A DNA stretch of 64,000 nucleotides, taken from positions 1 to 64,000 of the forward strand of contig NZ_AYKG01000003.1 in the NCBI RefSeq assembly GCF_003788585.1, in the 5' to 3' direction. The stretch is from Salinisphaera japonica YTM-1. GTDB taxonomy: Bacteria > Pseudomonadota > Gammaproteobacteria > Nevskiales > Salinisphaeraceae. This document shows positions 1-64,000 of the stretch, piece by piece. How positions within the stretch are numbered: the stretch's first letter is position 1; every line of letters begins with the position of its first letter. The notes beneath the pieces were generated by a model. It was given only the letters and a program-made list of their open reading frames with translations, did not search any database and was not told where the DNA came from. Both the position numbers and the translations under genes were made by a program.

Positions 1-39
1 CGGGTTAGACTGAACGCATCGCCCCATCGAGAGTCAACG

Positions 40-888
40 ATGTGTATTCGTCCTACTCACTTGCTCGGTGCCCTGCTCTGGCTTGTCGTCTGCCAGAGCG
101 CGTTGGCAGCGCCGGCGGCTGATCTATGGCCGCGCTGGCAGGCCCACGACAGCACGTCCAATGCCACGATCGACCACTCGGTGTTCAATCGTTTTCTGGA
201 TGACTACGTGGTCACGCATGAGACCGGGCCCAACAGCGTGCGCTACGCCGCTGTCACAACGGCCGATGCCAAGGCGCTACACGGCTATATCGACGCGCTC
301 GAGGCGATCCAGATCGACGACTACACGCGAGACGTCCAACGCGCCTACTGGATCAATCTCTATAACGCGGTGACCCTGGCGTTGGTGATTGATCACTGGC
401 CGGTGGATTCGATTCGCGACATCGATGCCGGCGTGTTCGATAGCGGCCCGTGGGATGAAGAACGCGTGACTGTCGAGGGCGCCCAACTCTCGCTCAACGA
501 TATTGAACATCGGATACTGCGCCCGATCTGGCACGACGGCATGACGCACTACGGCGTGAACTGTGCCTCCATATCCTGCCCGGCTCTACGCGCCTCGGCT
601 TACACCGGCGCGAACGTGGCCGATGCACTGGCTGCCAACGCCCGGGCCTATGTCGCCAGCCCGCAGGGCGCGCGTATCAGCAACGGCCGTCTGGTCGTGT
701 CGAAGATCTATCAGTGGTACGGCGCCGATTTCGGCGGACCGGCCGGCGTGCTGAAACATCTGGCACGCCTGGCACCGGCCGACAAGGCCAAGGCTATCGC
801 CACACACGACACGATCGACGGCTATGTCTATGACTGGTCGATCAACAGCCCGCCCAACGTCGAGAAGACGCAGGCGAACGACAACTAG
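40..888 (+). CDS. DUF547 domain secreted protein
   Basis: A 282-residue protein with an N-terminal signal peptide (hydrophobic stretch about residues 8-23, likely cut after ALA at about 24), so probably periplasmic or exported. The body matches the DUF547 family: YWINLYNAVTLAL begins near residue 103 and the hallmark HYGVNCASISCPALR near residue 170, with two conserved cysteines. No reaction is established for the family. The ATG at 40 is followed directly by the signal peptide. The gene runs tail-to-tail into an anti-sigma factor gene, sharing a 4-bp CTAG that supplies a stop codon on each strand. A functional link to that sigma pair is not shown. Confidence 0.85.
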   Translation: MCIRPTHLLGALLWLVVCQSALAAPAADLWPRWQAHDSTSNATIDHSVFNRFLDDYVVTHETGPNSVRYAAVTTADAKALHGYIDALEAIQIDDYTRDVQRAYWINLYNAVTLALVIDHWPVDSIRDIDAGVFDSGPWDEERVTVEGAQLSLNDIEHRILRPIWHDGMTHYGVNCASISCPALRASAYTGANVADALAANARAYVASPQGARISNGRLVVSKIYQWYGADFGGPAGVLKHLARLAPADKAKAIATHDTIDGYVYDWSINSPPNVEKTQANDN

Positions 889-1622
889 CTACGACGCAAC
901 GCGATCGGCGAGACCCACATGATCCGACCGTTTGGCTGGCTGGCGGTCTGGCCGGCGTCTTCCATGGCCACGACGATCTCGCTGTTACGCGCCATCATCT
1001 GGCGGGCCGAGGTGCTCAGATCCATCGTGTACTGGCCCGGTGCATGCGGCAGGTCGCCGACCAGACTGGCTTCACCGCCGGGACCGCGTACGTACATGCG
1101 CAGCGCTTTACCCTCGGGCACGTCGTAATTCTGCAGCGCCTCGACGGCCAGTGCGTTGTCGTCCTGGCCGGCGGAATGAATCAGCCAGCTCATGCCCGTG
1201 GGCTGGTCATAGATCATGCTGGCGTAGGTCGGCTGGGCCGCAGCTTCAACGGGGCCACCGGTCGGCCCGCCCAGCCAGAGCGCGCCGGCCAACAGGATCG
1301 CGGCCGTGGAAGCCGCGACAGCCGCGATACGCCAGCGACGCAACGCACTGTCGTTGGCTGCCTCGCGGATATCGCCACGGCCGGTCGGCCGCGTCATGCT
1401 CAAGTCATCAGAAATAGCCTGCCAGACGCGAGCCGGCGGCTCGACCGGCGCCAGATCCTCGCCGAAACGGGCCAACCGGGTTTCCCAATCGGCGACCGCA
1501 CGTGCCAGTTCGGGCTCGCGGGCCATGCGCTCGGCCATGTCGCGGGCGGCCTCGGGCGAAAGCGTGCCCAGCACGTACTCGGCCGCGTCCAGATCCCGAT
1601 CGTCGTGTTGCATATCGCTCAC
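885..1622 (-). CDS. Anti-sigma factor, RskA/anti-sigma-K type
   Basis: A 245-residue membrane-anchored anti-sigma factor. The N-terminal part (about residues 10-75, with the AAEYVLGTL motif) is expected to bind the sigma factor in the cytoplasm. One transmembrane helix lies at about residues 98-118. The C-terminal periplasmic part (about 125-245) resembles the RskA C-terminal domain. Its start overlaps the stop of the ECF sigma gene by 4 bp (1619-1622), indicating translational coupling, the usual layout for this regulatory pair. The signal it responds to cannot be read from the sequence. Confidence 0.88.
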   Translation of the reverse strand: MSDMQHDDRDLDAAEYVLGTLSPEAARDMAERMAREPELARAVADWETRLARFGEDLAPVEPPARVWQAISDDLSMTRPTGRGDIREAANDSALRRWRIAAVAASTAAILLAGALWLGGPTGGPVEAAAQPTYASMIYDQPTGMSWLIHSAGQDDNALAVEALQNYDVPEGKALRMYVRGPGGEASLVGDLPHAPGQYTMDLSTSARQMMARNSEIVVAMEDAGQTASQPNGRIMWVSPIALRRS

Positions 1623-2188
1623 GAGATAGCCTCTTCGGCGAGACAGTCACGCAGGCGCAGCAGCCCGCGACGAATCCAGCTCTTGACGGTGCCCAGCGGT
1701 GCATCCATGCGCTCGGCCAGCTCTTGATGGGTGAGCCCTTCGTAGTAGGCCAGCAAGACACACTGGCGCTGCTCGTCCGACAGATCGCCCAGACACGCGT
1801 TAATTGCAGACAGAGACTGCTGATTCTCGTTTTCTTCCAGCGGAGACAAGCTCTGTTCGTCCTCCAGCAGCGTCGCGACCCGATCCGGCTCTTCCGGCAT
1901 GGCCACTTCCGGCTGCTTGCGTCGCAACATATCCAGCGCGCGATAACGCGCTATCGACAACAACCACGTCAGTGGCGCCCCTCGTTCCGGTGCATACGTA
2001 TGTGCTTTTTGCCAGATGCGCACGTACGCATCCTGCAAAGCATCCTGTGCACGCTCCGGAGAGCGCAGGATACGCAGCAACAACGAATAAAGTTGCGACG
2101 ATGTCGCGCTGTAGAGCTTGCGAAATGCCTGCTCGTCGCCTTGTGCCGTGGCAACAAGCCACGCTTCAAGCTGTTCACGCTCGGCCAT
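1619..2188 (-). CDS. ECF RNA polymerase sigma factor (SigK-like)
   Basis: An extracytoplasmic-function sigma factor of 189 residues with sigma region 2 (DALQDAYVRIWQKA, core-polymerase and -10 binding) and region 4 (LGTVKSWIRRGLLRLR, helix-turn-helix for -35 binding). It forms an operon with the overlapping downstream RskA-type anti-sigma gene, which should hold it inactive. The ATG at 2188 is preferred because AAAGGG lies about 6 nt upstream. An ATG five codons earlier, at 2203, is possible. Such pairs are commonly autoregulated and sense envelope or oxidative stress, but the regulon is unknown here. Confidence 0.9.
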   Translation of the reverse strand: MAEREQLEAWLVATAQGDEQAFRKLYSATSSQLYSLLLRILRSPERAQDALQDAYVRIWQKAHTYAPERGAPLTWLLSIARYRALDMLRRKQPEVAMPEEPDRVATLLEDEQSLSPLEENENQQSLSAINACLGDLSDEQRQCVLLAYYEGLTHQELAERMDAPLGTVKSWIRRGLLRLRDCLAEEAIS

Positions 2189-2316
2189 GAGCAGCCCTTT
2201 CATGCGCCAAGCGCAGACAGTGAAGTGTCAGAAGAATCATCATCGGGTTCGATTCGCGATCGATTTCGATAGTGTGGCGCTTCGCGGGGCCGGGCTCAAT
2301 CGTCTTGCGCTATGCA

Positions 2317-3276
2317 TCAATTCAGCGCGCCGCCACAACTACTGCCCTGACCGGCCGTACAGCCGAAACAGTGATCGGCCACGGCGATCGGTGCGCCCGT
2401 CAAATCGGCATCGATCAGCGCAGAAAGATGCGTGGATGCGCCACCGCCCACCGGCAGATCCAGCATCTGGTTGAAGTCACAGTCATAGACATAACCCTGC
2501 CAGTCCACACTCACCAGCCCGCGACACATCACGTCGGGCAGGTTGTCGCGTCGATAAGCGTCCTTGAGCAGCTGCATGTAATCACCGTACTGGCCGTCGC
2601 GCATCAGCGCGTGGGCATAACGCTTGATCGGCATGTTGGCCAGCGTGAACAGGTTGTTGAACACGATGCCGAACTGTTCGTAAAGAAAACGATGATAATC
2701 CGCCTCAAGTGCGGCCTGATCCGGCGGCAAGTGCGCACCGACCGGGTTATAGACCAGATTGAGCGTCAGCCCCGAGCCGGGCTGGCCGTAGCCCTGCTCG
2801 TTGAGGATCTTGAGGGCCGCGATACTGGCCTCGAACACGCCCTTGCCGCGCTGGGCATCGACGTTATCCGCCGAATAACAAGGCAGGGAGGCCACGATCT
2901 TCACCCCCTGCTCGGCCAGAAACGGGGCCACCCAGTCATAGCCGGGCTCGACGATGATCGTGGGGTTGCAACGATCCATCAGATGCACGCCGCGTGCCCG
3001 CGCCGCGCGCATGAAATCCCGGAAGTGCGGGTTCATCTCGGGCGAGCCGCCGGTCACGTCCAGGGTTTCGATGCCCTGCGCGCTCATGAAATCCAGCGCG
3101 GTCTGCATCGTGGCCCAGTCCATCAGCTCGGTGCGCTTGGGCCCGGCCTCAACGTGGCAGTGCGTACAGGCGATGTTGCACAGATAGCCCAGATTCATCT
3201 GCAGCGTATGCAGCCGTGCACGACGAATCGCAGGGAAATCCGTGGACAGCGCAAGCGTTTCAGCGGTTTCTGCCAT
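2317..3276 (-). CDS. arsS: Radical SAM protein ArsS (arsenosugar biosynthesis family)
   Basis: A 319-residue radical SAM enzyme. The [4Fe-4S] cluster motif CNIACTHC lies near residues 33-40 and the SAM-binding region TGGSPEMNP follows. The C-terminal DUF3641-type domain ends in a cysteine-rich segment (DHCFGCTAGQGSSCGGAL). The family is named for a step in arsenosugar synthesis that attaches a deoxyadenosyl group to methylated arsenic. No arsM, arsR or other arsenic gene is adjacent, so the substrate here is inferred from family only. It is transcribed divergently from hemB across about 125 bp. Confidence 0.85.
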   Translation of the reverse strand: MAETAETLALSTDFPAIRRARLHTLQMNLGYLCNIACTHCHVEAGPKRTELMDWATMQTALDFMSAQGIETLDVTGGSPEMNPHFRDFMRAARARGVHLMDRCNPTIIVEPGYDWVAPFLAEQGVKIVASLPCYSADNVDAQRGKGVFEASIAALKILNEQGYGQPGSGLTLNLVYNPVGAHLPPDQAALEADYHRFLYEQFGIVFNNLFTLANMPIKRYAHALMRDGQYGDYMQLLKDAYRRDNLPDVMCRGLVSVDWQGYVYDCDFNQMLDLPVGGGASTHLSALIDADLTGAPIAVADHCFGCTAGQGSSCGGALN

Positions 3277-3306
3277 GACGCGACTCTGTGATCGATAGTG
3301 GCCTAG

Positions 3307-5456
<2,150 letters not shown>

Positions 5457-5516
5457 GGTTGTCGCCGCTGCGTGACTTGGCCAGTCTATCGGCCAATGCC
5501 CACCACGCCGCCTGCC

Positions 5517-6326
5517 ATGACCGATACCTATGCCGTGATCGGCCATCCGATCGAACACAGCCGCTCGCCCGATATTCATGCCCTGTTCGCCGCCCAGACC
5601 GGCCAGGACATGCATTATGGGCGCCGCAGCGCGCCGGTCGATGGCTTCGCGGCCTCGATACAGGCGTTCTTCGCCGCCGGCGGTGCCGGGCTCAACGTCA
5701 CCCTGCCCTTCAAGCAGGAAGCCTTTGAACGCGCCGACACCTTGAGCGAGCGCGCGCAACGCGCCTCAGCGGTGAACACGCTCATGGCGCGTGGCGACGA
5801 AATCCACGGCGACAATACCGACGGCGCCGGCCTGGTCGCTGATCTCGTGGGCCGTCTGGGCACGGATCTGGCCGGCGCGCGCGTGCTCATTCTGGGCGCT
5901 GGCGGTGCGGTGCGCGGCGTGGTGCCCAATCTATTCGCCGCCGGTGTCGCGCGCATCACGATCGCCAATCGCACACGGGCCAAAAGCCAGTCGGTCGCCG
6001 AGAGCTGCCTGCGCATGGGCTCTATCGCGGCCTGCGGCCTGGACGAGGCCCCGTTTGACGCCGATCTCGTGATCAATGCCATCTCCGCCGGACTGGCCGG
6101 GGAGATGCCGGCGCTCGATGATCGGGTGCTCACCCGGGCCCGCGCGGTCTACGACATGATCTATGCCGATACCGCCACGCCGTTTCTGCGCTGGGCGCGC
6201 GATCGCGGTGTGGCCGGTGAGGACGGTTTCGGCATGCTGGTCGAACAGGCCGCCGAGTCGTTCGCGCTGTGGCGCGGCATACGCCCGGACACCCGGGCGG
6301 TGATCACCGCGCTGCGCGGCTGTTAA
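5517..6326 (+). CDS. aroE: Shikimate dehydrogenase (NADP+)
   Basis: Reduces 3-dehydroshikimate to shikimate in aromatic amino acid synthesis (269 residues, normal length). N-terminal substrate-binding motif YAVIGHPIEHSRSP, catalytic lysine in NVTLPFKQEAF, catalytic aspartate in NTDGAGL and a Rossmann motif GAGGAVRGVVPNL are all present. The ATG at 5517 puts the protein start directly before the conserved YAVIGHP. It lies 60 bp after waaF on the same strand and 16 bp before mntR, probably in one transcription unit. Confidence 0.95.
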   Translation: MTDTYAVIGHPIEHSRSPDIHALFAAQTGQDMHYGRRSAPVDGFAASIQAFFAAGGAGLNVTLPFKQEAFERADTLSERAQRASAVNTLMARGDEIHGDNTDGAGLVADLVGRLGTDLAGARVLILGAGGAVRGVVPNLFAAGVARITIANRTRAKSQSVAESCLRMGSIAACGLDEAPFDADLVINAISAGLAGEMPALDDRVLTRARAVYDMIYADTATPFLRWARDRGVAGEDGFGMLVEQAAESFALWRGIRPDTRAVITALRGC

Positions 6327-6342
6327 CCGTTACAATAGCGCC

Positions 6343-6822
6343 ATGAGTGCAGAAAACGCCCACAAACTCGACCACGTGCTGCGTGCCGACCGGCCCGACG
6401 AGCTGCTCGATCCGGCCACCCATGCCCGGCAGTACAGCACGGTGCGAAAAGCCCACGAGACCGAGCTGATCGAGGACTACGTCGAGCTGATCGGCGATCT
6501 GATCGATGCCAAGGGCGAGGCACGCGCGGTCGAGATCGCCCAGCGTATGGGCGTGACCCAGGCCACGGTCGGCAAGATGATCCGGCGCATGACCGAGGCC
6601 GGGCTGGTGACCAGCCAGCCGTATCGCTCGATATTTCTGACTGACGAGGGCCGCGAGATGGCACGTATCTCGCGCGAGCGCCATATCGTCGTCCTGCGGT
6701 TTCTACGCGCGCTCGGCGTGGCCGAGGCCACGGCCCGCCAGGACGCCGAGGGCATGGAACACCACGTCAGCGACGAAACGTTGGCCGTGTTGCAGCAGTT
6801 TGCCGAGCAGCGTGGCCAGTAA
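6343..6822 (+). CDS. mntR: Manganese-responsive transcriptional regulator MntR (DtxR family)
   Basis: A 159-residue DtxR/MntR-family metalloregulator, expected to bind operator DNA when loaded with Mn(II) and control manganese homeostasis. A winged helix lies at about residues 50-110 (AVEIAQRMGVTQATVGKMIR), followed by the dimerisation/metal domain with RERHIVVLRFLRALG and EGMEHHVSDETL. No mntH or other manganese transporter is adjacent. Its end overlaps the next gene, nfi, so the two are probably cotranscribed. Confidence 0.9.
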   Translation: MSAENAHKLDHVLRADRPDELLDPATHARQYSTVRKAHETELIEDYVELIGDLIDAKGEARAVEIAQRMGVTQATVGKMIRRMTEAGLVTSQPYRSIFLTDEGREMARISRERHIVVLRFLRALGVAEATARQDAEGMEHHVSDETLAVLQQFAEQRGQ

Positions 6823-7492
6823 CGCCGCCCCGGGTCTGACCCACGACTGGCCGACCACCGCAGCCGAGGCCCGCGCGCTTCAGGACACGATCCGCAAGGA
6901 CGTCGTCGTCGCCCCGCTGGGTGCGTTGCCGATTCGTCATGTGGCCGGCGTGGATATCGGCTTCGAGGACCAGGGCGCCACCACTCGGGCCGCCATCGTG
7001 GTCTTTGATGCCGACACACACGAGCGCGTGGACGAGGCCCTGGTGCGCTCGCCGACGCGGATGCCCTATATTCCCGGGCTCCTGTCGTTCCGCGAAGTAC
7101 CCGGCGCGCTGGATGCACTGGCTGCTCTGCACGTCACGCCGGATCTGTTGATGGTCGATGGCCACGGTATCGCCCATCCCAAGCGTCTGGGGGTGGCCAC
7201 GCATCTAGGGCTTGCCAGCGGCCTGCCCAGTATCGGCATCGCCAAGAAGCGCCTGGTCGGCACACATGCGACCGTGCCCGAGCAGCGCCTGGCCTGGACA
7301 CCACTGGTCGAGCGCGACGAAACCATTGCGGCGGTGCTGCGTTCTCGGCCCCGTGTGAACCCGATTTTCGTCTCGCCGGGTCATCGTACCGATCTGACCA
7401 ACGCGCTGGACTGGTGTATTCGCTTTCTAACGCGCTATCGTCTACCCGAGACGACCCGAGCGGCCGACAAGCTGGCTTCGCACAACAAATAA
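6812..7492 (+). CDS. nfi: Endonuclease V (deoxyinosine 3'-endonuclease)
   Basis: Endonuclease V nicks DNA at the second bond 3' to deoxyinosine to start repair of deaminated adenine. Family motifs are VAGVDIGFED (catalytic Asp), FREVPGALDAL, LLMVDGHGIAHPKRLG (second catalytic Asp) and GIAKKRLVG. The start is ambiguous. GTG 6812 gives 226 residues and TTG 6800 gives 230; both overlap the mntR end by 11-23 bp, which suggests coupling. The C terminus adds about 10 residues past the usual core. Confidence 0.92.
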   Translation: MASNAAPGLTHDWPTTAAEARALQDTIRKDVVVAPLGALPIRHVAGVDIGFEDQGATTRAAIVVFDADTHERVDEALVRSPTRMPYIPGLLSFREVPGALDALAALHVTPDLLMVDGHGIAHPKRLGVATHLGLASGLPSIGIAKKRLVGTHATVPEQRLAWTPLVERDETIAAVLRSRPRVNPIFVSPGHRTDLTNALDWCIRFLTRYRLPETTRAADKLASHNK

Positions 7493-7585
7493 GCATTTTT
7501 TACGGCTTATTTCGTTTTGTCTTGCAACTGTTAAGCTGCCTCGTGGTCTGATTCTATTCGTACATATCTGCACGACAGGTTTTTT

Positions 7586-8152
7586 ATGATCAAACGTCTT
7601 TCCACCATCGGTCTGCTCGCACTGGCTGCCGTGTCATTCACGAGCGTGGCCGTGGCGGCCGACGATACCGGCGCTGGCAACAAGCAATCCCAGCAGCTGA
7701 TGCAGGGCTATCGCTCGGATGCCCAGCAGCTCAAACAGATTCACGACAAGACGATCGAAAACAATCCGCAGCTGGCCAAGCAGCAGAAAGCCTTCGAGAA
7801 CCAGGTCAAGAAAGCCGTGAAGAAACAGGGCTATGACGTGGATGCCGGCCAGGAGCGTATGGAAAAATACGCCAAGCAGCTTCAGAACAAGGACCTGTCG
7901 GACGACAAGCGCAAGGCCGTGATGCAGAAGTTCCAGAGCGAGCGTCAGCAGATGGTCAAGGCGCGTAACGCCGCCATGCAGCAGCCGGAAATCCAGCAGG
8001 CCGGCGAGCAGCTGCAACAGAACACGGTCCAGGCGATGAAGAAAGAGAACGGCAAGACCGATCAGATCATCTCGGACATGAAGACCAAGCGCTCCAAGCT
8101 GCAGCAGCAGATGGGCAGCGCCGGCCAGGCCGGTGGCAACGCGGGTCAGTAA
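7586..8152 (+). CDS. Secreted Gln/Lys-rich helical protein, unknown function
   Basis: A 188-residue protein with a clear signal peptide (MIKRLSTIGLLALAAVSF, cleavage near AVAADD), followed by an almost wholly charged, glutamine- and lysine-rich helical region (about residues 35-175) with no cysteine. I do not recognise a family; it looks like a small periplasmic coiled-coil protein, perhaps chaperone-like. It has its own upstream region of about 90 bp and a strong intrinsic terminator directly after it, so it is probably monocistronic and may be well expressed. Function is unknown. Confidence 0.8.
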   Translation: MIKRLSTIGLLALAAVSFTSVAVAADDTGAGNKQSQQLMQGYRSDAQQLKQIHDKTIENNPQLAKQQKAFENQVKKAVKKQGYDVDAGQERMEKYAKQLQNKDLSDDKRKAVMQKFQSERQQMVKARNAAMQQPEIQQAGEQLQQNTVQAMKKENGKTDQIISDMKTKRSKLQQQMGSAGQAGGNAGQ

Positions 8153-8180
8153 TCGTCCAGCGATAACCCAAGAAAAGACA

Positions 8181-8208
8181 GCCCGGCCTTCGCGCCGGGC
8201 TTTTTTTT
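8181..8208 (+). terminator. Rho-independent terminator
   Basis: A perfect 7-bp stem GCCCGGC/GCCGGGC with a CTTCGC loop, followed by eight T residues, 28 bp after the stop of the secreted Gln/Lys-rich gene. A textbook intrinsic terminator for that gene. Confidence 0.93.
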
Positions 8209-8210
8209 GG

Positions 8211-8499
8211 TTCATCGCAGATTAATGGGACGCTAAGCCGCGCAGGCCACGCGTCCGCAAAGGACGCAAATGAGCGCAGATAACGTTCGATGTGGCATCG
8301 AAGCGCCGCGCGCCGCCCGAACGCGTGCGCGCTGCACGTGGGTTATCCCGAAAGACGTCTTTCATGGGCCTTCATCGCAGACTTGATTCGCATGAATAGA
8401 CCGTAACCACTATTGCCTGTGGTCTCTATTTGCGTTCTATTCGCGTTTATTTGCGGACTGTCATTCTCGAATCCCGGTGATGTGCGACGAGCCTTTTTT
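8211..8499 (+). repeat. MITE-like element, copy A
   Basis: About 280 bp of non-coding DNA, matched in inverted orientation by copy B at 24085-24353; by eye most positions are identical. The left end TCATCGCAGATTAATGGGA and the inverted right end (positions 8467-8489) form degenerate terminal inverted repeats, better preserved in copy B. A perfect palindrome GAAAGACGTCTTTC lies at the centre (8350-8363). No open reading frame is conserved between the copies. It sits between two convergent genes, immediately after a terminator. It could be a non-autonomous transposable element or a structured RNA or DNA element. Confidence 0.8.
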
Positions 8500-8713
8500 G
8501 GTTCCGAGTTCGGTTTTGGTTGCTGCGGGGCCTGTCGTCCTCAGATAAGCCATCGCACCGGCCGGCCGATACCCTGTTTCTGGTATCCGGCTCGGCTGGC
8601 CGCCGCCGACGAACCGATCATTCAGCCGCCAACCCGCCGTGCGACCCGGCCCACATCGGCGCAATCTGCATCATCTGCGGATCAAACCCCGATGGCATCC
8701 AGAGGATGCGCGA
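8500..8713. other. Intergenic remainder with one CGCAGAT-type repeat word cluster
   Basis: No gene is recognisable. Positions 8655-8687 contain ATCTGCATCATCTGCGGATC, a reverse-orientation cluster of the same repeat words seen in the other intergenic islands. The segment before it includes ATCATTCAGCCG (about 8617), also found in the 15.8-16.0 kb repeats. Confidence 0.6.
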
Positions 8714-9379
8714 TCAGGCGTAGGCGTATTCACCGCCACGCGCCAGCGCGCGCTTGTAGGCCTCGCGCCCATGGATACGCTCAATAAACGCTTTCAACCG
8801 TGGGTGGCTGTCGCGCACGACGCCGCGCGCCGTACCGGCCTCGATCGGAAAGCTGAGCATGATATCCGCGGCCGTGAACGCCTCGCCGACAAACCAATCG
8901 TTATCCGCCAGCTGGTCTTCCAGATAATCGAAATGCAGCTTCTGTTGCGGGCGGATGAACTGTTTCTTGACCTGCCCGGAGATCGCCTTGGCCACGGGCT
9001 TGGCCAGCATCGGCGCACGGGTCTCGACACTATTGAAGATCAGTTGCAGCAACAGCGGCGGCATGAGCGAGCCTTCGGCATAGTGCAGCCAGTATTGATA
9101 GCGCTCGTAGACCAGACTGTCAGCCGCCGGCGCCAAACGCCCCTGGCCGTGACGGCGCACGATGTAATCCACGATATGGCCCGTCTCGGCCACCGTGTTG
9201 TCATCATCGGTGATGACCGGCGATTTACCCAGCGGATGTACGCGCTTGAGTGAGGCCGGGGCCAGATACGTGGCGGGGTCACGCTCGTAGCGCACGACCT
9301 CGTAATCCAGATCCAGTTCTTCAAGCAGCCAGAGCACGCGCTGTGAGCGCGAGTCGGCCAGGTGATGCACGGTGATCAT
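8714..9379 (-). CDS. Glutathione S-transferase family protein
   Basis: A 221-residue GST-fold protein. The N-terminal thioredoxin-like domain (residues 1-80) has the N-terminal SRSQRVLWLLEEL, the cis-proline segment LGKSPVITDD and the glutathione-binding AETGHIVDYI. The helical C-terminal domain (about 88-210) includes the FTAADIMLSFP motif. Expected to conjugate or reduce using glutathione; the substrate class cannot be assigned. Monocistronic, convergent with the Gln/Lys-rich gene across the first repeat island. Confidence 0.92.
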   Translation of the reverse strand: MITVHHLADSRSQRVLWLLEELDLDYEVVRYERDPATYLAPASLKRVHPLGKSPVITDDDNTVAETGHIVDYIVRRHGQGRLAPAADSLVYERYQYWLHYAEGSLMPPLLLQLIFNSVETRAPMLAKPVAKAISGQVKKQFIRPQQKLHFDYLEDQLADNDWFVGEAFTAADIMLSFPIEAGTARGVVRDSHPRLKAFIERIHGREAYKRALARGGEYAYA

Positions 9380-9434
9380 GACGGTTGCCGGTTGGATGGG
9401 TTCAATACCAGCCTACGCTGTCCACGATCGGTGT

Positions 9435-9716
9435 TCAGCCGGCGGCGCGCATGCCGCCACCGCCCCCCGGTCCGCTGGGCGGCTGCCAGACATTGCGAAC
9501 CGCCTGGCGCCCGGCCTGCGGAAAACCGTCGGTAAAGATCAGACGCATGCGCGCGCCCCGGCCCTTGCACTCGATCGCGCCGCGGCGGATATCGAACAGG
9601 GCGAGCACGTCGGCCAGCTCACGTAAGAATCGGGGCGATACCTTGCCGCGCTGAACGTGTATCTGGCGATCGTCATCGATACGTAGCCGAAAATTCAAGC
9701 GGAAGCGATCAAGCAT
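9435..9716 (-). CDS. Small DUF3634-like protein
   Basis: A 93-residue protein. The segment IHVQRGKVSPRFLREL, the central RMRLIFTDGFP and the segment AGRQAVRNVW resemble the DUF3634 family of small gammaproteobacterial proteins, but it lacks the N-terminal membrane helix those usually have. The C terminus is glycine/proline-rich (PPSGPGGGGGMRAAG). No function is known. It lies 55 bp upstream of the GST gene on the same strand and may be cotranscribed with it. Confidence 0.6.
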   Translation of the reverse strand: MLDRFRLNFRLRIDDDRQIHVQRGKVSPRFLRELADVLALFDIRRGAIECKGRGARMRLIFTDGFPQAGRQAVRNVWQPPSGPGGGGGMRAAG

Positions 9717-9765
9717 GCCGCGGCCGTCCTTGGCCTGTGGTTGAAACCCGTGTCAAAGTTTCACC

Positions 9766-10185
9766 ATGAACGATGCACCACGCAACACCGGCGCCGGGCC
9801 GACGGTACGAATCGATAAATGGCTCTGGGCCGCGCGGTTCTTCAAGACCCGCAGCCTGGCCACCGCTGCGATCAAGGGCGGGCACGTCGAGCTCGACGGC
9901 CACAAGGCCAAGGCCAGCGCAGCCGTGCGTGCCGGCCAGATGCTCAAGATCAAGAAGCCCGAGCAGGTCTTTGATGTCGAAATCATCGCCGTATCCGACA
10001 AGCGCGGCCCGGCAAGCCAGGCCGAACAGCTCTGGCAGGAAACCCCGGAAAGCCAGAAACGCCGCGAAGATGAGGCCGCCGAGCGGCGAGCCGCGCGCCT
10101 GACCATGCCTCGCCCGACGGCCCGGCCCGATAAGAAATCACGCCGCCGCCTGCGCCGCTTCAAGCAGGGCGAGGACGCCGGCTAA
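9766..10185 (+). CDS. hslR: Ribosome-associated heat shock protein Hsp15 (S4 domain)
   Basis: A 139-residue S4-domain RNA-binding protein. The S4 motif runs from about residue 12 ([19 protein letters not shown]) to [20 protein letters not shown], followed by a basic tail (about 95-139, rich in Arg and Lys). In E. coli Hsp15 binds 50S subunits carrying stalled nascent chains and helps recycle them after heat stress. It is convergent with the pilin gene, overlapping by 4 bp at the stops (10182-10185). Confidence 0.92.
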
Positions 10186-10667
10186 CGTCGACAGCGCGCC
10201 GGCAGATAGTCGGCCGGCACGCCGTCGGCCCCGCTCGCCGGCGTACAGCGCCAGGTGATGGCACCGGCATCGAAGTGCGCGGCCACCAACAGCACCTTGT
10301 CGTCGATGCCGGGGCCGGCGTATTTGATCTTGATCGCCGGGTCATCGGCGTTGTTGTACCACCAGATCCGTTTGACCGCCTGGCCGCTGGCTGCGCCGGT
10401 CTCGCTGCTGTTGGGCAGGCCGAGTGCGGCCAGCACGTTGGTCATGTGATTGTTGGCGACCTGCGGCAGCCCGCCGTTGACGGCGTAATACTCGGCAACG
10501 GCGTTTTTCACCGGCCCGATTAGCGCCAGCCCTTCGCTGATGTGCGCACGGGCGACATAGTCGCGATACGACGGGATCGCCACCGCTGCCAGGACACCCA
10601 TCACGGCCACGACGATCATCAGCTCGATCAACGTGAAACCTGCCGTATTTCCCCGTGTCGCCTGCAT
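10182..10667 (-). CDS. Type IV pilin-like protein
   Basis: A class III signal peptide is clear: a short basic leader ending in Gly, then the prepilin peptidase site [17 protein letters not shown] with Glu at position +5 and Tyr27-type [11 protein letters not shown]. The ATG at 10667 gives a 10-residue leader and a 161-residue protein; a GTG at 10697 would add 10 residues. The C-terminal half has two cysteines (WRC and ARCRR) that could form the pilin D-loop disulfide. No other pilus gene is nearby, so it may be a stand-alone major or minor pilin or a pseudopilin. Confidence 0.85.
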
Positions 10668-11033
10668 CCTCGACGCCCCCGCCCGTTTCGTTGCCACCCG
10701 CTCGTGTTGTGCCCGAGTGCCACGTCACGCGTCAAAACAGGTTCGGGCGCGCGGCCCATTGCGCCGGCAAAGATCATCTACGCTCAGGGACTTGGCTTAT
10801 CCTGTGCCGCCACAGACAAGACCGCGCATTGCCAGCCATTGCGCAGGCGGCGGGGCGCCGGGTTACGATGCGCAGACGCTGCGCTGGCCCGGCGCCATAC
10901 CCCACGGGCAGACCGGGCGCCTTCATTGGTTATTGATGCCGGGCCGCCCTGACGTCTCGCGATACCCGCCTATCACGGCACTCGTGTTCGGGTACCGAGA
11001 CACTTGATTTTTCGATGCCCTGAAGGGGGCCAC
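10668..11033. other. Divergent intergenic region, pilin to cation exchanger
   Basis: About 366 bp with no credible gene; it must carry the promoters for the leftward pilin and the rightward exchanger. The only clear structure is an imperfect inverted repeat at 10954-11001 (GTCTCGCGATACCCG against CGGGTACCGAGAC) enclosing a small CACG/CGTG hairpin, ending 32 bp before the exchanger ATG. Confidence 0.5.
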
Positions 11034-12065
11034 ATGACACTTATGCCGGCCCTGTCGTTGTGGCCCAATCTGGCGGTGTTTGCGCTCATCGCGGTGATTA
11101 TCGCCGTGGTGGGCACGCGCCTGACCGCGGTGGCCGATAACCTGGCCGATCGAACCGGGCTCGGCGAAGCGGTGATCGGCGCGGTGCTGCTTGGCGCAGC
11201 CACGTCGCTGCCGGGCATCGTGGTCTCGGTAACCGCCGGCTGGCGCGGCGAGGCCGAGCTGGCCATGAGCAACGCGCTCGGCGGTATCGCAGTCCAGACG
11301 CTGTTTCTGGCGGTGGCTGACGTGGTCTATCGACGGGCCAACCTTGAGCATGCCGCCGCCTCGACCGCCAATCTGGCCCAGAGCGCGCTCTTGATCATCC
11401 TGCTGTCGCTGCTGCTGGTCGCGCCTTACTCGCCGGCGTTGACGATCTTTGGCATCCATCCGGCCACGATTGTGCTGTTCGCGGGGTATGCCTTTGGCCT
11501 GCGCGTGGTCAACGATGCCGAGCATTTCCGGATGTGGACGCCGCGCAACACCGAAGAAACCCGCGCGGACGAGCCTGACGACGAGGCCGCGAATCAGGCG
11601 CTCTTCCCGCTATGGGGCCGGTTTGTGGGCCTGGCCGCCGTGCTCGGCGTAGCCGGTTATGTCTTGACCAGCGTGGCGACCCGGCTGGGCAGCCAGACGG
11701 GCATGGGCGAGACGGCCGTGGGCATCGTGCTGACCTCGGTGGTCACCTCTCTGCCCGAGCTGGTGACCTCGATTGCGGCCGTGCGACGCGGCGCGCTACA
11801 GCTGGCCGTGGGCGGCATCATCGGCGGCAACGCCTTTGATTGTCTGTTCGCCGGTGCGGCCGACGTGGCGTATCGCGACGGCTCGATCTATCACGCGGTG
11901 TCCGGGTCGACGCTGCTGTGGATCGCCCTGTCGGTATTGATGACGGGCGTGCTGCTGCTGGGCCTGATCCGGCGCGAGAAGAGCGGCCTGGGCAACGTCG
12001 GCTTCGAGAGTGCGTCGATCGCGGGCCTTTACGTGCTGGGTGTGGCGCTGTCTCTATTCTTCTGA
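11034..12065 (+). CDS. Sodium/calcium exchanger family membrane protein
   Basis: A 343-residue integral membrane protein of the CaCA superfamily with two inverted alpha-repeats. Repeat 1 (about residues 40-90) reads GEAVIGAVLLGAATSLPGIV and repeat 2 (about 220-270) reads GETAVGIVLTSVVTSLPELV. About 10 membrane segments are evident. Repeat 2 keeps the cation-binding SLPE glutamate, but repeat 1 has glycine there. The ATG at 11034 is preceded by GAAGGGGG, a good ribosome site. The 3' end overlaps the convergent phosphoribosyltransferase by 12 bp. The exchanged ion is not determined. Confidence 0.85.
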   Translation: MTLMPALSLWPNLAVFALIAVIIAVVGTRLTAVADNLADRTGLGEAVIGAVLLGAATSLPGIVVSVTAGWRGEAELAMSNALGGIAVQTLFLAVADVVYRRANLEHAAASTANLAQSALLIILLSLLLVAPYSPALTIFGIHPATIVLFAGYAFGLRVVNDAEHFRMWTPRNTEETRADEPDDEAANQALFPLWGRFVGLAAVLGVAGYVLTSVATRLGSQTGMGETAVGIVLTSVVTSLPELVTSIAAVRRGALQLAVGGIIGGNAFDCLFAGAADVAYRDGSIYHAVSGSTLLWIALSVLMTGVLLLGLIRREKSGLGNVGFESASIAGLYVLGVALSLFF

Positions 12066-12617
12066 CGCCGTGAAGATCGGCAGATGACCGAGGGCGATCA
12101 CATCCGCCCAGTCCGCGCGATCGCCTTCGGTGAAGATCGCGGCCTCGCCGGCGATGATCGAACGCGCCTCGTGCATGATCGCCTGCATGGCCTGCAGCGT
12201 GGAGCCCGAGCTGATCACGTCGTCGACCAGCACGATACGTGCGCCCTCGACCAGCGCCCGGTCTTTTTCATCCAGATAGAGCGTCTGCTCGTCGCCCGTG
12301 GTGATCGAGTGGGTCGTCGCCGATAGCGCATCGCCCATATAAGGCTTGTACGACTTGCGCAGCACCACATAAGGCCGGGCCGTGGCCACCGATAGCGCAT
12401 GCACCAGCGGGATCGACTTGGCCTCGGCCGTGACCAGCACGCCATAGTCCAGCGCGGCCAGCTTGTTGGCCAGGCCCGTGGCCGCGGCCTGGACCAGTGC
12501 GGTATCACCCAGCACGTTCAATACCGCGATCTGCACGCCGTCGGCGACCTCGAACAAAGGCAGCTCGCGCTTGAGGCCGGCGATATCCACGGGGTGCGTC
12601 TGGCGGGTCGGTTGCAT
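12054..12617 (-). CDS. Adenine phosphoribosyltransferase-like protein
   Basis: A type I phosphoribosyltransferase of about 187 residues. The PRPP-binding motif IVLVDDVISSGST is intact, and upstream segments VLVTAEAKSIPLVHALS and YVVLRKSYKPYMGDAL resemble adenine PRTases, which make AMP from adenine and PRPP. The family includes PRTases of uncertain base preference, so the purine specificity is inferred. The ATG at 12617 precedes the start of similarity; an in-frame upstream start at 12707 would add 30 unlikely residues. Divergent from the alcohol dehydrogenase. Confidence 0.8.
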   Translation of the reverse strand: MQPTRQTHPVDIAGLKRELPLFEVADGVQIAVLNVLGDTALVQAAATGLANKLAALDYGVLVTAEAKSIPLVHALSVATARPYVVLRKSYKPYMGDALSATTHSITTGDEQTLYLDEKDRALVEGARIVLVDDVISSGSTLQAMQAIMHEARSIIAGEAAIFTEGDRADWADVIALGHLPIFTASEE

Positions 12618-12749
12618 GATCGGGTCGGGTGGGTCGATGAACGCGGCGTATTGTGCAACAGCGCGGCCGGTAATTCGACGCATGGCCCATCGCGCGCGAT
12701 GAGACAAGCCGCTACATTGCCCCTACCTGTTTATCTGTGAGGTTCTGTC

Positions 12750-13877
12750 ATGCAGACCCGTGCCGCCGTTCTACGCACCGCCGAGGCCGAGCGCCCCTAC
12801 GATCAGTCGCGTCCGCTTGCGATCGAAACCTTCGAGCTGGCCGAGCCACGCCCCGGTGAAGTCTTGCTCAAGATCCGTGCCGCCGGGCTGTGTCATTCCG
12901 ATCTGTCGAGCATCAACGGCAATCGCCCGCGGCCCACGCCGATGGTGCTGGGCCACGAGGCCGCCGGCGAGATCATCGCGGTGGGCGACGGCGTATCGAA
13001 TTTCGCCGTGGGCGATCACGTGGTCTGCTCGTTCGTGCCCAGCTGTGGCCACTGTGACTACTGCGCCGACGGGCGGGCCGCGCTCTGTACGCCGGGGGCC
13101 GCGGCCAACAACGCCGGCACGCTGCTCGGCGGCGATTTCCGGCTGAGCCAGAACGGTGACGACATCTATCACCATCTGGGTGTGTCCGGCTTTGCCGAAC
13201 ATGCCGTGGTGGCCACCGAGTCGTTGGTCAAGATCGACCCCGAGCTGCCTTTCGAGGTGGCCGCTGTCTTTGGCTGCGCGGTACTGACCGGCGTGGGCGC
13301 GCTGCTCAAGACCGCCCGCATGACCCTCGGGCAGAGCGTGCTCGTCGTGGGTCTGGGCGGCGTGGGCCTGTCGGCGGTGCTGGGCGCGATCGCCGGCGGT
13401 GCCGCCCAGGTCATCGCCGCGGACATCGACGACGAGAAACTGGCCAAGGCGCGCGAGCTGGGCGCGACCGCCACCATCAACACACGCGACGACGATGCGC
13501 TTGAGCAGGTGCAGCAGCTGAGCGGCGGCGGCGTGGATCTGGCCGCCGAATTCGCCGGCGTGGCCGCCGCCCTGGAATTCGCCTTCGAAGCCACCGGCAA
13601 GGGCGGAACCACGGTGACCGCCGGCCTGCAGCATCCCGATGCACGCATGGCCCTGCCTGCCCTGAAGCTCGTCGCCCAAGAGCGCTCGCTGCTGGGCTCG
13701 TATCTCGGCGGCCATGTGCCCAAGCTCGATATCCCCGAATACATCGCGCTCTATCAGGCCGGGCGCCTGCCGGTGGACAAACTGCTCACCCACCGGCTGA
13801 CGCTGGACGAAATCAACACCGGCTTCGAGCGGCTGGCCGCCGGCGAGGCGATCCGTCAGGTCATCGTCTTTGATTGA
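12750..13877 (+). CDS. Zinc-dependent alcohol dehydrogenase (MDR superfamily)
   Basis: A 375-residue medium-chain dehydrogenase/reductase. The catalytic-zinc region has GLCHSDLSSING and MVLGHEAAGEI. Structural-zinc cysteines are in CGHCDYCADGRAALC. The NAD(P)-binding Rossmann motif VLVVGLGGVGLSAV lies at about residues 197-210. It resembles class III/NDMA-type or AdhC-like dehydrogenases; the substrate is unknown. Downstream, 64 bp away, is the azurin-like electron carrier, though a functional link is not evident. Confidence 0.9.
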   Translation: MQTRAAVLRTAEAERPYDQSRPLAIETFELAEPRPGEVLLKIRAAGLCHSDLSSINGNRPRPTPMVLGHEAAGEIIAVGDGVSNFAVGDHVVCSFVPSCGHCDYCADGRAALCTPGAAANNAGTLLGGDFRLSQNGDDIYHHLGVSGFAEHAVVATESLVKIDPELPFEVAAVFGCAVLTGVGALLKTARMTLGQSVLVVGLGGVGLSAVLGAIAGGAAQVIAADIDDEKLAKARELGATATINTRDDDALEQVQQLSGGGVDLAAEFAGVAAALEFAFEATGKGGTTVTAGLQHPDARMALPALKLVAQERSLLGSYLGGHVPKLDIPEYIALYQAGRLPVDKLLTHRLTLDEINTGFERLAAGEAIRQVIVFD

Positions 13878-13941
13878 TGCCGGCTTGTCTGCGCGGCGGC
13901 CACCCCAATCATCCGGGCATTGCATCGAACCAAGGCTCGTC

Positions 13942-14391
13942 ATGTCACTACGTGCTCTACTCGTCGCCGCGCTTGTCGGCCTGTCGCTGTCGCCACTGGC
14001 CGCACAGGCTGATGCCTCATTCAAGATTATCGGCCAGAACGACCTGCGTTACTCGAAGGAGCATCTGCGCGTGGCGCCGGGCGAATCGGTGACCGTCAAA
14101 CTGGTCAACAAGTCACACCTGCCGGCCTCGGCCATGGCGCATAATTGGGTGCTGCTCAAACACGGCGCTGATGCCGATGCCTTCGACAACGCGGCGCAGA
14201 ACGCGCCGGCCAACGATTACTTCCCGAAAGCCCGCGCCGATCAAACCATCGCGCATACGGGCATGGTCGCCGGCGGTAAAAGCGATACGGTGACGTTCAC
14301 CGCGCCCGACAAACCGGGTGACTACAGCTATATCTGCACCTTTCCCGGGCATTTCGCGGCCGGCATGAAAGGCGTGCTCACCGTCAAGTAG
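13942..14391 (+). CDS. Azurin/auracyanin-like blue copper protein
   Basis: A 149-residue periplasmic type 1 copper protein with signal peptide (LLVAALVGLSLSPLAAQA, cut near AQA/DAS). Copper ligands are recognisable: His in SAMAHNWVLLK, then Cys, His and Met in ICTFPGHFAAGMKGVL. The ligand loop is C-x4-H-x4-M, one residue longer between His and Met than classical azurin and as in auracyanin. The N-terminal disulfide cysteines of azurin are absent. It should carry single electrons in the periplasm; partners are unknown. The ATG at 13942 begins the signal peptide. Confidence 0.9.
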   Translation: MSLRALLVAALVGLSLSPLAAQADASFKIIGQNDLRYSKEHLRVAPGESVTVKLVNKSHLPASAMAHNWVLLKHGADADAFDNAAQNAPANDYFPKARADQTIAHTGMVAGGKSDTVTFTAPDKPGDYSYICTFPGHFAAGMKGVLTVK

Positions 14392-14469
14392 GCCCGCTCG
14401 GCCGGCGCGGGCTTGTTCTTGCGGCCGGTCGAACCCAGATCCTATCCATCTATCGCACAAGGATCATCA

Positions 14470-15582
14470 ATGGCTTACGAACGCTTGCTATCACCGATGA
14501 CGGTCGGTGCCGTGGAACTGCCCAACCGGGTATTCATGGCGCCGCTCACGCGCGCCCGCTGCCCGGATCAGGTGCCGGGTGAAATGCAGCAGACCTATTA
14601 TGCCCAGCGTGCCGGCGCGGGCATGATCATCTCCGAGGCCACCAATATCTCGGAATCCGCGCGTGGCTATGTCTATACGCCGGGTATCTTCACCGATGCC
14701 CAGGAAGCGGGCTGGAAAGACGTGCTGGGGGCCGTTCACGGTGCCGGCGGACGCATGTGCTGCCAGCTCTGGCACGTCGGGCGCGTGGGTCATGAAATGG
14801 TGCACCCCGATGGGCGCAAGCCGGTCGCCCCGTCGGCGTTGAAAGCCGAGGGCGCCCAATCGTACGTCGAATTCGAGGATGGCAGTTCCGGATTGCACGA
14901 CACGGCCACACCGCGCGCACTGGAAACCAAAGAAATCCCGGGCGTCATCGACGAATACCGCCAGGCTGCCATTCGCGCCAAGCGGGCCGGCTTTGACATG
15001 GTTGAAGTGCATGCCGCCAATGCGTATCTGCTGCAGCAATTCCAGGCCACCGGCTCGAACCAACGCACCGACGCCTACGGCGGCAATCTGGAAAACCGCG
15101 CCCGGCTGACGCTGGAAGTGGTCGATGCCGTCATCGAGGTGATGGGGGCTGATCGCGTAGGCATTCGCCTATCGCCGTTCATCGAGATCTTCGGCCTGAG
15201 CGACGACGAGCCCAAGACCATGGCCTTCTACATGGCCGAGCAGCTCAACGAGCGCGGCCTGGCCTATGTGCACGTGGCCGAACCCGACTGGGCCGGCGGC
15301 GATGTCTCCTTGAGCGCTGATTTCCGCGCCGCGATGCGCGAGCGCTTCACCGCCGGCGCACTGTTGTTCAACGGCCACTACACGGCCGACAAGACCGAAG
15401 CCCTGATCGCCGACGGCTTAGGCGACGGCGCCTCCTTCGGCCGGCCTTATATCGCCAACCCGGATCTCGTCGAACGCTTCCGCCAGAACGCCGAACTCAA
15501 CGAGCCCGATCCCAGCACCTTCTATGGGGGTGACGAGAAAGGCTATACCGACTACCCGACGCTCGCCGAGCAGAAGGGCTAG
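14470..15582 (+). CDS. nemA: Old yellow enzyme family ene-reductase (NemA-like)
   Basis: A 370-residue FMN-dependent TIM-barrel flavoprotein that reduces activated C=C bonds, nitro compounds or N-ethylmaleimide with NAD(P)H. Recognisable are NRVFMAPLTRARC near the N terminus, CCQLWHVGRVGH, the substrate-binding VEVHAANAYLLQQF, QRTDAYGGNLENRAR and VGIRLSPF. The substrate-binding histidine pair is H-A-A-N, the form found in NemA-like members. The ATG at 14470 begins just before the family start. A terminator follows, so it is likely a single-gene unit. Confidence 0.92.
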   Translation: MAYERLLSPMTVGAVELPNRVFMAPLTRARCPDQVPGEMQQTYYAQRAGAGMIISEATNISESARGYVYTPGIFTDAQEAGWKDVLGAVHGAGGRMCCQLWHVGRVGHEMVHPDGRKPVAPSALKAEGAQSYVEFEDGSSGLHDTATPRALETKEIPGVIDEYRQAAIRAKRAGFDMVEVHAANAYLLQQFQATGSNQRTDAYGGNLENRARLTLEVVDAVIEVMGADRVGIRLSPFIEIFGLSDDEPKTMAFYMAEQLNERGLAYVHVAEPDWAGGDVSLSADFRAAMRERFTAGALLFNGHYTADKTEALIADGLGDGASFGRPYIANPDLVERFRQNAELNEPDPSTFYGGDEKGYTDYPTLAEQKG

Positions 15583-15606
15583 GGTCTAGCTCAAGTAGTC
15601 GGCGAC

Positions 15607-15634
15607 AAGCCGGGGCATTCGCTCCGGCTTTTTT
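15607..15634 (+). terminator. Rho-independent terminator
   Basis: Stem AGCCGG/CCGGCT around a GGCATTCGCT-type loop, followed by six T residues, 25 bp after the ene-reductase stop. Confidence 0.88.
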
Positions 15635-15758
15635 ATGCGCGTCCGAAAAAACGTTTATCCGCAGATGGACGCAGATGACGCAGATTTTGGCTTGGCGAGC
15701 GTCGACGATCAGGGCTGAATAATAAGACGCTCGCTCGTCTTAGCGTTAAGCGAAGATG
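15635..15758 (+). repeat. CGCAGAT-type repeat cluster
   Basis: At 15653-15690 three CGCAGAT words follow TTTATC in tandem (positions 15660, 15669 and 15678, approximately), then GGCTTGGCGAGCG and GGGCTGAAT. The same order of words recurs in reverse at 15835-15887 and in forward orientation at 45307-45365. No gene is visible in this segment. Confidence 0.7.
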
Positions 15759-16110
15759 AAGACAGAAATTTTTTGTTTTTCATTCTCACTCAACACACGC
15801 CCACGCCTTGAGCAATCATTCAGCCGTAAACGTCCACGGCCACCAAGCCCAAATCTGCGTCATCTGTGTAAATCTGCGGATTAAAAAGAACGTGCCCCAG
15901 AGTCAGCCAGAAAGCGCCTGCACACCGTGGCTTTAAGACAAAATCCAGTTGTCTTTTATTTCCACGCAACACAAGCCCACGGCTCGCGCCATCATTCAGC
16001 CGTAGGCTTCAACGGCCACTAAGCCCACATCTGCGTCATCTGCGTAAATCTGCGGTTTAAAAAGAACGCCCCGCAAAATCACCCAGAAAGCGCCGCAGCA
16101 CGCCCGCGTC
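15759..16110. repeat. 176-bp tandem duplication, two abutting units
   Basis: Units 15759-15934 and 15935-16110 align at a constant offset of 176 bp. Shared landmarks are AAGACA (15759/15935), CAACACA (15791/15967), ATCATTCAGCCG, AAGCCC (15845/16021), the reversed CGCAGAT cluster and TTAAAAAGAACG (15881/16057). The last about 32 bp of unit 2 are the 3' end of the nickel transporter gene (stop at 16079-16081), so unit 1 carries a decayed copy of that gene end (CCAGAAAGCGC at 15907). The units have diverged substantially. Confidence 0.85.
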
Positions 16111-17068
16111 GGCGCGCCCACCACCACAGGGCCAGGCAGCTCAGCAGGATCAGGGCGCCCAGGGCCGCGCTGGGCAGATGGGCGATCGCTTCGGCCGGCC
16201 CGGAGGTGGGCGCCAGGTGATCGAGGGCCAGGCCGGTCCATTCCACGGCGGCCACGAGGCCGGCCACGGCCACGGACAGGGCGGTGATCGCCAGGTTGAA
16301 GCCCAGACGTCGGCGACTGTCGGCGCCCCAGCGATATGCCCGCTGCATCAGCCAGCCGTTGATCGAATCCAGGCTCGTCATGCCGGCTGCAAACAACAGT
16401 GGCAGGGCCATGATCGTCCACGGCGGCCAGCCGGCATGTTGCGCGGCACCGGCCGAGAGCCCCAGCAGAGCGACTTCGGTGGCCGTGTCGAAGCCCAGAC
16501 CGAAGACGAATCCCAGCGGATACATCTTCCAGCCGCGATCGATCCACGCCGTGCTGCGGCCCACCAGGCGCGACAACATGCCTTGGCCCGGGCGGGATTC
16601 GTCCACGGACGTCGACCGGCCGGCGTAGCGCTGCCACAGCTGCCAGACGAGCCGCGCGTTGAACGCGGCCATCACACTCAGGAACGTGGCCGAGGCGACG
16701 GTGCCGATCACGCTGCCCAGTGCGGCGATCCCCTCCAACCGGCCCGCCAGCGCACCGGCGGTGAGGACCACGAGCACGCACAACAGGAATACAACGGTCG
16801 AATGGCCCGCAGAGAAGGCAAACCCCACGAACGCGGGCGATCGCTCGTCGTCGATGAGTTTGCGCGAGACGTTATCGATGACCGCGATATGATCGATATC
16901 GAAGGCGTGTCGCAGCCCCAGCAGATAGGCCAGCCCGCCCAGGCCAAACAACAGTGTGCCCTGGGCCGCACCGGCCACGAGCAGCGCGATACCGGCCAGA
17001 TGCAGGGCAGCGATCATTGCGATCAATGCCCGCGGCGGCCGCCGGGTCTGAGAATACGTCACCTGCAT
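16079..17068 (-). CDS. Nickel/cobalt transporter, NiCoT family (HoxN/NixA-like)
   Basis: A 329-residue membrane permease with about eight helices. NiCoT signatures are present: RHAFDIDHIAVIDNVSRKL (HX4DH-type metal motif, about residue 53), FSAGHSTVVFLLC, GLGFDTATEVALL and AAGMTSLDSINGWLM. It should import Ni(II), needed by the urease encoded just upstream. Last gene of the leftward ure cluster, 19 bp after the NCS1 permease gene. Its final codons lie inside a 176-bp tandem duplication. Confidence 0.92.
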   Translation of the reverse strand: MQVTYSQTRRPPRALIAMIAALHLAGIALLVAGAAQGTLLFGLGGLAYLLGLRHAFDIDHIAVIDNVSRKLIDDERSPAFVGFAFSAGHSTVVFLLCVLVVLTAGALAGRLEGIAALGSVIGTVASATFLSVMAAFNARLVWQLWQRYAGRSTSVDESRPGQGMLSRLVGRSTAWIDRGWKMYPLGFVFGLGFDTATEVALLGLSAGAAQHAGWPPWTIMALPLLFAAGMTSLDSINGWLMQRAYRWGADSRRRLGFNLAITALSVAVAGLVAAVEWTGLALDHLAPTSGPAEAIAHLPSAALGALILLSCLALWWWARRRGRAAALSG

Positions 17069-17087
17069 GCCTTGTCTTGTTGATGTA

Positions 17088-18710
17088 TCAGCCCGCGTTC
17101 AACGGCTCGGTCGCCCGGCACAACGAGCACACCACCCCGCCCTGATAAGCCGAATACAACACGTCCGGACGCTCGAAATCCGCCTGGCAGGACTGGCAGG
17201 TATGGACATCGGCCGAGGGCGTGCCGTCGGCGGTAAAACGCGGCGAATCGATGCCGTCATCATCGCGGGCCAGATAATACCGCCCGCCGGTGAGTGCCGC
17301 CAGAATTGGCGGCAACACCCCACCAACACTCACCGCCACCAGCGGCGAATAGGACGACAGAAACGCGCCCAGCAAGCCGAAATAGGCCGCGATCGCCAAC
17401 CCCGCCGAGGCCACGAATGCGATCGTGCCCACCGGATTGACGGCATACAGCATGCCACGCCTGAACTCCGGCTCCTTGGGCGACAACCCAAGCAGATATT
17501 TGTTGATCACGATATCCGTGGCCACCACCACGACCCAGGCGATCGCGCAGTTCGAGTAAAAGCCCAGAATATTGCCCAGCACGGCAAACATGTTGCCTTC
17601 CATGAGCGCCAGGGCGATTGCCAGGTTGACCACGACGAACACGATGCGCCCCGGGTAGTGACGGGTGATGCGGGTGAACGCATTGGTCCAGGCCAGCGAG
17701 CCCGAGTAGGCGTTGGTGACGTTGATCTTGATCTGGCTGATGACGACCAGGATCACCGATAGCGTCAGGGCTGCCCACAGGGGCAGCATCTCGGAAAAGA
17801 TCGAGACGAACTGGCGTACCGGCTCGGTGGCCGCCGAGTCGGCGACCTTGGACATCAAATAGAAGGCCAGCAGCGCACCGATCATCTGCTTGGCCGCGCC
17901 CAGAATCACCCAGCCCGGCCCGGCGGCCAGCACGGCGGCCCACCAACGCCCGCGGTTCTCACGGGTCTTGGCCGGCATGAACCGCAAGTAGTCGATCTGC
18001 TCACCAATCTGGCCCATCAGGGCGAGACAGACGCCCGCCCCCAGCATGACGGCCGCGATACTCACCCCGCCGTAACCCTCGGTGCCCTGGTAGGCCATCC
18101 AGTCGCCCAGAATAGCCGGCTGGCTGGATACCAGATAAATCACCGGGGCCGCCATAAGAATCAGCCAGAACGGCGTGGTCCAGAGCTGGAGCTTAGACAA
18201 CGCCTTCATGCCGTAGATCACAAGCGGCAACACGATGAGCGTGGACGCCAGATAGCCGGCCCATAACGGCACGCCCAGCCCCACCAACAAGCCCTGGGCC
18301 ATGATCGAGCCTTCCAGGGCAAAGAAGATGAACGTAAACGAGGCAAAGATGATCGCCGTGAGCACCGAACCGTAGTAGCCGAAACCGGCCCCGCGGGTGA
18401 TCAGATCCAGATCGATGTTGTAGCGCGCCGCGTAGTAAGCCACCGGCAAGCCGGTGACGAAGATCAGGGCCGCGGCGAACAGGATCGCCAGAATCGCATT
18501 GACGGTGCCAAAACTGATGGCGATGCTCGCCCCGATGGAGAAATCCGCCAGATAGGCGATGCCGCCGAGCGCGGTGATGGCGACCGTGCCCGTGCTCCAG
18601 CGCCGGAACGAGTGCGGCGCATAGCGCAGGGTGTAATCTTCCAGCGTTTCGTTCTTCTTGGCCGTTTCGGTATCGATCGAACGGCCGATCTGCTCGGCGG
18701 TCGTTGCCAC
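17088..18710 (-). CDS. NCS1-family nucleobase/cation symporter with C-terminal zinc-ribbon tail
   Basis: A 540-residue transporter with about 12 membrane helices, similar to cytosine/purine/allantoin permeases (N-terminal ETLEDYTLRYAPHSFRRWS, LITRGAGFGYYGSVL). The last 45 residues form a probable zinc ribbon, with CQSC near 504 and CSLC near 530, an unusual addition for NCS1 proteins. The GTG start at 18710 has only a weak GAGCAAG site. Position between ureG and the nickel transporter suggests import of urea or a urea-yielding nitrogen compound such as allantoin, cytosine or another pyrimidine; the substrate is not proven. Confidence 0.85.
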   Translation of the reverse strand: MATTAEQIGRSIDTETAKKNETLEDYTLRYAPHSFRRWSTGTVAITALGGIAYLADFSIGASIAISFGTVNAILAILFAAALIFVTGLPVAYYAARYNIDLDLITRGAGFGYYGSVLTAIIFASFTFIFFALEGSIMAQGLLVGLGVPLWAGYLASTLIVLPLVIYGMKALSKLQLWTTPFWLILMAAPVIYLVSSQPAILGDWMAYQGTEGYGGVSIAAVMLGAGVCLALMGQIGEQIDYLRFMPAKTRENRGRWWAAVLAAGPGWVILGAAKQMIGALLAFYLMSKVADSAATEPVRQFVSIFSEMLPLWAALTLSVILVVISQIKINVTNAYSGSLAWTNAFTRITRHYPGRIVFVVVNLAIALALMEGNMFAVLGNILGFYSNCAIAWVVVVATDIVINKYLLGLSPKEPEFRRGMLYAVNPVGTIAFVASAGLAIAAYFGLLGAFLSSYSPLVAVSVGGVLPPILAALTGGRYYLARDDDGIDSPRFTADGTPSADVHTCQSCQADFERPDVLYSAYQGGVVCSLCRATEPLNAG

Positions 18711-18844
18711 GTCTTGCTCACGTTTTGTAAACGATGTGCGGGCTGGAGCAAGTGTCGTGCCAGATCGAGCGGGCCCTCAGACCCAGGTGCCGGCGATCAC
18801 GGGGTCTGATTTGCCTTGTTTAGGTGCGGCTGCACCGTTTTGTA

Positions 18845-19456
<612 letters not shown>

Positions 19457-19476
19457 TGTCTGGCTCTATCTCGAAT

Positions 19477-20172
19477 TCAGGAACGATAAAGACGCGAATA
19501 CAGGGTTTCATGCCCGGCCGAGGCCATCGCCAGCCCGGGCAGCGAGCCACCCAGCTGGTCGTCACTTAGTGCGGTGGCCCGGGCAACGCCGGCCGGAATA
19601 TCGCCGGCCAGCTCGAAGAGCAATCGCTGGCCGGCCGTCTGGCCCAGCGGCACGAGCTTGACGGCCGCCAGCACTTGGTTCTCCAGCCAAGCCCAGGCCA
19701 TGGCCGACAGGCTGTCCGTGACCGCGATCTGCCAGCGCGTGGCGGCCAGCGCCCAGAGCGCAGCGAAGGTTACAGCCGGCGCATGGGCCCGGCCGAGGCG
19801 CCAGTCCGCGGCTTCGGTCATATCCATCGCGCACAGAAGATTGGCCAGCGCATGACCGAGATGGCGCTCCTGGGCGCGTCGCTCGGCGGTCTCACGCATG
19901 GCCAGCAGTCGGGCGCTCCAGGTTGTCACGTCATCAATCGACGCCGCCCGCCAGGCCGTATGCAGCCGCTGCGTGATTGCCAGGTCGCCCGGCACGACAC
20001 TGTAGGTGAACGCCCCGCGCAGCCAGTCGGCGACGGCATCGACGTGGGTGATCTGGCCGTCGGCCACGGCGGTTTCCAGACCCTCGGAATAAGCAAAGGC
20101 GCCAACGGGCAGCGACGGGCTGGCCAGCTGTAGCAGGCGCTGGAGCGCTAGGCCCGGCTGGCCGTCACCCAT
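19477..20172 (-). CDS. ureF: Urease accessory protein UreF
   Basis: A 231-residue all-helical protein that acts as the GTPase-regulating partner of UreG in the UreD-UreF-UreG activation complex. N-terminal LQLASPSLPVGAFAYSEGLE and C-terminal region with LEGDIPA-like AGDIPAGVARATALSDD are diagnostic. The ATG at 20172 overlaps the ureE stop by 8 bp; the frame is open further upstream through ureE, but family similarity starts here. Confidence 0.93.
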   Translation of the reverse strand: MGDGQPGLALQRLLQLASPSLPVGAFAYSEGLETAVADGQITHVDAVADWLRGAFTYSVVPGDLAITQRLHTAWRAASIDDVTTWSARLLAMRETAERRAQERHLGHALANLLCAMDMTEAADWRLGRAHAPAVTFAALWALAATRWQIAVTDSLSAMAWAWLENQVLAAVKLVPLGQTAGQRLLFELAGDIPAGVARATALSDDQLGGSLPGLAMASAGHETLYSRLYRS

Positions 20173-20695
20173 GAGCCTGGCGGGGTGTCTCGTCCAGTGC
20201 GGCGGTATGATCCGCATGGCCATGCCCGTGGGAATGCGGGTGATGATGCCCACCCGCAGCGTGGGCATGCCCTTCGTAGGCGCCCGGCTCGGGCTGAAAG
20301 GCACAGCAGCAGGCTCTGGGGGTCACGCCGAGCCCGGCGACCATGGCATCAAGCACGTGATCATGGCGATAGGCCACCGCTTCGCAGGTTACCTGCAGCG
20401 GCACGTGACGATTGCCCAGGTGATAACAGATCCGGTTGAGCAGCAGCCGATCGTGACAGTGCACATAGGACAGTGCTTCCGGCGCGGCGGCCACACGTAC
20501 ACACACCGAGCGCTCGGCATCGGTAAGCACGTCACCGTCGACCAGAACACTGCCACGCGCCAGCTGTATGCCGGCTTCGCGTCCGTCGTCGAGCACCACG
20601 CGCTGGCGCGATTTCTGGCGGGCATCGAAATCCAGCGTCACGGTGGTATGAATCAGCGCGGGCGCCGCATCTTGTTTTCTATCGAGTCGTATCAT
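20165..20695 (-). CDS. ureE: Urease nickel metallochaperone UreE
   Basis: A 176-residue UreE. The N-terminal peptide-binding domain starts at MIRLDRK, and the C-terminal metal domain contains HCHDRLLLNRICYHLGNRHV and CEAVAYRHDHVLDAMV. The C-terminal tail is histidine-rich (about 12 His in 35 residues, for example GGHHHPHSHGHGHADH), which should store or deliver nickel. The ATG at 20695 is chosen by family alignment; another in-frame ATG at 20734 would add 13 residues. It follows ureC by about 70 bp and overlaps ureF. Confidence 0.93.
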   Translation of the reverse strand: MIRLDRKQDAAPALIHTTVTLDFDARQKSRQRVVLDDGREAGIQLARGSVLVDGDVLTDAERSVCVRVAAAPEALSYVHCHDRLLLNRICYHLGNRHVPLQVTCEAVAYRHDHVLDAMVAGLGVTPRACCCAFQPEPGAYEGHAHAAGGHHHPHSHGHGHADHTAALDETPRQAHG

Positions 20696-20767
20696 GGGTT
20701 CTGCCCGGTTGCCGGGTCTTTTGGTGTCGCGCATCGCGATCGCGGGAACAGGCGCCATCCGGTGCGC

Positions 20768-22468
20768 TCAGAACAGGAAATAGCGCTGTGCCAGCGCAAG
20801 CTCTGTGGCCGGCTCACAGGTTAACAGCTTGCCATCGGCACGCACTTCGTATGTTTGCGGATCCACGTCGAGATCGGGGCAATAATCGTTGTTCTTCATG
20901 TCGGCCTTGGACAGCGTTCGTGTGTTGCGTACGGCCACCAGCCGCTTGCCAAGGCCCAGCCGTTCGCCAATGCCGGCATCGATGGCGGCCTGTGAGGTGA
21001 ACGTCACCGATGTGGCCGCGGTTGCGCGGCCAAAACCGGCGAACATGGGCCGATAATGAACCGGCTGCGGTGTGGGGATCGAGGCGTTGGGATCGCCCAT
21101 CGGCGCCACCGCGATCATGCCGCCCTTGATCACCAGGGCCGGCTTGGCCCCGAAGAACGCCGGTTTCCAGAGCACCAGATCGGCCAGCTTGCCGACTTCC
21201 ACCGAGCCCACCTCGTGGGCGATGCCGTGGGTGATGGCCGGGTTGATGGTGTATTTGGCGATATAGCGCTTGGCGCGGGCGTTATCGGCCGTCGTGTCGT
21301 CATCCAGCGGGCCACGCTGCAGACGCAGCTTGTGTGCGGTCTGCCAGGTCCGGGTGATCACTTCACCCACGCGGCCCATGGCCTGCGAGTCGGAGGCGAT
21401 CATGGAAAACGCGCCCAGGTCATGCAGGATGTCCTCGGCGGCGATCGTCTCGCGCCGGATACGCGAATCGGCAAACGCCACGTCTTCGGCGATCGCCGGG
21501 TTCAGGTGATGACAGACCATGAGCATATCCAGATGCTCATCCACCGTGTTGGCGGTATACGGCCGCGTCGGGTTGGTCGAGGACGGCAGGATATTGGCCT
21601 TGCCGGCCGCCACGATGATGTCCGGCGCATGGCCGCCGCCGGCGCCCTCGGTGTGATAGGTATGGATCACCCGGTCGCCGAAAGCCGCAAACGTATCCTC
21701 GACGAAACCCGATTCATTGAGCGTATCGGTATGAATCGCCACCTGTACATCAAGGGCATCCGCCACGCTGAGACAGTTGTCGATGGCTGCGGGCGTGGTG
21801 CCCCAATCCTCGTGTAGCTTGAGCCCGGCCGCACCGGCCACGATCTGTTCGTGGAGTGCTTCGGGTTGGCTGGCATTGCCCTTGCCCAGAAACGCCAGAT
21901 TCATGGGAAAGCCTTCGGCGGCCTCGAGCATGCGGTGCATATGCCACGGCCCGGGCGTGACCGTGGTGGCCTTGGTGCCCGTTGCCGGGCCGGTGCCGCC
22001 GCCGATCATAGTGGTTACACCGGAAGCCAGGGCCTCCTCAATCTGCTGCGGGCAGACATAATGGATATGCGAGTCGATACCACCGGCCGTCAGAATTTGG
22101 CCTTCGCCGGCGATGATCTCGGTGCCCGGGCCGATGATGATATCGATCGCGTCCATGACATCCGGGTTGCCGGCCTTGCCGATCCCGCTGATACGCCCGT
22201 TTTTGATCGCCACGTCGGCCTTGACGATGCCCCACCAGTCCAGAATAACGGCGTTGGTGATGACCGTGTCGGCCGCCGTTTCGTTGGTGGCCTGGCTCTG
22301 GCCCATGCCGTCACGAATGACCTTGCCACCGCCGAAGGAGACCTCGTCACCGGGCTGGCCGATATCGCGCTCGATCTCGATCGTCAAGGCCGTATCGGCC
22401 AGGCGTAGACGGTCACCGGTCGAGGGGCCGAACATTTCGGCGTGGGCGCGTCGGTCCATATCGGTCAT
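20768..22468 (-). CDS. ureC: Urease subunit alpha (catalytic)
   Basis: A 566-residue catalytic subunit hydrolysing urea to ammonia and carbamate at a binickel centre. Visible active-site parts are [11 protein letters not shown] (nickel histidines), [12 protein letters not shown] (the carbamylated lysine), [17 protein letters not shown] and the flap cysteine/histidines in MVCHHLNP. Length is normal. The start overlaps the ureB stop by 4 bp, giving coupling. All catalytic motifs are intact, so the enzyme should be active once matured. Confidence 0.98.
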
Positions 22469-22791
22469 GTGTTGTCTGCCGTATCAAGGGCGCCCATCAC
22501 CGCGCCGCGAAAGCCATAGACCCGACGTGCACCGACATAGGGCACCAGCGTGATCCGGCGCGTATCGCCGGGCTCGAAACGCACGGCGGTGCCGGCGGGC
22601 ACGTCCAGACGATGCCCGCGTGCGGCATCGCGATCGAACACGAGCGCCGGGTTGGTTTCAGCAAAATGATAGTGCGAACCCACCTGAATCGGCCGGTCGC
22701 CGGTGTTGGCGACATCCAGCGTCAGGCGCTCGCGGCCGGGGTTGATCTCGACACGGCCAGCGCGGGGCAAAAGTTCTCCGGGATGCATCAA
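22465..22791 (-). CDS. ureB: Urease subunit beta
   Basis: The small beta subunit (108 residues) of the UreABC trimer. The family pattern is present: [31 protein letters not shown] and [11 protein letters not shown]. It lies 7 bp after ureA and overlaps ureC by 4 bp. Confidence 0.97.
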
Positions 22792-22798
22792 TGGACTC

Positions 22799-23101
22799 CT
22801 ATACGATGGGGTCGTGCACGGTCACGAGCTTCGTGCCGTCGGTGAACGTGGCCTCGACCTGTACCTCGGTCAGCATTTCCGGCACCCCGTCCATGACGTC
22901 TTCACGCGTGAGCAACGTGCGTCCGTGGGCCATCATGTCAGCCACGCTGTACCCGGCACGCGCGCCCTCCATGAGGGCAGAGGCGATATAGGCCATCGCC
23001 TCCGGATAATTGAGTTTCAGGCCCTTGTCTCGTCGACGCTCGGCCAGCAGGCCGGCCGAAAAGATCAGCAGTTTGTCTTTCTCGCGAGGTGTCAGTTCCA
23101 T
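22799..23101 (-). CDS. ureA: Urease subunit gamma
   Basis: The 100-residue gamma subunit of urease. N-terminal [21 protein letters not shown]-type sequence, central [17 protein letters not shown] and C-terminal [18 protein letters not shown] are canonical. First structural gene of the operon, 41 bp after ureD. Confidence 0.97.
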
Positions 23102-23142
23102 CGTCTCTACCGTTTAAGCCGCGGGCATCGCCCGATGCGTGC

Positions 23143-24009
23143 TCATGTTGCCCAGATACGCGGGGCGACCGCCGGTTTGCCCATCACCCGCGGACGCAGC
23201 GCCTGCCAGGCCAGCGCCAGTGTTTCACGCACGAAACGGCTGCTCTGGCCGAGCGCGCGCACGACCAGCAGTTGATCCACTAGCGTAACTGTATAACGCC
23301 CGTCGCCACTTACGGCGAGCTGGCGCAGTGCCTCGATGTCCTGCGCCACAAAGTCCTCGGGGCGATATGCAATGAGCGTGCCCATCGCGATCGCCCCGCC
23401 CAATCCCCAACCGGCATCCTGCAGGCACGAGTCGGCAAGACCCGGCACCCGCGTGCGCTCGGAAAAGATCGGGCGCGCCTCCAGACGCACGTCGAGACGC
23501 GTATCGAGATGGCCCTGCATCAGGCGTTCTTCGATGGCCGGCCGGCCCAGCACCACGCTGTCCCAGACGATGACACGGCTGTCGGCCGATAGATCCACGT
23601 CAAGGCTCAGGGCAACATTGGCGCCGTCGAACAGAATCGCTTCCTGGGGAAGCCACTCCAGCCGACTGTTCGGCCCGGCATGCAACCCCACGCGTTGATG
23701 GGTGCCGGTTGCCGGTGTGCGATAGAACTTGCCGGCCGAGGGGGTCGTGACGAGCACGCTGGCCGCATCGACGGCCTCGATATCGATATCGATTCGATCG
23801 CCCTGAACCAACCCGCCCGGCGGGTGCAACAGCATAAGATGCGCAGTGCCATCGTCCTCTGGATACAACGCCCGCTGAATATACAGCGGGCCGGTATGCT
23901 GGCGCCGCACGGGCACGCTGCGCCCGTTTGATCGGGCCAGGCCCAGATCGATCTGCGCGCACCAGCCGGCGGCCGCAGCCGGGTCAGGACATTGTGGTGT
24001 CAGCGTAAT
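23143..24009 (-). CDS. ureD: Urease accessory protein UreD, probable rare start codon
   Basis: UreD (UreH) binds apo-urease and with UreF and UreG delivers nickel. Family motifs are GPLYIQRALYPE, HLMLLHPPGGLVQGD and TTPSAGKFYRT. The first ATG/GTG/TTG in frame is GTG 23916 (257 residues), but the in-frame sequence upstream encodes AGWCAQIDLGLARSNGRS, the conserved UreD N terminus. The frame is open back to a TGA at 24055-24057 with no ATG, GTG or TTG. The likeliest start is ATT at 24009-24007 (6 nt after GAGAG) or CTG at 24003-24001, giving about 286-288 residues, the usual family length. First gene of the operon. Confidence 0.88.
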   Translation of the reverse strand: MTLTPQCPDPAAAAGWCAQIDLGLARSNGRSVPVRRQHTGPLYIQRALYPEDDGTAHLMLLHPPGGLVQGDRIDIDIEAVDAASVLVTTPSAGKFYRTPATGTHQRVGLHAGPNSRLEWLPQEAILFDGANVALSLDVDLSADSRVIVWDSVVLGRPAIEERLMQGHLDTRLDVRLEARPIFSERTRVPGLADSCLQDAGWGLGGAIAMGTLIAYRPEDFVAQDIEALRQLAVSGDGRYTVTLVDQLLVVRALGQSSRFVRETLALAWQALRPRVMGKPAVAPRIWAT

Positions 24010-24020
24010 GACAAGCTCTC
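24007..24020 (-). promoter_or_regulatory. ureD: Putative ureD ribosome site with non-canonical ATT start
   Basis: On the minus strand GAGAG (24020-24016) precedes ATT (24009-24007) by six bases. This is a modest Shine-Dalgarno match, but it is the only start-like arrangement that keeps the conserved UreD N terminus. CTG at 24003 is the alternative. Confidence 0.45.
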
Positions 24021-24084
24021 GACGGATAACGGGCCCCGGTGGTTTTACACAAACTCATGCATCCGGGGAAGATGTTTCACGCAC

Positions 24085-24353
24085 AAAAAAGGTTATTCGC
24101 AGATTACCGGGATTCGAGAATGACAGTCCGCGAATAAACGCAAATAAAGCTGGTGGTTACGGTCCATTCATGCGAATCAAGTCGGCGACGAAGGCCCATG
24201 AAAGACGTCTTTCGGGATAACCCACATTTAGCGCGCACGCGTTCGGGCTGCGCGAGTCGCTTCGATGCCACATCGCACGTTATTTGCGCTCATCTGCGTC
24301 TTTTGCGGACGAGTCGCCTGCGCCGCGTGGCATCCCGCTAATCTGCGGTGAAC
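24085..24353 (-). repeat. MITE-like element, copy B
   Basis: Inverted counterpart of copy A (8211-8499). Its ends form clear terminal inverted repeats: TTCGCAGATTACCGGGAT (24096-24113) and, inverted, ACCGCAGATTAGCGGGAT (24332-24349). The central palindrome GAAAGACGTCTTTC is at 24200-24213, and similarity to copy A continues over the whole length, into the CCTTTTTTG flank. The element lies between the urease operon start and the terminator of the upstream EF-hand gene, so any urease promoter must lie in or right next to it. Confidence 0.82.
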
Positions 24354-24355
24354 AC

Positions 24356-24390
24356 AAAAAAGCCCCGTCGTAAAAACGACGGGGCCACCG
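24356..24390 (-). terminator. Rho-independent terminator of EF-hand gene
   Basis: On the minus strand, GGCCCCGTCGT and ACGACGGGGC pair around a TTTT loop and are followed by a TTTTTT run. It lies 26 bp after the EF-hand gene stop. Confidence 0.93.
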
Positions 24391-24415
24391 ATCAGTCATC
24401 TGTTTTGCGACTGGC

Positions 24416-25231
24416 TTATTCGTCAGTCGTATTCATGTCGGTGGTGGTATCGGTGTTCGCCGATCCGCTCATCTGTGTGCTGCCGCCGCTGGCATTGGCA
24501 CTGCCGTTAGCCTCGGTCTGGGCTGCACCGTCCATATCGGCTTTCATGCCGGCACCGGCGCCCGCCATGCTGGACTTGGTCTTGTCCATGCGGTCGCTCA
24601 TGCCCTGACGCATCTTGGCGCCGTCCTGCTTCATCTGCGTGCCGGCTTCCTTCATGCGCGTCTCGGCGTCTGCAGCCGATGTCGTCATGTTCTGCTTGGT
24701 CGTCGCGCCAGCGTTTTTCACGTTCTGCTCGGCTTTATCCATGCCTTGGCCGGCTTTCTTCATGCCGTCCTGGGCACGCATCGCGCCTTCCGACATCTTT
24801 TTCTTGGTGCCGTCTTTCATCACGGTGTAGGTATCCCCGCCGGATACGGCAGGGCCGGCCGTGCCGCCGGTCGCGGCTTCCATACCGGCCTTGAACTGCT
24901 CGAGCGTCACGCCGCTGGGCTTGGAGTCAGACGCCTTGGCGGCCGGGTCGGTCTTGATCGACTCGTTCGTCTTGAGCGACTCATAAAGCTTGGCCACGGT
25001 CGGGTTGGCCTGGGCTTCGCTCATGCTCAACACGCCGTTGCCGTCGGTATCGAGCTTTTTGAAGTGTGCGGCCATGCCGTGCCCGGCACCCGCGCTGGCG
25101 TTCATGCCGGCCGTCGAGGCGTTCGCGCTGACGTTGGCATTGGCACTCGTGTCCATGCTGTCCGTGGGCGCGGCGACTGCCGTGCCCGCAACGATGGCCA
25201 GACCGAAAGCAATAGCTGTTTTATTGAACAT
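24416..25231 (-). CDS. Secreted EF-hand, Met/Lys-rich protein
   Basis: A 271-residue exported protein with signal peptide (AIAFGLAIVAGTAVAA). One canonical EF-hand loop, DTDGNGVLSMSE, lies near residue 61, so it probably binds calcium. A second EF-hand-like segment around SGVTLEQFKAGME is degenerate. Residues about 145-235 form a Met/Lys/Gln-rich helical repeat region built on variations of the MKxAGxxMxx pattern. The C terminus is a low-complexity Ser/Thr/Asn tail. Monocistronic with a strong terminator. The role is unknown; a periplasmic calcium-binding or stress protein is plausible. Confidence 0.82.
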   Translation of the reverse strand: MFNKTAIAFGLAIVAGTAVAAPTDSMDTSANANVSANASTAGMNASAGAGHGMAAHFKKLDTDGNGVLSMSEAQANPTVAKLYESLKTNESIKTDPAAKASDSKPSGVTLEQFKAGMEAATGGTAGPAVSGGDTYTVMKDGTKKKMSEGAMRAQDGMKKAGQGMDKAEQNVKNAGATTKQNMTTSAADAETRMKEAGTQMKQDGAKMRQGMSDRMDKTKSSMAGAGAGMKADMDGAAQTEANGSANASGGSTQMSGSANTDTTTDMNTTDE

Positions 25232-25348
25232 CTTAAGAAGTCCTTGGGACGTCTTGAATAAGAATCTTCAAGCTACGCTTGGGGTATGAATCACGGCTTA
25301 ATCCGCGACTGGCGGCCTTGTGATGGATCACAACGACCGCGCCAAGGC

Positions 25349-26101
25349 TCAGGACGACTGATTCTCACGCTCGCGCCCGCCGGGGGCGAACGTACGGGCC
25401 GTGATGATACCCAGCTCATAGAGCAGATAGACCGGCACCGCCAGCAGGGTCTGGGAGATGACGTCCGGCGGCGTCAGCAGCATGCCGCCGGCAAACGAGG
25501 CCACGAGCACGTAAGGGCGATAACTGCCCAACTGCTTGGGCGTGACGAACCCGGCCCAGACGATCAGGAAGATCGCCACCGGCATCTCGAAGGCGATGCC
25601 GAAGGCCATGAACATCTTGAGCACGAAATCCAGATAGCTCGAGATATCGGTCATCACCGACACGCCGGCCGGTGCCACCGAGATGAAGAAGCCGAACACG
25701 ATCGGAAAGATCACGAACTGGGCAAACGCCATGCCGAAGTAGAACAGCAGCGTCGAGGACACCAGCAGCGGCGTCATCAACCGGCGTTCGTTGAGATACA
25801 GCCCGGGGGCGACGAACATCCACACCTGATACAGCGTCCAGGGCAATGACAGCACGAACGACAGCATCATCGCCAGCTTGACCGGGACCAGGAACGGTGC
25901 GGTGACGCCGGTGGCGATCAGGCTGTTGGTGTCGGGCATGTGCGCCAGAAGCGGCCCGGACAGAAACGTGAACAGCGGGCGCGAGAAATAGAAACACGGC
26001 AGAAACACGACCGTGATGCCGGCCACGATACGAATCACTCGAGTGCGCAGCTCGAGCAGATGCGCCATCAAGGGCTGTTCTTGTTCGTCCGAGGTGCTCA
26101 C
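25349..26101 (-). CDS. tatC: Sec-independent protein translocase TatC
   Basis: A 250-residue, six-helix membrane protein that recognises twin-arginine signal peptides. N-terminal PLMAHLLELRTRVIRIV, the periplasmic loop glutamate region and FGIAFEMPVAIFLIVWAGFVT are characteristic. Last gene of hisI-hisE-tatA-tatB-tatC; its start overlaps the tatB stop by 4 bp. Confidence 0.96.
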   Translation of the reverse strand: MSTSDEQEQPLMAHLLELRTRVIRIVAGITVVFLPCFYFSRPLFTFLSGPLLAHMPDTNSLIATGVTAPFLVPVKLAMMLSFVLSLPWTLYQVWMFVAPGLYLNERRLMTPLLVSSTLLFYFGMAFAQFVIFPIVFGFFISVAPAGVSVMTDISSYLDFVLKMFMAFGIAFEMPVAIFLIVWAGFVTPKQLGSYRPYVLVASFAGGMLLTPPDVISQTLLAVPVYLLYELGIITARTFAPGGRERENQSS

Positions 26102-26472
26102 GTATTACGGTCTTTATCGGTCGATTTTGGGGTCGATTTCGAGGTCGGTGTCGATGCGGATTTGTCGTCGGCCGCATCCCGCTCCAGCTCGCTTTTGAGC
26201 GGCCGCATGACCGAATCGACCTCGCGATCGGTGTTATCGCGTGCCTGGCGGGTTTCCGACTCGATCTGCTCGCGTGCCTCGCGGACCTCGCGCCGGATAT
26301 CGTCGGCCTTGACCTCGCGCTCGAGCTCGCTGGTCAGCGCGCTCATGTAGTGCTTGGCCTGGCCCACCCAGCGACCCATGGTCCGGGCGACCACCGGCAA
26401 GCGCTCGGGCCCCAGCACGATCAGGCCGATGACGGCCAGAACGCTCAGCTCCCAGAAACCGATGTCGAACAT
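26098..26472 (-). CDS. tatB: Sec-independent protein translocase TatB
   Basis: A 124-residue TatB: membrane helix MFDIGFWELSVLAVIGLIVL, then GPERLP and a long amphipathic, highly charged helix. It forms the Tat receptor complex with TatC. The C terminus is a Thr/Ser/Lys-rich tail. Overlaps tatC and follows tatA by about 32 bp. Confidence 0.95.
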   Translation of the reverse strand: MFDIGFWELSVLAVIGLIVLGPERLPVVARTMGRWVGQAKHYMSALTSELEREVKADDIRREVREAREQIESETRQARDNTDREVDSVMRPLKSELERDAADDKSASTPTSKSTPKSTDKDRNT

Positions 26473-26504
26473 AGCGGCTCGTTATCGTCGCAGGTGCGCG
26501 CGGC

Positions 26505-26765
26505 TCAATCGCGCGGGGTGTTCGAGCGCTGGCGATCGTGCGTTTCGGAATCGGCCCGATCGCGATTGGCGTGCTCGACGACCTGTGGGTCATCGTCGTC
26601 TTCGGTCTTGTCCTTATCCTTGTCTTCGTCCTTGATCGCCGAACGAAAGCCCTTGAGCGCCGAGCCCAGATCCGGGCCGAGGTTGCGCAGGCGCTTGGAG
26701 CCAAACAGAAGTAGAACGATCGCCAGAACGATCAGGAGCTGCCAGATACTGATACCGCTGAGCAT
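26505..26765 (-). CDS. tatA: Sec-independent protein translocase TatA
   Basis: An 86-residue TatA with the canonical [19 protein letters not shown] helix, the [10 protein letters not shown] hinge, the amphipathic helix and an acidic, highly charged tail. It oligomerises to form the Tat transport pore. Twelve bp downstream of hisE, the standard his-tat junction of proteobacteria. Confidence 0.96.
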
Positions 26766-26777
26766 GATTTCCTCCAG

Positions 26778-27131
26778 CTAGTCGTGGCGGCTTTCGCCGC
26801 CGCCGTGTCGTGCGGCCTTTTCATCATGGCCGGATACGCCGAATCGGCGTGCGAGTTCGTCTTGTACCGCCTGAGCGTTCAAGCCGCGTGATTGTAATAA
26901 CACCATACAGTGAAACCATAAATCCGCGATTTCGTGCACGACATGGTTGTCGTCGTTTTCTGCGGCGGCCTCGACAACCTCGTCGGCCTCTTCGCTGATT
27001 TTCGCGCAGATCTTTTCCGTGCCACCGGCATACAGCGACGCGGTATAGCTTTTAGCCGCATCGGCCTGGCTGCGCTCGGCCAATGCCCGATCGAGTACGG
27101 CGAATATATCCTGCCCGGACGGTGGTTTCAT
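26778..27131 (-). CDS. hisE: Phosphoribosyl-ATP pyrophosphatase
   Basis: Second step of histidine synthesis: PR-ATP to PR-AMP plus pyrophosphate, by an all-alpha MazG-like enzyme. Family helices with KICAKISEEADEVVEAAAE and HEIADLWFHCMVLL carry the metal-binding acidic residues. ATG 27131 (117 residues) leaves a 7-bp gap after hisI; ATG 27152 would give 124 residues and a 14-bp overlap. A charged tail of about 15 residues (KAARHGGGESRHD) extends past the core. Confidence 0.94.
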   Translation of the reverse strand: MKPPSGQDIFAVLDRALAERSQADAAKSYTASLYAGGTEKICAKISEEADEVVEAAAENDDNHVVHEIADLWFHCMVLLQSRGLNAQAVQDELARRFGVSGHDEKAARHGGGESRHD

Positions 27132-27138
27132 ATCGGAC

Positions 27139-27543
27139 TCACGATTTGCCATACATTTGTTCGGGGTCAGTGATCACCGGCTCATCGGCCTGCCAGGTGC
27201 CTTTGTCGAGCACCCGATAGAAACAGGATTCCCGCCCGGTATGACAGGCCACGCCACCCATCTGCTCGACCTGGAGCAGCAGCGCGTCGGCGTCGCAGTC
27301 CAGGGCGATGGAGACGATGCGTTGCAGATTGCCCGAGGTTTCGCCCTTGCGCCATAGCTTGGACCGCGAACGTGACCAGTATGTGGCATAACCGGAGGCC
27401 ACGGTCGCGGCCAGCGATTCACGATTCATCCAGGCCAGGGTCAGCACGCGCTTCGTATCAGCCGCCTGGGTGATCACCGGGGCCAGCCCCTGGGCGTTCC
27501 AGGCGATCTGATCCAGCCAGGCCGTCGTGTCTTGATCGTTCAT
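27139..27543 (-). CDS. hisI: Phosphoribosyl-AMP cyclohydrolase
   Basis: Third step of histidine synthesis, opening the PR-AMP ring (134 residues). Core motifs are [34 protein letters not shown] and the zinc/magnesium-binding [17 protein letters not shown] with [11 protein letters not shown]. It is a stand-alone hisI, separate from hisE. First gene of the leftward hisI-hisE-tatABC unit, divergent from trkA. Confidence 0.96.
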
Positions 27544-27628
27544 CGAGCGTGTCTTTGACGGGATGTTTCAAATGGCGCGTCATCCTACGCCTTGTCGCGG
27601 TGTCGCGCAGGCCGGTGCGCCTGCGGGT

Positions 27629-27667
27629 CACGGGCCGTGTGCGCCCGCCGGGCGCACACGGCCCGTG
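27629..27667. other. Perfect 19-bp inverted repeat with 1-nt centre
   Basis: CACGGGCCGTGTGCGCCCG (27629-27647) is followed by one C and then its exact reverse complement (27649-27667). It lies in the 162-bp divergent gap between hisI and trkA, 38 bp before the trkA ATG. No T-run follows on either strand, so it is not an intrinsic terminator. An operator or cruciform-forming site is possible. Confidence 0.9.
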
Positions 27668-27705
27668 CTTGTACGATACGCCAACAGCGCCTACTGTTGC
27701 CGCGC

Positions 27706-29085
27706 ATGAAGATCATCATCCTGGGGGCCGGTGAAGTCGGGGCCACGCTCGCCGAGAATCTGGCGCACGAGGCCAACGACGTCACCGTCGTCGATACCAA
27801 TCAATCGTTGCTCCGGCCCTTGCAGGATCGCCTGGATATCCGGGCGGTGCACGGCTATGCCGCGCACCCGGCCGTGCTGCGCGATGCCGGCGCCAACGAT
27901 GCCGATATGATCATCGCCGTCACTGCGGTCGATGAGATCAACATGGTGGCCTGCCAGATCGCCTATACCCTGTTTCATACGCCGACCAAGATCGCGCGTA
28001 TCCGCTCCTCGGAGTATCTGATCGAGGACCGGCTGTTCCATCAGGATGCGATACCGATCGATATGTCGATCAGCCCGGAGCAGCTGGTCACCGACTACAT
28101 CAAACGCCTGATCCAGTATCCCGGCGCGTTGCAGGTGGTGGATTTCGCCGGTGGGCGCGTGCAGGTGGTGGGCGTCAAGGCGTATTACGGCGGCCCGTTG
28201 GTGGGTAACGAACTGGCCACGATCCGCACGCATATCCCGAACGTGGATACGCGCGTGGTCGCGATCTATCGGCGCGGCAAACCGCTGATCCCTGAAGGCG
28301 ATACGGTCATCGAGGCCGACGACGAAGTCTTCTTCGTGGCCGCACGCCGTGATATCAAGCAGGTGATCGGCGAGCTGCGCAAGATCGATCGCCCGGTCAA
28401 GCGTGTGATGCTGGCCGGCGGCGGCAATATCGGCACACGCCTGGCCCGTGCGCTGGAAAACCAGTGCCAGGTCAAGGTGATCGAACACAACCCGGAGCGC
28501 GCGGCCTGGCTGTCCGAGCGCGTCAACCGCGCGATCGTGCTCAAGGGCGATGCCGCCAACGAGACCCTGCTGCGCGAGGAGAACATCGAATCGATCGATG
28601 TGTTCTGCTCGGTCACCGATGACGATGAAGCCAATATCCTGTCGGCGATGCTGGCCAAACGCCTGGGCGCCCGCAAGGCCATGTCGTTGATCAATCGCCT
28701 GGCCTATGTGGATCTGATCGAGTCCTCGGGCACCCAGATCGATATCGCCATCTCGCCCAAGCAATCGACGATCTCGGCCCTGCTGGCCCATGTCCGGCGC
28801 GGCGACGTGGTGCGCGCACACACCCTGCGTCGCGGGGCGGCCGAGGCCATCGAAGCGATCGCCCACGGCGAGCGGGGCAATTCACGTGTGGTCGGCCGGC
28901 GTCTGGATGAGATCAAACTGCCGCCCGGGGCCTCGATCGGCGCCATTGCGCGCGGTGAGGAGGTCATCATCGCCCACCACGACACCGTCATCGAATCCGG
29001 CGATCATGTGATGATCTTCATCATCGACAAACGCTACACCCCGGCCGTGGAGCAGCTCTTCCAGGTCGGCGTGTCGTATGTCTGA
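27706..29085 (+). CDS. trkA: Trk system potassium uptake protein TrkA
   Basis: A 459-residue cytoplasmic regulatory subunit of the Trk potassium transporter with two RCK units. NAD-binding Rossmann motifs are [19 protein letters not shown] (residue 1) and [17 protein letters not shown] (about residue 235). Two TrkA-C domains follow. Length equals E. coli TrkA (458). The ATG at 27706 coincides with the family start; an upstream in-frame start would run through the palindrome. trkH follows 15 bp later. Confidence 0.97.
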
Positions 29086-29100
29086 GCGCTGCCCCGCCCC

Positions 29101-30573
29101 ATGATCGACGGCGAGTTCAACTATCGCTATGCCGGTGTCCAGCGGGTGCTGGGCATCCTGCTGATGATCTTTTCGGTGTCCATGCTCTTGCCCGTGGCCG
29201 TGGGCGCGCTCTACGGCGACGGCGAGCTGGCCGCGTTTGTGATCGGCTTCGCGGTCACGCTGGCCACCGGCTTCATGGCCTGGGCGCCCACGCGTCAGGT
29301 GCGTCGTGAGCTGAAGATCCGCGACGGTTTTCTCGTGGTGGTGCTGTTCTGGATGGTGCTGTCGTTGTTCGGGGCCATTCCGCTGTGGCTGGCCGTGCGT
29401 CCGGACATGAGCTTCACCGAGGCCACCTTCGAGGCCGTCTCGGGCCTGACGACCACCGGGGCCACGGTGCTGGTGGGCCTGGACACCCTGCCCCACGCCA
29501 TCCTGTTCTGGCGCGTGCTGCTGCACTGGATGGGCGGCATGGGCATCATCGTGCTGGCAGTGGCCGTGCTGCCCATGCTGGGCGTGGGTGGCATGCAGCT
29601 CTATCGCGCCGAAACCCCGGGGCCGATCAAGGACTCGAAGCTCACCCCGCGTATCCGCGAGACCGCCAAGGCGCTGTGGTATCTGTATGTCTCGTTGACG
29701 CTGATCTCCGCGCTGTTGTTCTGGGCCGCGGGCACCAGCGTGTTCGATGCCGTGGGTAACGCGTTCTCCTCGATCGCTACCGGCGGCTTTGCCAACCACG
29801 ATCTCTCTCTGGGTTATCACGGCAGCGCGGCCATCGAACTGGTGGCGATCATCTCGATGCTCGCCGGCTCGGTGAGCTTCGGCATGCATTTCATGGTCTG
29901 GCGCAACGCCGATCCGCGTATCTACTGGCGCGACTCGGAGACCCGGACCTTCGTGATCATGATTCTGGCGGCCACCACGATCGCCACCGTCGTGCTCATG
30001 GTCGCCGGCACTTATGTCGGCCTGGGCGATGCGGTCATCAAATCGTTGTTCCAAGTGCTCTCGATCGGTACCACGACCGGCTTCACCACCACCGATTACT
30101 CGATCTGGCCCAGTTTTCTGCCGATGTTCTTGTTGCTCGGGGGCTTTGTCGGCGGCTGTGCCGGCTCAACCACGGGCGGCATGAAGGTCGTGCGCTCGAT
30201 TTTGCTGGCCAAGCAGGGCGTGCGCGAGATCAGCCGGCTGGTGCACCCCAACGCCGAAATTCCGATCAAGATGGGTCAGAAGGTCATTCCTGATCGCGTT
30301 GTGCAGGCGGTTTGGGGCTTTTTCGCGGTCTATGTGACCGTGTTTGTGCTGATGTTCCTGATTCTGCTGTCGACCGGCTTGTCCGAGCTGACTGCGTTCT
30401 CAGCCGTGGCGGCCACGATCAATAACATCGGCCCGGGGCTGGGCGAGGTCTCGTCCAACATGGCCAGTATTCCGGCCGCCGGCAAGTGGACGCTGTGCCT
30501 GTCGATGCTGCTCGGCCGGCTCGAGGTCTTCACCCTGCTGGTCATTCTCACCCCGGCCTTCTGGCGTCGCTGA
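29101..30573 (+). CDS. trkH: Trk system potassium uptake protein TrkH
   Basis: A 490-residue potassium channel-like translocation subunit with four pore repeats. Filter-type segments are seen in SGLTTTGATVL, SSIATGGFANHDLSLG, GTTTGFTTTDYS and TINNIGPGLGEV, each with the selectivity-filter glycine. About 10 membrane helices. With TrkA it forms the constitutive K+ uptake system important for osmoadaptation. Operon with trkA. Confidence 0.96.
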   Translation: MIDGEFNYRYAGVQRVLGILLMIFSVSMLLPVAVGALYGDGELAAFVIGFAVTLATGFMAWAPTRQVRRELKIRDGFLVVVLFWMVLSLFGAIPLWLAVRPDMSFTEATFEAVSGLTTTGATVLVGLDTLPHAILFWRVLLHWMGGMGIIVLAVAVLPMLGVGGMQLYRAETPGPIKDSKLTPRIRETAKALWYLYVSLTLISALLFWAAGTSVFDAVGNAFSSIATGGFANHDLSLGYHGSAAIELVAIISMLAGSVSFGMHFMVWRNADPRIYWRDSETRTFVIMILAATTIATVVLMVAGTYVGLGDAVIKSLFQVLSIGTTTGFTTTDYSIWPSFLPMFLLLGGFVGGCAGSTTGGMKVVRSILLAKQGVREISRLVHPNAEIPIKMGQKVIPDRVVQAVWGFFAVYVTVFVLMFLILLSTGLSELTAFSAVAATINNIGPGLGEVSSNMASIPAAGKWTLCLSMLLGRLEVFTLLVILTPAFWRR

Positions 30574-30605
30574 CGCACCGTTTCAAACGCTCTACACTCC
30601 GATTC

Positions 30606-30926
30606 ATGTCAATGCGCGACCAACTACAAGCCATGATCGATGCCGGCCGGGACACCCCGCTGGCCCGGTTCACCCTCGGCGAACTGCTCCACCGCGACGG
30701 CGAACTCGACGCGGCCCTGAACCACCTGGCCGAGGCCGTGGCTCAGGATCCCAGCTATTCCGCGGCCTGGAAACTTTATGGCCGGGTGCTCCTGGAGGCC
30801 GAGCGCTACCAACAAGCCGTGGATATTCTGGCCCGGGGCGTTCAGGTCGCCCAGGACAACGGCGATAATCAGGCCGCCCGCGAGATGCAGGTCTTTGCCA
30901 AACGCGCCGCCAAGCAGACTGGCTGA
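30606..30926 (+). CDS. Small tetratricopeptide repeat protein
   Basis: A 106-residue protein made almost entirely of TPR helices (PLARFTLGELLHRDGELDAA, AVAQDPSYSAAWKLYGRVL, AERYQQAVDILARGVQVA). No signal peptide, so cytoplasmic; it probably mediates protein contacts. The ATG at 30606 is 32 bp after trkH. The stop overlaps the thrB start (TGATG), so translation is coupled to thrB. Function unknown. Confidence 0.85.
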   Translation: MSMRDQLQAMIDAGRDTPLARFTLGELLHRDGELDAALNHLAEAVAQDPSYSAAWKLYGRVLLEAERYQQAVDILARGVQVAQDNGDNQAAREMQVFAKRAAKQTG

Positions 30927-31876
30927 TGTCGGTCTATACCCGGGTCACCGAACACGATCTGCGCGCTCTGCTTGCTGATTACGCCATCGGCGAGCTGGAA
31001 GATCATCAAGGCATCTCAGCCGGTGTGACCAATACCAATTATTTCGTCGACACCACGTTGGGCCGCTGGGTGCTCACGCTGTTTGAGCAATCAGATCCGG
31101 TTGAGCTGCCGTTTTTCATGCAGCTGATGGATCATCTGGCTGCCCACGGGGTGCCGGGCGCGCACCCCGTGGCGCGCAACGACGGCGGCTTTCTCTCGAG
31201 CGTGCAGGGCAAGCCCGCTGCGTTGGTTTATCGTTTGGAAGGAGCCAGCACGCAGATGCCTTCACCCGAGCAGTGCCGGGCGCTGGGCGGCGTAGTGGCA
31301 GAAATGCATCGCGGCGTGGGCGGCTTCACGGCTCGCCAGGCCAACCCGCGCGATCTGACCTGGATCGACGCCGCCGCCGTACGGCTGTTCGAGGCCCTGC
31401 CGGCCGATGACTGCCGCCTGCTGGTCGAAGAAATCGAGTTTCAGCGCCAGGCCACGGAGAAGCATTTCAACGATCTGCCCCGCGCGGTGATCCACGCCGA
31501 TCTGTTTCGTGACAACGTGCTGTTCCGCGGCGATCGGGTCGCCGGCGTCATCGATTTCTACTACGCCTGCCACGAATGCCTGCTTTTCGACCTGGCCGGC
31601 ATCTGTAGCGACTGGGCCTGGCGCGACGGCGAATTCCTTGCGGCCCACTGGCAGGCATTTCTGGCGGCTTACACACGGCGGCGCCCGCTGACCGAGGCCG
31701 AAATAGCGGCCTGGCCGGCCATGCTGCGGGCCGTGGCTCTGCGATTCTGGGTCTCGCGCCTGATCGATGCTTATTTTCCGATGGGCGGGCCGGACGTGAA
31801 AATTCACGACCCGGCGCCGTTCAAGCACTTGCTGCTGGCCTATCGCGATGATCCCCCGGGCCTGACGCTGCCATGA
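30926..31876 (+). CDS. thrB: Homoserine kinase, APH-fold (type II)
   Basis: Phosphorylates homoserine in threonine synthesis (316 residues). This is the aminoglycoside-phosphotransferase-fold ThrB found in many proteobacteria, not the GHMP type. Motifs: QGISAGVTNTNYFVDT near the N terminus, the catalytic loop VIHADLFRDNVLF (His-x-Asp-x4-Asn, about residue 190) and GVIDFYYACHECLLFDLAG (metal-binding Asp). Starts inside the preceding TPR stop and overlaps dtd by 4 bp. Confidence 0.92.
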   Translation: MSVYTRVTEHDLRALLADYAIGELEDHQGISAGVTNTNYFVDTTLGRWVLTLFEQSDPVELPFFMQLMDHLAAHGVPGAHPVARNDGGFLSSVQGKPAALVYRLEGASTQMPSPEQCRALGGVVAEMHRGVGGFTARQANPRDLTWIDAAAVRLFEALPADDCRLLVEEIEFQRQATEKHFNDLPRAVIHADLFRDNVLFRGDRVAGVIDFYYACHECLLFDLAGICSDWAWRDGEFLAAHWQAFLAAYTRRRPLTEAEIAAWPAMLRAVALRFWVSRLIDAYFPMGGPDVKIHDPAPFKHLLLAYRDDPPGLTLP

Positions 31877-32310
31877 TCGGGCTCATCCAGCGCGCCCGTC
31901 ATGCCTGGGTCGATATCGACGATGCGCGCGTGGCCGAAATCGGCGCCGGGCTCGTGGCCCTGGTCTGTGCCGTGCCCGACGATACACCCGAGCGCGCAGC
32001 GCGCCTGGCCGAGCGTATCCTGGCGTACCGGGTCTTCGGCGACGATAACGGACGCATGAATATCGGCGTACGGGATGCCGGCCACGCGGTACTCGCCGTG
32101 CCGCAATTCACCCTGGCCGCCGATACCGCACGCGGCAATCGGCCCGGTTTTTCCGGCGCCTGCCCGCCGGCGCGGGCACGCGGGCTGTTTGATGATTTCG
32201 TCTCGGCCCTGAGCGCACGCCACGAGGCCGTGGCCACGGGGCGTTTCGGCGCGGATATGCAGGTCGGGCTGATCAACGATGGCCCCGTCACGTTCTGGCT
32301 GACGAGCTGA
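31873..32310 (+). CDS. dtd: D-aminoacyl-tRNA deacylase
   Basis: A 145-residue homodimeric hydrolase that frees tRNA from mistakenly attached D-amino acids and glycine. The two active-site motifs are intact: VPQFTLAADTARGNRPGFS and the C-terminal NDGPVTFWL with the Gly-cisPro pair. Exactly the E. coli length. Translationally coupled to thrB by an ATGA overlap. Confidence 0.97.
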   Translation: MIGLIQRARHAWVDIDDARVAEIGAGLVALVCAVPDDTPERAARLAERILAYRVFGDDNGRMNIGVRDAGHAVLAVPQFTLAADTARGNRPGFSGACPPARARGLFDDFVSALSARHEAVATGRFGADMQVGLINDGPVTFWLTS

Positions 32311-32393
32311 TTGAAGCCCGAATTTCTATTGCTCGCCATCGATTGGGCAAGTGCGTATCATCGGCTGTCCGCTAGGGGCCAATCAGGGTTGTC

Positions 32394-32987
32394 ATGACAG
32401 CGCGTCGCGCGACGATCGAACGTCGCACTGCCGAAACCGATATCCGCGTCGAGCTCGATCTCGACGGCGCGGGCGTATTCGAAGCCGCCACCGGCGTCGG
32501 CTTTTTCGAGCACATGCTGCATCAGATCGCCCGCCACGCGCTGATCGATCTGAGCGTGTCGGCCAATGGGGATCTGCATATCGATGATCACCACACCGTC
32601 GAGGATGTGGGCATCGTGCTGGGCCAGGCGCTGCGCGAGGCACTGGGCGACAAGCGCGGCATCATGCGCTACGGCCATGCCTACGTGCCGCTGGATGAAG
32701 CCCTGTCGCGTGTGGTCATCGATTTCTCGGGCCGGCCGGGCCTGTTCTTTCGGGCTGATTTCACCGCTGAAAAGATCGGCACCTTCGATACCGAACTGGT
32801 GCGCGAGTTCTTTGGCGGCGTGGCCGCCGGTGCAGCCATGACCCTGCATATGGATAATCTGGCCGGGGCCAACGCGCATCACATCGCCGAGACCCTGTTC
32901 AAGGCCTTCGGACGCGCACTGCGCGGCGCCGTGGCCCGTGACGAGCGGGCCATGGATGCCCTGCCCTCCACGAAGGAGCACCTGTAA
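32394..32987 (+). CDS. hisB: Imidazoleglycerol-phosphate dehydratase
   Basis: Dehydrates imidazoleglycerol phosphate in histidine synthesis; a monofunctional enzyme of 197 residues with no fused phosphatase. Manganese-binding histidine clusters are visible in [34 protein letters not shown] and [13 protein letters not shown]. First gene of hisB-hisH-hisA-hisF. Its stop overlaps the hisH start (TAATG). Confidence 0.97.
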
Positions 32988-33634
32988 TGGCCACCGTCGG
33001 CATCATCGACTACGGCATGGGCAATCTGCACTCGATTGCCAAGGCGCTGCGCTATGTCGCCTCCGACGAGCAGATCGAGGTCAGCTTCGACCCGGATGCC
33101 CTGGCCCGCATGGACCGGCTGGTACTGCCCGGCGTGGGCGCGATCGGCCACTGCATGGACGAGCTGCACCGCCTGGAGCTGGATGCCATGCTGGCCGACG
33201 TGCTGGGCCAGAAACCCTTGATGGGCGTATGCCTGGGCATCGAGGCCCTGATGGCCCACTCCGAGGAATCGGGCGGGGTGGATTGTCTGGGCGCATTTCC
33301 GGGCAACACGGTGAAATTCGCCGAGCCGGATGCCCAACCGGACGGCACCCGGCGCAAGATCCCGCACATGGGCTGGAATCAGGTCCGCCAGGAACGGCAT
33401 CATCCCCTGTGGAAGGATATCGCCCCGGATTCGTGGTTCTATTTCGTGCACAGCTATCACGTGGTGCCCGACGAGGCTCGCCATATCGCCGGTACGACCC
33501 AGTATGGCGTGCAGTTTGCCTCGGTGATCCTGCGCGAGAACACGTTCGCGGTACAGTTCCATCCGGAAAAGAGCCAATCGGCGGGCCTGCAGTTGCTGGC
33601 CAACTTCCTGGAATGGGACGGTCAGGCCTACTAG
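32987..33634 (+). CDS. hisH: Imidazole glycerol phosphate synthase, glutaminase subunit
   Basis: Class I glutamine amidotransferase that supplies ammonia to HisF (215 residues). N-terminal IIDYGMGNLHSIAKAL, nucleophile cysteine in GVCLGIEALM, and the His-Glu pair in VQFHPEKSQSAGL complete the catalytic triad. Overlaps hisB by 1 bp; hisA follows after 58 bp. Confidence 0.97.
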   Translation: MATVGIIDYGMGNLHSIAKALRYVASDEQIEVSFDPDALARMDRLVLPGVGAIGHCMDELHRLELDAMLADVLGQKPLMGVCLGIEALMAHSEESGGVDCLGAFPGNTVKFAEPDAQPDGTRRKIPHMGWNQVRQERHHPLWKDIAPDSWFYFVHSYHVVPDEARHIAGTTQYGVQFASVILRENTFAVQFHPEKSQSAGLQLLANFLEWDGQAY

Positions 33635-33692
33635 TCGTATTCGGGCGCGTATTGCGCTGTCAACCAGCCGTCAGCTAACGAGGAGTCACGGC

Positions 33693-34448
33693 GTGCTACT
33701 CATCCCTGCTATCGATATCAAGAACGGGTCCTGCGTGCGTCTGCGTCAGGGCGATATGGATAACGATGTCACCGTCTTTGACGCCGACCCGGTCGCCGTG
33801 GCCCGGCGCTGGATCGACGCCGGCGCGGATCGTATCCACGTGGTCGATCTCGACGGCGCCAAGGCCGGCCATCCGGTCAATCATCGCGTGATCGGCGAGA
33901 TCGTCGACGCCGCCGGCGCCATCCCGGTCCAGGTCGGCGGCGGCATTCGCGACGAGGCCGCCATCGAGACCTATCTGGATCGCGGCGTGGAATTCGTGAT
34001 CCTGGGCACGCGTGCGGTCTCGGAGCCGCACTTTGTGTCCGACGTGGGCGTAGAGTTCCCCGGGCGCATCATCGTGGGCCTGGATGCCAAGGACGGCATG
34101 GTGGCCACCGACGGCTGGTCGAAGCTGTCCAATCACACCGTGGCCGATCTGGCCCAGCAGTACGAACAAGACGGCGTGGTGGCCATCATCCATACCGACA
34201 TCAGCCGTGACGGCATGATGCAGGGCTTGAACGTCGAGGCTACGCGCGCACTCGCCGCCGAGCTGACCATTCCCGTCATCGCCTCGGGCGGAGTGACCAA
34301 CATGGACGATATCGAAGCGCTTCTGACCGCCGAGGACGACGGCGTGGCCGGTGCGGTCATCGGCCGCGCCATCTATGAAGGCACGCTCGATTTCACCGCG
34401 GCCCGCGAGCGGGTCAACGCGCGCAAGCAAAACGCCTCCGGAGCCTGA
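33693..34448 (+). CDS. hisA: ProFAR isomerase (HisA)
   Basis: A 251-residue TIM barrel catalysing the Amadori rearrangement of ProFAR to PRFAR. N-terminal [20 protein letters not shown] carries the catalytic Asp, the second catalytic Asp lies in [14 protein letters not shown], and phosphate-binding segments [14 protein letters not shown] and [13 protein letters not shown] are present. The start at 33693 follows an AACGAGGAG site. Confidence 0.97.
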
Positions 34449-34453
34449 ATTAC

Positions 34454-35239
34454 GTGTCTCTTGCCAAGCGCATCATCCCCTGCCTGGATATCGACAAGGG
34501 CCGGGTCGTCAAGGGCGTCAAGTTCCTGGAGATCCAGGACGCCGGCGACCCGGTGGAAATCGCCCGTCGCTATGACCAGCAGGGCGCCGACGAGCTGGTG
34601 TTTCTGGATATCACCGCCTCGAACGAGGATCGCGGCACGCTGATGGAGGTCGTCGAGAAAGTCGCTGGCGAAGTCTTCATCCCGCTGACCGTGGGCGGCG
34701 GCGTACGCAGCCTGCCCGATGTCCGGCGTCTGCTCTCGGCCGGCGCGGACAAGGTTTCGATCAACACGGCGGCCATCTCGAACCCCGAGTTCGTGGCCGA
34801 GGCGGCTTATCGCTACGGCAGCCAGTGCATCGTGGTCGCGCTGGATGTGAAAAACGCGGCCAAAAAAGACGAAGAGCCGCGCTACGAGATCTTCACCCAC
34901 GGCGGGCGCAAATCCACGGGCATCGAGGCCATCGGCTGGGCCCAGAAGCTCGTCGAACTGGGCGCCGGCGAAGTGCTGTTGACCAGCATGGATCGCGACG
35001 GCACCAAATCCGGCTTTGATATCAAGCTCACCCGGGCCGTGTCCGACGCCGTGGCCGTGCCCGTGATCGCCTCCGGCGGCGTGGGCGATCTGGATGATCT
35101 CTACAACGGCCTGGTCGACGGCCGCGCCGATGCCGTCCTGGCCGCCTCGATCTTTCACTTCGGCACTTACACCATCCAACAGGCCAAGAACTACCTGGCC
35201 GACCGGGGCGTGGTCGTACGGGATGCGACCATCCGCTGA
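34454..35239 (+). CDS. hisF: Imidazole glycerol phosphate synthase, cyclase subunit
   Basis: The 261-residue TIM-barrel synthase subunit using HisH-derived ammonia to form IGP and AICAR. Motifs: [18 protein letters not shown] with catalytic Asp, [35 protein letters not shown] with the second Asp, and [14 protein letters not shown] start, 5 bp after hisA. In many relatives hisI-hisE-tatABC follows here; in this window that block lies about 5 kb upstream in opposite orientation. Confidence 0.97.
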
Positions 35240-35282
35240 TTCATGGTCGGCTAGGAACACGAATACGCGCGAATGGTTGAGT
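35240..35282. other. hisF downstream spacer
   Basis: A short spacer with ACACGAATACGCGCGAAT, a word also found near 45270, at the edge of the repeat array. No terminator is evident. Confidence 0.4.
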
Positions 35283-35780
35283 GGGCTTTTCTTGCTGCGT
35301 ACGTTGAATTGCTTGGTTTTTTATCCGCAGATTTCGCAGATTGCACAGATTTTGCGGTCGGCCTTTGAGTCGTTATGGCCGCGGGGCGCTTTCGATTTCG
35401 CGCCTTCGTTCTGCGAGGTTTTTATCCGCAGATGAACGCAGATTACGCAGATGGCGGTCGGCGGGCGTGTCGTAGCGGCTGAGGCGGGCGCCACGGTTGA
35501 TCGCGTCATTGTTGGCTATGTGATGCTGGGTGCGCGGGGCTGTTCTTGCTGCGTACGTTGAATTGCTTGGTTTTTATCCGCAGATTTCGCAGATTGCACA
35601 GATTTTTGCGGTCGGCCTTTGAGTCGTTGCGGCGATAGGGGCGCTTCTCTGCTCGCAGCCACCTTCCGCTGGGTTTTGTCCGCAGATGACGCAGGTGGCG
35701 GTCGGCTGATCAGTCGGAAAGGCTGGTGCGGGCGCCGCCATTGATCGCGTCGTTGTTGGACATTCGATAATGGCCACACG
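35283..35780 (+). repeat. Two direct repeat units (about 254-bp period)
   Basis: Unit 1 starts near 35283 and unit 2 near 35537. Both contain TTCTTGCTGCGTACGTTG (35289/35543), then GAATTGCTTGG, TTTTTATCCGCAGATTTCGC, AGATTGCACAGATTTT, GCGGTCGGCCTTTGAGTCGT, a second CCGCAGAT cluster, GGCGGTCGGC, GCGGGCGCC and TTGATCGCGTC. Unit 2 is more decayed in its second half. No coding potential is shared between the units. Confidence 0.85.
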
Positions 35781-35903
35781 GGACTTTCCGGCTTCGTACT
35801 TTGATACGGGTCCTTGCTTGACTCGGGTACCCGCCACGAACCCTCGCGCGCCACAGCCCCTCTTTTTCTATTGTTCAAAGAGCTGACAACGAGCATATAA
35901 AGC
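35781..35903. other. Unassigned spacer inside repeat island
   Basis: No gene, terminator or repeat unit is recognised. A CGGGTACCCG palindrome occurs near 35825. Confidence 0.4.
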
Positions 35904-36070
35904 CGTGGCGCCTGTTCAGCCGCTACGGCCCCTTCATTCGACCGCCATCTGCGTAATCTGCGTCCATCTGCGGATAAAAACCTCGCAGAACGCAGGCAAC
36001 GCGTGAGAAGCGCCCCGCGGCCATAACGACTCAAGCGCCGGCCGCGAAATCTGTGCAATCTGCGGATAGA
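35904..36070 (-). repeat. Inverted third unit of the 35-kb repeat
   Basis: The reverse complement reads TATCCGCAGATTGCACAGATTT, split here as TATCCGCAGATT and GCACAGATTT, then GAGTCGTTATGGCCGCGGGG, TTCTGCGAGGTTTTTATCCG, GCAGATTACGCAGATGGCGG and GTAGCGGCTGA, matching unit 1 (35322-35480) closely. It lies just before the bidirectional terminator of the DJ-1/PfpI gene. Confidence 0.83.
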
Positions 36071-36091
36071 GAAAACCCCCTTCTCCCAAAC

Positions 36092-36125
36092 GAAAAAAGC
36101 CCGAACCGAAGTCCGGGCTTTTCAA
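36092..36125 (-). terminator. Rho-independent terminator, possibly bidirectional
   Basis: AAAAGCCCG and CGGGCTTTT pair around an AACCGAAGTC-type loop. On the minus strand a TTTTTTCG run follows the stem, 24 bp after the stop of the DJ-1/PfpI gene; on the plus strand the stem is followed by TTTT. Confidence 0.88.
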
Positions 36126-36148
36126 CGCGGTCAGGGGGCGACCGGTTT

Positions 36149-36715
36149 TTAGGTCGTCTGGTCTTCGTGCTTGCCTTCGGCGAATTCTTCAATCGCCTTG
36201 GCACAGAACGCATCCAGATCATCCGGGGTACGGCTGGTGACCAGGCCCTCGTCGCAGACCATTTCCTGATCGACCCAGTTGCCGCCGGCATTCTGGATAT
36301 CGGTCTTGATCGACGGGAAGGACGTCACGGTGCGCCCGTCCAGCACGTTGGCCTCGATCAACATGATCGGCGCGTGACAGATCGCGGCGACCGGTTTGTG
36401 CTGGGCGAAGAAGTCCCGCACGAAGGTTACGGCCTTGTCATTGACGCGCAGCGCATCGGGGTTGACGACGCCACCCGGCAGCACCAAGCCGTGATAATCC
36501 GAGGCCGAGACCTCGTCCACGGTCTTGTCGACCTTGAACGTGTCGCCCTTGTTGATATCGGCGTTCATGCCCTGAATCTCGCCGGATTTCAGCGAAATCA
36601 GCTCGACCTCGGCGCCGGCATCCTTGATGTCTTGCCACGGACGGGTCAGCTCGATCTGTTCGAAGCCGTCCGTCACCAGAAATGCGATTTTCTTGCCTTG
36701 CAGTTCACCTGCCAT
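36149..36715 (-). CDS. DJ-1/PfpI family protein
   Basis: A 188-residue DJ-1/PfpI-superfamily protein (PfpI/YhbO-type, stress-related). The fold starts at GKKIAFLVTDGFEQIEL, with the conserved Glu; the nucleophile elbow is AAICHAPIML (Cys then His, about residue 106), and LVTSRTPDDLDAFC lies near the C terminus. Family members act as proteases, glyoxalases or deglycases; which applies is unknown. The ATG at 36715 has a perfect AAGGAGG seven bases upstream, so the in-frame extension to 36946 is rejected. Confidence 0.93.
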   Translation of the reverse strand: MAGELQGKKIAFLVTDGFEQIELTRPWQDIKDAGAEVELISLKSGEIQGMNADINKGDTFKVDKTVDEVSASDYHGLVLPGGVVNPDALRVNDKAVTFVRDFFAQHKPVAAICHAPIMLIEANVLDGRTVTSFPSIKTDIQNAGGNWVDQEMVCDEGLVTSRTPDDLDAFCAKAIEEFAEGKHEDQTT

Positions 36716-36722
36716 GACATTG

Positions 36723-36729
36723 CCTCCTT
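36723..36729 (-). promoter_or_regulatory. Strong Shine-Dalgarno fixing the DJ-1/PfpI start
   Basis: AAGGAGG on the minus strand, 7 bases before ATG 36715. The optimal match decides the start and suggests high translation. Confidence 0.9.
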
Positions 36730-36791
36730 GGGCATTCATTGCAATACCCAGACAATGTGGTGGCCCAGCCCGATCTTTCAAATCCGGGAAG

Positions 36792-38099
36792 TTACGGAGA
36801 GCCGGTCGTTTTCTCCAGCACGGCATAATAGAAACCGTCGAAGCCGTGATCGCCCGGGGCGATACGTCGTCCGTGTGCGGTAGCCTGCCCCCAGTCGGCG
36901 TCGATTGGCACGACCGCGGCCTCGGGCGTCTCAGCGACAAACGCATCGATCAGGCCGTCGCCCTCGGCGGCCAGAATCGAGCAGGTGGCATAGACCAGTC
37001 GCCCGCCGGGGGCCAGCGTTGACCAGAGTGCAGCCAGCAGTGCGGCCTGGCGTGCGCTGGCCGCATCGATATCGGATGCCCGGCGCAGCCACTTGATATC
37101 CGGGTGGCGTCGGATCACGCCCGTGCCACTACAGGGCGCATCCAGCAGGATCCGGTCATAAGACGCGCCATCCCACCAGGCCTGTGGCCGAGCGGCGTCT
37201 CCCACGCGGCTATCGGCAGCCAGGCCGAGACGGGCCAGCGTGTTGTCCAATGTAGACAGCCGTGTGTCATCGATATCCAGCGCGGTGAGGGCGATATCGG
37301 CGCGTTCGAGCAGGTGAGCACTCTTGTTCCCGGGCGCGGCACAGGCATCCAGCACCCGATCACCGTCGCGCGGGGCCACGAGATCGGCGGCCAGCTGGGC
37401 AGCGCCGTCCTGAATCGAGACACGGCCTTCGACAAATCCCGGCAGCTTGTCGGCCGCCATAGGTTCGTCCAGGCAGATGCCGTCACGACAGGCCGGCATG
37501 GTCGTGGCTTTTATGCCGGCCTCGGCATACTCGGCCAGCAGCGCCTCACGCGTGGCACGACGGGCATTGACACGCAGCTGCATGGGGGCGCGCTGGTTAC
37601 CGGCGGCCAGAACGGCCGCCGCGTCCGTGGCCCAGTCAGCCCCGATATGCTCGGCCAGCCAGTCGGGATAGCTGTGAATCAGGGCGGCATCATCGGCGGC
37701 AATCGGGGCCGGGGCGCGTTGATGCCCGCGCAGCACGGCATTGACCATGCCGCGTGCCCCGCCAAGCCCCAGCGCCTTGGTCGCGGCCACCGTGGCATGT
37801 ACGGCGGCATGCGCGGGCACCCGGGTCGCCTCCAGCTGGAAGACACCGACGTGCAGGAGTGCGGCGAGCAACGGCTGGGGCGCTTTCTTCAACCGCGGCG
37901 CCAGAAGCGCGCCCAGCCGGCGATGCTCGCGCAGCGTGCCGTAGGCCAGCATACGGGCCAGGGCCAGATCGGCGCCCACGAGATCCACCGGCCAATCCGC
38001 CAACGCGGCGTCCAGGCTGCGCCCTTGATCGATAACGGCCGATACGGCCCGTGCAGCCAATACGCGCGGCCGCGCCCCTGCACTTGTTTCACGTGCCAA
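36792..38099 (-). CDS. rsmB: 16S rRNA m5C967 methyltransferase RsmB
   Basis: A 435-residue enzyme that methylates C967 of 16S rRNA using SAM. The N-terminal NusB-like RNA-binding domain (about 1-140) includes DLALARMLAYGTLREHR. The methyltransferase domain has DACAAPGNKSAHLLE (SAM loop), LLDAPCSGTGVIRRHPDIKW (catalytic-cycle Cys) and VYATCSI (nucleophile Cys). Slightly overlaps fmt (38089-38099), as in the conserved def-fmt-rsmB operon. Confidence 0.96.
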   Translation of the reverse strand: MARETSAGARPRVLAARAVSAVIDQGRSLDAALADWPVDLVGADLALARMLAYGTLREHRRLGALLAPRLKKAPQPLLAALLHVGVFQLEATRVPAHAAVHATVAATKALGLGGARGMVNAVLRGHQRAPAPIAADDAALIHSYPDWLAEHIGADWATDAAAVLAAGNQRAPMQLRVNARRATREALLAEYAEAGIKATTMPACRDGICLDEPMAADKLPGFVEGRVSIQDGAAQLAADLVAPRDGDRVLDACAAPGNKSAHLLERADIALTALDIDDTRLSTLDNTLARLGLAADSRVGDAARPQAWWDGASYDRILLDAPCSGTGVIRRHPDIKWLRRASDIDAASARQAALLAALWSTLAPGGRLVYATCSILAAEGDGLIDAFVAETPEAAVVPIDADWGQATAHGRRIAPGDHGFDGFYYAVLEKTTGSP

Positions 38100-39015
38100 A
38101 ACGTTGCCCTACCCAATTGCGCCCGTTGACGGCATCGCGCGCGGCCATGCGGCGCTTGCCGGGCAGCTGGAGCTCTGCCACGCGCAGGATGCCATCGCCG
38201 GTGGCGATATCGATGCCCTGACGATCGGCCGCGACGACCTCGCCCGGGACGCCGTCGCTGGGCGTCTCGAGTGCTGTGGCCTGCCAGAAACGGATGTTCT
38301 GGCCGGCCAGCGAGGCGTGCGCGACCGGCCAGGGCACGAAGGCTCGTACCAATCGAGCGATGATCGCAGCGGGCTGTTGCCAGTCGATCACGGCCTCTTG
38401 TTTATCCAGCATGCGGGCATAGGTCGCCTGTGTGTCGTTCTGGGGCGTGGCTGGCAGCCCGCCCAGCCGGTTCAGCACATCCACGAGTGCTGCGGCGCCC
38501 TGCTCGGCCAGCGTGTCATGCAGCGTGCCCGCGGTCGTGGCCTCGGTGATCGGCGTCTTGTGCACGGCCAGCATGTCGCCGGTGTCCAGCCCTGCGGCCA
38601 TCTGCATGATGGTGACACCGGTTTCACGGTCACCGGCCTCGATCGCCCGGGCGATGGGCGCGGCCCCGCGCCAGCGCGGCAGAATCGAGGCATGCACGTT
38701 CAGACAGCCGTGTGTCGGCAAGGCGAGAACCGATTTCGGCAGGATCAGCCCGTAAGCCACCACCACGAGCACGTCGGGCGCCCAGGCAGCCAGTGCCGCG
38801 CGTGCCTCGGCGTTTTTCTTGAACGTCTCGGGCTGCTCGACGGCCACGCCGTGCTCCAGCGCCCGGCGTTTGACCGGTGAGTAGGTCACCCGGCGCCCGC
38901 GCCCGGCGCCGCGATCGGGCTGGGTGAGCACGCCAACCAGGTCATGCTCGCTGGCGGCGATGGCATCGAGCGTGGGCACGGCGAAATCCGGCGTACCGGC
39001 GAACACGATACGCAT
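38089..39015 (-). CDS. fmt: Methionyl-tRNA formyltransferase
   Basis: Formylates initiator Met-tRNA with 10-formyl-THF (308 residues). N-terminal MRIVFAGTPDFAVPTLDAI, the active-site NVHASILPRWRGAAPI (Asn and His) and TIMQMAAGLDTGDML (Asp) are intact, with a C-terminal OB-fold. The ATG at 39015 overlaps the def stop by one base (TGATG), which rejects the longer in-frame start at 39132. Confidence 0.97.
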   Translation of the reverse strand: MRIVFAGTPDFAVPTLDAIAASEHDLVGVLTQPDRGAGRGRRVTYSPVKRRALEHGVAVEQPETFKKNAEARAALAAWAPDVLVVVAYGLILPKSVLALPTHGCLNVHASILPRWRGAAPIARAIEAGDRETGVTIMQMAAGLDTGDMLAVHKTPITEATTAGTLHDTLAEQGAAALVDVLNRLGGLPATPQNDTQATYARMLDKQEAVIDWQQPAAIIARLVRAFVPWPVAHASLAGQNIRFWQATALETPSDGVPGEVVAADRQGIDIATGDGILRVAELQLPGKRRMAARDAVNGRNWVGQRFGT

Positions 39016-39518
39016 CACGTAGCGCGCTTGGCGGTCTTGGCCATCTTGCGCCGGATACGCTCGCGCTTGAGCCGGGAGAGCTTGTCGATATACAGGCCGC
39101 CGTCGAGATGGGCCAATTCGTGCTGCACGCACTGGGCCAGCAGGCCCTCGGCGGTCATCTCATAAGCCGTGCCGTCGCGATCCTGCGCGGCAAAGCCCAG
39201 ACGCGTGGCCCGCGTGACGCGATCATAATGATCGGGCACGGACAGACAGCCTTCATCGACGGTTTGTTCATCCTCGGTCCAGAGGATGCGCGGGTTGCAC
39301 ATCACGATGCGCTCGTTCTTGTCCTCCGAGCAGTCCATGACGGCAACCCGACGCATGTCGCCGACCTGGGTCGCGGCCAGGCCCACGCCCGGGGCGTCGT
39401 ACATGGTCTCGAACATGTCGTCGACAAAGCGCGATAGCGCGTCGTCGAAGACCGTGATTTCTTCGGTGGTCTCCCGCAGTCGCGGATCGGGGAAATGCAA
39501 AATCTCGAGAATCGCCAT
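39015..39518 (-). CDS. def: Peptide deformylase
   Basis: Removes the N-formyl group from nascent proteins (167 residues). The three family motifs are present: GVGLAATQ, DEGCLS (metal-binding Cys) and QHELAHLDG (metal-binding His, catalytic Glu). The third motif has Ala where the usual HExDH has Asp. ATG 39518 starts the typical MAILEILHFPDPRLR; an in-frame ATG at 39560 would add 14 residues. Divergent from the LysM-dprA-smg-topA operon. Confidence 0.96.
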   Translation of the reverse strand: MAILEILHFPDPRLRETTEEITVFDDALSRFVDDMFETMYDAPGVGLAATQVGDMRRVAVMDCSEDKNERIVMCNPRILWTEDEQTVDEGCLSVPDHYDRVTRATRLGFAAQDRDGTAYEMTAEGLLAQCVQHELAHLDGGLYIDKLSRLKRERIRRKMAKTAKRAT

Positions 39519-39597
39519 ACGCTGTCGGCTGTTGCATGGGGGTTGAAAAGGCGGGGCCATTCAAACGGCCCATCGTCAGCGCGGGGAGTATAACGGT

Positions 39598-40836
39598 TTG
39601 ATCGATACGACAAGACGCGAGCCACGCGCCGTGTGGCTCGCCCTGGCGCTGGCCGCCGGCCTGGCGAGCGGCTGTGCCCATGATCGCGGCGCGCCGCCGA
39701 ACACGGCGGCCACGATGACAACGCCAAGTCTGACCGACGACCCGGGCTATACGCCGGCGAAAACGACCGAACCGCGCACGACCAAAGATCTGGCCGGCGC
39801 CATGCGCGAGGACGCGCCGCAGCGTTATGTCGTTGCCCCCGGCGATACGCTCTGGTCCACTGCGGCCCGTTATCTGCGCGCGCCCTGGTACTGGCGCCAG
39901 CTCTGGCAGGCCAATCCCGACATCGACGACCCCAACCGGATCTATCCCGGCGATGTGCTGGTGCTCACCCGCGGCATGGACGGCACGCCGCGGCTGTCGC
40001 GCCAGGACCGTACCCAGGCCCGTACCCAGGGCCGTACCGTGCATCTGTCGCCCCAGGTGCGCGTGGCGTCACTTGAAACCGCGATTCCGACGATCCCGGC
40101 CGCATCACTGCGGGCCTTTCTACAAGGCCCGCGCCGTGTGGAGGCCGCGCGCCTGGCCGCGGCCCCGTATGTCGTGGCCGTAGGCGACGGCCAACTCGTG
40201 GCCGGTAACGATGCCCTGCTGTATATCCGGGGCCTGGCCGACGATGCGGCCGCCCGTTATGCGCTAGTCCGCCCGGTCCGTGCCTATTCCGAGACCTCAG
40301 ATATTAGCGACCTGGGCGCACGCGCCGTGCCGGTCGGCGACGCCGAGATCCTGGCGAGCCGTGAACCGTCTTCGAACACGCCCCGCGATGCTCGCGAGCC
40401 GGCCTCGTCGATCGCCACCGCGCGTTTTGTCAGGGCCCTGCGCGAAGCACGCCCCGGCGACCGGTTATTGCCGATCAGTGACAGCACGCTGGCCCAGGAT
40501 TTCCAGCCCCGCACGCCGACAACGCCCGTGCAGCGGCGTATCGTTTCGGTTTATGGCGGCATCAGCCAGATCGGGCGCTATGACGTGGTCGCGCTGGCCG
40601 CGACGCCCGACACGCCGGCCACGGCACTGGCCCGCGGCGATGTGCTGGAGATCTACCAGGCCGGCGACACGGTCATCGATCCGGTCACCGACGACCGGGT
40701 CCGCCTGCCCGAGCGGCGCGCCGGGCGATTGATGGTCTTCGACGCGGGCCCCCGCGTGAGCTATGCGTTGATCGTGCAGGCCGAGCGGGCCATCCATATC
40801 GGCGATATCGCCCGCAGCCCGGCGGCCGGCGCATGA
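39598..40836 (+). CDS. LysM-domain putative lipoprotein
   Basis: A 412-residue envelope protein. With the TTG start at 39598 (GGGGAG ten bases upstream) the N terminus has a hydrophobic segment and a lipobox LASGC, with Cys at about 26, so it is probably a lipoprotein. A LysM domain (about residues 77-125) starts at RYVVAPGDTLWSTAARYL and ends at IYPGDVLVL, for peptidoglycan binding. The rest is a family-specific region common to proteins encoded beside dprA. Overlaps dprA by 4 bp. Confidence 0.9.
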   Translation: MIDTTRREPRAVWLALALAAGLASGCAHDRGAPPNTAATMTTPSLTDDPGYTPAKTTEPRTTKDLAGAMREDAPQRYVVAPGDTLWSTAARYLRAPWYWRQLWQANPDIDDPNRIYPGDVLVLTRGMDGTPRLSRQDRTQARTQGRTVHLSPQVRVASLETAIPTIPAASLRAFLQGPRRVEAARLAAAPYVVAVGDGQLVAGNDALLYIRGLADDAAARYALVRPVRAYSETSDISDLGARAVPVGDAEILASREPSSNTPRDAREPASSIATARFVRALREARPGDRLLPISDSTLAQDFQPRTPTTPVQRRIVSVYGGISQIGRYDVVALAATPDTPATALARGDVLEIYQAGDTVIDPVTDDRVRLPERRAGRLMVFDAGPRVSYALIVQAERAIHIGDIARSPAAGA

Positions 40837-41948
40837 GCACGCGCGATGCCTGGCTGCGCCTGGCCAACACGCCCGGCATCGGCGCGGTGACCGTCGAGCG
40901 ACTGCTGGCACGCTACGGCGATGCCCCGACCGCCCTGGCCGCCTCCGAACAGGCGCTCAAAGAGGCCGGGGTGAGCGCGCCGGCACGCGCCGCACTGGCC
41001 GAGCCGAACCCGGCCTATCTACAGGGCATCACCGACTGGCTGGCCGCGGATCGCATGCATCACTTCATACCCATGGATGATCCGCGGTTTCCGGCCAGCC
41101 TGGCCGGGCTGGAGCCGATCCCGCCCTGGCTCTATGGCCTGGGCGATACCGATCTGCTGGATTACCCGGCGATCGCTATCGTGGGCAGTCGCAACCCCAG
41201 CCACGCCGGGCGCGCCGCGGCCCAAGAGTTCGGCCAGGCGCTGGCCGCGGCCGGCTTCGTGGTGGTATCGGGCCTGGCCAGCGGTATCGACGCCGCCGCC
41301 CACGAGGGCGCGCTGGCCGCCAACGGGATGACGATCGCGGTGACCGGCACCGGCCTGGATCGGGTCTATCCGGCGGCCAATCGAGCGCTGGCCCGTCGTA
41401 TCGCCGACTCGGGCCTGCTGGTGTCCGAGTTTCCGCTGGGCACGCAGCCGGCCCGCGGCAATTTCCCCCGGCGCAATCGCATCATCGCCGGCCTGTCCAC
41501 GGCCACCCTGGTGGTTGAGGCCGCCCGGGCCTCGGGCTCGTTGATCACGGCGCGCCTGGCCAGCGCGGCCGGGCGTGAGGTATTCGCCATGCCGGGCTCG
41601 ATCCATAATCCGCTGGCCCGCGGCTGTCATCAGCTGATCCGCGACGGCGCCAAACTGGTCGAAACCACCGAGCACATCATCGAAGAGATCGCGGCCGTGC
41701 TGCCCGGTTATCGGGCTGCTCCCCGGGCCGAGACTCGCGAAACACAGGCCAGCGGTATGCCCGACAAAACCGCCGAGGCGGCCGAGGATCCGTTGCTTGC
41801 GGCCGTGGGCCATGATCCGGTCCGCATGGACACGCTGATCGCCCGCACCGGCTGGCGCGCCGATGAAGTCTCGTCCCGTCTCTTGATCTTGGAGCTGGAA
41901 GGCCGCATCAAGGCATTGCCCGGCGGGCTTTATATCCGCAGCGGCTGA
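40833..41948 (+). CDS. dprA: DNA processing protein DprA (Smf)
   Basis: A 371-residue RecA loader for incoming single-stranded DNA in natural transformation. An N-terminal SAM/HhH-like region starts WLRLANTPGIGAVTVERLL; the Rossmann core has IAIVGSRNPSHAGRAAA, VVSGLASGIDAAAHEGAL and PRRNRIIAGLSTATLVVEA; a C-terminal winged helix (about 310-371) is present. Coupled to the LysM gene by an ATGA overlap and followed by smg, the conserved order. Confidence 0.96.
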   Translation: MSTRDAWLRLANTPGIGAVTVERLLARYGDAPTALAASEQALKEAGVSAPARAALAEPNPAYLQGITDWLAADRMHHFIPMDDPRFPASLAGLEPIPPWLYGLGDTDLLDYPAIAIVGSRNPSHAGRAAAQEFGQALAAAGFVVVSGLASGIDAAAHEGALAANGMTIAVTGTGLDRVYPAANRALARRIADSGLLVSEFPLGTQPARGNFPRRNRIIAGLSTATLVVEAARASGSLITARLASAAGREVFAMPGSIHNPLARGCHQLIRDGAKLVETTEHIIEEIAAVLPGYRAAPRAETRETQASGMPDKTAEAAEDPLLAAVGHDPVRMDTLIARTGWRADEVSSRLLILELEGRIKALPGGLYIRSG

Positions 41949-41984
41949 GCCGTTCGATTGGCGGCACCGTGCTAAGGTCTTTAT

Positions 41985-42458
41985 ATGAACGAAAACGTGC
42001 TGGACGTCCTGTTGTATCTGTTCGAGAACTTTTCGCTGCCCGATATCGGCACCAGCGGCGAGATTCGCGATGATCTTGGCGAAGCCGGATTCTTCCCCGA
42101 TGAAATCGATGATGCCTTCGACTGGCTGAGTGCCACGCGCGGCGACGGCCGGGCACGATTCGCCGCCCCCACCTCGGATGCCGTGCGGGTCTATGCCGGG
42201 GCCGAGCTGCTGGTGCTGGATGCCGAATGCCGCGGCTTCATCGCCTATCTCGAGCATATCGAGGTGTTGAACGCCGAACACCGCGAACTGGTGATTGATC
42301 GTCTGATGGCGCTGGCCGATGACGAAGCCGCCACCGCCGAACTCGAACAGGTGAAATGGGTCGTGATGATGGTGCTTTCACAAGCGCCCGATCAGGACCT
42401 GGCCTATGCCCGCATGGAAGCACTCATGCACGCCGAGGCGCCGGGTGCGGCGCATTGA
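41985..42458 (+). CDS. smg: Smg family protein (DUF494)
   Basis: A 157-residue DUF494/Smg protein starting MNENVLDVLLYLFENF, with the family's acidic helical body (DDLGEAGFFPDEIDDAFDWL). The function is unknown; it is always found between dprA and topA in gammaproteobacteria, as here. Cytoplasmic. Confidence 0.95.
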   Translation: MNENVLDVLLYLFENFSLPDIGTSGEIRDDLGEAGFFPDEIDDAFDWLSATRGDGRARFAAPTSDAVRVYAGAELLVLDAECRGFIAYLEHIEVLNAEHRELVIDRLMALADDEAATAELEQVKWVVMMVLSQAPDQDLAYARMEALMHAEAPGAAH

Positions 42459-42641
42459 CGCAGCCCCACCGAGCGGTGACGCCCGCCGGGCGTTGAAAGC
42501 GCCCACGCGGCTTGAAAAACACCGCCACGACCTGCAAACCCTTGCCTCGACGTCGATCACACGCTCGTAGCGCAGGCTTCAAAAGCCTGTGCTAGGGTTC
42601 GCGGCGTTCTCCGTGTCACCTATACGACCAACGATCCGCTC

Positions 42642-45227
42642 ATGAGCCGAAACCTCGTCATCGTGGAGTCCCCGGCCAAGGCCCGGACCATCGAGAAATA
42701 TCTCGGCAAGGACTATCAGGTCCTGGCCTCGTACGGCCACGTGCGCGATCTGATCCCCAAGGAAGGCGCGGTCGACACGGCCAATAACTTCGCCATGCGC
42801 TACGACGTGATCGATCGCAACGCGAAACACGTCGAAAAGATCGCGAAGTCGCTGAAGAAAGCAGACACCCTGCTGCTGGCCACTGACCCGGACCGCGAAG
42901 GCGAGGCCATCGCCTGGCATCTACTGGAGTTGTTGAAGGATCGTGGGCTGATCGAGAACAAGCACGTCGCCCGCGTGGTCTTTCACGAGATCACCAAGCG
43001 CGCGGTAGCCCATGCCGTGGATAACCCGCGCACGATCTCCAACGATCTGGTCAACGCCCAGCAGGCCCGGCGCGCGCTGGATTATCTGGTGGGCTTCAAT
43101 CTGTCGCCGCTGCTGTGGCGCAAGGTTCAGCGCGGCCTGTCAGCGGGGCGTGTCCAGAGCCCGGCGCTGCGCCTGATCTGTGAGCGCGACGCCGAGATTG
43201 AGGCCTTCGAGCCCGAGGAATACTGGCGAGTCGAGGCGAAAGCCGAAGCCGAGGCGACACCCTTCTCGGCACGGCTGTCGCAATTGAATGGCGACAAGGT
43301 CAGCCAGTTCACGGTCAATAACCAGGGCAGCGCCCGCGAGGTGCTGGATACCCTGGCTGGCGCGGTCGGCGGTACGGTCGAGACTTATGAAGTCGATCCC
43401 GAGGCCGATTCGAAATCATCGGGCATGCGGGCCACCGGCGGCACGCTGCGCGTGGCCACGGTCGAGAAGAAACAGCGCAAGCGCAATCCGGCACCGCCGT
43501 TCACGACCTCCACGCTGCAGCAGGAAGCCGCCCGCAAGCTGGGTTTCAACGCCCGGCGCACCATGCGTACGGCCCAGGGCCTGTATGAAGGCGTCAAACT
43601 CGGCGACGGCGATGAAACCGGCCTGATCACCTACATGCGAACCGACTCGGTCAGCCTGTCGCAGGATGCACTGGCCGAGGTGCGCCAGACCATTGGCGAT
43701 CGCTACGGCAAGAAGAACCTGCCGGACGCCCCGCGCAGCTTCAAGACCAAATCCAAGAACGCCCAGGAGGCCCACGAGGCCATCCGGCCAACGGCCAGCG
43801 CGCGGATTCCCGACGAGATCAAGCGCTATCTCACCTCGGACCAGTTCCGGCTCTATGAGCTGATCTGGCAGCGCACCGTGGCCTGTCAAATGGTGCATGC
43901 CCTGTTCGATACCGTCTCGGCCGATCTGGCCGCCGACCAATCCGGCCAGCATCTGTTCCGCGCCAGCGGGCGCACGCTGCGCGAGGCCGGCTTTCTGTCG
44001 GTCTACAAGGAAGGTCGCGACGATGACAAGGGCGACGACGACGCCGACAAGCGTCTGCCGCCGCTCGAAGAAGGCCAGATTCTGGATCTGAACGAAATCG
44101 TGCCCACCCAGCACTTCACCGAGCCGCCGCCGCGTTTCACCGAAGCCGCGCTGGTCAAGACGCTGGAGGAATATGATATCGGCCGGCCGTCGACCTATGC
44201 CTCGATCATCTCCACGCTGCAGGATCGTGAATACGTCGAGATGGACGGCAAGGCCTTCATGCCGACGCCGTTGGGCAAGATCGTCAACAAGTTCCTGACC
44301 GATCACTTCACCCGCTATGTGGACTACGAGTTCACCGCCAAGCTCGAAGATCGGCTGGATGCCGTGTCTCGCGGTGAAGAGGAATGGCAACCGCTGCTGG
44401 CCGAGTTCTGGGAGCGGTTTTCAGACCAGATCGAGGCCAAGCAGGATCTCTCGCGCGAAGAGGTCGCCCAGGCCCGTGAGCTGGGCACGGACCCCGAAAC
44501 CGGCAAGCCGGTGATCGTACGAATCGGCCGCTACGGGCCGTTCGTGCAGCTGGGCTCGAAGGACGACGAAGAAAAGCCGAAGTTCGCCGGCCTGCGCAAG
44601 GGCCAGGACATGGACAAGATCACGCTCGACGAAGCGCTGTATCTGTTCAACTTGCCGCGTGATCTGGGCACGACGCCCGAGGGCGAGGAAATCCAGGTCA
44701 ATATCGGGCGCTTCGGCCCGTATGTGCGTTTTGCCAAGACCTTTGCCTCACTCAAGGAGGATGACCCCTACACCATCTCGCGCGAGCGGGCGCTGGAGGT
44801 CATCGCTGAAAAGAAAGAGGCCGATGCCAAGAAACTCATCGCTCATTTCGAAGAAGCCGGCATCAAGGTCCAGCACGGCCCATACGGGCCCTACATCACC
44901 GATGGCAAGAAAAACGCCCGCGCGCCCAAGGACCAGGAGCCAACCGAGCTGACACTGGAACAGTGCCAGGAGATTCTGGCCAAGGCGCCAGAGAAGAAGA
45001 AACGCGGCAAGAAGAACACCAAGACCTCGGGCACCAAGGCCGCGACCTCGAAAAAGACCGCTGCCAAGAAAACCGCGACGAGCAAGAAAAGCACGTCCAA
45101 ATCGGCGACGACGAAGAAAGCCGCCACCAAGAGCGCGGCCTCGAAGTCCACGACGAAAAAGACCGCCACCAGCAAGAAGACGTCGGCTGCCAAGACCAAG
45201 GCCGGCAAGACGTCGTCTTCGAGCTAG
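42642..45227 (+). CDS. topA: DNA topoisomerase I with histone-like basic tail
   Basis: Relaxes negative supercoils (861 residues). Toprim domain starts MSRNLVIVESPAKARTIEKY with TDPDREGEAIAWHL; the active-site Tyr is about 331 in GLITYMRTDS. The C-terminal zinc fingers of E. coli TopA are replaced by topoisomerase C-terminal repeats (IGRYGPFVQLG, IGRFGPYVRF, HGPYGPYITDG). About 85 residues of Lys/Ala/Thr/Ser-rich tail resembling histone H1 follow (from about 775). The tail has no cysteine. Confidence 0.96.
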   Translation: MSRNLVIVESPAKARTIEKYLGKDYQVLASYGHVRDLIPKEGAVDTANNFAMRYDVIDRNAKHVEKIAKSLKKADTLLLATDPDREGEAIAWHLLELLKDRGLIENKHVARVVFHEITKRAVAHAVDNPRTISNDLVNAQQARRALDYLVGFNLSPLLWRKVQRGLSAGRVQSPALRLICERDAEIEAFEPEEYWRVEAKAEAEATPFSARLSQLNGDKVSQFTVNNQGSAREVLDTLAGAVGGTVETYEVDPEADSKSSGMRATGGTLRVATVEKKQRKRNPAPPFTTSTLQQEAARKLGFNARRTMRTAQGLYEGVKLGDGDETGLITYMRTDSVSLSQDALAEVRQTIGDRYGKKNLPDAPRSFKTKSKNAQEAHEAIRPTASARIPDEIKRYLTSDQFRLYELIWQRTVACQMVHALFDTVSADLAADQSGQHLFRASGRTLREAGFLSVYKEGRDDDKGDDDADKRLPPLEEGQILDLNEIVPTQHFTEPPPRFTEAALVKTLEEYDIGRPSTYASIISTLQDREYVEMDGKAFMPTPLGKIVNKFLTDHFTRYVDYEFTAKLEDRLDAVSRGEEEWQPLLAEFWERFSDQIEAKQDLSREEVAQARELGTDPETGKPVIVRIGRYGPFVQLGSKDDEEKPKFAGLRKGQDMDKITLDEALYLFNLPRDLGTTPEGEEIQVNIGRFGPYVRFAKTFASLKEDDPYTISRERALEVIAEKKEADAKKLIAHFEEAGIKVQHGPYGPYITDGKKNARAPKDQEPTELTLEQCQEILAKAPEKKKRGKKNTKTSGTKAATSKKTAAKKTATSKKSTSKSATTKKAATKSAASKSTTKKTATSKKTSAAKTKAGKTSSSS

Positions 45228-45734
45228 CTTGGTTCGGGGCGCCTCTTTTGAAATCGTCCGCTAATAGACGCCAATACGCGCGAATAAAAACGAACAAGAC
45301 AAGACAATCCGCAGATTCACGCAGATTACGCAGATGTGGGCTTGGCGACGCGCCGCTGCGTGCCGGCTGAAAACGCTTGCCGGGTTGAACAGGCTCTGGC
45401 GACCGATAATCAAAGACGCCTTTCATCGGCGTTCATCTGCGGATAACCGCCTGTATTCATTCGCGTTCATTCGCGGATAACCATGGCTTTTCAGGGCGAA
45501 CAGCAAACGAACGGGCATGAATAAAAAGACGATGGCCGAAAGCGAGCGTTTTCGCCTGTCCCGGTACGTGCGGACTTCAAAAGATGCCCAGAGAAACGCT
45601 TTTCAGCGCTTTTTCATATCATCGTCTTTTAATCTGCTCCAATCGGCGTCTATCGGCGGATTGGCTTGCCTGTATTCATTTGCGCGCATTCGCGTTCATT
45701 TGCGGATAAAAACAACGCTGGCACGAGGTGAACG
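45228..45734. repeat. Degenerate repeat island after topA
   Basis: About 500 bp without a convincing gene. It contains a forward CGCAGAT cluster (45307-45336) followed by GGGCTTGGCGACGCG, then CAAAGACGCCTTTCATCGGC (45412-45431), a variant of the MITE centre, followed by TTCATCTGCGGATAA. Two copies of a CCTGTATTCATT..CGCGTTCATT.GCGGATAA pattern follow (45450-45481 and 45669-45709), like the right part of element A. It looks like a decayed member of the same family. Any tsaC promoter must lie here. Confidence 0.7.
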
Positions 45735-46307
45735 ATGAACGAGCAGGTCGGCGCACGGTTTCGTGTGCGTCATGCCGCGCGCTTGCTGGCCGACGGCGGC
45801 GTGATCGCGCATCCGGCTGACGGGGTCTGGGGACTGGCCGCTAATGCGGCCGACCCGGTCGCGGTGGGCCGTATTCTGGCCATGAAGCAACGCGACGTCT
45901 CCCGCGGGCTGATCGTGATCGCCGATGATCCGGCGCATCTGGCGCGGCTGGTAACCGCAGACGCCGACCAGGCATGGCAGCGGGCGATCGCCGCTTGGCC
46001 GGGCGCCGAAACGTGGCTGTTGCCGGCGGCTGCCGATGCGCCGGTCTGGCTGACCGGCGGCCGTGCCACCATCGCGCTTCGCGAGCCGGCGCATGCCTTG
46101 ACCCGTGCCTTGTGCCACGCGTTTGGCGGCGCGCTGGTCTCTACCAGTGCCAACGTCACGGGCCGCCCGCCGGTACGCTCGACCTGGAGTGCGCGTGCAC
46201 GTTTTGGCGCGGCCATCGACGGCGTGGTCGCCGGCGTGCCGGATACGCCGGGCATCCCGAGCACGATTCGAAACGCCGACACCGGGGAGATCATTCGTGG
46301 CGGTTGA
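45735..46307 (+). CDS. tsaC: L-threonylcarbamoyladenylate synthase (YrdC/Sua5 family)
   Basis: Makes threonylcarbamoyl-AMP for the t6A37 modification of tRNAs, working with TsaD, encoded at 53226. The 190-residue YrdC domain has [20 protein letters not shown], the RNA/nucleotide-binding [16 protein letters not shown] and [15 protein letters not shown]. Overlaps hemF by 11 bp. Confidence 0.93.
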
Positions 46308-47229
46308 TACCAACGCGCCGGTCACCGCCGATGCGGTGATCGATTACTTCAAGGGGCTGCAGGATCATATCGCGGCCCGTCTGGAGGCCTTCGAGCCCGA
46401 GGCCCGGTTTTTCGTCGATCAATGGGATCGGCCCTCCGGCGGTGGCGGCGATACGCGCGTGCTGTCCGAGGGGGCCGTGTTCGAGCGGGCCGGGGTCAAT
46501 TTCTCGCATATCACCGGGGATTCCCTGCCGGCCTCGGCCTCGGCGCGCCGGCCCGAGCTGGCCGGGCGCTCGTTCGTGGCCACCGGCGTGTCGGTGGTTG
46601 CCCATCCGTGGAATCCCTATGCGCCGACCGCGCATGCCAACGTGCGTTTCTTCATCGCCGAAAAACCCGGGGAGGCACCGGTCTGGTGGTTCGGCGGCGG
46701 TTTCGATCTGACGCCGCACTACGGCTTCGATGACGATGCGATCGCCTGGCATCAAGGCGCGCATGACGCCTGCGCGCCGTTTGGCGATGATCTCTATGAC
46801 CGGTTCAAGGCCTGGTGCGACGAGTATTTCTATCTTCCGCATCGCGACGAGACACGTGGCATCGGCGGCTTGTTCTTCGATGATTTTGACGAGCTGGGCT
46901 TTGCCGATTCGTTTGCCTTCGTGCAATCGGTGGGCCAGGCGTTCATCGATTCCTATGCGCCGATCGTAGAGACACGCAAGGACCACGATTACGGCCCGGC
47001 CGAGCGGGATTTCCAGCTGTACCGACGTGGGCGTTACGTCGAGTTCAATCTCGTCTATGACCGCGGCACGTTGTTTGGCTTGCAGTCCAAGGGCCGTACC
47101 GAGTCCATCCTGATGTCGATGCCACCACGCGCGGCATGGCAGTATGCTTATAAACCGGTGCCCGGGAGCGCCGAGGCCGATCTGTATGCGCGCTTTCTCA
47201 AGCCTCAGGACTGGCTTCGGCGTGTCTAG
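46297..47229 (+). CDS. hemF: Oxygen-dependent coproporphyrinogen III oxidase
   Basis: Aerobic decarboxylation of coproporphyrinogen III to protoporphyrinogen IX (310 residues). Motifs: [21 protein letters not shown]-type N-terminal region (about residues 49-69), [38 protein letters not shown] and [17 protein letters not shown]. The GTG start at 46297 has GGGGAGA upstream and lies inside the tsaC end, so the two are coupled. With hemB it is the second heme gene here. Confidence 0.96.
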
Positions 47230-47268
47230 AGATCGCGCCGGATCATAACTGGGGAGCTTGTACAGGCG

Positions 47269-48234
47269 ATGCATATCACGCTGACGGAACTGCGCTATCT
47301 GATCGCGCTTGATAAGGAGCGTCACTTCGGCCGCGCGGCCAAGCGCGCCTTCGTGAGCCAGCCCACGCTGTCCGTGGCGGTCAAGAAACTCGAGGGCGAG
47401 CTCGGCGTGACCGTGTTCGAACGCAACCGCGGCGAGGCCCGGGTCACGCCCATCGGCCGGCGCATCATCGAGCAGGCCTATCGCGTGCTGGGCGAAGTCA
47501 GCGCGCTGGAATCCGTGGCCGAACAGGGCCGCGACGAGCTCAAGGGCCCGCTACGTCTGGGCGTGATCTATACCGTGGGCCCGTATCTGCTGCCGCATCT
47601 GATTCCGGCGCTGCGCGCCACCAGCCCGGATATGCCGCTGATCATCGAGGAAAACCTCACCGGCCAGCTTACCCAGCAGCTGCGCAACAACGAGCTCGAC
47701 GCCGTGATCGTGGCCATGCCCTATGACGTTTCAGGCATGTCGGTCTGGCCGATCTACGACGAAAGCTTTGTCGTGGTCATGCCACAGAGCCATGCCTGGG
47801 CCCAGCGTGAGTCCGTCGATGCCAACGAACTGGCCGACGAGAACCTGCTGCTGCTCGGCCCGGGCCACTGCTTTCGTGACCAGGTGCTGGATCTGTGTGC
47901 GGGCTGTCGCGAAACCGAGGAAGCCCATCGCACCCGCTCGGGCTCGTCGCTGGAGACCATTCGCCATATGGTCGCCAGCGGGCTGGGCGTGACGGTCCTG
48001 CCACGCTCATCGATTCCGAACCTGTCGCATGAGTCGCGTCTTCTGGAGACCCGCCCGTTTTCCGGCACCGCGCCCAAGCGCCAGATCGCGATCGCCTGGC
48101 GACGCAGCTTTCCGCGCCCGAAAGCCATCAGCGCCCTGCACGAGGCGGTCATGGGCTGTGATCTGGCCGGGGTATCGCTCATGGAAGAGCAGAACGCACT
48201 CAACGTCGACGAGGCGTTTCTCGACGCGTCGTAG
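47269..48234 (+). CDS. oxyR: Hydrogen peroxide sensor/activator OxyR (LysR family)
   Basis: A 321-residue LysR regulator. The N-terminal winged helix (about 1-60) reads LTELRYLIALDKERHFGRAA. The redox pair is visible: Cys 201 in GPGHCFRDQ and Cys 210 in VLDLC, with the same 9-residue spacing as E. coli Cys199/Cys208, so peroxide-driven disulfide switching is expected. It should activate catalase/peroxidase genes; none is adjacent. Monocistronic, 39 bp after hemF. Confidence 0.95.
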   Translation: MHITLTELRYLIALDKERHFGRAAKRAFVSQPTLSVAVKKLEGELGVTVFERNRGEARVTPIGRRIIEQAYRVLGEVSALESVAEQGRDELKGPLRLGVIYTVGPYLLPHLIPALRATSPDMPLIIEENLTGQLTQQLRNNELDAVIVAMPYDVSGMSVWPIYDESFVVVMPQSHAWAQRESVDANELADENLLLLGPGHCFRDQVLDLCAGCRETEEAHRTRSGSSLETIRHMVASGLGVTVLPRSSIPNLSHESRLLETRPFSGTAPKRQIAIAWRRSFPRPKAISALHEAVMGCDLAGVSLMEEQNALNVDEAFLDAS

Positions 48235-48294
48235 CCGTCGTAGGGGCGGACCGTACGTTACACTCAGGGCCATCGTTTGCCGGCATGCTCGGAT

Positions 48295-50262
<1,968 letters not shown>

Positions 50263-50268
50263 GTTTCC

Positions 50269-50283
50269 GGGAGCTCAGTCATC
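50269..50283 (+). promoter_or_regulatory. cca: Shine-Dalgarno and ATC start of cca
   Basis: GGGAG (50269-50273) lies seven bases before ATC (50281-50283). This is normal spacing for a ribosome site, at the exact place where family similarity of CCA-adding enzyme should begin. No ATG, GTG or TTG exists in frame between the upstream stop (50260-50262) and GTG 50341. Confidence 0.6.
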
Positions 50284-51567
50284 GACGAATCAACCGACGG
50301 CCTGCCGGCCGGTGCTGCGCGTTACCTGGTCGGCGGCGCGGTGCGTGACGCCCTGTTGGGCCTTGCGGTGGCCGATCGCGATTGGGTGGTCGTCGGGGCG
50401 ACACCCGAGGCCATGCAGGCGAGCGGCTATATCGCGGTCGGCCGTGATTTTCCGGTGTTTCTGCATCCCCAAACCCGCGAAGAGCATGCCCTGGCGCGCA
50501 CCGAGCGCAAATCCGGCCCCGGTTATCACGGTTTTGTCTTTCATGCGGATACCGAGGTCACACTCGAGGCCGATCTGGCCCGGCGTGATCTGACCGTCAA
50601 CGCCATCGCCGAGGCCCCGGACGGCGTGCGTGTCGATCCTTATGACGGCCAGGCCGATCTTGAAGCCCGGCGGTTACGTCACGTATCGCCCGCGTTTGTC
50701 GAAGACCCGGTGCGACTCCTGCGCCTGGCCCGCTACTATGCCCGTTTCGCCCCACTCGGCTTTACCGTGGCCGAGGACACACGGGCCCTGTGCCAGACCA
50801 TGGTGGCTTCCGGCGAGGTCGATCATCTCGTGCCCGAACGGGTGTGGGCCGAGACCGAGCGCGCGCTCATGTGCGACGAGCCGGCCCTGTTCTTCTATTT
50901 CCTGCGCGAGATCGGCGCACTCGAGCGGCTGTTTCCCGAACTGTCGGCGCTTTTCGGCGTGCCCCAGCCGCCGCAGTATCACCCCGAGGTGGATTGCGGA
51001 ATTCATACGCTGCTGGTGTTGAGCCTGGCCGCCGCCGACGACGCCGGGCTTGCGGCGCGCTACGGCGCGCTGTGTCACGACTATGGCAAGGGGCTGACGC
51101 CGGCCGATATCCTGCCCGGCCATCGCGGCCACGAGGAACGCGGCGTGATACCCGCCGATACCGCCAGCCGGCGCATGGGCGTGCCGCGCGCGCTGCGTGA
51201 AACCGCGTATCTGACCGCGCGTTGGCATACGCATATCCATCGCATCACCCAGCTCAAGGCCACCACGCTGATGGCGCTGTTTGAAGCCGTCGATGCCTTT
51301 CGTCGGCCCGACCGGCTGGAGAATCTGATCAGCGTGTGCATCGCCGACGTCCGCGGGCGCCTCGGCTATGAACACCGGGCCTATCCCCAGGCCGAGCTGG
51401 CCCGCAAGGCACTGGCCGCGGCCAATGCGCTGACGGGGGCCGAGGTGGTCGCCACGCACGGGCTGCGCGGCCCCGCCGTTGGCGAAAAATTACGCGAGTT
51501 GCGTGTCCTGGCTATTCAGCGCGCGATTCACGGCAGAGAACTTGCAGCACGAGACATAACCGCATGA
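50281..51567 (+). CDS. cca: CCA-adding tRNA nucleotidyltransferase, probable ATC start
   Basis: Adds and repairs the 3' CCA end of tRNAs (about 428 residues). Conserved features: RYLVGGAVRDALLGL with the GG nucleotide-binding motif, DRDWVVVGATPEAM (catalytic Asp pair), RRDLTVNAIA, EDPVRLLRLARYYARF and a C-terminal HD domain (LCHDYGKGLTP). The first canonical start, GTG 50341, begins inside the motif and would delete LVGGA. In-frame sequence extends upstream to an ATC at 50281 with good ribosome-site spacing. Coupled to folM by an ATGA overlap. Confidence 0.92.
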   Translation: MDESTDGLPAGAARYLVGGAVRDALLGLAVADRDWVVVGATPEAMQASGYIAVGRDFPVFLHPQTREEHALARTERKSGPGYHGFVFHADTEVTLEADLARRDLTVNAIAEAPDGVRVDPYDGQADLEARRLRHVSPAFVEDPVRLLRLARYYARFAPLGFTVAEDTRALCQTMVASGEVDHLVPERVWAETERALMCDEPALFFYFLREIGALERLFPELSALFGVPQPPQYHPEVDCGIHTLLVLSLAAADDAGLAARYGALCHDYGKGLTPADILPGHRGHEERGVIPADTASRRMGVPRALRETAYLTARWHTHIHRITQLKATTLMALFEAVDAFRRPDRLENLISVCIADVRGRLGYEHRAYPQAELARKALAAANALTGAEVVATHGLRGPAVGEKLRELRVLAIQRAIHGRELAARDITA

Positions 51568-52289
51568 ATACCGACGCCGCACCTGTCGTGGTCACGGGCG
51601 CCAACCGCAATATCGGCGCGCATATCGCCAACCGCTTGATCGACGACGGTTTTTCCGTCATCGCCGTCTATCGCAGCGAAACCGACGACATCGCTGGCCT
51701 GATCGAGCGCGGCGCGCATGTCGTACAAGGTGAATTCGCCGATACCGCCAGCACGCGGGCTATCGCAGCTCGTATCCGCGCGCTCGCGCCCCGGCTGCGC
51801 GCCCTGATCCATAATGCCTCGGCCTTTGCCCCCACCGATGACGATATCGAGGCCGCCTCGGACCAGTTCCAGGCGTTCTTCGAGGTCCACATGCGCGCGC
51901 CTTACCTGCTCAATACCGAACTGGCCGACTGCCTGGCCGGCAGCCGCGAGGCGCCGGGCGATATCATCCAGATCACCGACATACAGGCCGACAACCCCAA
52001 GCCGGTCTATGACGTCTATTGCGCGACCAAGGCGGGCCTGCAGAATCTGGGTCTGTCGTTTGCCAAGCGTCTAGCCCCCACGATCAAGGTCAACATGATC
52101 CAGCCGGGGCCGATCTCGTTTCAGCACTGGGTGGATGAGGCCGGCCGTGAGCAGACTCTGGCCGCCACCCCGCTGCAAAAGACGGGCACACCGGAGACGA
52201 TTTACACCGCCCTGCGCAGCTGTATGGACAACCCCTTCCAGACCGGCGCCGTGATCGCGGTGGATGGCGGTCTGCGCCTGGGGAATTGA
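51564..52289 (+). CDS. folM: Pteridine reductase / dihydromonapterin reductase (FolM-like SDR)
   Basis: A 241-residue short-chain dehydrogenase. Cofactor motif VVTGANRNIGAHIANRL (N-R-N-I-G with Arg, typical of NADPH-using pteridine reductases), LIHNASAF, and catalytic YDVYCATKAGLQNL (Tyr-x3-Lys). Similar enzymes reduce dihydromonapterin or dihydrofolate. The assignment is supported by folK and folB on the opposite strand 48 bp away. Overlaps cca by 4 bp. Confidence 0.88.
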   Translation: MNTDAAPVVVTGANRNIGAHIANRLIDDGFSVIAVYRSETDDIAGLIERGAHVVQGEFADTASTRAIAARIRALAPRLRALIHNASAFAPTDDDIEAASDQFQAFFEVHMRAPYLLNTELADCLAGSREAPGDIIQITDIQADNPKPVYDVYCATKAGLQNLGLSFAKRLAPTIKVNMIQPGPISFQHWVDEAGREQTLAATPLQKTGTPETIYTALRSCMDNPFQTGAVIAVDGGLRLGN

Positions 52290-52336
52290 TCACTGGCGGT
52301 TGATCGCGAGCGGCTGGTTGCCGACAGCCGGCAGCT

Positions 52337-52846
52337 TCAGTCAGCGCCGGCCAGCTCGGCCCAATCGATGGCGATCAGCGGCTGGCACGGCGCGCTATCG
52401 TCGCCCCAGAGCGCGGCATACGTCCGGCCAAGGCTCGGATGAACACCCTGCGGTCGCAGCTCGGCCAGCGGTGCCAGCACGAAGGCATAGTCGGTGATAT
52501 CGGCCCGCGGCACCCGAATAGTGCCGTCGTCGTGGATGGTGTCGCCGTAGAGCAACAGATCCAAATCCAGCGTGCGTGAGCCGTCGCGGGCACGCTGGGC
52601 CCGCCCGTTTGCTGTCTCGATATCGCGCAGGGCCGCCTGAACCTGCTCGATCGGCTCGTCGGTCGAGAATATCACCACCAGATTGATGAAATCCGCGCCG
52701 TCAAACCCCACCGCCGGACACCGATAGAGCGTGGAGATATCCAGCGTGCCAAAACGCGCGTGCAGCGCCTGAATCGCCGCCGGTACATAACGTCCCGGGG
52801 CGATGTTCGAGCCGATGCCCACGGCTGTATCCACGACCCTCGTCAT
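52337..52846 (-). CDS. folK: HPPK (2-amino-4-hydroxy-6-hydroxymethyldihydropteridine diphosphokinase)
   Basis: Transfers pyrophosphate from ATP to hydroxymethyl-dihydropterin in folate synthesis (169 residues). N-terminal VGIGSNIAPGRYVPAAI, central ADFINLVVIFST and the signature RTLDLDLLLYGD (magnesium-binding Asp pair) are intact. Overlaps the folB stop by 4 bp in the leftward folB-folK pair. Confidence 0.95.
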   Translation of the reverse strand: MTRVVDTAVGIGSNIAPGRYVPAAIQALHARFGTLDISTLYRCPAVGFDGADFINLVVIFSTDEPIEQVQAALRDIETANGRAQRARDGSRTLDLDLLLYGDTIHDDGTIRVPRADITDYAFVLAPLAELRPQGVHPSLGRTYAALWGDDSAPCQPLIAIDWAELAGAD

Positions 52847-53196
52847 ACCGCCGGGCGCGTGATCTGTACGCCGACGTTCTTCGCCCCGCGCAGGGCGAAC
52901 GGCTTGTTCAATCGCAAGGTCACGCGTGTGACGCCGAACTCCTCGATGATCAAGGCCGCAACCCGTTCGGCCAGGGTTTCGACCAGCTCGAAGCCGGCGT
53001 CTTCAACGAAAGCGATCACGCGCTTGGACACGGCCTTGTAATCCAGGGTCTTTGCCACGTCGTCGGTGGCTGCGGCCGCGCGAATATCGAAATCCATGGC
53101 CAGATCCAGCACTACGCGCTGGCGAATCCGGCGCTCCCAGTCGTACAGGCCAATCTGTGTATCGATGGCCAGTTGGTCGATGAATATCGTGTCCAC
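52843..53196 (-). CDS. folB: Dihydroneopterin aldolase
   Basis: Converts dihydroneopterin to hydroxymethyl-dihydropterin plus glycolaldehyde (117 residues, normal). Motifs: QLAIDTQIGLYDWERRIRQ with catalytic Glu, LDYKAVSKRVIAFVE and LVETLAERVAALII; the catalytic Lys is in RLNKPFALRGAKNVGV. GTG 53196 is the start consistent with family length; a longer in-frame start at 53370 lies inside tsaD and is rejected. Confidence 0.94.
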   Translation of the reverse strand: MDTIFIDQLAIDTQIGLYDWERRIRQRVVLDLAMDFDIRAAAATDDVAKTLDYKAVSKRVIAFVEDAGFELVETLAERVAALIIEEFGVTRVTLRLNKPFALRGAKNVGVQITRPAV

Positions 53197-53225
53197 GACG
53201 TTGAAGATCGTTGTATTGCAGCCGC

Positions 53226-54290
53226 TCAGGATACCGGCTTTGTTGGTCGCGGCGGGACCAGTGTTTCCAGCGACCAGCGAGCCGTGGCCTGGGCAGCGGC
53301 GATACCGGGCATGAAATCCCCCCGGCGCAGCCAGCCGGCCAGCGCGATCATGGCGGCGTTGTCGGTACAAAACGCCTGGCGCGGGTAATACAGCGCGAAC
53401 CCGTCTGTCGTTCCGGCCGCGCCGAGACGATCACGCAGCGCCTGGTTGGCACCCACCCCGCCGGCGACGACGAGACGACCCGTGGCGCTATCGCGCATCG
53501 CCCGTCGACATTTGATCACCAGCGTATCGATCACGGCCTGCTGGAAACTGGCCGCGATATCGGCATGCACCTGCGGCGTGCCGTCACAGGCCTTGATCGC
53601 CAGCATGACCGCAGTCTTGAGCCCCGAAAAAGAAAAATCCAGGCCCGGGCGTTTGGTCATGGGTCGCGGAAAATCATAAGCGCCCGGATCCCCCTGCTCG
53701 GCGAGTGCCGCCAGCGCCGGCCCGCCGGGATAACCCAGCCCCAGCATCTTGGCGGCCTTGTCGAAGGCCTCGCCCACGGCATCGTCGATACTCTTGCCAA
53801 GCACCCGATACGCCCCGACACCTTCAACCGCCACGAGCAACGTATGCCCGCCAGACACCAGCAGCGCGGTATACGGAAAAGCCGGGGCTGCGTCTTCCAG
53901 CAACGGCGAGAGCAGATGCCCTTCCATGTGATGAACACCCAGGACCGGCACGCCCAGACTCATGCCCAGGCCCGACGCCACCGCACTGCCCACCAGTAGT
54001 GCCCCGACAAGCCCCGGGCCCCGCGTATAGGCAATGCCCGTGATCTCGGCCCGCCGAGCGCTGTCGCAGACGGTTTCGATCAGCGGCGTGATCTTGCGGA
54101 TATGATCGCGCGAAGCCAGCTCGGGCACCACGCCGCCGTAATCGGCGTGCAGTGCAACCTGGCTGTGTAACGCATGGCCGGCCAGTCCGTCATCGCCGTA
54201 CAAGGCCACCGCGGTTTCGTCACAAGAGCTTTCGATACCCAGGATCAGCGTGCCACGTTGCACGGTCGATATTTCAGGCGTATTATTCAT
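53226..54290 (-). CDS. tsaD: tRNA N6-adenosine threonylcarbamoyltransferase TsaD
   Basis: Transfers threonylcarbamoyl from TC-AMP to A37 of ANN-decoding tRNAs (354 residues). ASKHA motifs: [32 protein letters not shown] (metal-binding His pair), [13 protein letters not shown] and [13 protein letters not shown]. Its partner tsaC is at 45735. Divergent from rpsU, the conserved gammaproteobacterial arrangement. Confidence 0.97.
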
Positions 54291-54372
54291 CGTCCTATTC
54301 TAGCTGCGCGGTTAATAATCGTCAGCGGCTGGATCGACAAGACTGCACCTATTTTCCGGAGTGTGATGCTCA

Positions 54373-54588
54373 ATGCCTAGCGTACGCGTAAAAGAGAACG
54401 AGCCGTTTGAAGTCGCCCTGCGTCGTTTCAAGCGCGGTTGCGAAAAAGCCGGCGTCGTGACCGAAGTACGCCGTCGCGAATTCTTCGAAAAGCCCTGTCA
54501 GACACGCAAGCGCAAGCGCGCGGCCGCCGTAAAGCGCCACGCCAAGCGTCTACAGCGTGAGCAGCAGCGTTTTACGCGTCAGTATTGA
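54373..54588 (+). CDS. rpsU: 30S ribosomal protein S21
   Basis: A 71-residue basic ribosomal protein: [19 protein letters not shown] through [20 protein letters not shown], essentially identical in layout to E. coli S21. First gene of the macromolecular-synthesis operon. An intrinsic terminator follows, as in E. coli, so S21 is made in excess of primase and sigma. Confidence 0.98.
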
Positions 54589-54638
54589 TCGAGTCTCTCG
54601 ATCACTGACACGGTAACGATTCGAATGAATCGTCTAAG

Positions 54639-54666
54639 ACAGCGGCTTCGGGCCGCTGTTTTTTTG
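54639..54666 (+). terminator. Terminator/attenuator between rpsU and yqeY-dnaG-rpoD
   Basis: ACAGCGGC and GCCGCTGT pair around TTCGG and are followed by seven T residues, 50 bp after rpsU. In the E. coli operon the equivalent terminator lowers downstream expression; the same role is inferred. Confidence 0.92.
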
Positions 54667-54736
54667 TCTGACGATCGCCGGCCCTGCAATCATCGCCGGC
54701 CATCGATTCGACATGTATCAATGTCTCTTGTGGAGA

Positions 54737-55186
54737 ATGCCCTTGAACCTTAAAGAACAGCTGGCTGACGATATGAAGTCGGCCATGCGCGCCCGGGACA
54801 AGGAACGTCTGTCGGTCATTCGTCAGGCCCAGGCCGCCGTCAAACAGCGCGAAGTGGATGAATCCACCACGCTGGACGACGCCGAAGTCCTGGCCGTGAT
54901 CGAAAAGATGATCAAGCAGCGTCGCGATGCCGAAACCCAGTATCGCGACGCCGGCCGCGATGAGCTGGCCGATGCCGAAAACGCCGAGATCCATGTCCTC
55001 GAGCATTATCTGCCGGCCCGGCTGACCGACGCCGATCTCGATGCCGTGATCGACCGGGCCGTGGCTGATCACGAGGGCGCAAGCATGCGCGACATGGGCA
55101 AGATCATGGGCCAGCTCAAGACCGAGCTGGCCGGTCAGGCCGATATGTCCGATGTGTCCGCGCGCCTGAAGGCCCGGCTGCAGTAA
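54737..55186 (+). CDS. YqeY / GatB-Yqey domain protein
   Basis: A 149-residue protein of the GatB/Yqey family (NLKEQLADDMKSAMRARDKERL, YLPARLTDADLDAVIDRAV, GKIMGQLKTELAGQADMS), common between rpsU and dnaG. It resembles the tRNA-binding tail of GatB, but its role is not established. ATG 54737 has GGAG only two bases upstream; TTG 54743 would have a seven-base gap to the same GGAG and may be the true start. Confidence 0.93.
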   Translation: MPLNLKEQLADDMKSAMRARDKERLSVIRQAQAAVKQREVDESTTLDDAEVLAVIEKMIKQRRDAETQYRDAGRDELADAENAEIHVLEHYLPARLTDADLDAVIDRAVADHEGASMRDMGKIMGQLKTELAGQADMSDVSARLKARLQ

Positions 55187-55229
55187 TCCCTGATTCGCTC
55201 GGCCACGGCCGGGCGATACCCGAGATGTC

Positions 55230-57005
55230 ATGGCACGCATCCCGCAGAGCTTTATCGATCAACTACTGGATCGCACGGATATCGTGTCGATCATCGACTT
55301 GCGGGTGTCGCTGAAAAAGACCGGCCGCGAGTACGGCGCCTGTTGCCCGTTTCACGACGAAAACACCCCCTCGTTCACGGTGTCGCCGACCAAGCAGTTC
55401 TATCACTGCTTCGGCTGCGGGGCCCACGGCAGCGCCATCAGCTTCTTGATGGAATACGACCGTCTGGAATTTCGCGACGCGGTCGACGTGCTGGCCCAGG
55501 CCGCCGGCATGGAGCTGCCCGAAGAAGCCGTCGAAGATACCCCAACCGGGCCGCCGCGCGAGCCGCTGTACGATGTCCTGCGTATCGCCGATCGGCATTA
55601 CCAGAGTGCGCTGCGAAAAAATGACGCCACCATCGCCTATCTCAAGAAACGCGGTGTCTCGGGCGATATGGCCAAGCGCTACGGCCTGGGCCATGCCGCC
55701 GACAGCTGGGACGCGCTGACCGGCATCATCGGCGACAAGCCGGCCGCTGCCCGCGCGGGCATGCTTATCGAACGCGATTCCGGCGGCTACTTTGACCGCT
55801 TCCGGAATCGCTTGATGTTTCCGATTCGCGATACCCGCGGGCGCACCATCGCCTTCGGCGGCCGCGCCCTGGGCGACGACAAGGCGAAGTATCTCAACTC
55901 GCCGGAAACGCCGCTGTTTCACAAATCCGACCAGATGTACGGCCTGTACGAGGCACGCCAGGCCATGCGGGATCTGCCGCGTCTATTGGTGGTCGAGGGC
56001 TATATGGATGTCATCGCCCTGGCCCAGCACGGTTTTCCCAACGCCGTGGCCACGCTGGGCACGGCCACCACGGCCAGTCATCTGACCACCCTGTTTCGTC
56101 ATACCCAGGAAGTGGTCTTCTGCTTCGACGGCGACGCGGCCGGCACCCGGGCTGCCCGCAAGGCCATGGATATCAGCCTGCCGGTGATGCGCGGCGCACG
56201 CCGTGTGCGCTTCATGTTCATGCCCGAAGGCGAAGATCCGGACACCTTGGTACACAGCGATAACGGCACGGCGCGCATGCAGGCGGCCATCGACGAGGCA
56301 CGCCCGGCCTCCGAAGTGTTGCTCAACGGGCTGACCGAAGGCCTGGATCTGACCACGCCGGACGGGCGCGCCCAGCTGATCGAGCGCGCCCGTGCGCCGA
56401 TCAACGCACTGCCACCGGAAGCATTCCGCGCCGAGCTAATCGGTGAGTTATCGCGATTGTCGCGCCTGCCCTCGGCCGATCTGCGCGAGCTGTTTGCCAC
56501 CCATGCCAGTGCGCGACCGGCCCATGACACGCCTGTGGCACACAAACCCGCCGCCCGCGAGGCCGACAGCGCTCGCGTGACACCCGTTACCCGCGCCCTG
56601 TCGTTGCTTCTGGCCGATACCGCGCTGGCCGGCAAGGTCGATAATGCCCGCGCCGACCTAGCCGATCACAATAACCCCGGGGCAAGAATTCTGGCCGAGG
56701 CGATTGACTTTTTCGCAAACAACCCAAATGTCGCCGTTGCACGATGGTTGGAGCGATACCGGGACAATCGTTATTTCTCGCGCCTGCAGACACTGGCCGC
56801 CCAGAGCCCACCCGGGGACGACGATACCCGGGCCGACGAATTCGTCGACGCGGTGGCCCGGTTGTCGCAGCAGCGCCGCTCGCGCCAGACCCTGCGCGAG
56901 CGCTATAACGCCCTGCTCGCCCAGCAGGAACACGGCCCGCTGGATGAGCGCGCCGCACAAGAGTTGAAGGAAGTCTTGAGCCAGCTGCAGGGCAGCACCG
57001 GCTGA
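55230..57005 (+). CDS. dnaG: DNA primase
   Basis: Synthesises RNA primers for replication (591 residues). The zinc-binding domain has CCPFHDENTPSF and FYHCFGCGAHG (C-x2-H...C-x2-C). The core has RFRNRLMFPIRDTRGRTIAF; the Toprim region has VVEGYMDVIALAQHG and FCFDGDAAGTRAARKAM. The C-terminal helical domain (about 450-591) should bind DnaB. Located between yqeY and rpoD. Confidence 0.97.
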   Translation: MARIPQSFIDQLLDRTDIVSIIDLRVSLKKTGREYGACCPFHDENTPSFTVSPTKQFYHCFGCGAHGSAISFLMEYDRLEFRDAVDVLAQAAGMELPEEAVEDTPTGPPREPLYDVLRIADRHYQSALRKNDATIAYLKKRGVSGDMAKRYGLGHAADSWDALTGIIGDKPAAARAGMLIERDSGGYFDRFRNRLMFPIRDTRGRTIAFGGRALGDDKAKYLNSPETPLFHKSDQMYGLYEARQAMRDLPRLLVVEGYMDVIALAQHGFPNAVATLGTATTASHLTTLFRHTQEVVFCFDGDAAGTRAARKAMDISLPVMRGARRVRFMFMPEGEDPDTLVHSDNGTARMQAAIDEARPASEVLLNGLTEGLDLTTPDGRAQLIERARAPINALPPEAFRAELIGELSRLSRLPSADLRELFATHASARPAHDTPVAHKPAAREADSARVTPVTRALSLLLADTALAGKVDNARADLADHNNPGARILAEAIDFFANNPNVAVARWLERYRDNRYFSRLQTLAAQSPPGDDDTRADEFVDAVARLSQQRRSRQTLRERYNALLAQQEHGPLDERAAQELKEVLSQLQGSTG

Positions 57006-57095
57006 TCGATCACGCGCCCTGTCACGGGCGATGCTAAACTGGTTGGTTATCGCCGAGTGCGCCCTGCCCCTAAGATTCAACACGCAGCGAGTCAC

Positions 57096-58937
<1,842 letters not shown>

Positions 58938-58989
58938 CGCATACCCGCCGCCGGCCTTGGCCCGACAAGGCCGGCGCGCTATAGTTTCG

Positions 58990-59016
58990 CGCCGGATGCG
59001 CAACGCATCCGGCGTT
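58990..59016 (+). terminator. Rho-independent terminator after rpoD
   Basis: CGCCGGATGCG and CGCATCCGGCG pair around a short CAA loop and are followed by TTTT, about 50 bp after rpoD. A second GC-rich hairpin without T-run (58952-58977) precedes it. Confidence 0.88.
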
Positions 59017-59034
59017 TTCGTCTGACAAGACGAC

Positions 59035-59110
<76 letters not shown>

Positions 59111-59314
59111 TTAAATTCAGTTGCTTATCCCGATTCGCCAACACAAGGCTTTTTCCGGGTCTTGCTCTGGGCAGCATATGGGCAGCAACCCGATTCAATC
59201 GATTGACGTGGCTCGACTGCCTACCCTCATCCAACACCCCGCCCAGCCGCATCTCGTCTTTCATCAACCCGCGCATGCTCTGCTTTCGCAGATAGCGAAA
59301 AGGTCCGAGAACGG
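59111..59314. other. Spacer between tRNA and tape measure gene (possible attachment end)
   Basis: 204 bp with no convincing gene. GGGCAGCATATGGGCAGCAA (59169-59188) contains a direct GGGCAGCA repeat. The position next to the tRNA 3' end suits a prophage attachment end, but no second copy of the tRNA end is inside the window to prove it. Confidence 0.45.
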
Positions 59315-61810
59315 CTAACGCGCCAAGATCCCACCGGCCCGCTTTTCATCAACCAGTACGCTCTTGATCTTCGTCGTGAGTGCCCGACCGGCCTCGATGC
59401 CCTGCTGGCGAGCTTGCTCTTGGCTTTGGCCGGGGCTGGATTGCACTGTGACGTGATTGGTGACGTGGATTGACCGGGCGCCCTGGTTTGTCGTGTTGTT
59501 GGTGGTCTGCTGGTTGAGATAGCGAGTCAAGTCACGGTTCATGCGTGCGTCGACCACGCGCTCGCCTTTTTCGAGGTTCCAGGTGCCGGTGTTCGGAACG
59601 CTGTCGATGCCGTCGTGGGCCTGGCCGGCTAGGCCACCGGTGGAGGCCATAGCCACGCTGCCAACGCCGGATAGCATCGACGTTGCTTGTGCCGCCGCAG
59701 TCGCTGCCGCGGCCAGGTTGGCCGGGAAAGGAAGGCTGGATTTGAACGCGCCAGAGATGGCGTCATAGGTGGCCAGCACCGAATTGGCCACGCTAAACGC
59801 TTTCGACGCTGCGAACAGTCCTTGATATATGCCGCTTTGCTCGCCGGCAAACGTCCGGCTCAGGTCGGCTAGGCTGGAAAACGTCTGAGCGCTGCCGGCG
59901 ATGCGCGCGCGGCCGATTTGCTGGTCGTATTGCAAGATCCGATTGTTGTGGGCCTGGTCCAGCGCCTCGATTGCTGCGTTGGCGTTGGCCTTGTCCTCTT
60001 GGTGCTGGCGGGCGTATTCCTGAAACGCTTCCCGGCGTCGCTGGTAAGCCTGCTCGAACTGGTCGCGCTCATCGCCCAAACGATTGGCCTCGCCGAAGGC
60101 GCCGTTGTACTGCGGATCGAGCCCGGACATCCCGGGCAGGCCCTGTGTCGCCATGCTCTGCGCCATTTGGCCGGCTCGGGCCTGCCCGGCCGCTTGCAGG
60201 CCCTCGGGCAGGTCATTGGCCGCGGCTCGGGTTTGCTTGATCTGCTCCAGGCGCTGCCATTCCGGGTACAAAGTGGCCACAGCGTCACGCTGGCGATCGA
60301 GCATATCCAGCTGTTGTGCCATCTGTGTGAGCTGAATCTGGCGCTCAGCTGAAATGCCTTTCAGACCGCCCTGCTCTACGTCGTAGGCCGTCTGTGCCGC
60401 CAGGCTGTTCTCGTCGTACAGCGCGATGCGGCGTTGCAGGCTATCGCGCTCGCTCTCGAAGGCGCTCGTCAGCTGATTGGCCGCGCGCTGCTGCTCGGTC
60501 AGGGTGGCGGTGGCTTTCTTGTTGCTCTGCGAGAGCTTGATGATCTGTGAATCGACCTCGGCGATCGCACGCCGGTAGGCGGCCACATGGGCCGGGTCGT
60601 CGGCCATTGCCGCCTGGAGCTTGCGCCGATCCTGTTGCAGCTGTTCGAGCTTGCGATGGGTCTTGTCGTAGTCGGCCAGAAGGCTCGGCGCGCCTTGGGT
60701 GACGCCGCGACGCGGCGCGTTCGCGGTGATGGTCGTCTGCGATGTGGGGCCTGCCGGCACCGGTTTATCGCGCACCCCTGCATCGTCCTCGTCACCGAAG
60801 AGACGATCGTAGAGATAGCCGGGGCCGGTACGGCTGGCAGCAAAAGACGCGATACCGCCGATATCGAATCCGCTTATCGCGTCGGCGAGCTTGCCCACCT
60901 CGGACACGCTGCGCGCGGCGCTGGTGGCAATACTGCCCATGCCGCTGGCGATCGTCGCCACGCCGTTCTTGAAGTCTTCGTCTCTGAAGATCGCGGCCAT
61001 CTCGTCCGCGTGGCCCGCGGCCTGATCGATTGCCGGCGACATGGCGATGGCGAACTGGTTCGACACGCCCGTGGCCAGCCCGCGCAGCTCTTGCATGTTC
61101 TGATTGGCTTCGACCAGCCGGGCGTTGTCCACGGCGGACAGGCTGATGCCGAAGCGCCGGGCTTGATCGGTGTACTCACGAAGCGCCGCCGCGCCGTTGT
61201 CGAGCAGCGGTAGAAGCCGTGCGCCGTCGTCGGCGATGCTTTCGAGCACGTTGACCTGTTGCGCTCGGGGCAAGCCCTGGATGGCCTGGCCGATGGTCTC
61301 CAGCTGCTGGGTGGGGTTCTGGCGCTGGAGCTGGTCGGCCGACACGCCGATACGATCCAGCACCTCGGCCATCTCGCCGCCCCCGGTCAGGGCGGCATCG
61401 CCGATCTTGTCGGCCAGATCTTTGAAGATATCCGATGCTTTGTCGGCCCCGATGCCCGCCTGCTCGGCGGCGTACTGGAATGCCTGCACTTCCCCGGCCG
61501 TCGTGCCCAGGGTGCGGGCCAGATTATCCGCCTCGCGCGCGGCCTCTGCCTGGCGGGCGGTCAGCGATATCAGGCCGCCGACCGCGGCCCCAGCGCCCAA
61601 GGCGCCGATGGCGGCCGATGTGCGCGCGATGGTACTGGTCAGGTTGCGATAGCCTCGCGCTGCGACCGTCGCCGTGCGGCGCTGCCGGGCGGCAGAGCGC
61701 GCACTGGCCGCGTCGAGCTTGGCGATCTCGCTCTCGGTGGCCCGGATCGCGCGGATGCCGCCCTTGGCGTCGCCGGTGATGACAAGACCGGTTTTGTATT
61801 GTCGTGCCAT
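59315..61810 (-). CDS. Phage tail tape measure protein
   Basis: An 831-residue protein with the features of tape measure proteins: N-terminal basic region (ARQYKTGLVITGDAKGG), Ala/Gly-rich membrane-active segment (TSAAIGALGAGAAVGGL, about 65-85), QAFQYAAEQAGIGADKASDI typical of the family, long coiled coils (about 390-660) and a second Ala-rich hydrophobic part (about 690-760). It sets tail length in siphophages. The C terminus has GERVVDARMNRDLTRYLNQQ. No tail-tip genes follow before the tRNA. Confidence 0.87.
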   Translation of the reverse strand: MARQYKTGLVITGDAKGGIRAIRATESEIAKLDAASARSAARQRRTATVAARGYRNLTSTIARTSAAIGALGAGAAVGGLISLTARQAEAAREADNLARTLGTTAGEVQAFQYAAEQAGIGADKASDIFKDLADKIGDAALTGGGEMAEVLDRIGVSADQLQRQNPTQQLETIGQAIQGLPRAQQVNVLESIADDGARLLPLLDNGAAALREYTDQARRFGISLSAVDNARLVEANQNMQELRGLATGVSNQFAIAMSPAIDQAAGHADEMAAIFRDEDFKNGVATIASGMGSIATSAARSVSEVGKLADAISGFDIGGIASFAASRTGPGYLYDRLFGDEDDAGVRDKPVPAGPTSQTTITANAPRRGVTQGAPSLLADYDKTHRKLEQLQQDRRKLQAAMADDPAHVAAYRRAIAEVDSQIIKLSQSNKKATATLTEQQRAANQLTSAFESERDSLQRRIALYDENSLAAQTAYDVEQGGLKGISAERQIQLTQMAQQLDMLDRQRDAVATLYPEWQRLEQIKQTRAAANDLPEGLQAAGQARAGQMAQSMATQGLPGMSGLDPQYNGAFGEANRLGDERDQFEQAYQRRREAFQEYARQHQEDKANANAAIEALDQAHNNRILQYDQQIGRARIAGSAQTFSSLADLSRTFAGEQSGIYQGLFAASKAFSVANSVLATYDAISGAFKSSLPFPANLAAAATAAAQATSMLSGVGSVAMASTGGLAGQAHDGIDSVPNTGTWNLEKGERVVDARMNRDLTRYLNQQTTNNTTNQGARSIHVTNHVTVQSSPGQSQEQARQQGIEAGRALTTKIKSVLVDEKRAGGILAR

Positions 61811-61811
61811 G

Positions 61812-62075
61812 TCAGCCCTCGATCGCTGGCGCAGCCGGCCAGCATTCGTTCATTTCTTTGGAGAGGTGGCGCCGCACCGCGCTGGCAAAGGCGGCCGCCT
61901 TCTCATCCAGCGCCTGGGCTTCGGCACGCGTAATCACGCCCGCGTGATACAGGCGGGCGGGCAGGTTTTGCGCAGTCACGCCGGCGTTGAGTGGTTCCAG
62001 CACTATCGTGGCCGGCACTTCGCTGGGCGCAGCGGCTGGGCGCCCGAATGGCACGACGCGATTATCGTTGCTCAT
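61812..62075 (-). CDS. Small phage protein, unknown
   Basis: An 87-residue protein, MSNDNRVVPFGRP to the C terminus PAAPAIEG, with a predicted helical part (ARLYHAGVITRAEAQALDEK). Not recognised. It sits directly before the tape measure gene, where tail assembly chaperones are often found, but I see no sequence support for that role. Its ATG overlaps the upstream gene's stop by 4 bp, and the tape measure start follows within 2 bp. Confidence 0.65.
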   Translation of the reverse strand: MSNDNRVVPFGRPAAAPSEVPATIVLEPLNAGVTAQNLPARLYHAGVITRAEAQALDEKAAAFASAVRRHLSKEMNECWPAAPAIEG

Positions 62076-62344
62076 CGTTTTGGCGCCCGTGGCTCGTGGC
62101 CATAGATGGCGGGGATAGCGCGCGATAGCTCGTAGACGGGGGAATTGCCGACATGGCCATCGGGCTCGATGCCGGCAGTGCGCAGCTTCGCGCGCACCGT
62201 GTCTCGGTGCAGGTTCAGCGCGGCGCCGATCGTCGAGATGTTCCAGCGAAAGCCGTCGTTGCGCGGTTGATGCGTCGGGTTATTGGGCGGCTTCGCCAGC
62301 TCGGTCACTTGTCGTCTGGCCGCTTTCTTTTGCATATCAATCAC
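62072..62344 (-). CDS. DUF1441-like phage helix-turn-helix protein (possibly truncated)
   Basis: A 90-residue protein with a helix-turn-helix of the DUF1441 / small-terminase type: WNISTIGAALNLHRDTVRAK followed by the wing-like PVYELSRAIPAIYG. Family members are longer (about 150 residues or more), so this may be a shortened copy. Such genes normally stand beside the large terminase upstream of portal; here it follows the decoration gene, which supports rearrangement. Confidence 0.6.
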   Translation of the reverse strand: MIDMQKKAARRQVTELAKPPNNPTHQPRNDGFRWNISTIGAALNLHRDTVRAKLRTAGIEPDGHVGNSPVYELSRAIPAIYGHEPRAPKR

Positions 62345-62590
62345 TTACCTAGCTACTGCATAGCGCCCTGCTGCTGCTGCCCTAAGGGGCACGAAAATTA
62401 GTCGAAAACCGCGAGTCCGCCGCTTCGTAAACACGATCGATTCGGCCAGGGGCCCCTCGCCGATGGGCGCGGGGCCGGGTGTAGGTGCTCGCCAGCCCAG
62501 GGACACAACCCCCCAGGCCGGCGAGCGGGGCGCCCGGACGATGGGGAGCCGGCGGCATGGCGAGCCGCACAAGCCATCGCCCGGACAAAC
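62345..62590. other. GC-rich phage intergenic region
   Basis: About 246 bp between the decoration and DUF1441-like genes. Short open frames exist on the minus strand but match nothing recognisable. It is rich in GGGGC/GCCCC blocks (62450-62480) that could form hairpins. This is where the major capsid gene would be expected; it may be a deletion scar or hold regulatory or packaging sequence. Confidence 0.45.
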
Positions 62591-62953
62591 TCAGCGCGAG
62601 ACCACGCCACGCTCGGCGAGCGCGTCGAGGGCTGCATTCTTATCGTCTTGGCTCATGCCATCGGCAAAGGCCAGACTGGCCCGCACGACTTCGGCATCGC
62701 GCACGATGGCCACCGCCTTGCGGTCACCGGCGGAAGCGTCCGACCAGTCATACAGAACGCCTCCGGGTGTCTCGCTGCCATCGGTAGCGGCCGGGTCGAG
62801 CTGGCGATACTTGCCCGTCTCGTTGACCTTGCCCAGCACCGTGCCGGGAGGCAGGTCTTTCGAGTAGGCGATGGTGATCTGTTCTCGCGAGCGAGAGCCG
62901 TTGGCCTCGCTGACCATGAACTCGCCGGCGTGTGTCTGCTCTTTCACGATCAT
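62591..62953 (-). CDS. Phage head decoration protein (lambda gpD family)
   Basis: A 120-residue protein with the gpD-family pattern: THAGEFMVSEANGSRSREQI, LPPGTVLGKVNETGKYRQL, TPGGVLYDWSDASAGDRKAV and VRDAEVVRASL. It would trim-stabilise capsids as surface trimers. It follows the protease/scaffold gene by 9 bp, as in lambda C-Nu3-D. Confidence 0.88.
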   Translation of the reverse strand: MIVKEQTHAGEFMVSEANGSRSREQITIAYSKDLPPGTVLGKVNETGKYRQLDPAATDGSETPGGVLYDWSDASAGDRKAVAIVRDAEVVRASLAFADGMSQDDKNAALDALAERGVVSR

Positions 62954-62962
62954 GGTGATCTC

Positions 62963-63415
62963 CTAGCGGTAATACTGTTCGGGGTTGAAGGCGCTTCCGC
63001 CCTGCTCGTAGCCGGCCGGCGGGTGATGGTCGATCTCCTCGCCGCTCATCACCGCGGCGGCATCGACCATCAGCGCACCGATGGCCGGCCCAAAGCGCGG
63101 CGTATCGCCGCTGTAGGCGGCCACGATGAATTGATCGGCCAAGGTAGTCGCGGCGTTGATGTCTACGGGAAAAGTCGCGGCAAGCCGGTCTCGCACGTCG
63201 CTTGCGTCCATCATCACAGCCTCGGCCTGCTCTTGCGTCACGCCCCGGTCATGTAAAGGCTTGGCCAGCGAAGCTAGATTCTTGTCACCGCATAACGAGA
63301 CCAGGCTTTCCAGGCTGGCCGCGTCGGCGCCGCTGGCGAACGCAGCTCGCGCTTCGGCTTCGGTATAGACCTTTTCGTCGGTATCGGCTTGTCGGTTACG
63401 ATTGAACAGCGCCAT
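62963..63415 (-). CDS. Nested scaffold-like protein (Nu3 equivalent) inside the protease gene
   Basis: An in-frame internal start ATG 63415 (MALFNRNRQADTDEKVYTEA) with AAGGAGCG five bases upstream would produce the C-terminal 150 residues of the protease protein alone. In lambda, scaffold Nu3 is made exactly this way from the 3' part of gene C. The region is acidic and helical (EAEARAAFASGADAASLESL), suitable for a scaffold. Its existence is inferred from the ribosome site and the lambda precedent. Confidence 0.65.
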   Translation of the reverse strand: MALFNRNRQADTDEKVYTEAEARAAFASGADAASLESLVSLCGDKNLASLAKPLHDRGVTQEQAEAVMMDASDVRDRLAATFPVDINAATTLADQFIVAAYSGDTPRFGPAIGALMVDAAAVMSGEEIDHHPPAGYEQGGSAFNPEQYYR

Positions 63416-64000
63416 GGATCGCTCCTTGATATTGGCGAAAGACACGCCGCCACCGCGGCGCAATGAAGAATTGAAGGCGTTCAGCACATCGCGGCTGGGC
63501 ATGACGGCATCGGCCAGCCCGACCTCGACGGCGCCGGCCGTGTCGTAAACACGAGCGCCGGTATCGCGCACAGTGTTGGCCGAGATGCCCCGGTTACGGG
63601 CGACCAGCCCCACGAAGCGCTCGTACAGCGCATCGATCTCGCCCTGAATGTTCTCGCGCACGTCGGGCGCCAGCGGCGCGTAGGGGTTGCCATCGACCTT
63701 GTGCTCGCCGGCATAGATTAGCGTCACGTCCAGGCCGGCCCCCTTGAGCATGGCCGACTGGTCGCAATGCGCTGTAAGCACGCCGACCGAGCCGATGCGG
63801 GCCGTGCCCGGGGCTACAATGCGCGTGCAGGCGCTGGCGATGGCATAGGCCGCCGAACAGGCCTGCTCGTCGGCCAAGGCCCAGATGGGCTTATCGGCCC
63901 GCGCGGCGTAGATCCGATCGCACAGATCGAAACAGCCGGCCACCTCGCCGCCTGGCGAGTCGATATCGAAGATGATGCCCTCGATGGTGGCGTCATCCAT
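62963..64000 (-). CDS. Phage capsid maturation protease, S49 family (5' end outside window)
   Basis: At least 345 residues, cut at the window edge. S49/ClpP-like serine protease domain (SppA family, lambda gpC type): IIFDIDSPGGEVAGCFDL, the nucleophile region EQACSAAYAIASA (Ser followed by Ala-Ala-Tyr) and RIGSVGVLTAHCDQSAML. After about residue 200 the sequence becomes scaffold-like and contains a strong internal start. The S49 domain should cleave scaffold and portal during head maturation. Confidence 0.88.
   Translation of the reverse strand: MDDATIEGIIFDIDSPGGEVAGCFDLCDRIYAARADKPIWALADEQACSAAYAIASACTRIVAPGTARIGSVGVLTAHCDQSAMLKGAGLDVTLIYAGEHKVDGNPYAPLAPDVRENIQGEIDALYERFVGLVARNRGISANTVRDTGARVYDTAGAVEVGLADAVMPSRDVLNAFNSSLRRGGGVSFANIKERSMALFNRNRQADTDEKVYTEAEARAAFASGADAASLESLVSLCGDKNLASLAKPLHDRGVTQEQAEAVMMDASDVRDRLAATFPVDINAATTLADQFIVAAYSGDTPRFGPAIGALMVDAAAVMSGEEIDHHPPAGYEQGGSAFNPEQYYR
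63420..63427 (-). promoter_or_regulatory. Internal Shine-Dalgarno for nested scaffold start
   Basis: AAGGAGCG on the minus strand, five to six bases before ATG 63415, within the S49 protease reading frame. Such a site inside a coding region supports internal initiation. Confidence 0.7.

What the first reader, a model, noticed from the sequence alone, without database searches (positions are those of the whole stretch)
8211..24353. Inverted pair of a 260-280 bp MITE-like non-coding element
8211-8499 and the reverse complement of 24085-24353 match over nearly their whole length. Shared blocks include CGCAGATTA-x-x-GGGA, GATGTGGCATCGAAGCG, CGAACGCGTGCGCGC, GGGTTATCCCGAAAGACGTC, GACTTGATTCGCATGAAT, GGACTGTCATTCTCGAATCC. 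Copy B has terminal inverted repeats (TTCGCAGATTACCGGGAT against ACCGCAGATTAGCGGGAT), and both copies are centred on the perfect palindrome GAAAGACGTCTTTC. There is no shared ORF. This fits a non-autonomous transposable element or a conserved structured element that I cannot match to a named family.
Basis: partly seen in the sequence, partly recalled or inferred. Interest (0 to 1): 0.78.

Follow-up and report, generated by a model that had tools for sequence, protein, structure and literature searches.

The report
Mini-transposon that inserts in transcription terminators
The two matching stretches are copies of a small gene-less jumping element, of a kind moved by a known type of bacterial transposase, that sits in the run of Ts just after a gene's transcription stop signal and duplicates that run, so the stop signal should stay whole.

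Summary
The pair belongs to a family of 7 full copies (263-285 bp) plus 1 internally deleted copy in this genome. It is an ISL3-type MITE: its ends match those of an intact ISL3 insertion sequence in the same genome, whose transposase passes the ISL3 family cut-off. Two relatives lack both window copies; at copy B the empty site shows an 8-bp target duplication, ACAAAAAA. The notable feature is the target. Each of the 7 full copies abuts a GC hairpin plus T-run, i.e. an intrinsic terminator (read). Related insertion sequences in the genus do likewise: 33 of 38 sampled end flanks carry an A/T run of 5 or more, against 0.5% of random window sites; all 16 T6+ flanks follow a stem, against 27 of 93 other T6+ runs. 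A distant ISL3 element of the genus does not (1 of 8), nor does the deleted copy. The rebuilt tract should leave the terminator working. The MITE's core carries inverted ~10-bp iterons like those flanking GxxExxY genes; that part is unexplained. RNA function is not supported (0 of 85 pairs covary). ISL3-type MITEs are already published; terminator targeting I did not find described.

The parts
8180..8201 (+). intrinsic terminator hairpin of the gene upstream of copy A
   Evidence: terminator scan, 8 pairs, 7 G-C; a corresponding hairpin and T-tract without the element in G011 and G010
8201..8208 (+). left flanking repeat of copy A (TTTTTTTT), i.e. the terminator T-tract
8209..8493 (+). copy A of the ISL3-type MITE, 285 bp
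8209..8230 (+). left terminal inverted repeat of copy A
   Evidence: resembles the left end of the resident ISL3 element
8472..8493 (-). right terminal inverted repeat of copy A (diverged)
8253..8284 (+). inner inverted iteron array, left (imperfect)
   Evidence: read from the sequence; same repeat type flanks GxxExxY genes
8427..8458 (-). inner inverted iteron array, right
   Evidence: strict pattern hit 8439-8457; fragment hits elsewhere in the genome
8350..8363 (.). central palindrome GAAAGACGTCTTTC
   Evidence: intact in 5 of 7 copies
8494..8501 (+). right flanking repeat of copy A (TTTTTTGG; 6 of 8 identical to the left)
24091..24353 (-). copy B of the ISL3-type MITE, 263 bp, with an inner deletion relative to most other copies
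24083..24090 (-). target duplication of copy B, ACAAAAAA on the + strand (distal side)
   Evidence: empty site GCACAAAAAAGCCCC in G011
24354..24361 (-). target duplication of copy B, ACAAAAAA on the + strand (hairpin side)
24361..24386 (-). intrinsic terminator hairpin next to copy B, behind the - strand ORF 24416-25231
   Evidence: terminator scan, 11 pairs; ORF
24127..24145 (+). inner iteron array of copy B (strict pattern hit)

Best explanation
The two stretches are copies of a MITE mobilised in trans by an ISL3-family DDE transposase, such as the intact one at G000:C45:48462-49664. The transposase recognises the ~21-23 bp inverted ends and moves the element into an 8-bp AT-rich target, which is duplicated. 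In this lineage the usual target is the T-tract just downstream of the hairpin of an intrinsic terminator. Because the 8 bp copied are the tract itself, the upstream gene keeps hairpin plus T-tract, so insertion should be nearly harmless. Shown from sequence: copies, ends, duplications, empty sites, a partner gene with matching ends, and the association with terminators. Inferred: mobilisation in trans, active target choice rather than survival of harmless insertions, and unchanged termination. The middle of the element is not a recognisable piece of the resident IS; it contains inverted iterons of another repeat class of this genome.
For: 7 full copies and 1 deleted copy in the genome. Resident IS ends GGTTCTTCGCAGACCAGCGGGAT and GATTCATCGCACATTACCGGGAA resemble the MITE ends. 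The resident and the G010 transposases pass the NCBIfam ISL3 cut-off (304.8 and 331 bits against 180); the G010 one hits PF01610 at 2.2e-68. The 8-bp flanks are identical in 2 of 7 full copies (C34, C23a); for copy B the duplication ACAAAAAA is read from the empty site in G011, and G010 is empty there too; site A is empty in both. Each of the 7 full copies has a GC stem plus T-run on one side (read);'s fixed offset 6 of 7 reach -12 kcal/mol or better, and C4 only -6.0 because its T-run is shorter and the stem is cut. IS end flanks in G006, G009 and G010: A/T run of 5 or more at 33 of 38, of 4 or more at 38 of 38, against 95 and 288 of 19,748 random sites of the window. T6+ flanks with a stem (-10 or better, within 2 bases): 16 of 16, against 27 of 93 other T6+ runs in genus loci and the window (342,097 bases, partly overlapping, runs de-duplicated; Fisher p 4e-8). 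With a looser rule on all T-type flanks: 16 of 20, against 13 of 56 T5+ and 4 of 11 T6+ runs of the window. The same ends next to A/T tracts occur in other bacteria, including a 179-bp MITE at a terminator in L099.
Against: The other full copies have imperfect flanking repeats: A 6 of 8, C15 6, C4 5, C23b only 2; I put this down to slippage and mutation, which is not shown. The deleted copy on C41 has TAAGATAA / TAAAATTA flanks (6 of 8), no A/T run of 5, and only weak stems. The partial copy in G009 lies at TTATTATG without a T-run of 5. The resident IS has mismatched flanks (AATAAAGC / AAAAAAGG, 6 of 8) and no stem at the computed distance. A related IS in G215 has a perfect TTTTTTTA repeat but no hairpin beside it, so a hairpin is not strictly required. 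Of six plasmid relatives (60-64% identical), three have AT-rich repeats that are not T-tracts. Hairpin-like folds are common here: 24% of random window positions pass the looser stem rule. Some of the 38 flanks may be two ends of one insertion. Insertions elsewhere may simply have been lost.
Confidence: 0.9

Rival explanations
1. Concerns the target step only: the element inserts anywhere AT-rich, and only copies in harmless places such as just behind terminators survive selection.
For: Three of six plasmid relatives have AT-rich, non-T-tract sites; the G215 element sits in a T7A tract without a hairpin; the deleted copy and the G009 partial copy are not at clear T-tracts. T6+ runs are scarce in the window (11 apart from the element sites), and 27 of 93 in genus loci are at stems.
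Against: The junction lies 4-9 bases from the best nearby stem in 16 of 17 IS flanks with a stem of -10 or better. Orientation is biased: 27 of 31 flanks of the commoner IS end type fit right end facing the hairpin, and 7 of 7 flanks of a second end type fit the reverse (counted, 4-base runs included; flanks not all independent; the second IS is inferred from its ends, its gene was not found in that assembly). A distant ISL3 element in G008 shows an A/T run of 5 or more at only 1 of 8 right flanks.
Confidence: 0.35
2. A conserved structured RNA or regulatory element, not a mobile one.
For: The RNA fold is more stable than shuffles (z -3.06 and -2.69).
Against: 0 of 85 pairs with changes on both sides; no promoter-like site in the two stretches scanned; no Rfam match at these places; empty sites in relatives and target duplications.
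Confidence: 0.04
3. A segmental duplication of an intergenic stretch.
For: Two copies lie in inverse orientation in one window.
Against: 7 full copies with sharp common ends and different flanks; wider queries around A and B matched the other full copies over the element only.
Confidence: 0.01

Closest known systems
187-bp ISL3-type MITE of Microcystis aeruginosa (PMC11448079, passages seen)
   Same: Short element whose ends, beginning GGCTCTTCG, match ISL3 elements of the same genome; 8-nt direct repeats.
   Different: Different sequence; there it lies in a gene (sbp). The word 'terminator' does not occur in that paper.
ISL3 family insertion sequences (PF01610, NF033550)
   Same: Partner of 1.3 kb with an ISL3 transposase, ends starting GG, 8-bp repeats. 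PMC5395568 (passage seen) gives 15-39 bp imperfect repeats and 8-bp direct repeats for the family.
   Different: That paper says the target preference of ISL3 elements is not known and suggests AT-rich regions; here it is mostly terminator T-tracts.
ISL3-linked vanHAX insertion in an Enterococcus faecium rRNA operon terminator (PMC11702846, passages seen)
   Same: 8-bp target duplication with an ISL3 element at one end, inside a putative rho-independent terminator.
   Different: A single rearrangement that disrupts the terminator; no general preference in the passages seen.
TnGBS and related Mutator-type elements (PMC3942029, passages seen)
   Same: Works like it: an element aiming at a fixed spot relative to a transcription signal, with oriented insertion.
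   Different: Other transposase superfamily; aims upstream of promoters, not at terminators.
Group IIC introns (recalled, no call)
   Same: Insert just behind intrinsic terminators.
   Different: RNA-based, without inverted ends or target duplication.

Membership tests
ISL3-type MITE | short, no transposase gene of its own | tested here: met
   263-285 bp in the 7 full copies; no ORF of 100 aa or more inside either window copy
ISL3-type MITE | terminal inverted repeats matching an ISL3 IS | tested here: met
   resident IS at C45
ISL3-type MITE | 8-bp target site duplication | tested here: met
   exact in C34 and C23a and in copy B by its empty site; imperfect in the other 4 full copies and the deleted copy
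ISL3-type MITE | multiple dispersed copies with empty sites in relatives | tested here: met
   7 full copies; sites A and B empty in G011 and G010; the other five sites were not compared
ISL3-type MITE | moved in trans by the ISL3 transposase | not testable with these tools
   needs a transposition assay
ISL3 insertion sequence (partner) | ISL3 DDE transposase above curated cut-off | tested here: met
   NF033550 331 (G010) and 304.8 (G000) bits against 180; PF01610 231.1 against 23 for the G010 protein
Structured RNA family | covarying base pairs or an Rfam match | tested here: not met
   0 of 85 pairs; no match at these places
GxxExxY-type iteron element (core of the MITE) | inverted iteron arrays bounding a GxxExxY gene or a gene-less core | tested here: inconclusive
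   same iteron type, inverted, inside the MITE, but imperfect, without the gene, and the unique middle was found only in copies of the MITE

The most novel reading that the evidence does not exclude
The MITE is a chimaera. ISL3 ends have captured a gene-less member of a second, apparently undescribed mobile system: layered palindromes bounded by ~10-bp-spaced iterons, some of which enclose a lone GxxExxY (PD-(D/E)XK-type) gene whose product acts on them. The ISL3 ends then spread it to terminators as safe havens.
Probability: 0.3. Interest if true: 0.75.

Novelty: new variant of a known kind. Interest (0 to 1): 0.5.

Why it matters
If the target preference is active, it is a simple answer to how a DNA transposon can multiply without harm: it enters the T-tract of a terminator and rebuilds that tract by its own target duplication. 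It would give ISL3 elements a stated target (one paper seen here calls it unknown) and suggest integration vectors aimed at terminators. The inner iterons point to a repeat system tied to GxxExxY genes for which my searches showed no description.

Tried and rejected
Structured RNA: folds better than shuffles but shows no covariation. Plasmid search with copy B at distant sensitivity: no match. Outward promoter: none by the simple scan. RAYT/REP origin: a RAYT-like gene follows an ISL3-like end in G005 and G009 (L046, L053, recognised by eye), but it looks inserted into an old element and is absent from the MITE. GxxExxY as the mover of the whole MITE: rejected because the outer ends match ISL3; kept only as a possible source of the core. 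Near ISL3 relatives are few: 2 of 369 class genomes at E<=1e-120 and 2 of 85 order genomes at E<=1e-100, each count including G000 itself.

Rows dropped: only four IS-end types were used for the 38 flanks (19 in G006, 11 in G009, 8 in G010). The complete IS in G010:C3 and the end at G006:C60:5681 were fetched but left out; other weaker matches were not fetched for this. Of 11 ISL3 matches in G008 I read the flanks of the 8 full ones. Of the PF13366 loci given, L336 (no motif), L337, L340 and L341 (partial or weak) were not tested; matches without a locus were not examined.

Literature searches on ISL3 targets, terminator insertion and ISL3 MITEs. On GxxExxY. In those listings and the passages seen no paper described an ISL3 preference for intrinsic terminators, or GxxExxY genes bounded by iterons. 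No paper was read whole; most subscription journals are not held.
Full report
Observation. The two stretches match as described. A search of the window's own genome (G000, 3.26 Mb in 69 contigs) with copy A gave 22 matches at E<=0.01: 7 full copies, two pieces that form one internally deleted copy on C41, and 13 short pieces. Among 61 genomes searched with copy B, full copies appeared only in G000; G009 holds a partial copy (212 of 291 bases), and the matches in G003, G006 and G052 are short iteron pieces. The aligned copies share sharp outer ends, GGTTCATCGCAGATTAGCGGGA on the left and, read inwards, GGTTCTTCGCAGATCACCGGGA on the right. The element is 263-285 bp (copy B 263 by its empty site; others), with borders 8209-8493 and 24091-24353 in the window.

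It moves. In relative G011 the sequence at site B reads GTTTCACGCACAAAAAAGCCCCG. In the window the element stands between two copies of ACAAAAAA at that point. G010 is empty there too. Site A is empty in both relatives, behind a corresponding hairpin and T-tract, but about 210 bp next to copy A are missing there as well, so the exact junction cannot be read. The two 8-bp flanks are identical in two other copies, C34 and C23a, and imperfect in the remaining four full copies (6, 6, 5 and 2 of 8).

Its partner. Searching the genus for the outer ends led to a 1.3-kb element in G010 with the same kind of ends and an ISL3 transposase (PF01610 at 2.2e-68, with the ISL3 HTH and zinc-ribbon domains). 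G000 has its own intact copy at C45, 67% identical in protein, with ends GGTTCTTCGCAGACCAGCGGGAT and GATTCATCGCACATTACCGGGAA. Both proteins pass NCBI's ISL3 cut-off. Beyond about 23 bp I see no likeness between the MITE and the IS (by eye), so the MITE does not look like a simple deletion derivative of the resident IS. G006 carries a second MITE family with the same kind of ends, 507 bp in two copies and 793 bp in a third that holds an insert.

Where it lands. Each of the 7 full copies has a GC-rich stem followed by a T-run at one end (read;'s fixed offset 6 of 7 stems reach -12 kcal/mol and C4 is cut to -6.0; the stems at sites A and B are terminator-like by the scan). The left end of the MITE faces the hairpin in 5 of 7 and the right end in 2 of 7. 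The deleted copy (TAAGATAA / TAAAATTA, weak stems) and the partial copy in G009 (TTATTATG) are not at clear T-tracts. To see whether the pattern is general I took 38 contig-end flanks of IS ends from G006, G009 and G010. An A or T run of 5 or more touches the junction in 33 of 38 and of 4 or more in 38 of 38; for random positions of the window the figures are 95 and 288 of 19,748. Where the flank has T6 or more, a stem of -10 kcal/mol or better ends within 2 bases of it in 16 of 16, against 27 of 93 T6+ runs elsewhere in genus loci and the window (342,097 bases, partly overlapping, runs de-duplicated). With a looser rule on all T-type flanks the figures are 16 of 20, against 13 of 56 T5+ and 4 of 11 T6+ runs of the window, while 24% of random positions also pass. 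The junction lies 4-9 bases from the best stem in 16 of 17 flanks with a good stem. The insertion is oriented: 27 of 31 flanks of the commoner IS end type fit its right end facing the hairpin, and 7 of 7 flanks of a second end type fit the reverse (counted). The second IS is inferred from its ends; its gene was not found in the G010 assembly. These flanks are not all independent, since one insertion can supply two. As an internal control, a different ISL3 element in G008 (37% identical protein) shows an A/T run of 5 or more in only 1 of 8 right flanks (read by eye).

Limits of the target claim. A relative in another family of the class (G215) has a perfect TTTTTTTA repeat with no hairpin beside it. 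The resident IS itself has imperfect flanks (6 of 8) and no stem at the computed distance. Of six plasmid relatives at 60-64% identity, three (Serratia, Sphingobium, P. aeruginosa) have AT-rich repeats that are not T-tracts, while P. juntendi and Halomonas have A/T runs at the junctions I could read. So the T-tract is probably what is recognised, with terminators as a main source of T-tracts here, or with the hairpin helping. Loss of harmful insertions could add to the pattern. Outside the genus, the same 16-base end next to an A/T run was seen in 7 loci: three of one gammaproteobacterial MAG (L099, L125, L160) and one each from Shewanella, Marinobacterium, Mariprofundus and Pseudohalioglobus. 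L099 is a complete 179-bp MITE at a terminator, and L138 (Marinobacterium) an ISL3-like gene start behind a terminator-like stretch.

How it probably works. The transposase pairs the ends, cuts the T-tract with an 8-bp stagger and inserts the element. Gap repair copies the tract to both sides. The upstream gene thus keeps hairpin and T-tract. The strong fold is a by-product of inverted ends and inner inverted arrays; no pair shows a double change among 7 copies. Mobilisation in trans and unchanged termination are inferred, not shown.

The core. Inside the ends lie two inverted arrays of ~10-bp iterons (GTCCGCAAAGAACGCAAATGAGCGCAAAT ... TTTATTTGCGTTTTATTCGCGTTTATTTGCGGAC), the left one imperfect. 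In G000 this iteron pattern (up to 2 mismatches) is found 219 times, against 2 for the reversed control; in many of the loci read the arrays form nested inverted pairs. Both GxxExxY (PF13366) genes of G000 are bounded by such arrays. In a survey of the class, 29 of 185 genomes had PF13366. Of 27 loci tested (two of them from G000), 18 had inverted repeats on the two sides of the gene scoring above 17.06, the 95th percentile of 60 mismatched-locus controls (control maximum 23), 4 more look alike by eye and 5 do not. The iteron sequence differs from locus to locus: the pattern of G000 itself is on both sides in only 4 of 27 (reversed control 0). The genes are rare on plasmids (8 of 72,556 records) and were not found in phages (0 of 50,697) with one query at E<=1e-5. 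Whether this is a mobile system is not shown.

What is known. ISL3-type MITEs exist: PMC11448079 (passages) describes one in Microcystis with GGCTCTTCG ends and 8-nt repeats. PMC5395568 (passage) says the ISL3 target preference is not known and suggests AT-rich regions. PMC11702846 (passages) reports an ISL3-linked insertion with an 8-bp duplication in an rRNA operon terminator of Enterococcus faecium, an independent single case. PMC9208149 (passages) reports ISL3 over-represented between genes that point the same way. My searches listed no paper that I saw to state a terminator preference for ISL3.

Verdict. The element is a new MITE of the ISL3 kind, made interesting by its terminator T-tract target and by its unexplained core.

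Noticed in passing
window 15658-16056, 35425-35974, 45257-45706; L343-L372: Inverted, often nested pairs of ~10-bp iteron arrays (TCCGCNNATNNACGC...), 219 arrays in the genome against 2 for the reversed control; some loci look like onion-layered palindromes.
   Followed up: partly
L041 (G000:C16, between carA-like and carB-like genes, by eye), L042 (G000:C10), L314-L342: GxxExxY (PF13366) genes are bounded by inverted iteron arrays whose sequence differs from locus to locus: 18 of 27 loci above the control's 95th percentile, 4 more by eye, 5 not.
   Followed up: partly
window 8502-8713: A further stretch of about 210 bp directly after copy A is also absent from G011 and G010; part of it (about 8592-8688) recurs at G000:C20:12133-12229. 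Not identified.
   Followed up: no
L046 (G005:C28), L053 (G009:C22): At what looks like one shared terminator an ISL3-like end is followed by a RAYT-like gene with GGGGTCAGACAC-type repeats nearby (recognised by eye).
   Followed up: no
L149 (Mariprofundus contig): ISL3-like ends about 2.8 kb apart behind a terminator-like hairpin enclose another transposase-like frame (by eye), perhaps a nested insertion.
   Followed up: no
window 22033-22319 (+): Rfam match to the 5' ureB sRNA family, 87.5 bits; it may simply reflect conserved urease coding sequence on the other strand.
   Followed up: no
G006: L050, L057, L059; also L043, L054: A second MITE family with ISL3-like ends (507, 507 and 793 bp, the last with an insert); L043 and L054 show one clear end.
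   Followed up: partly
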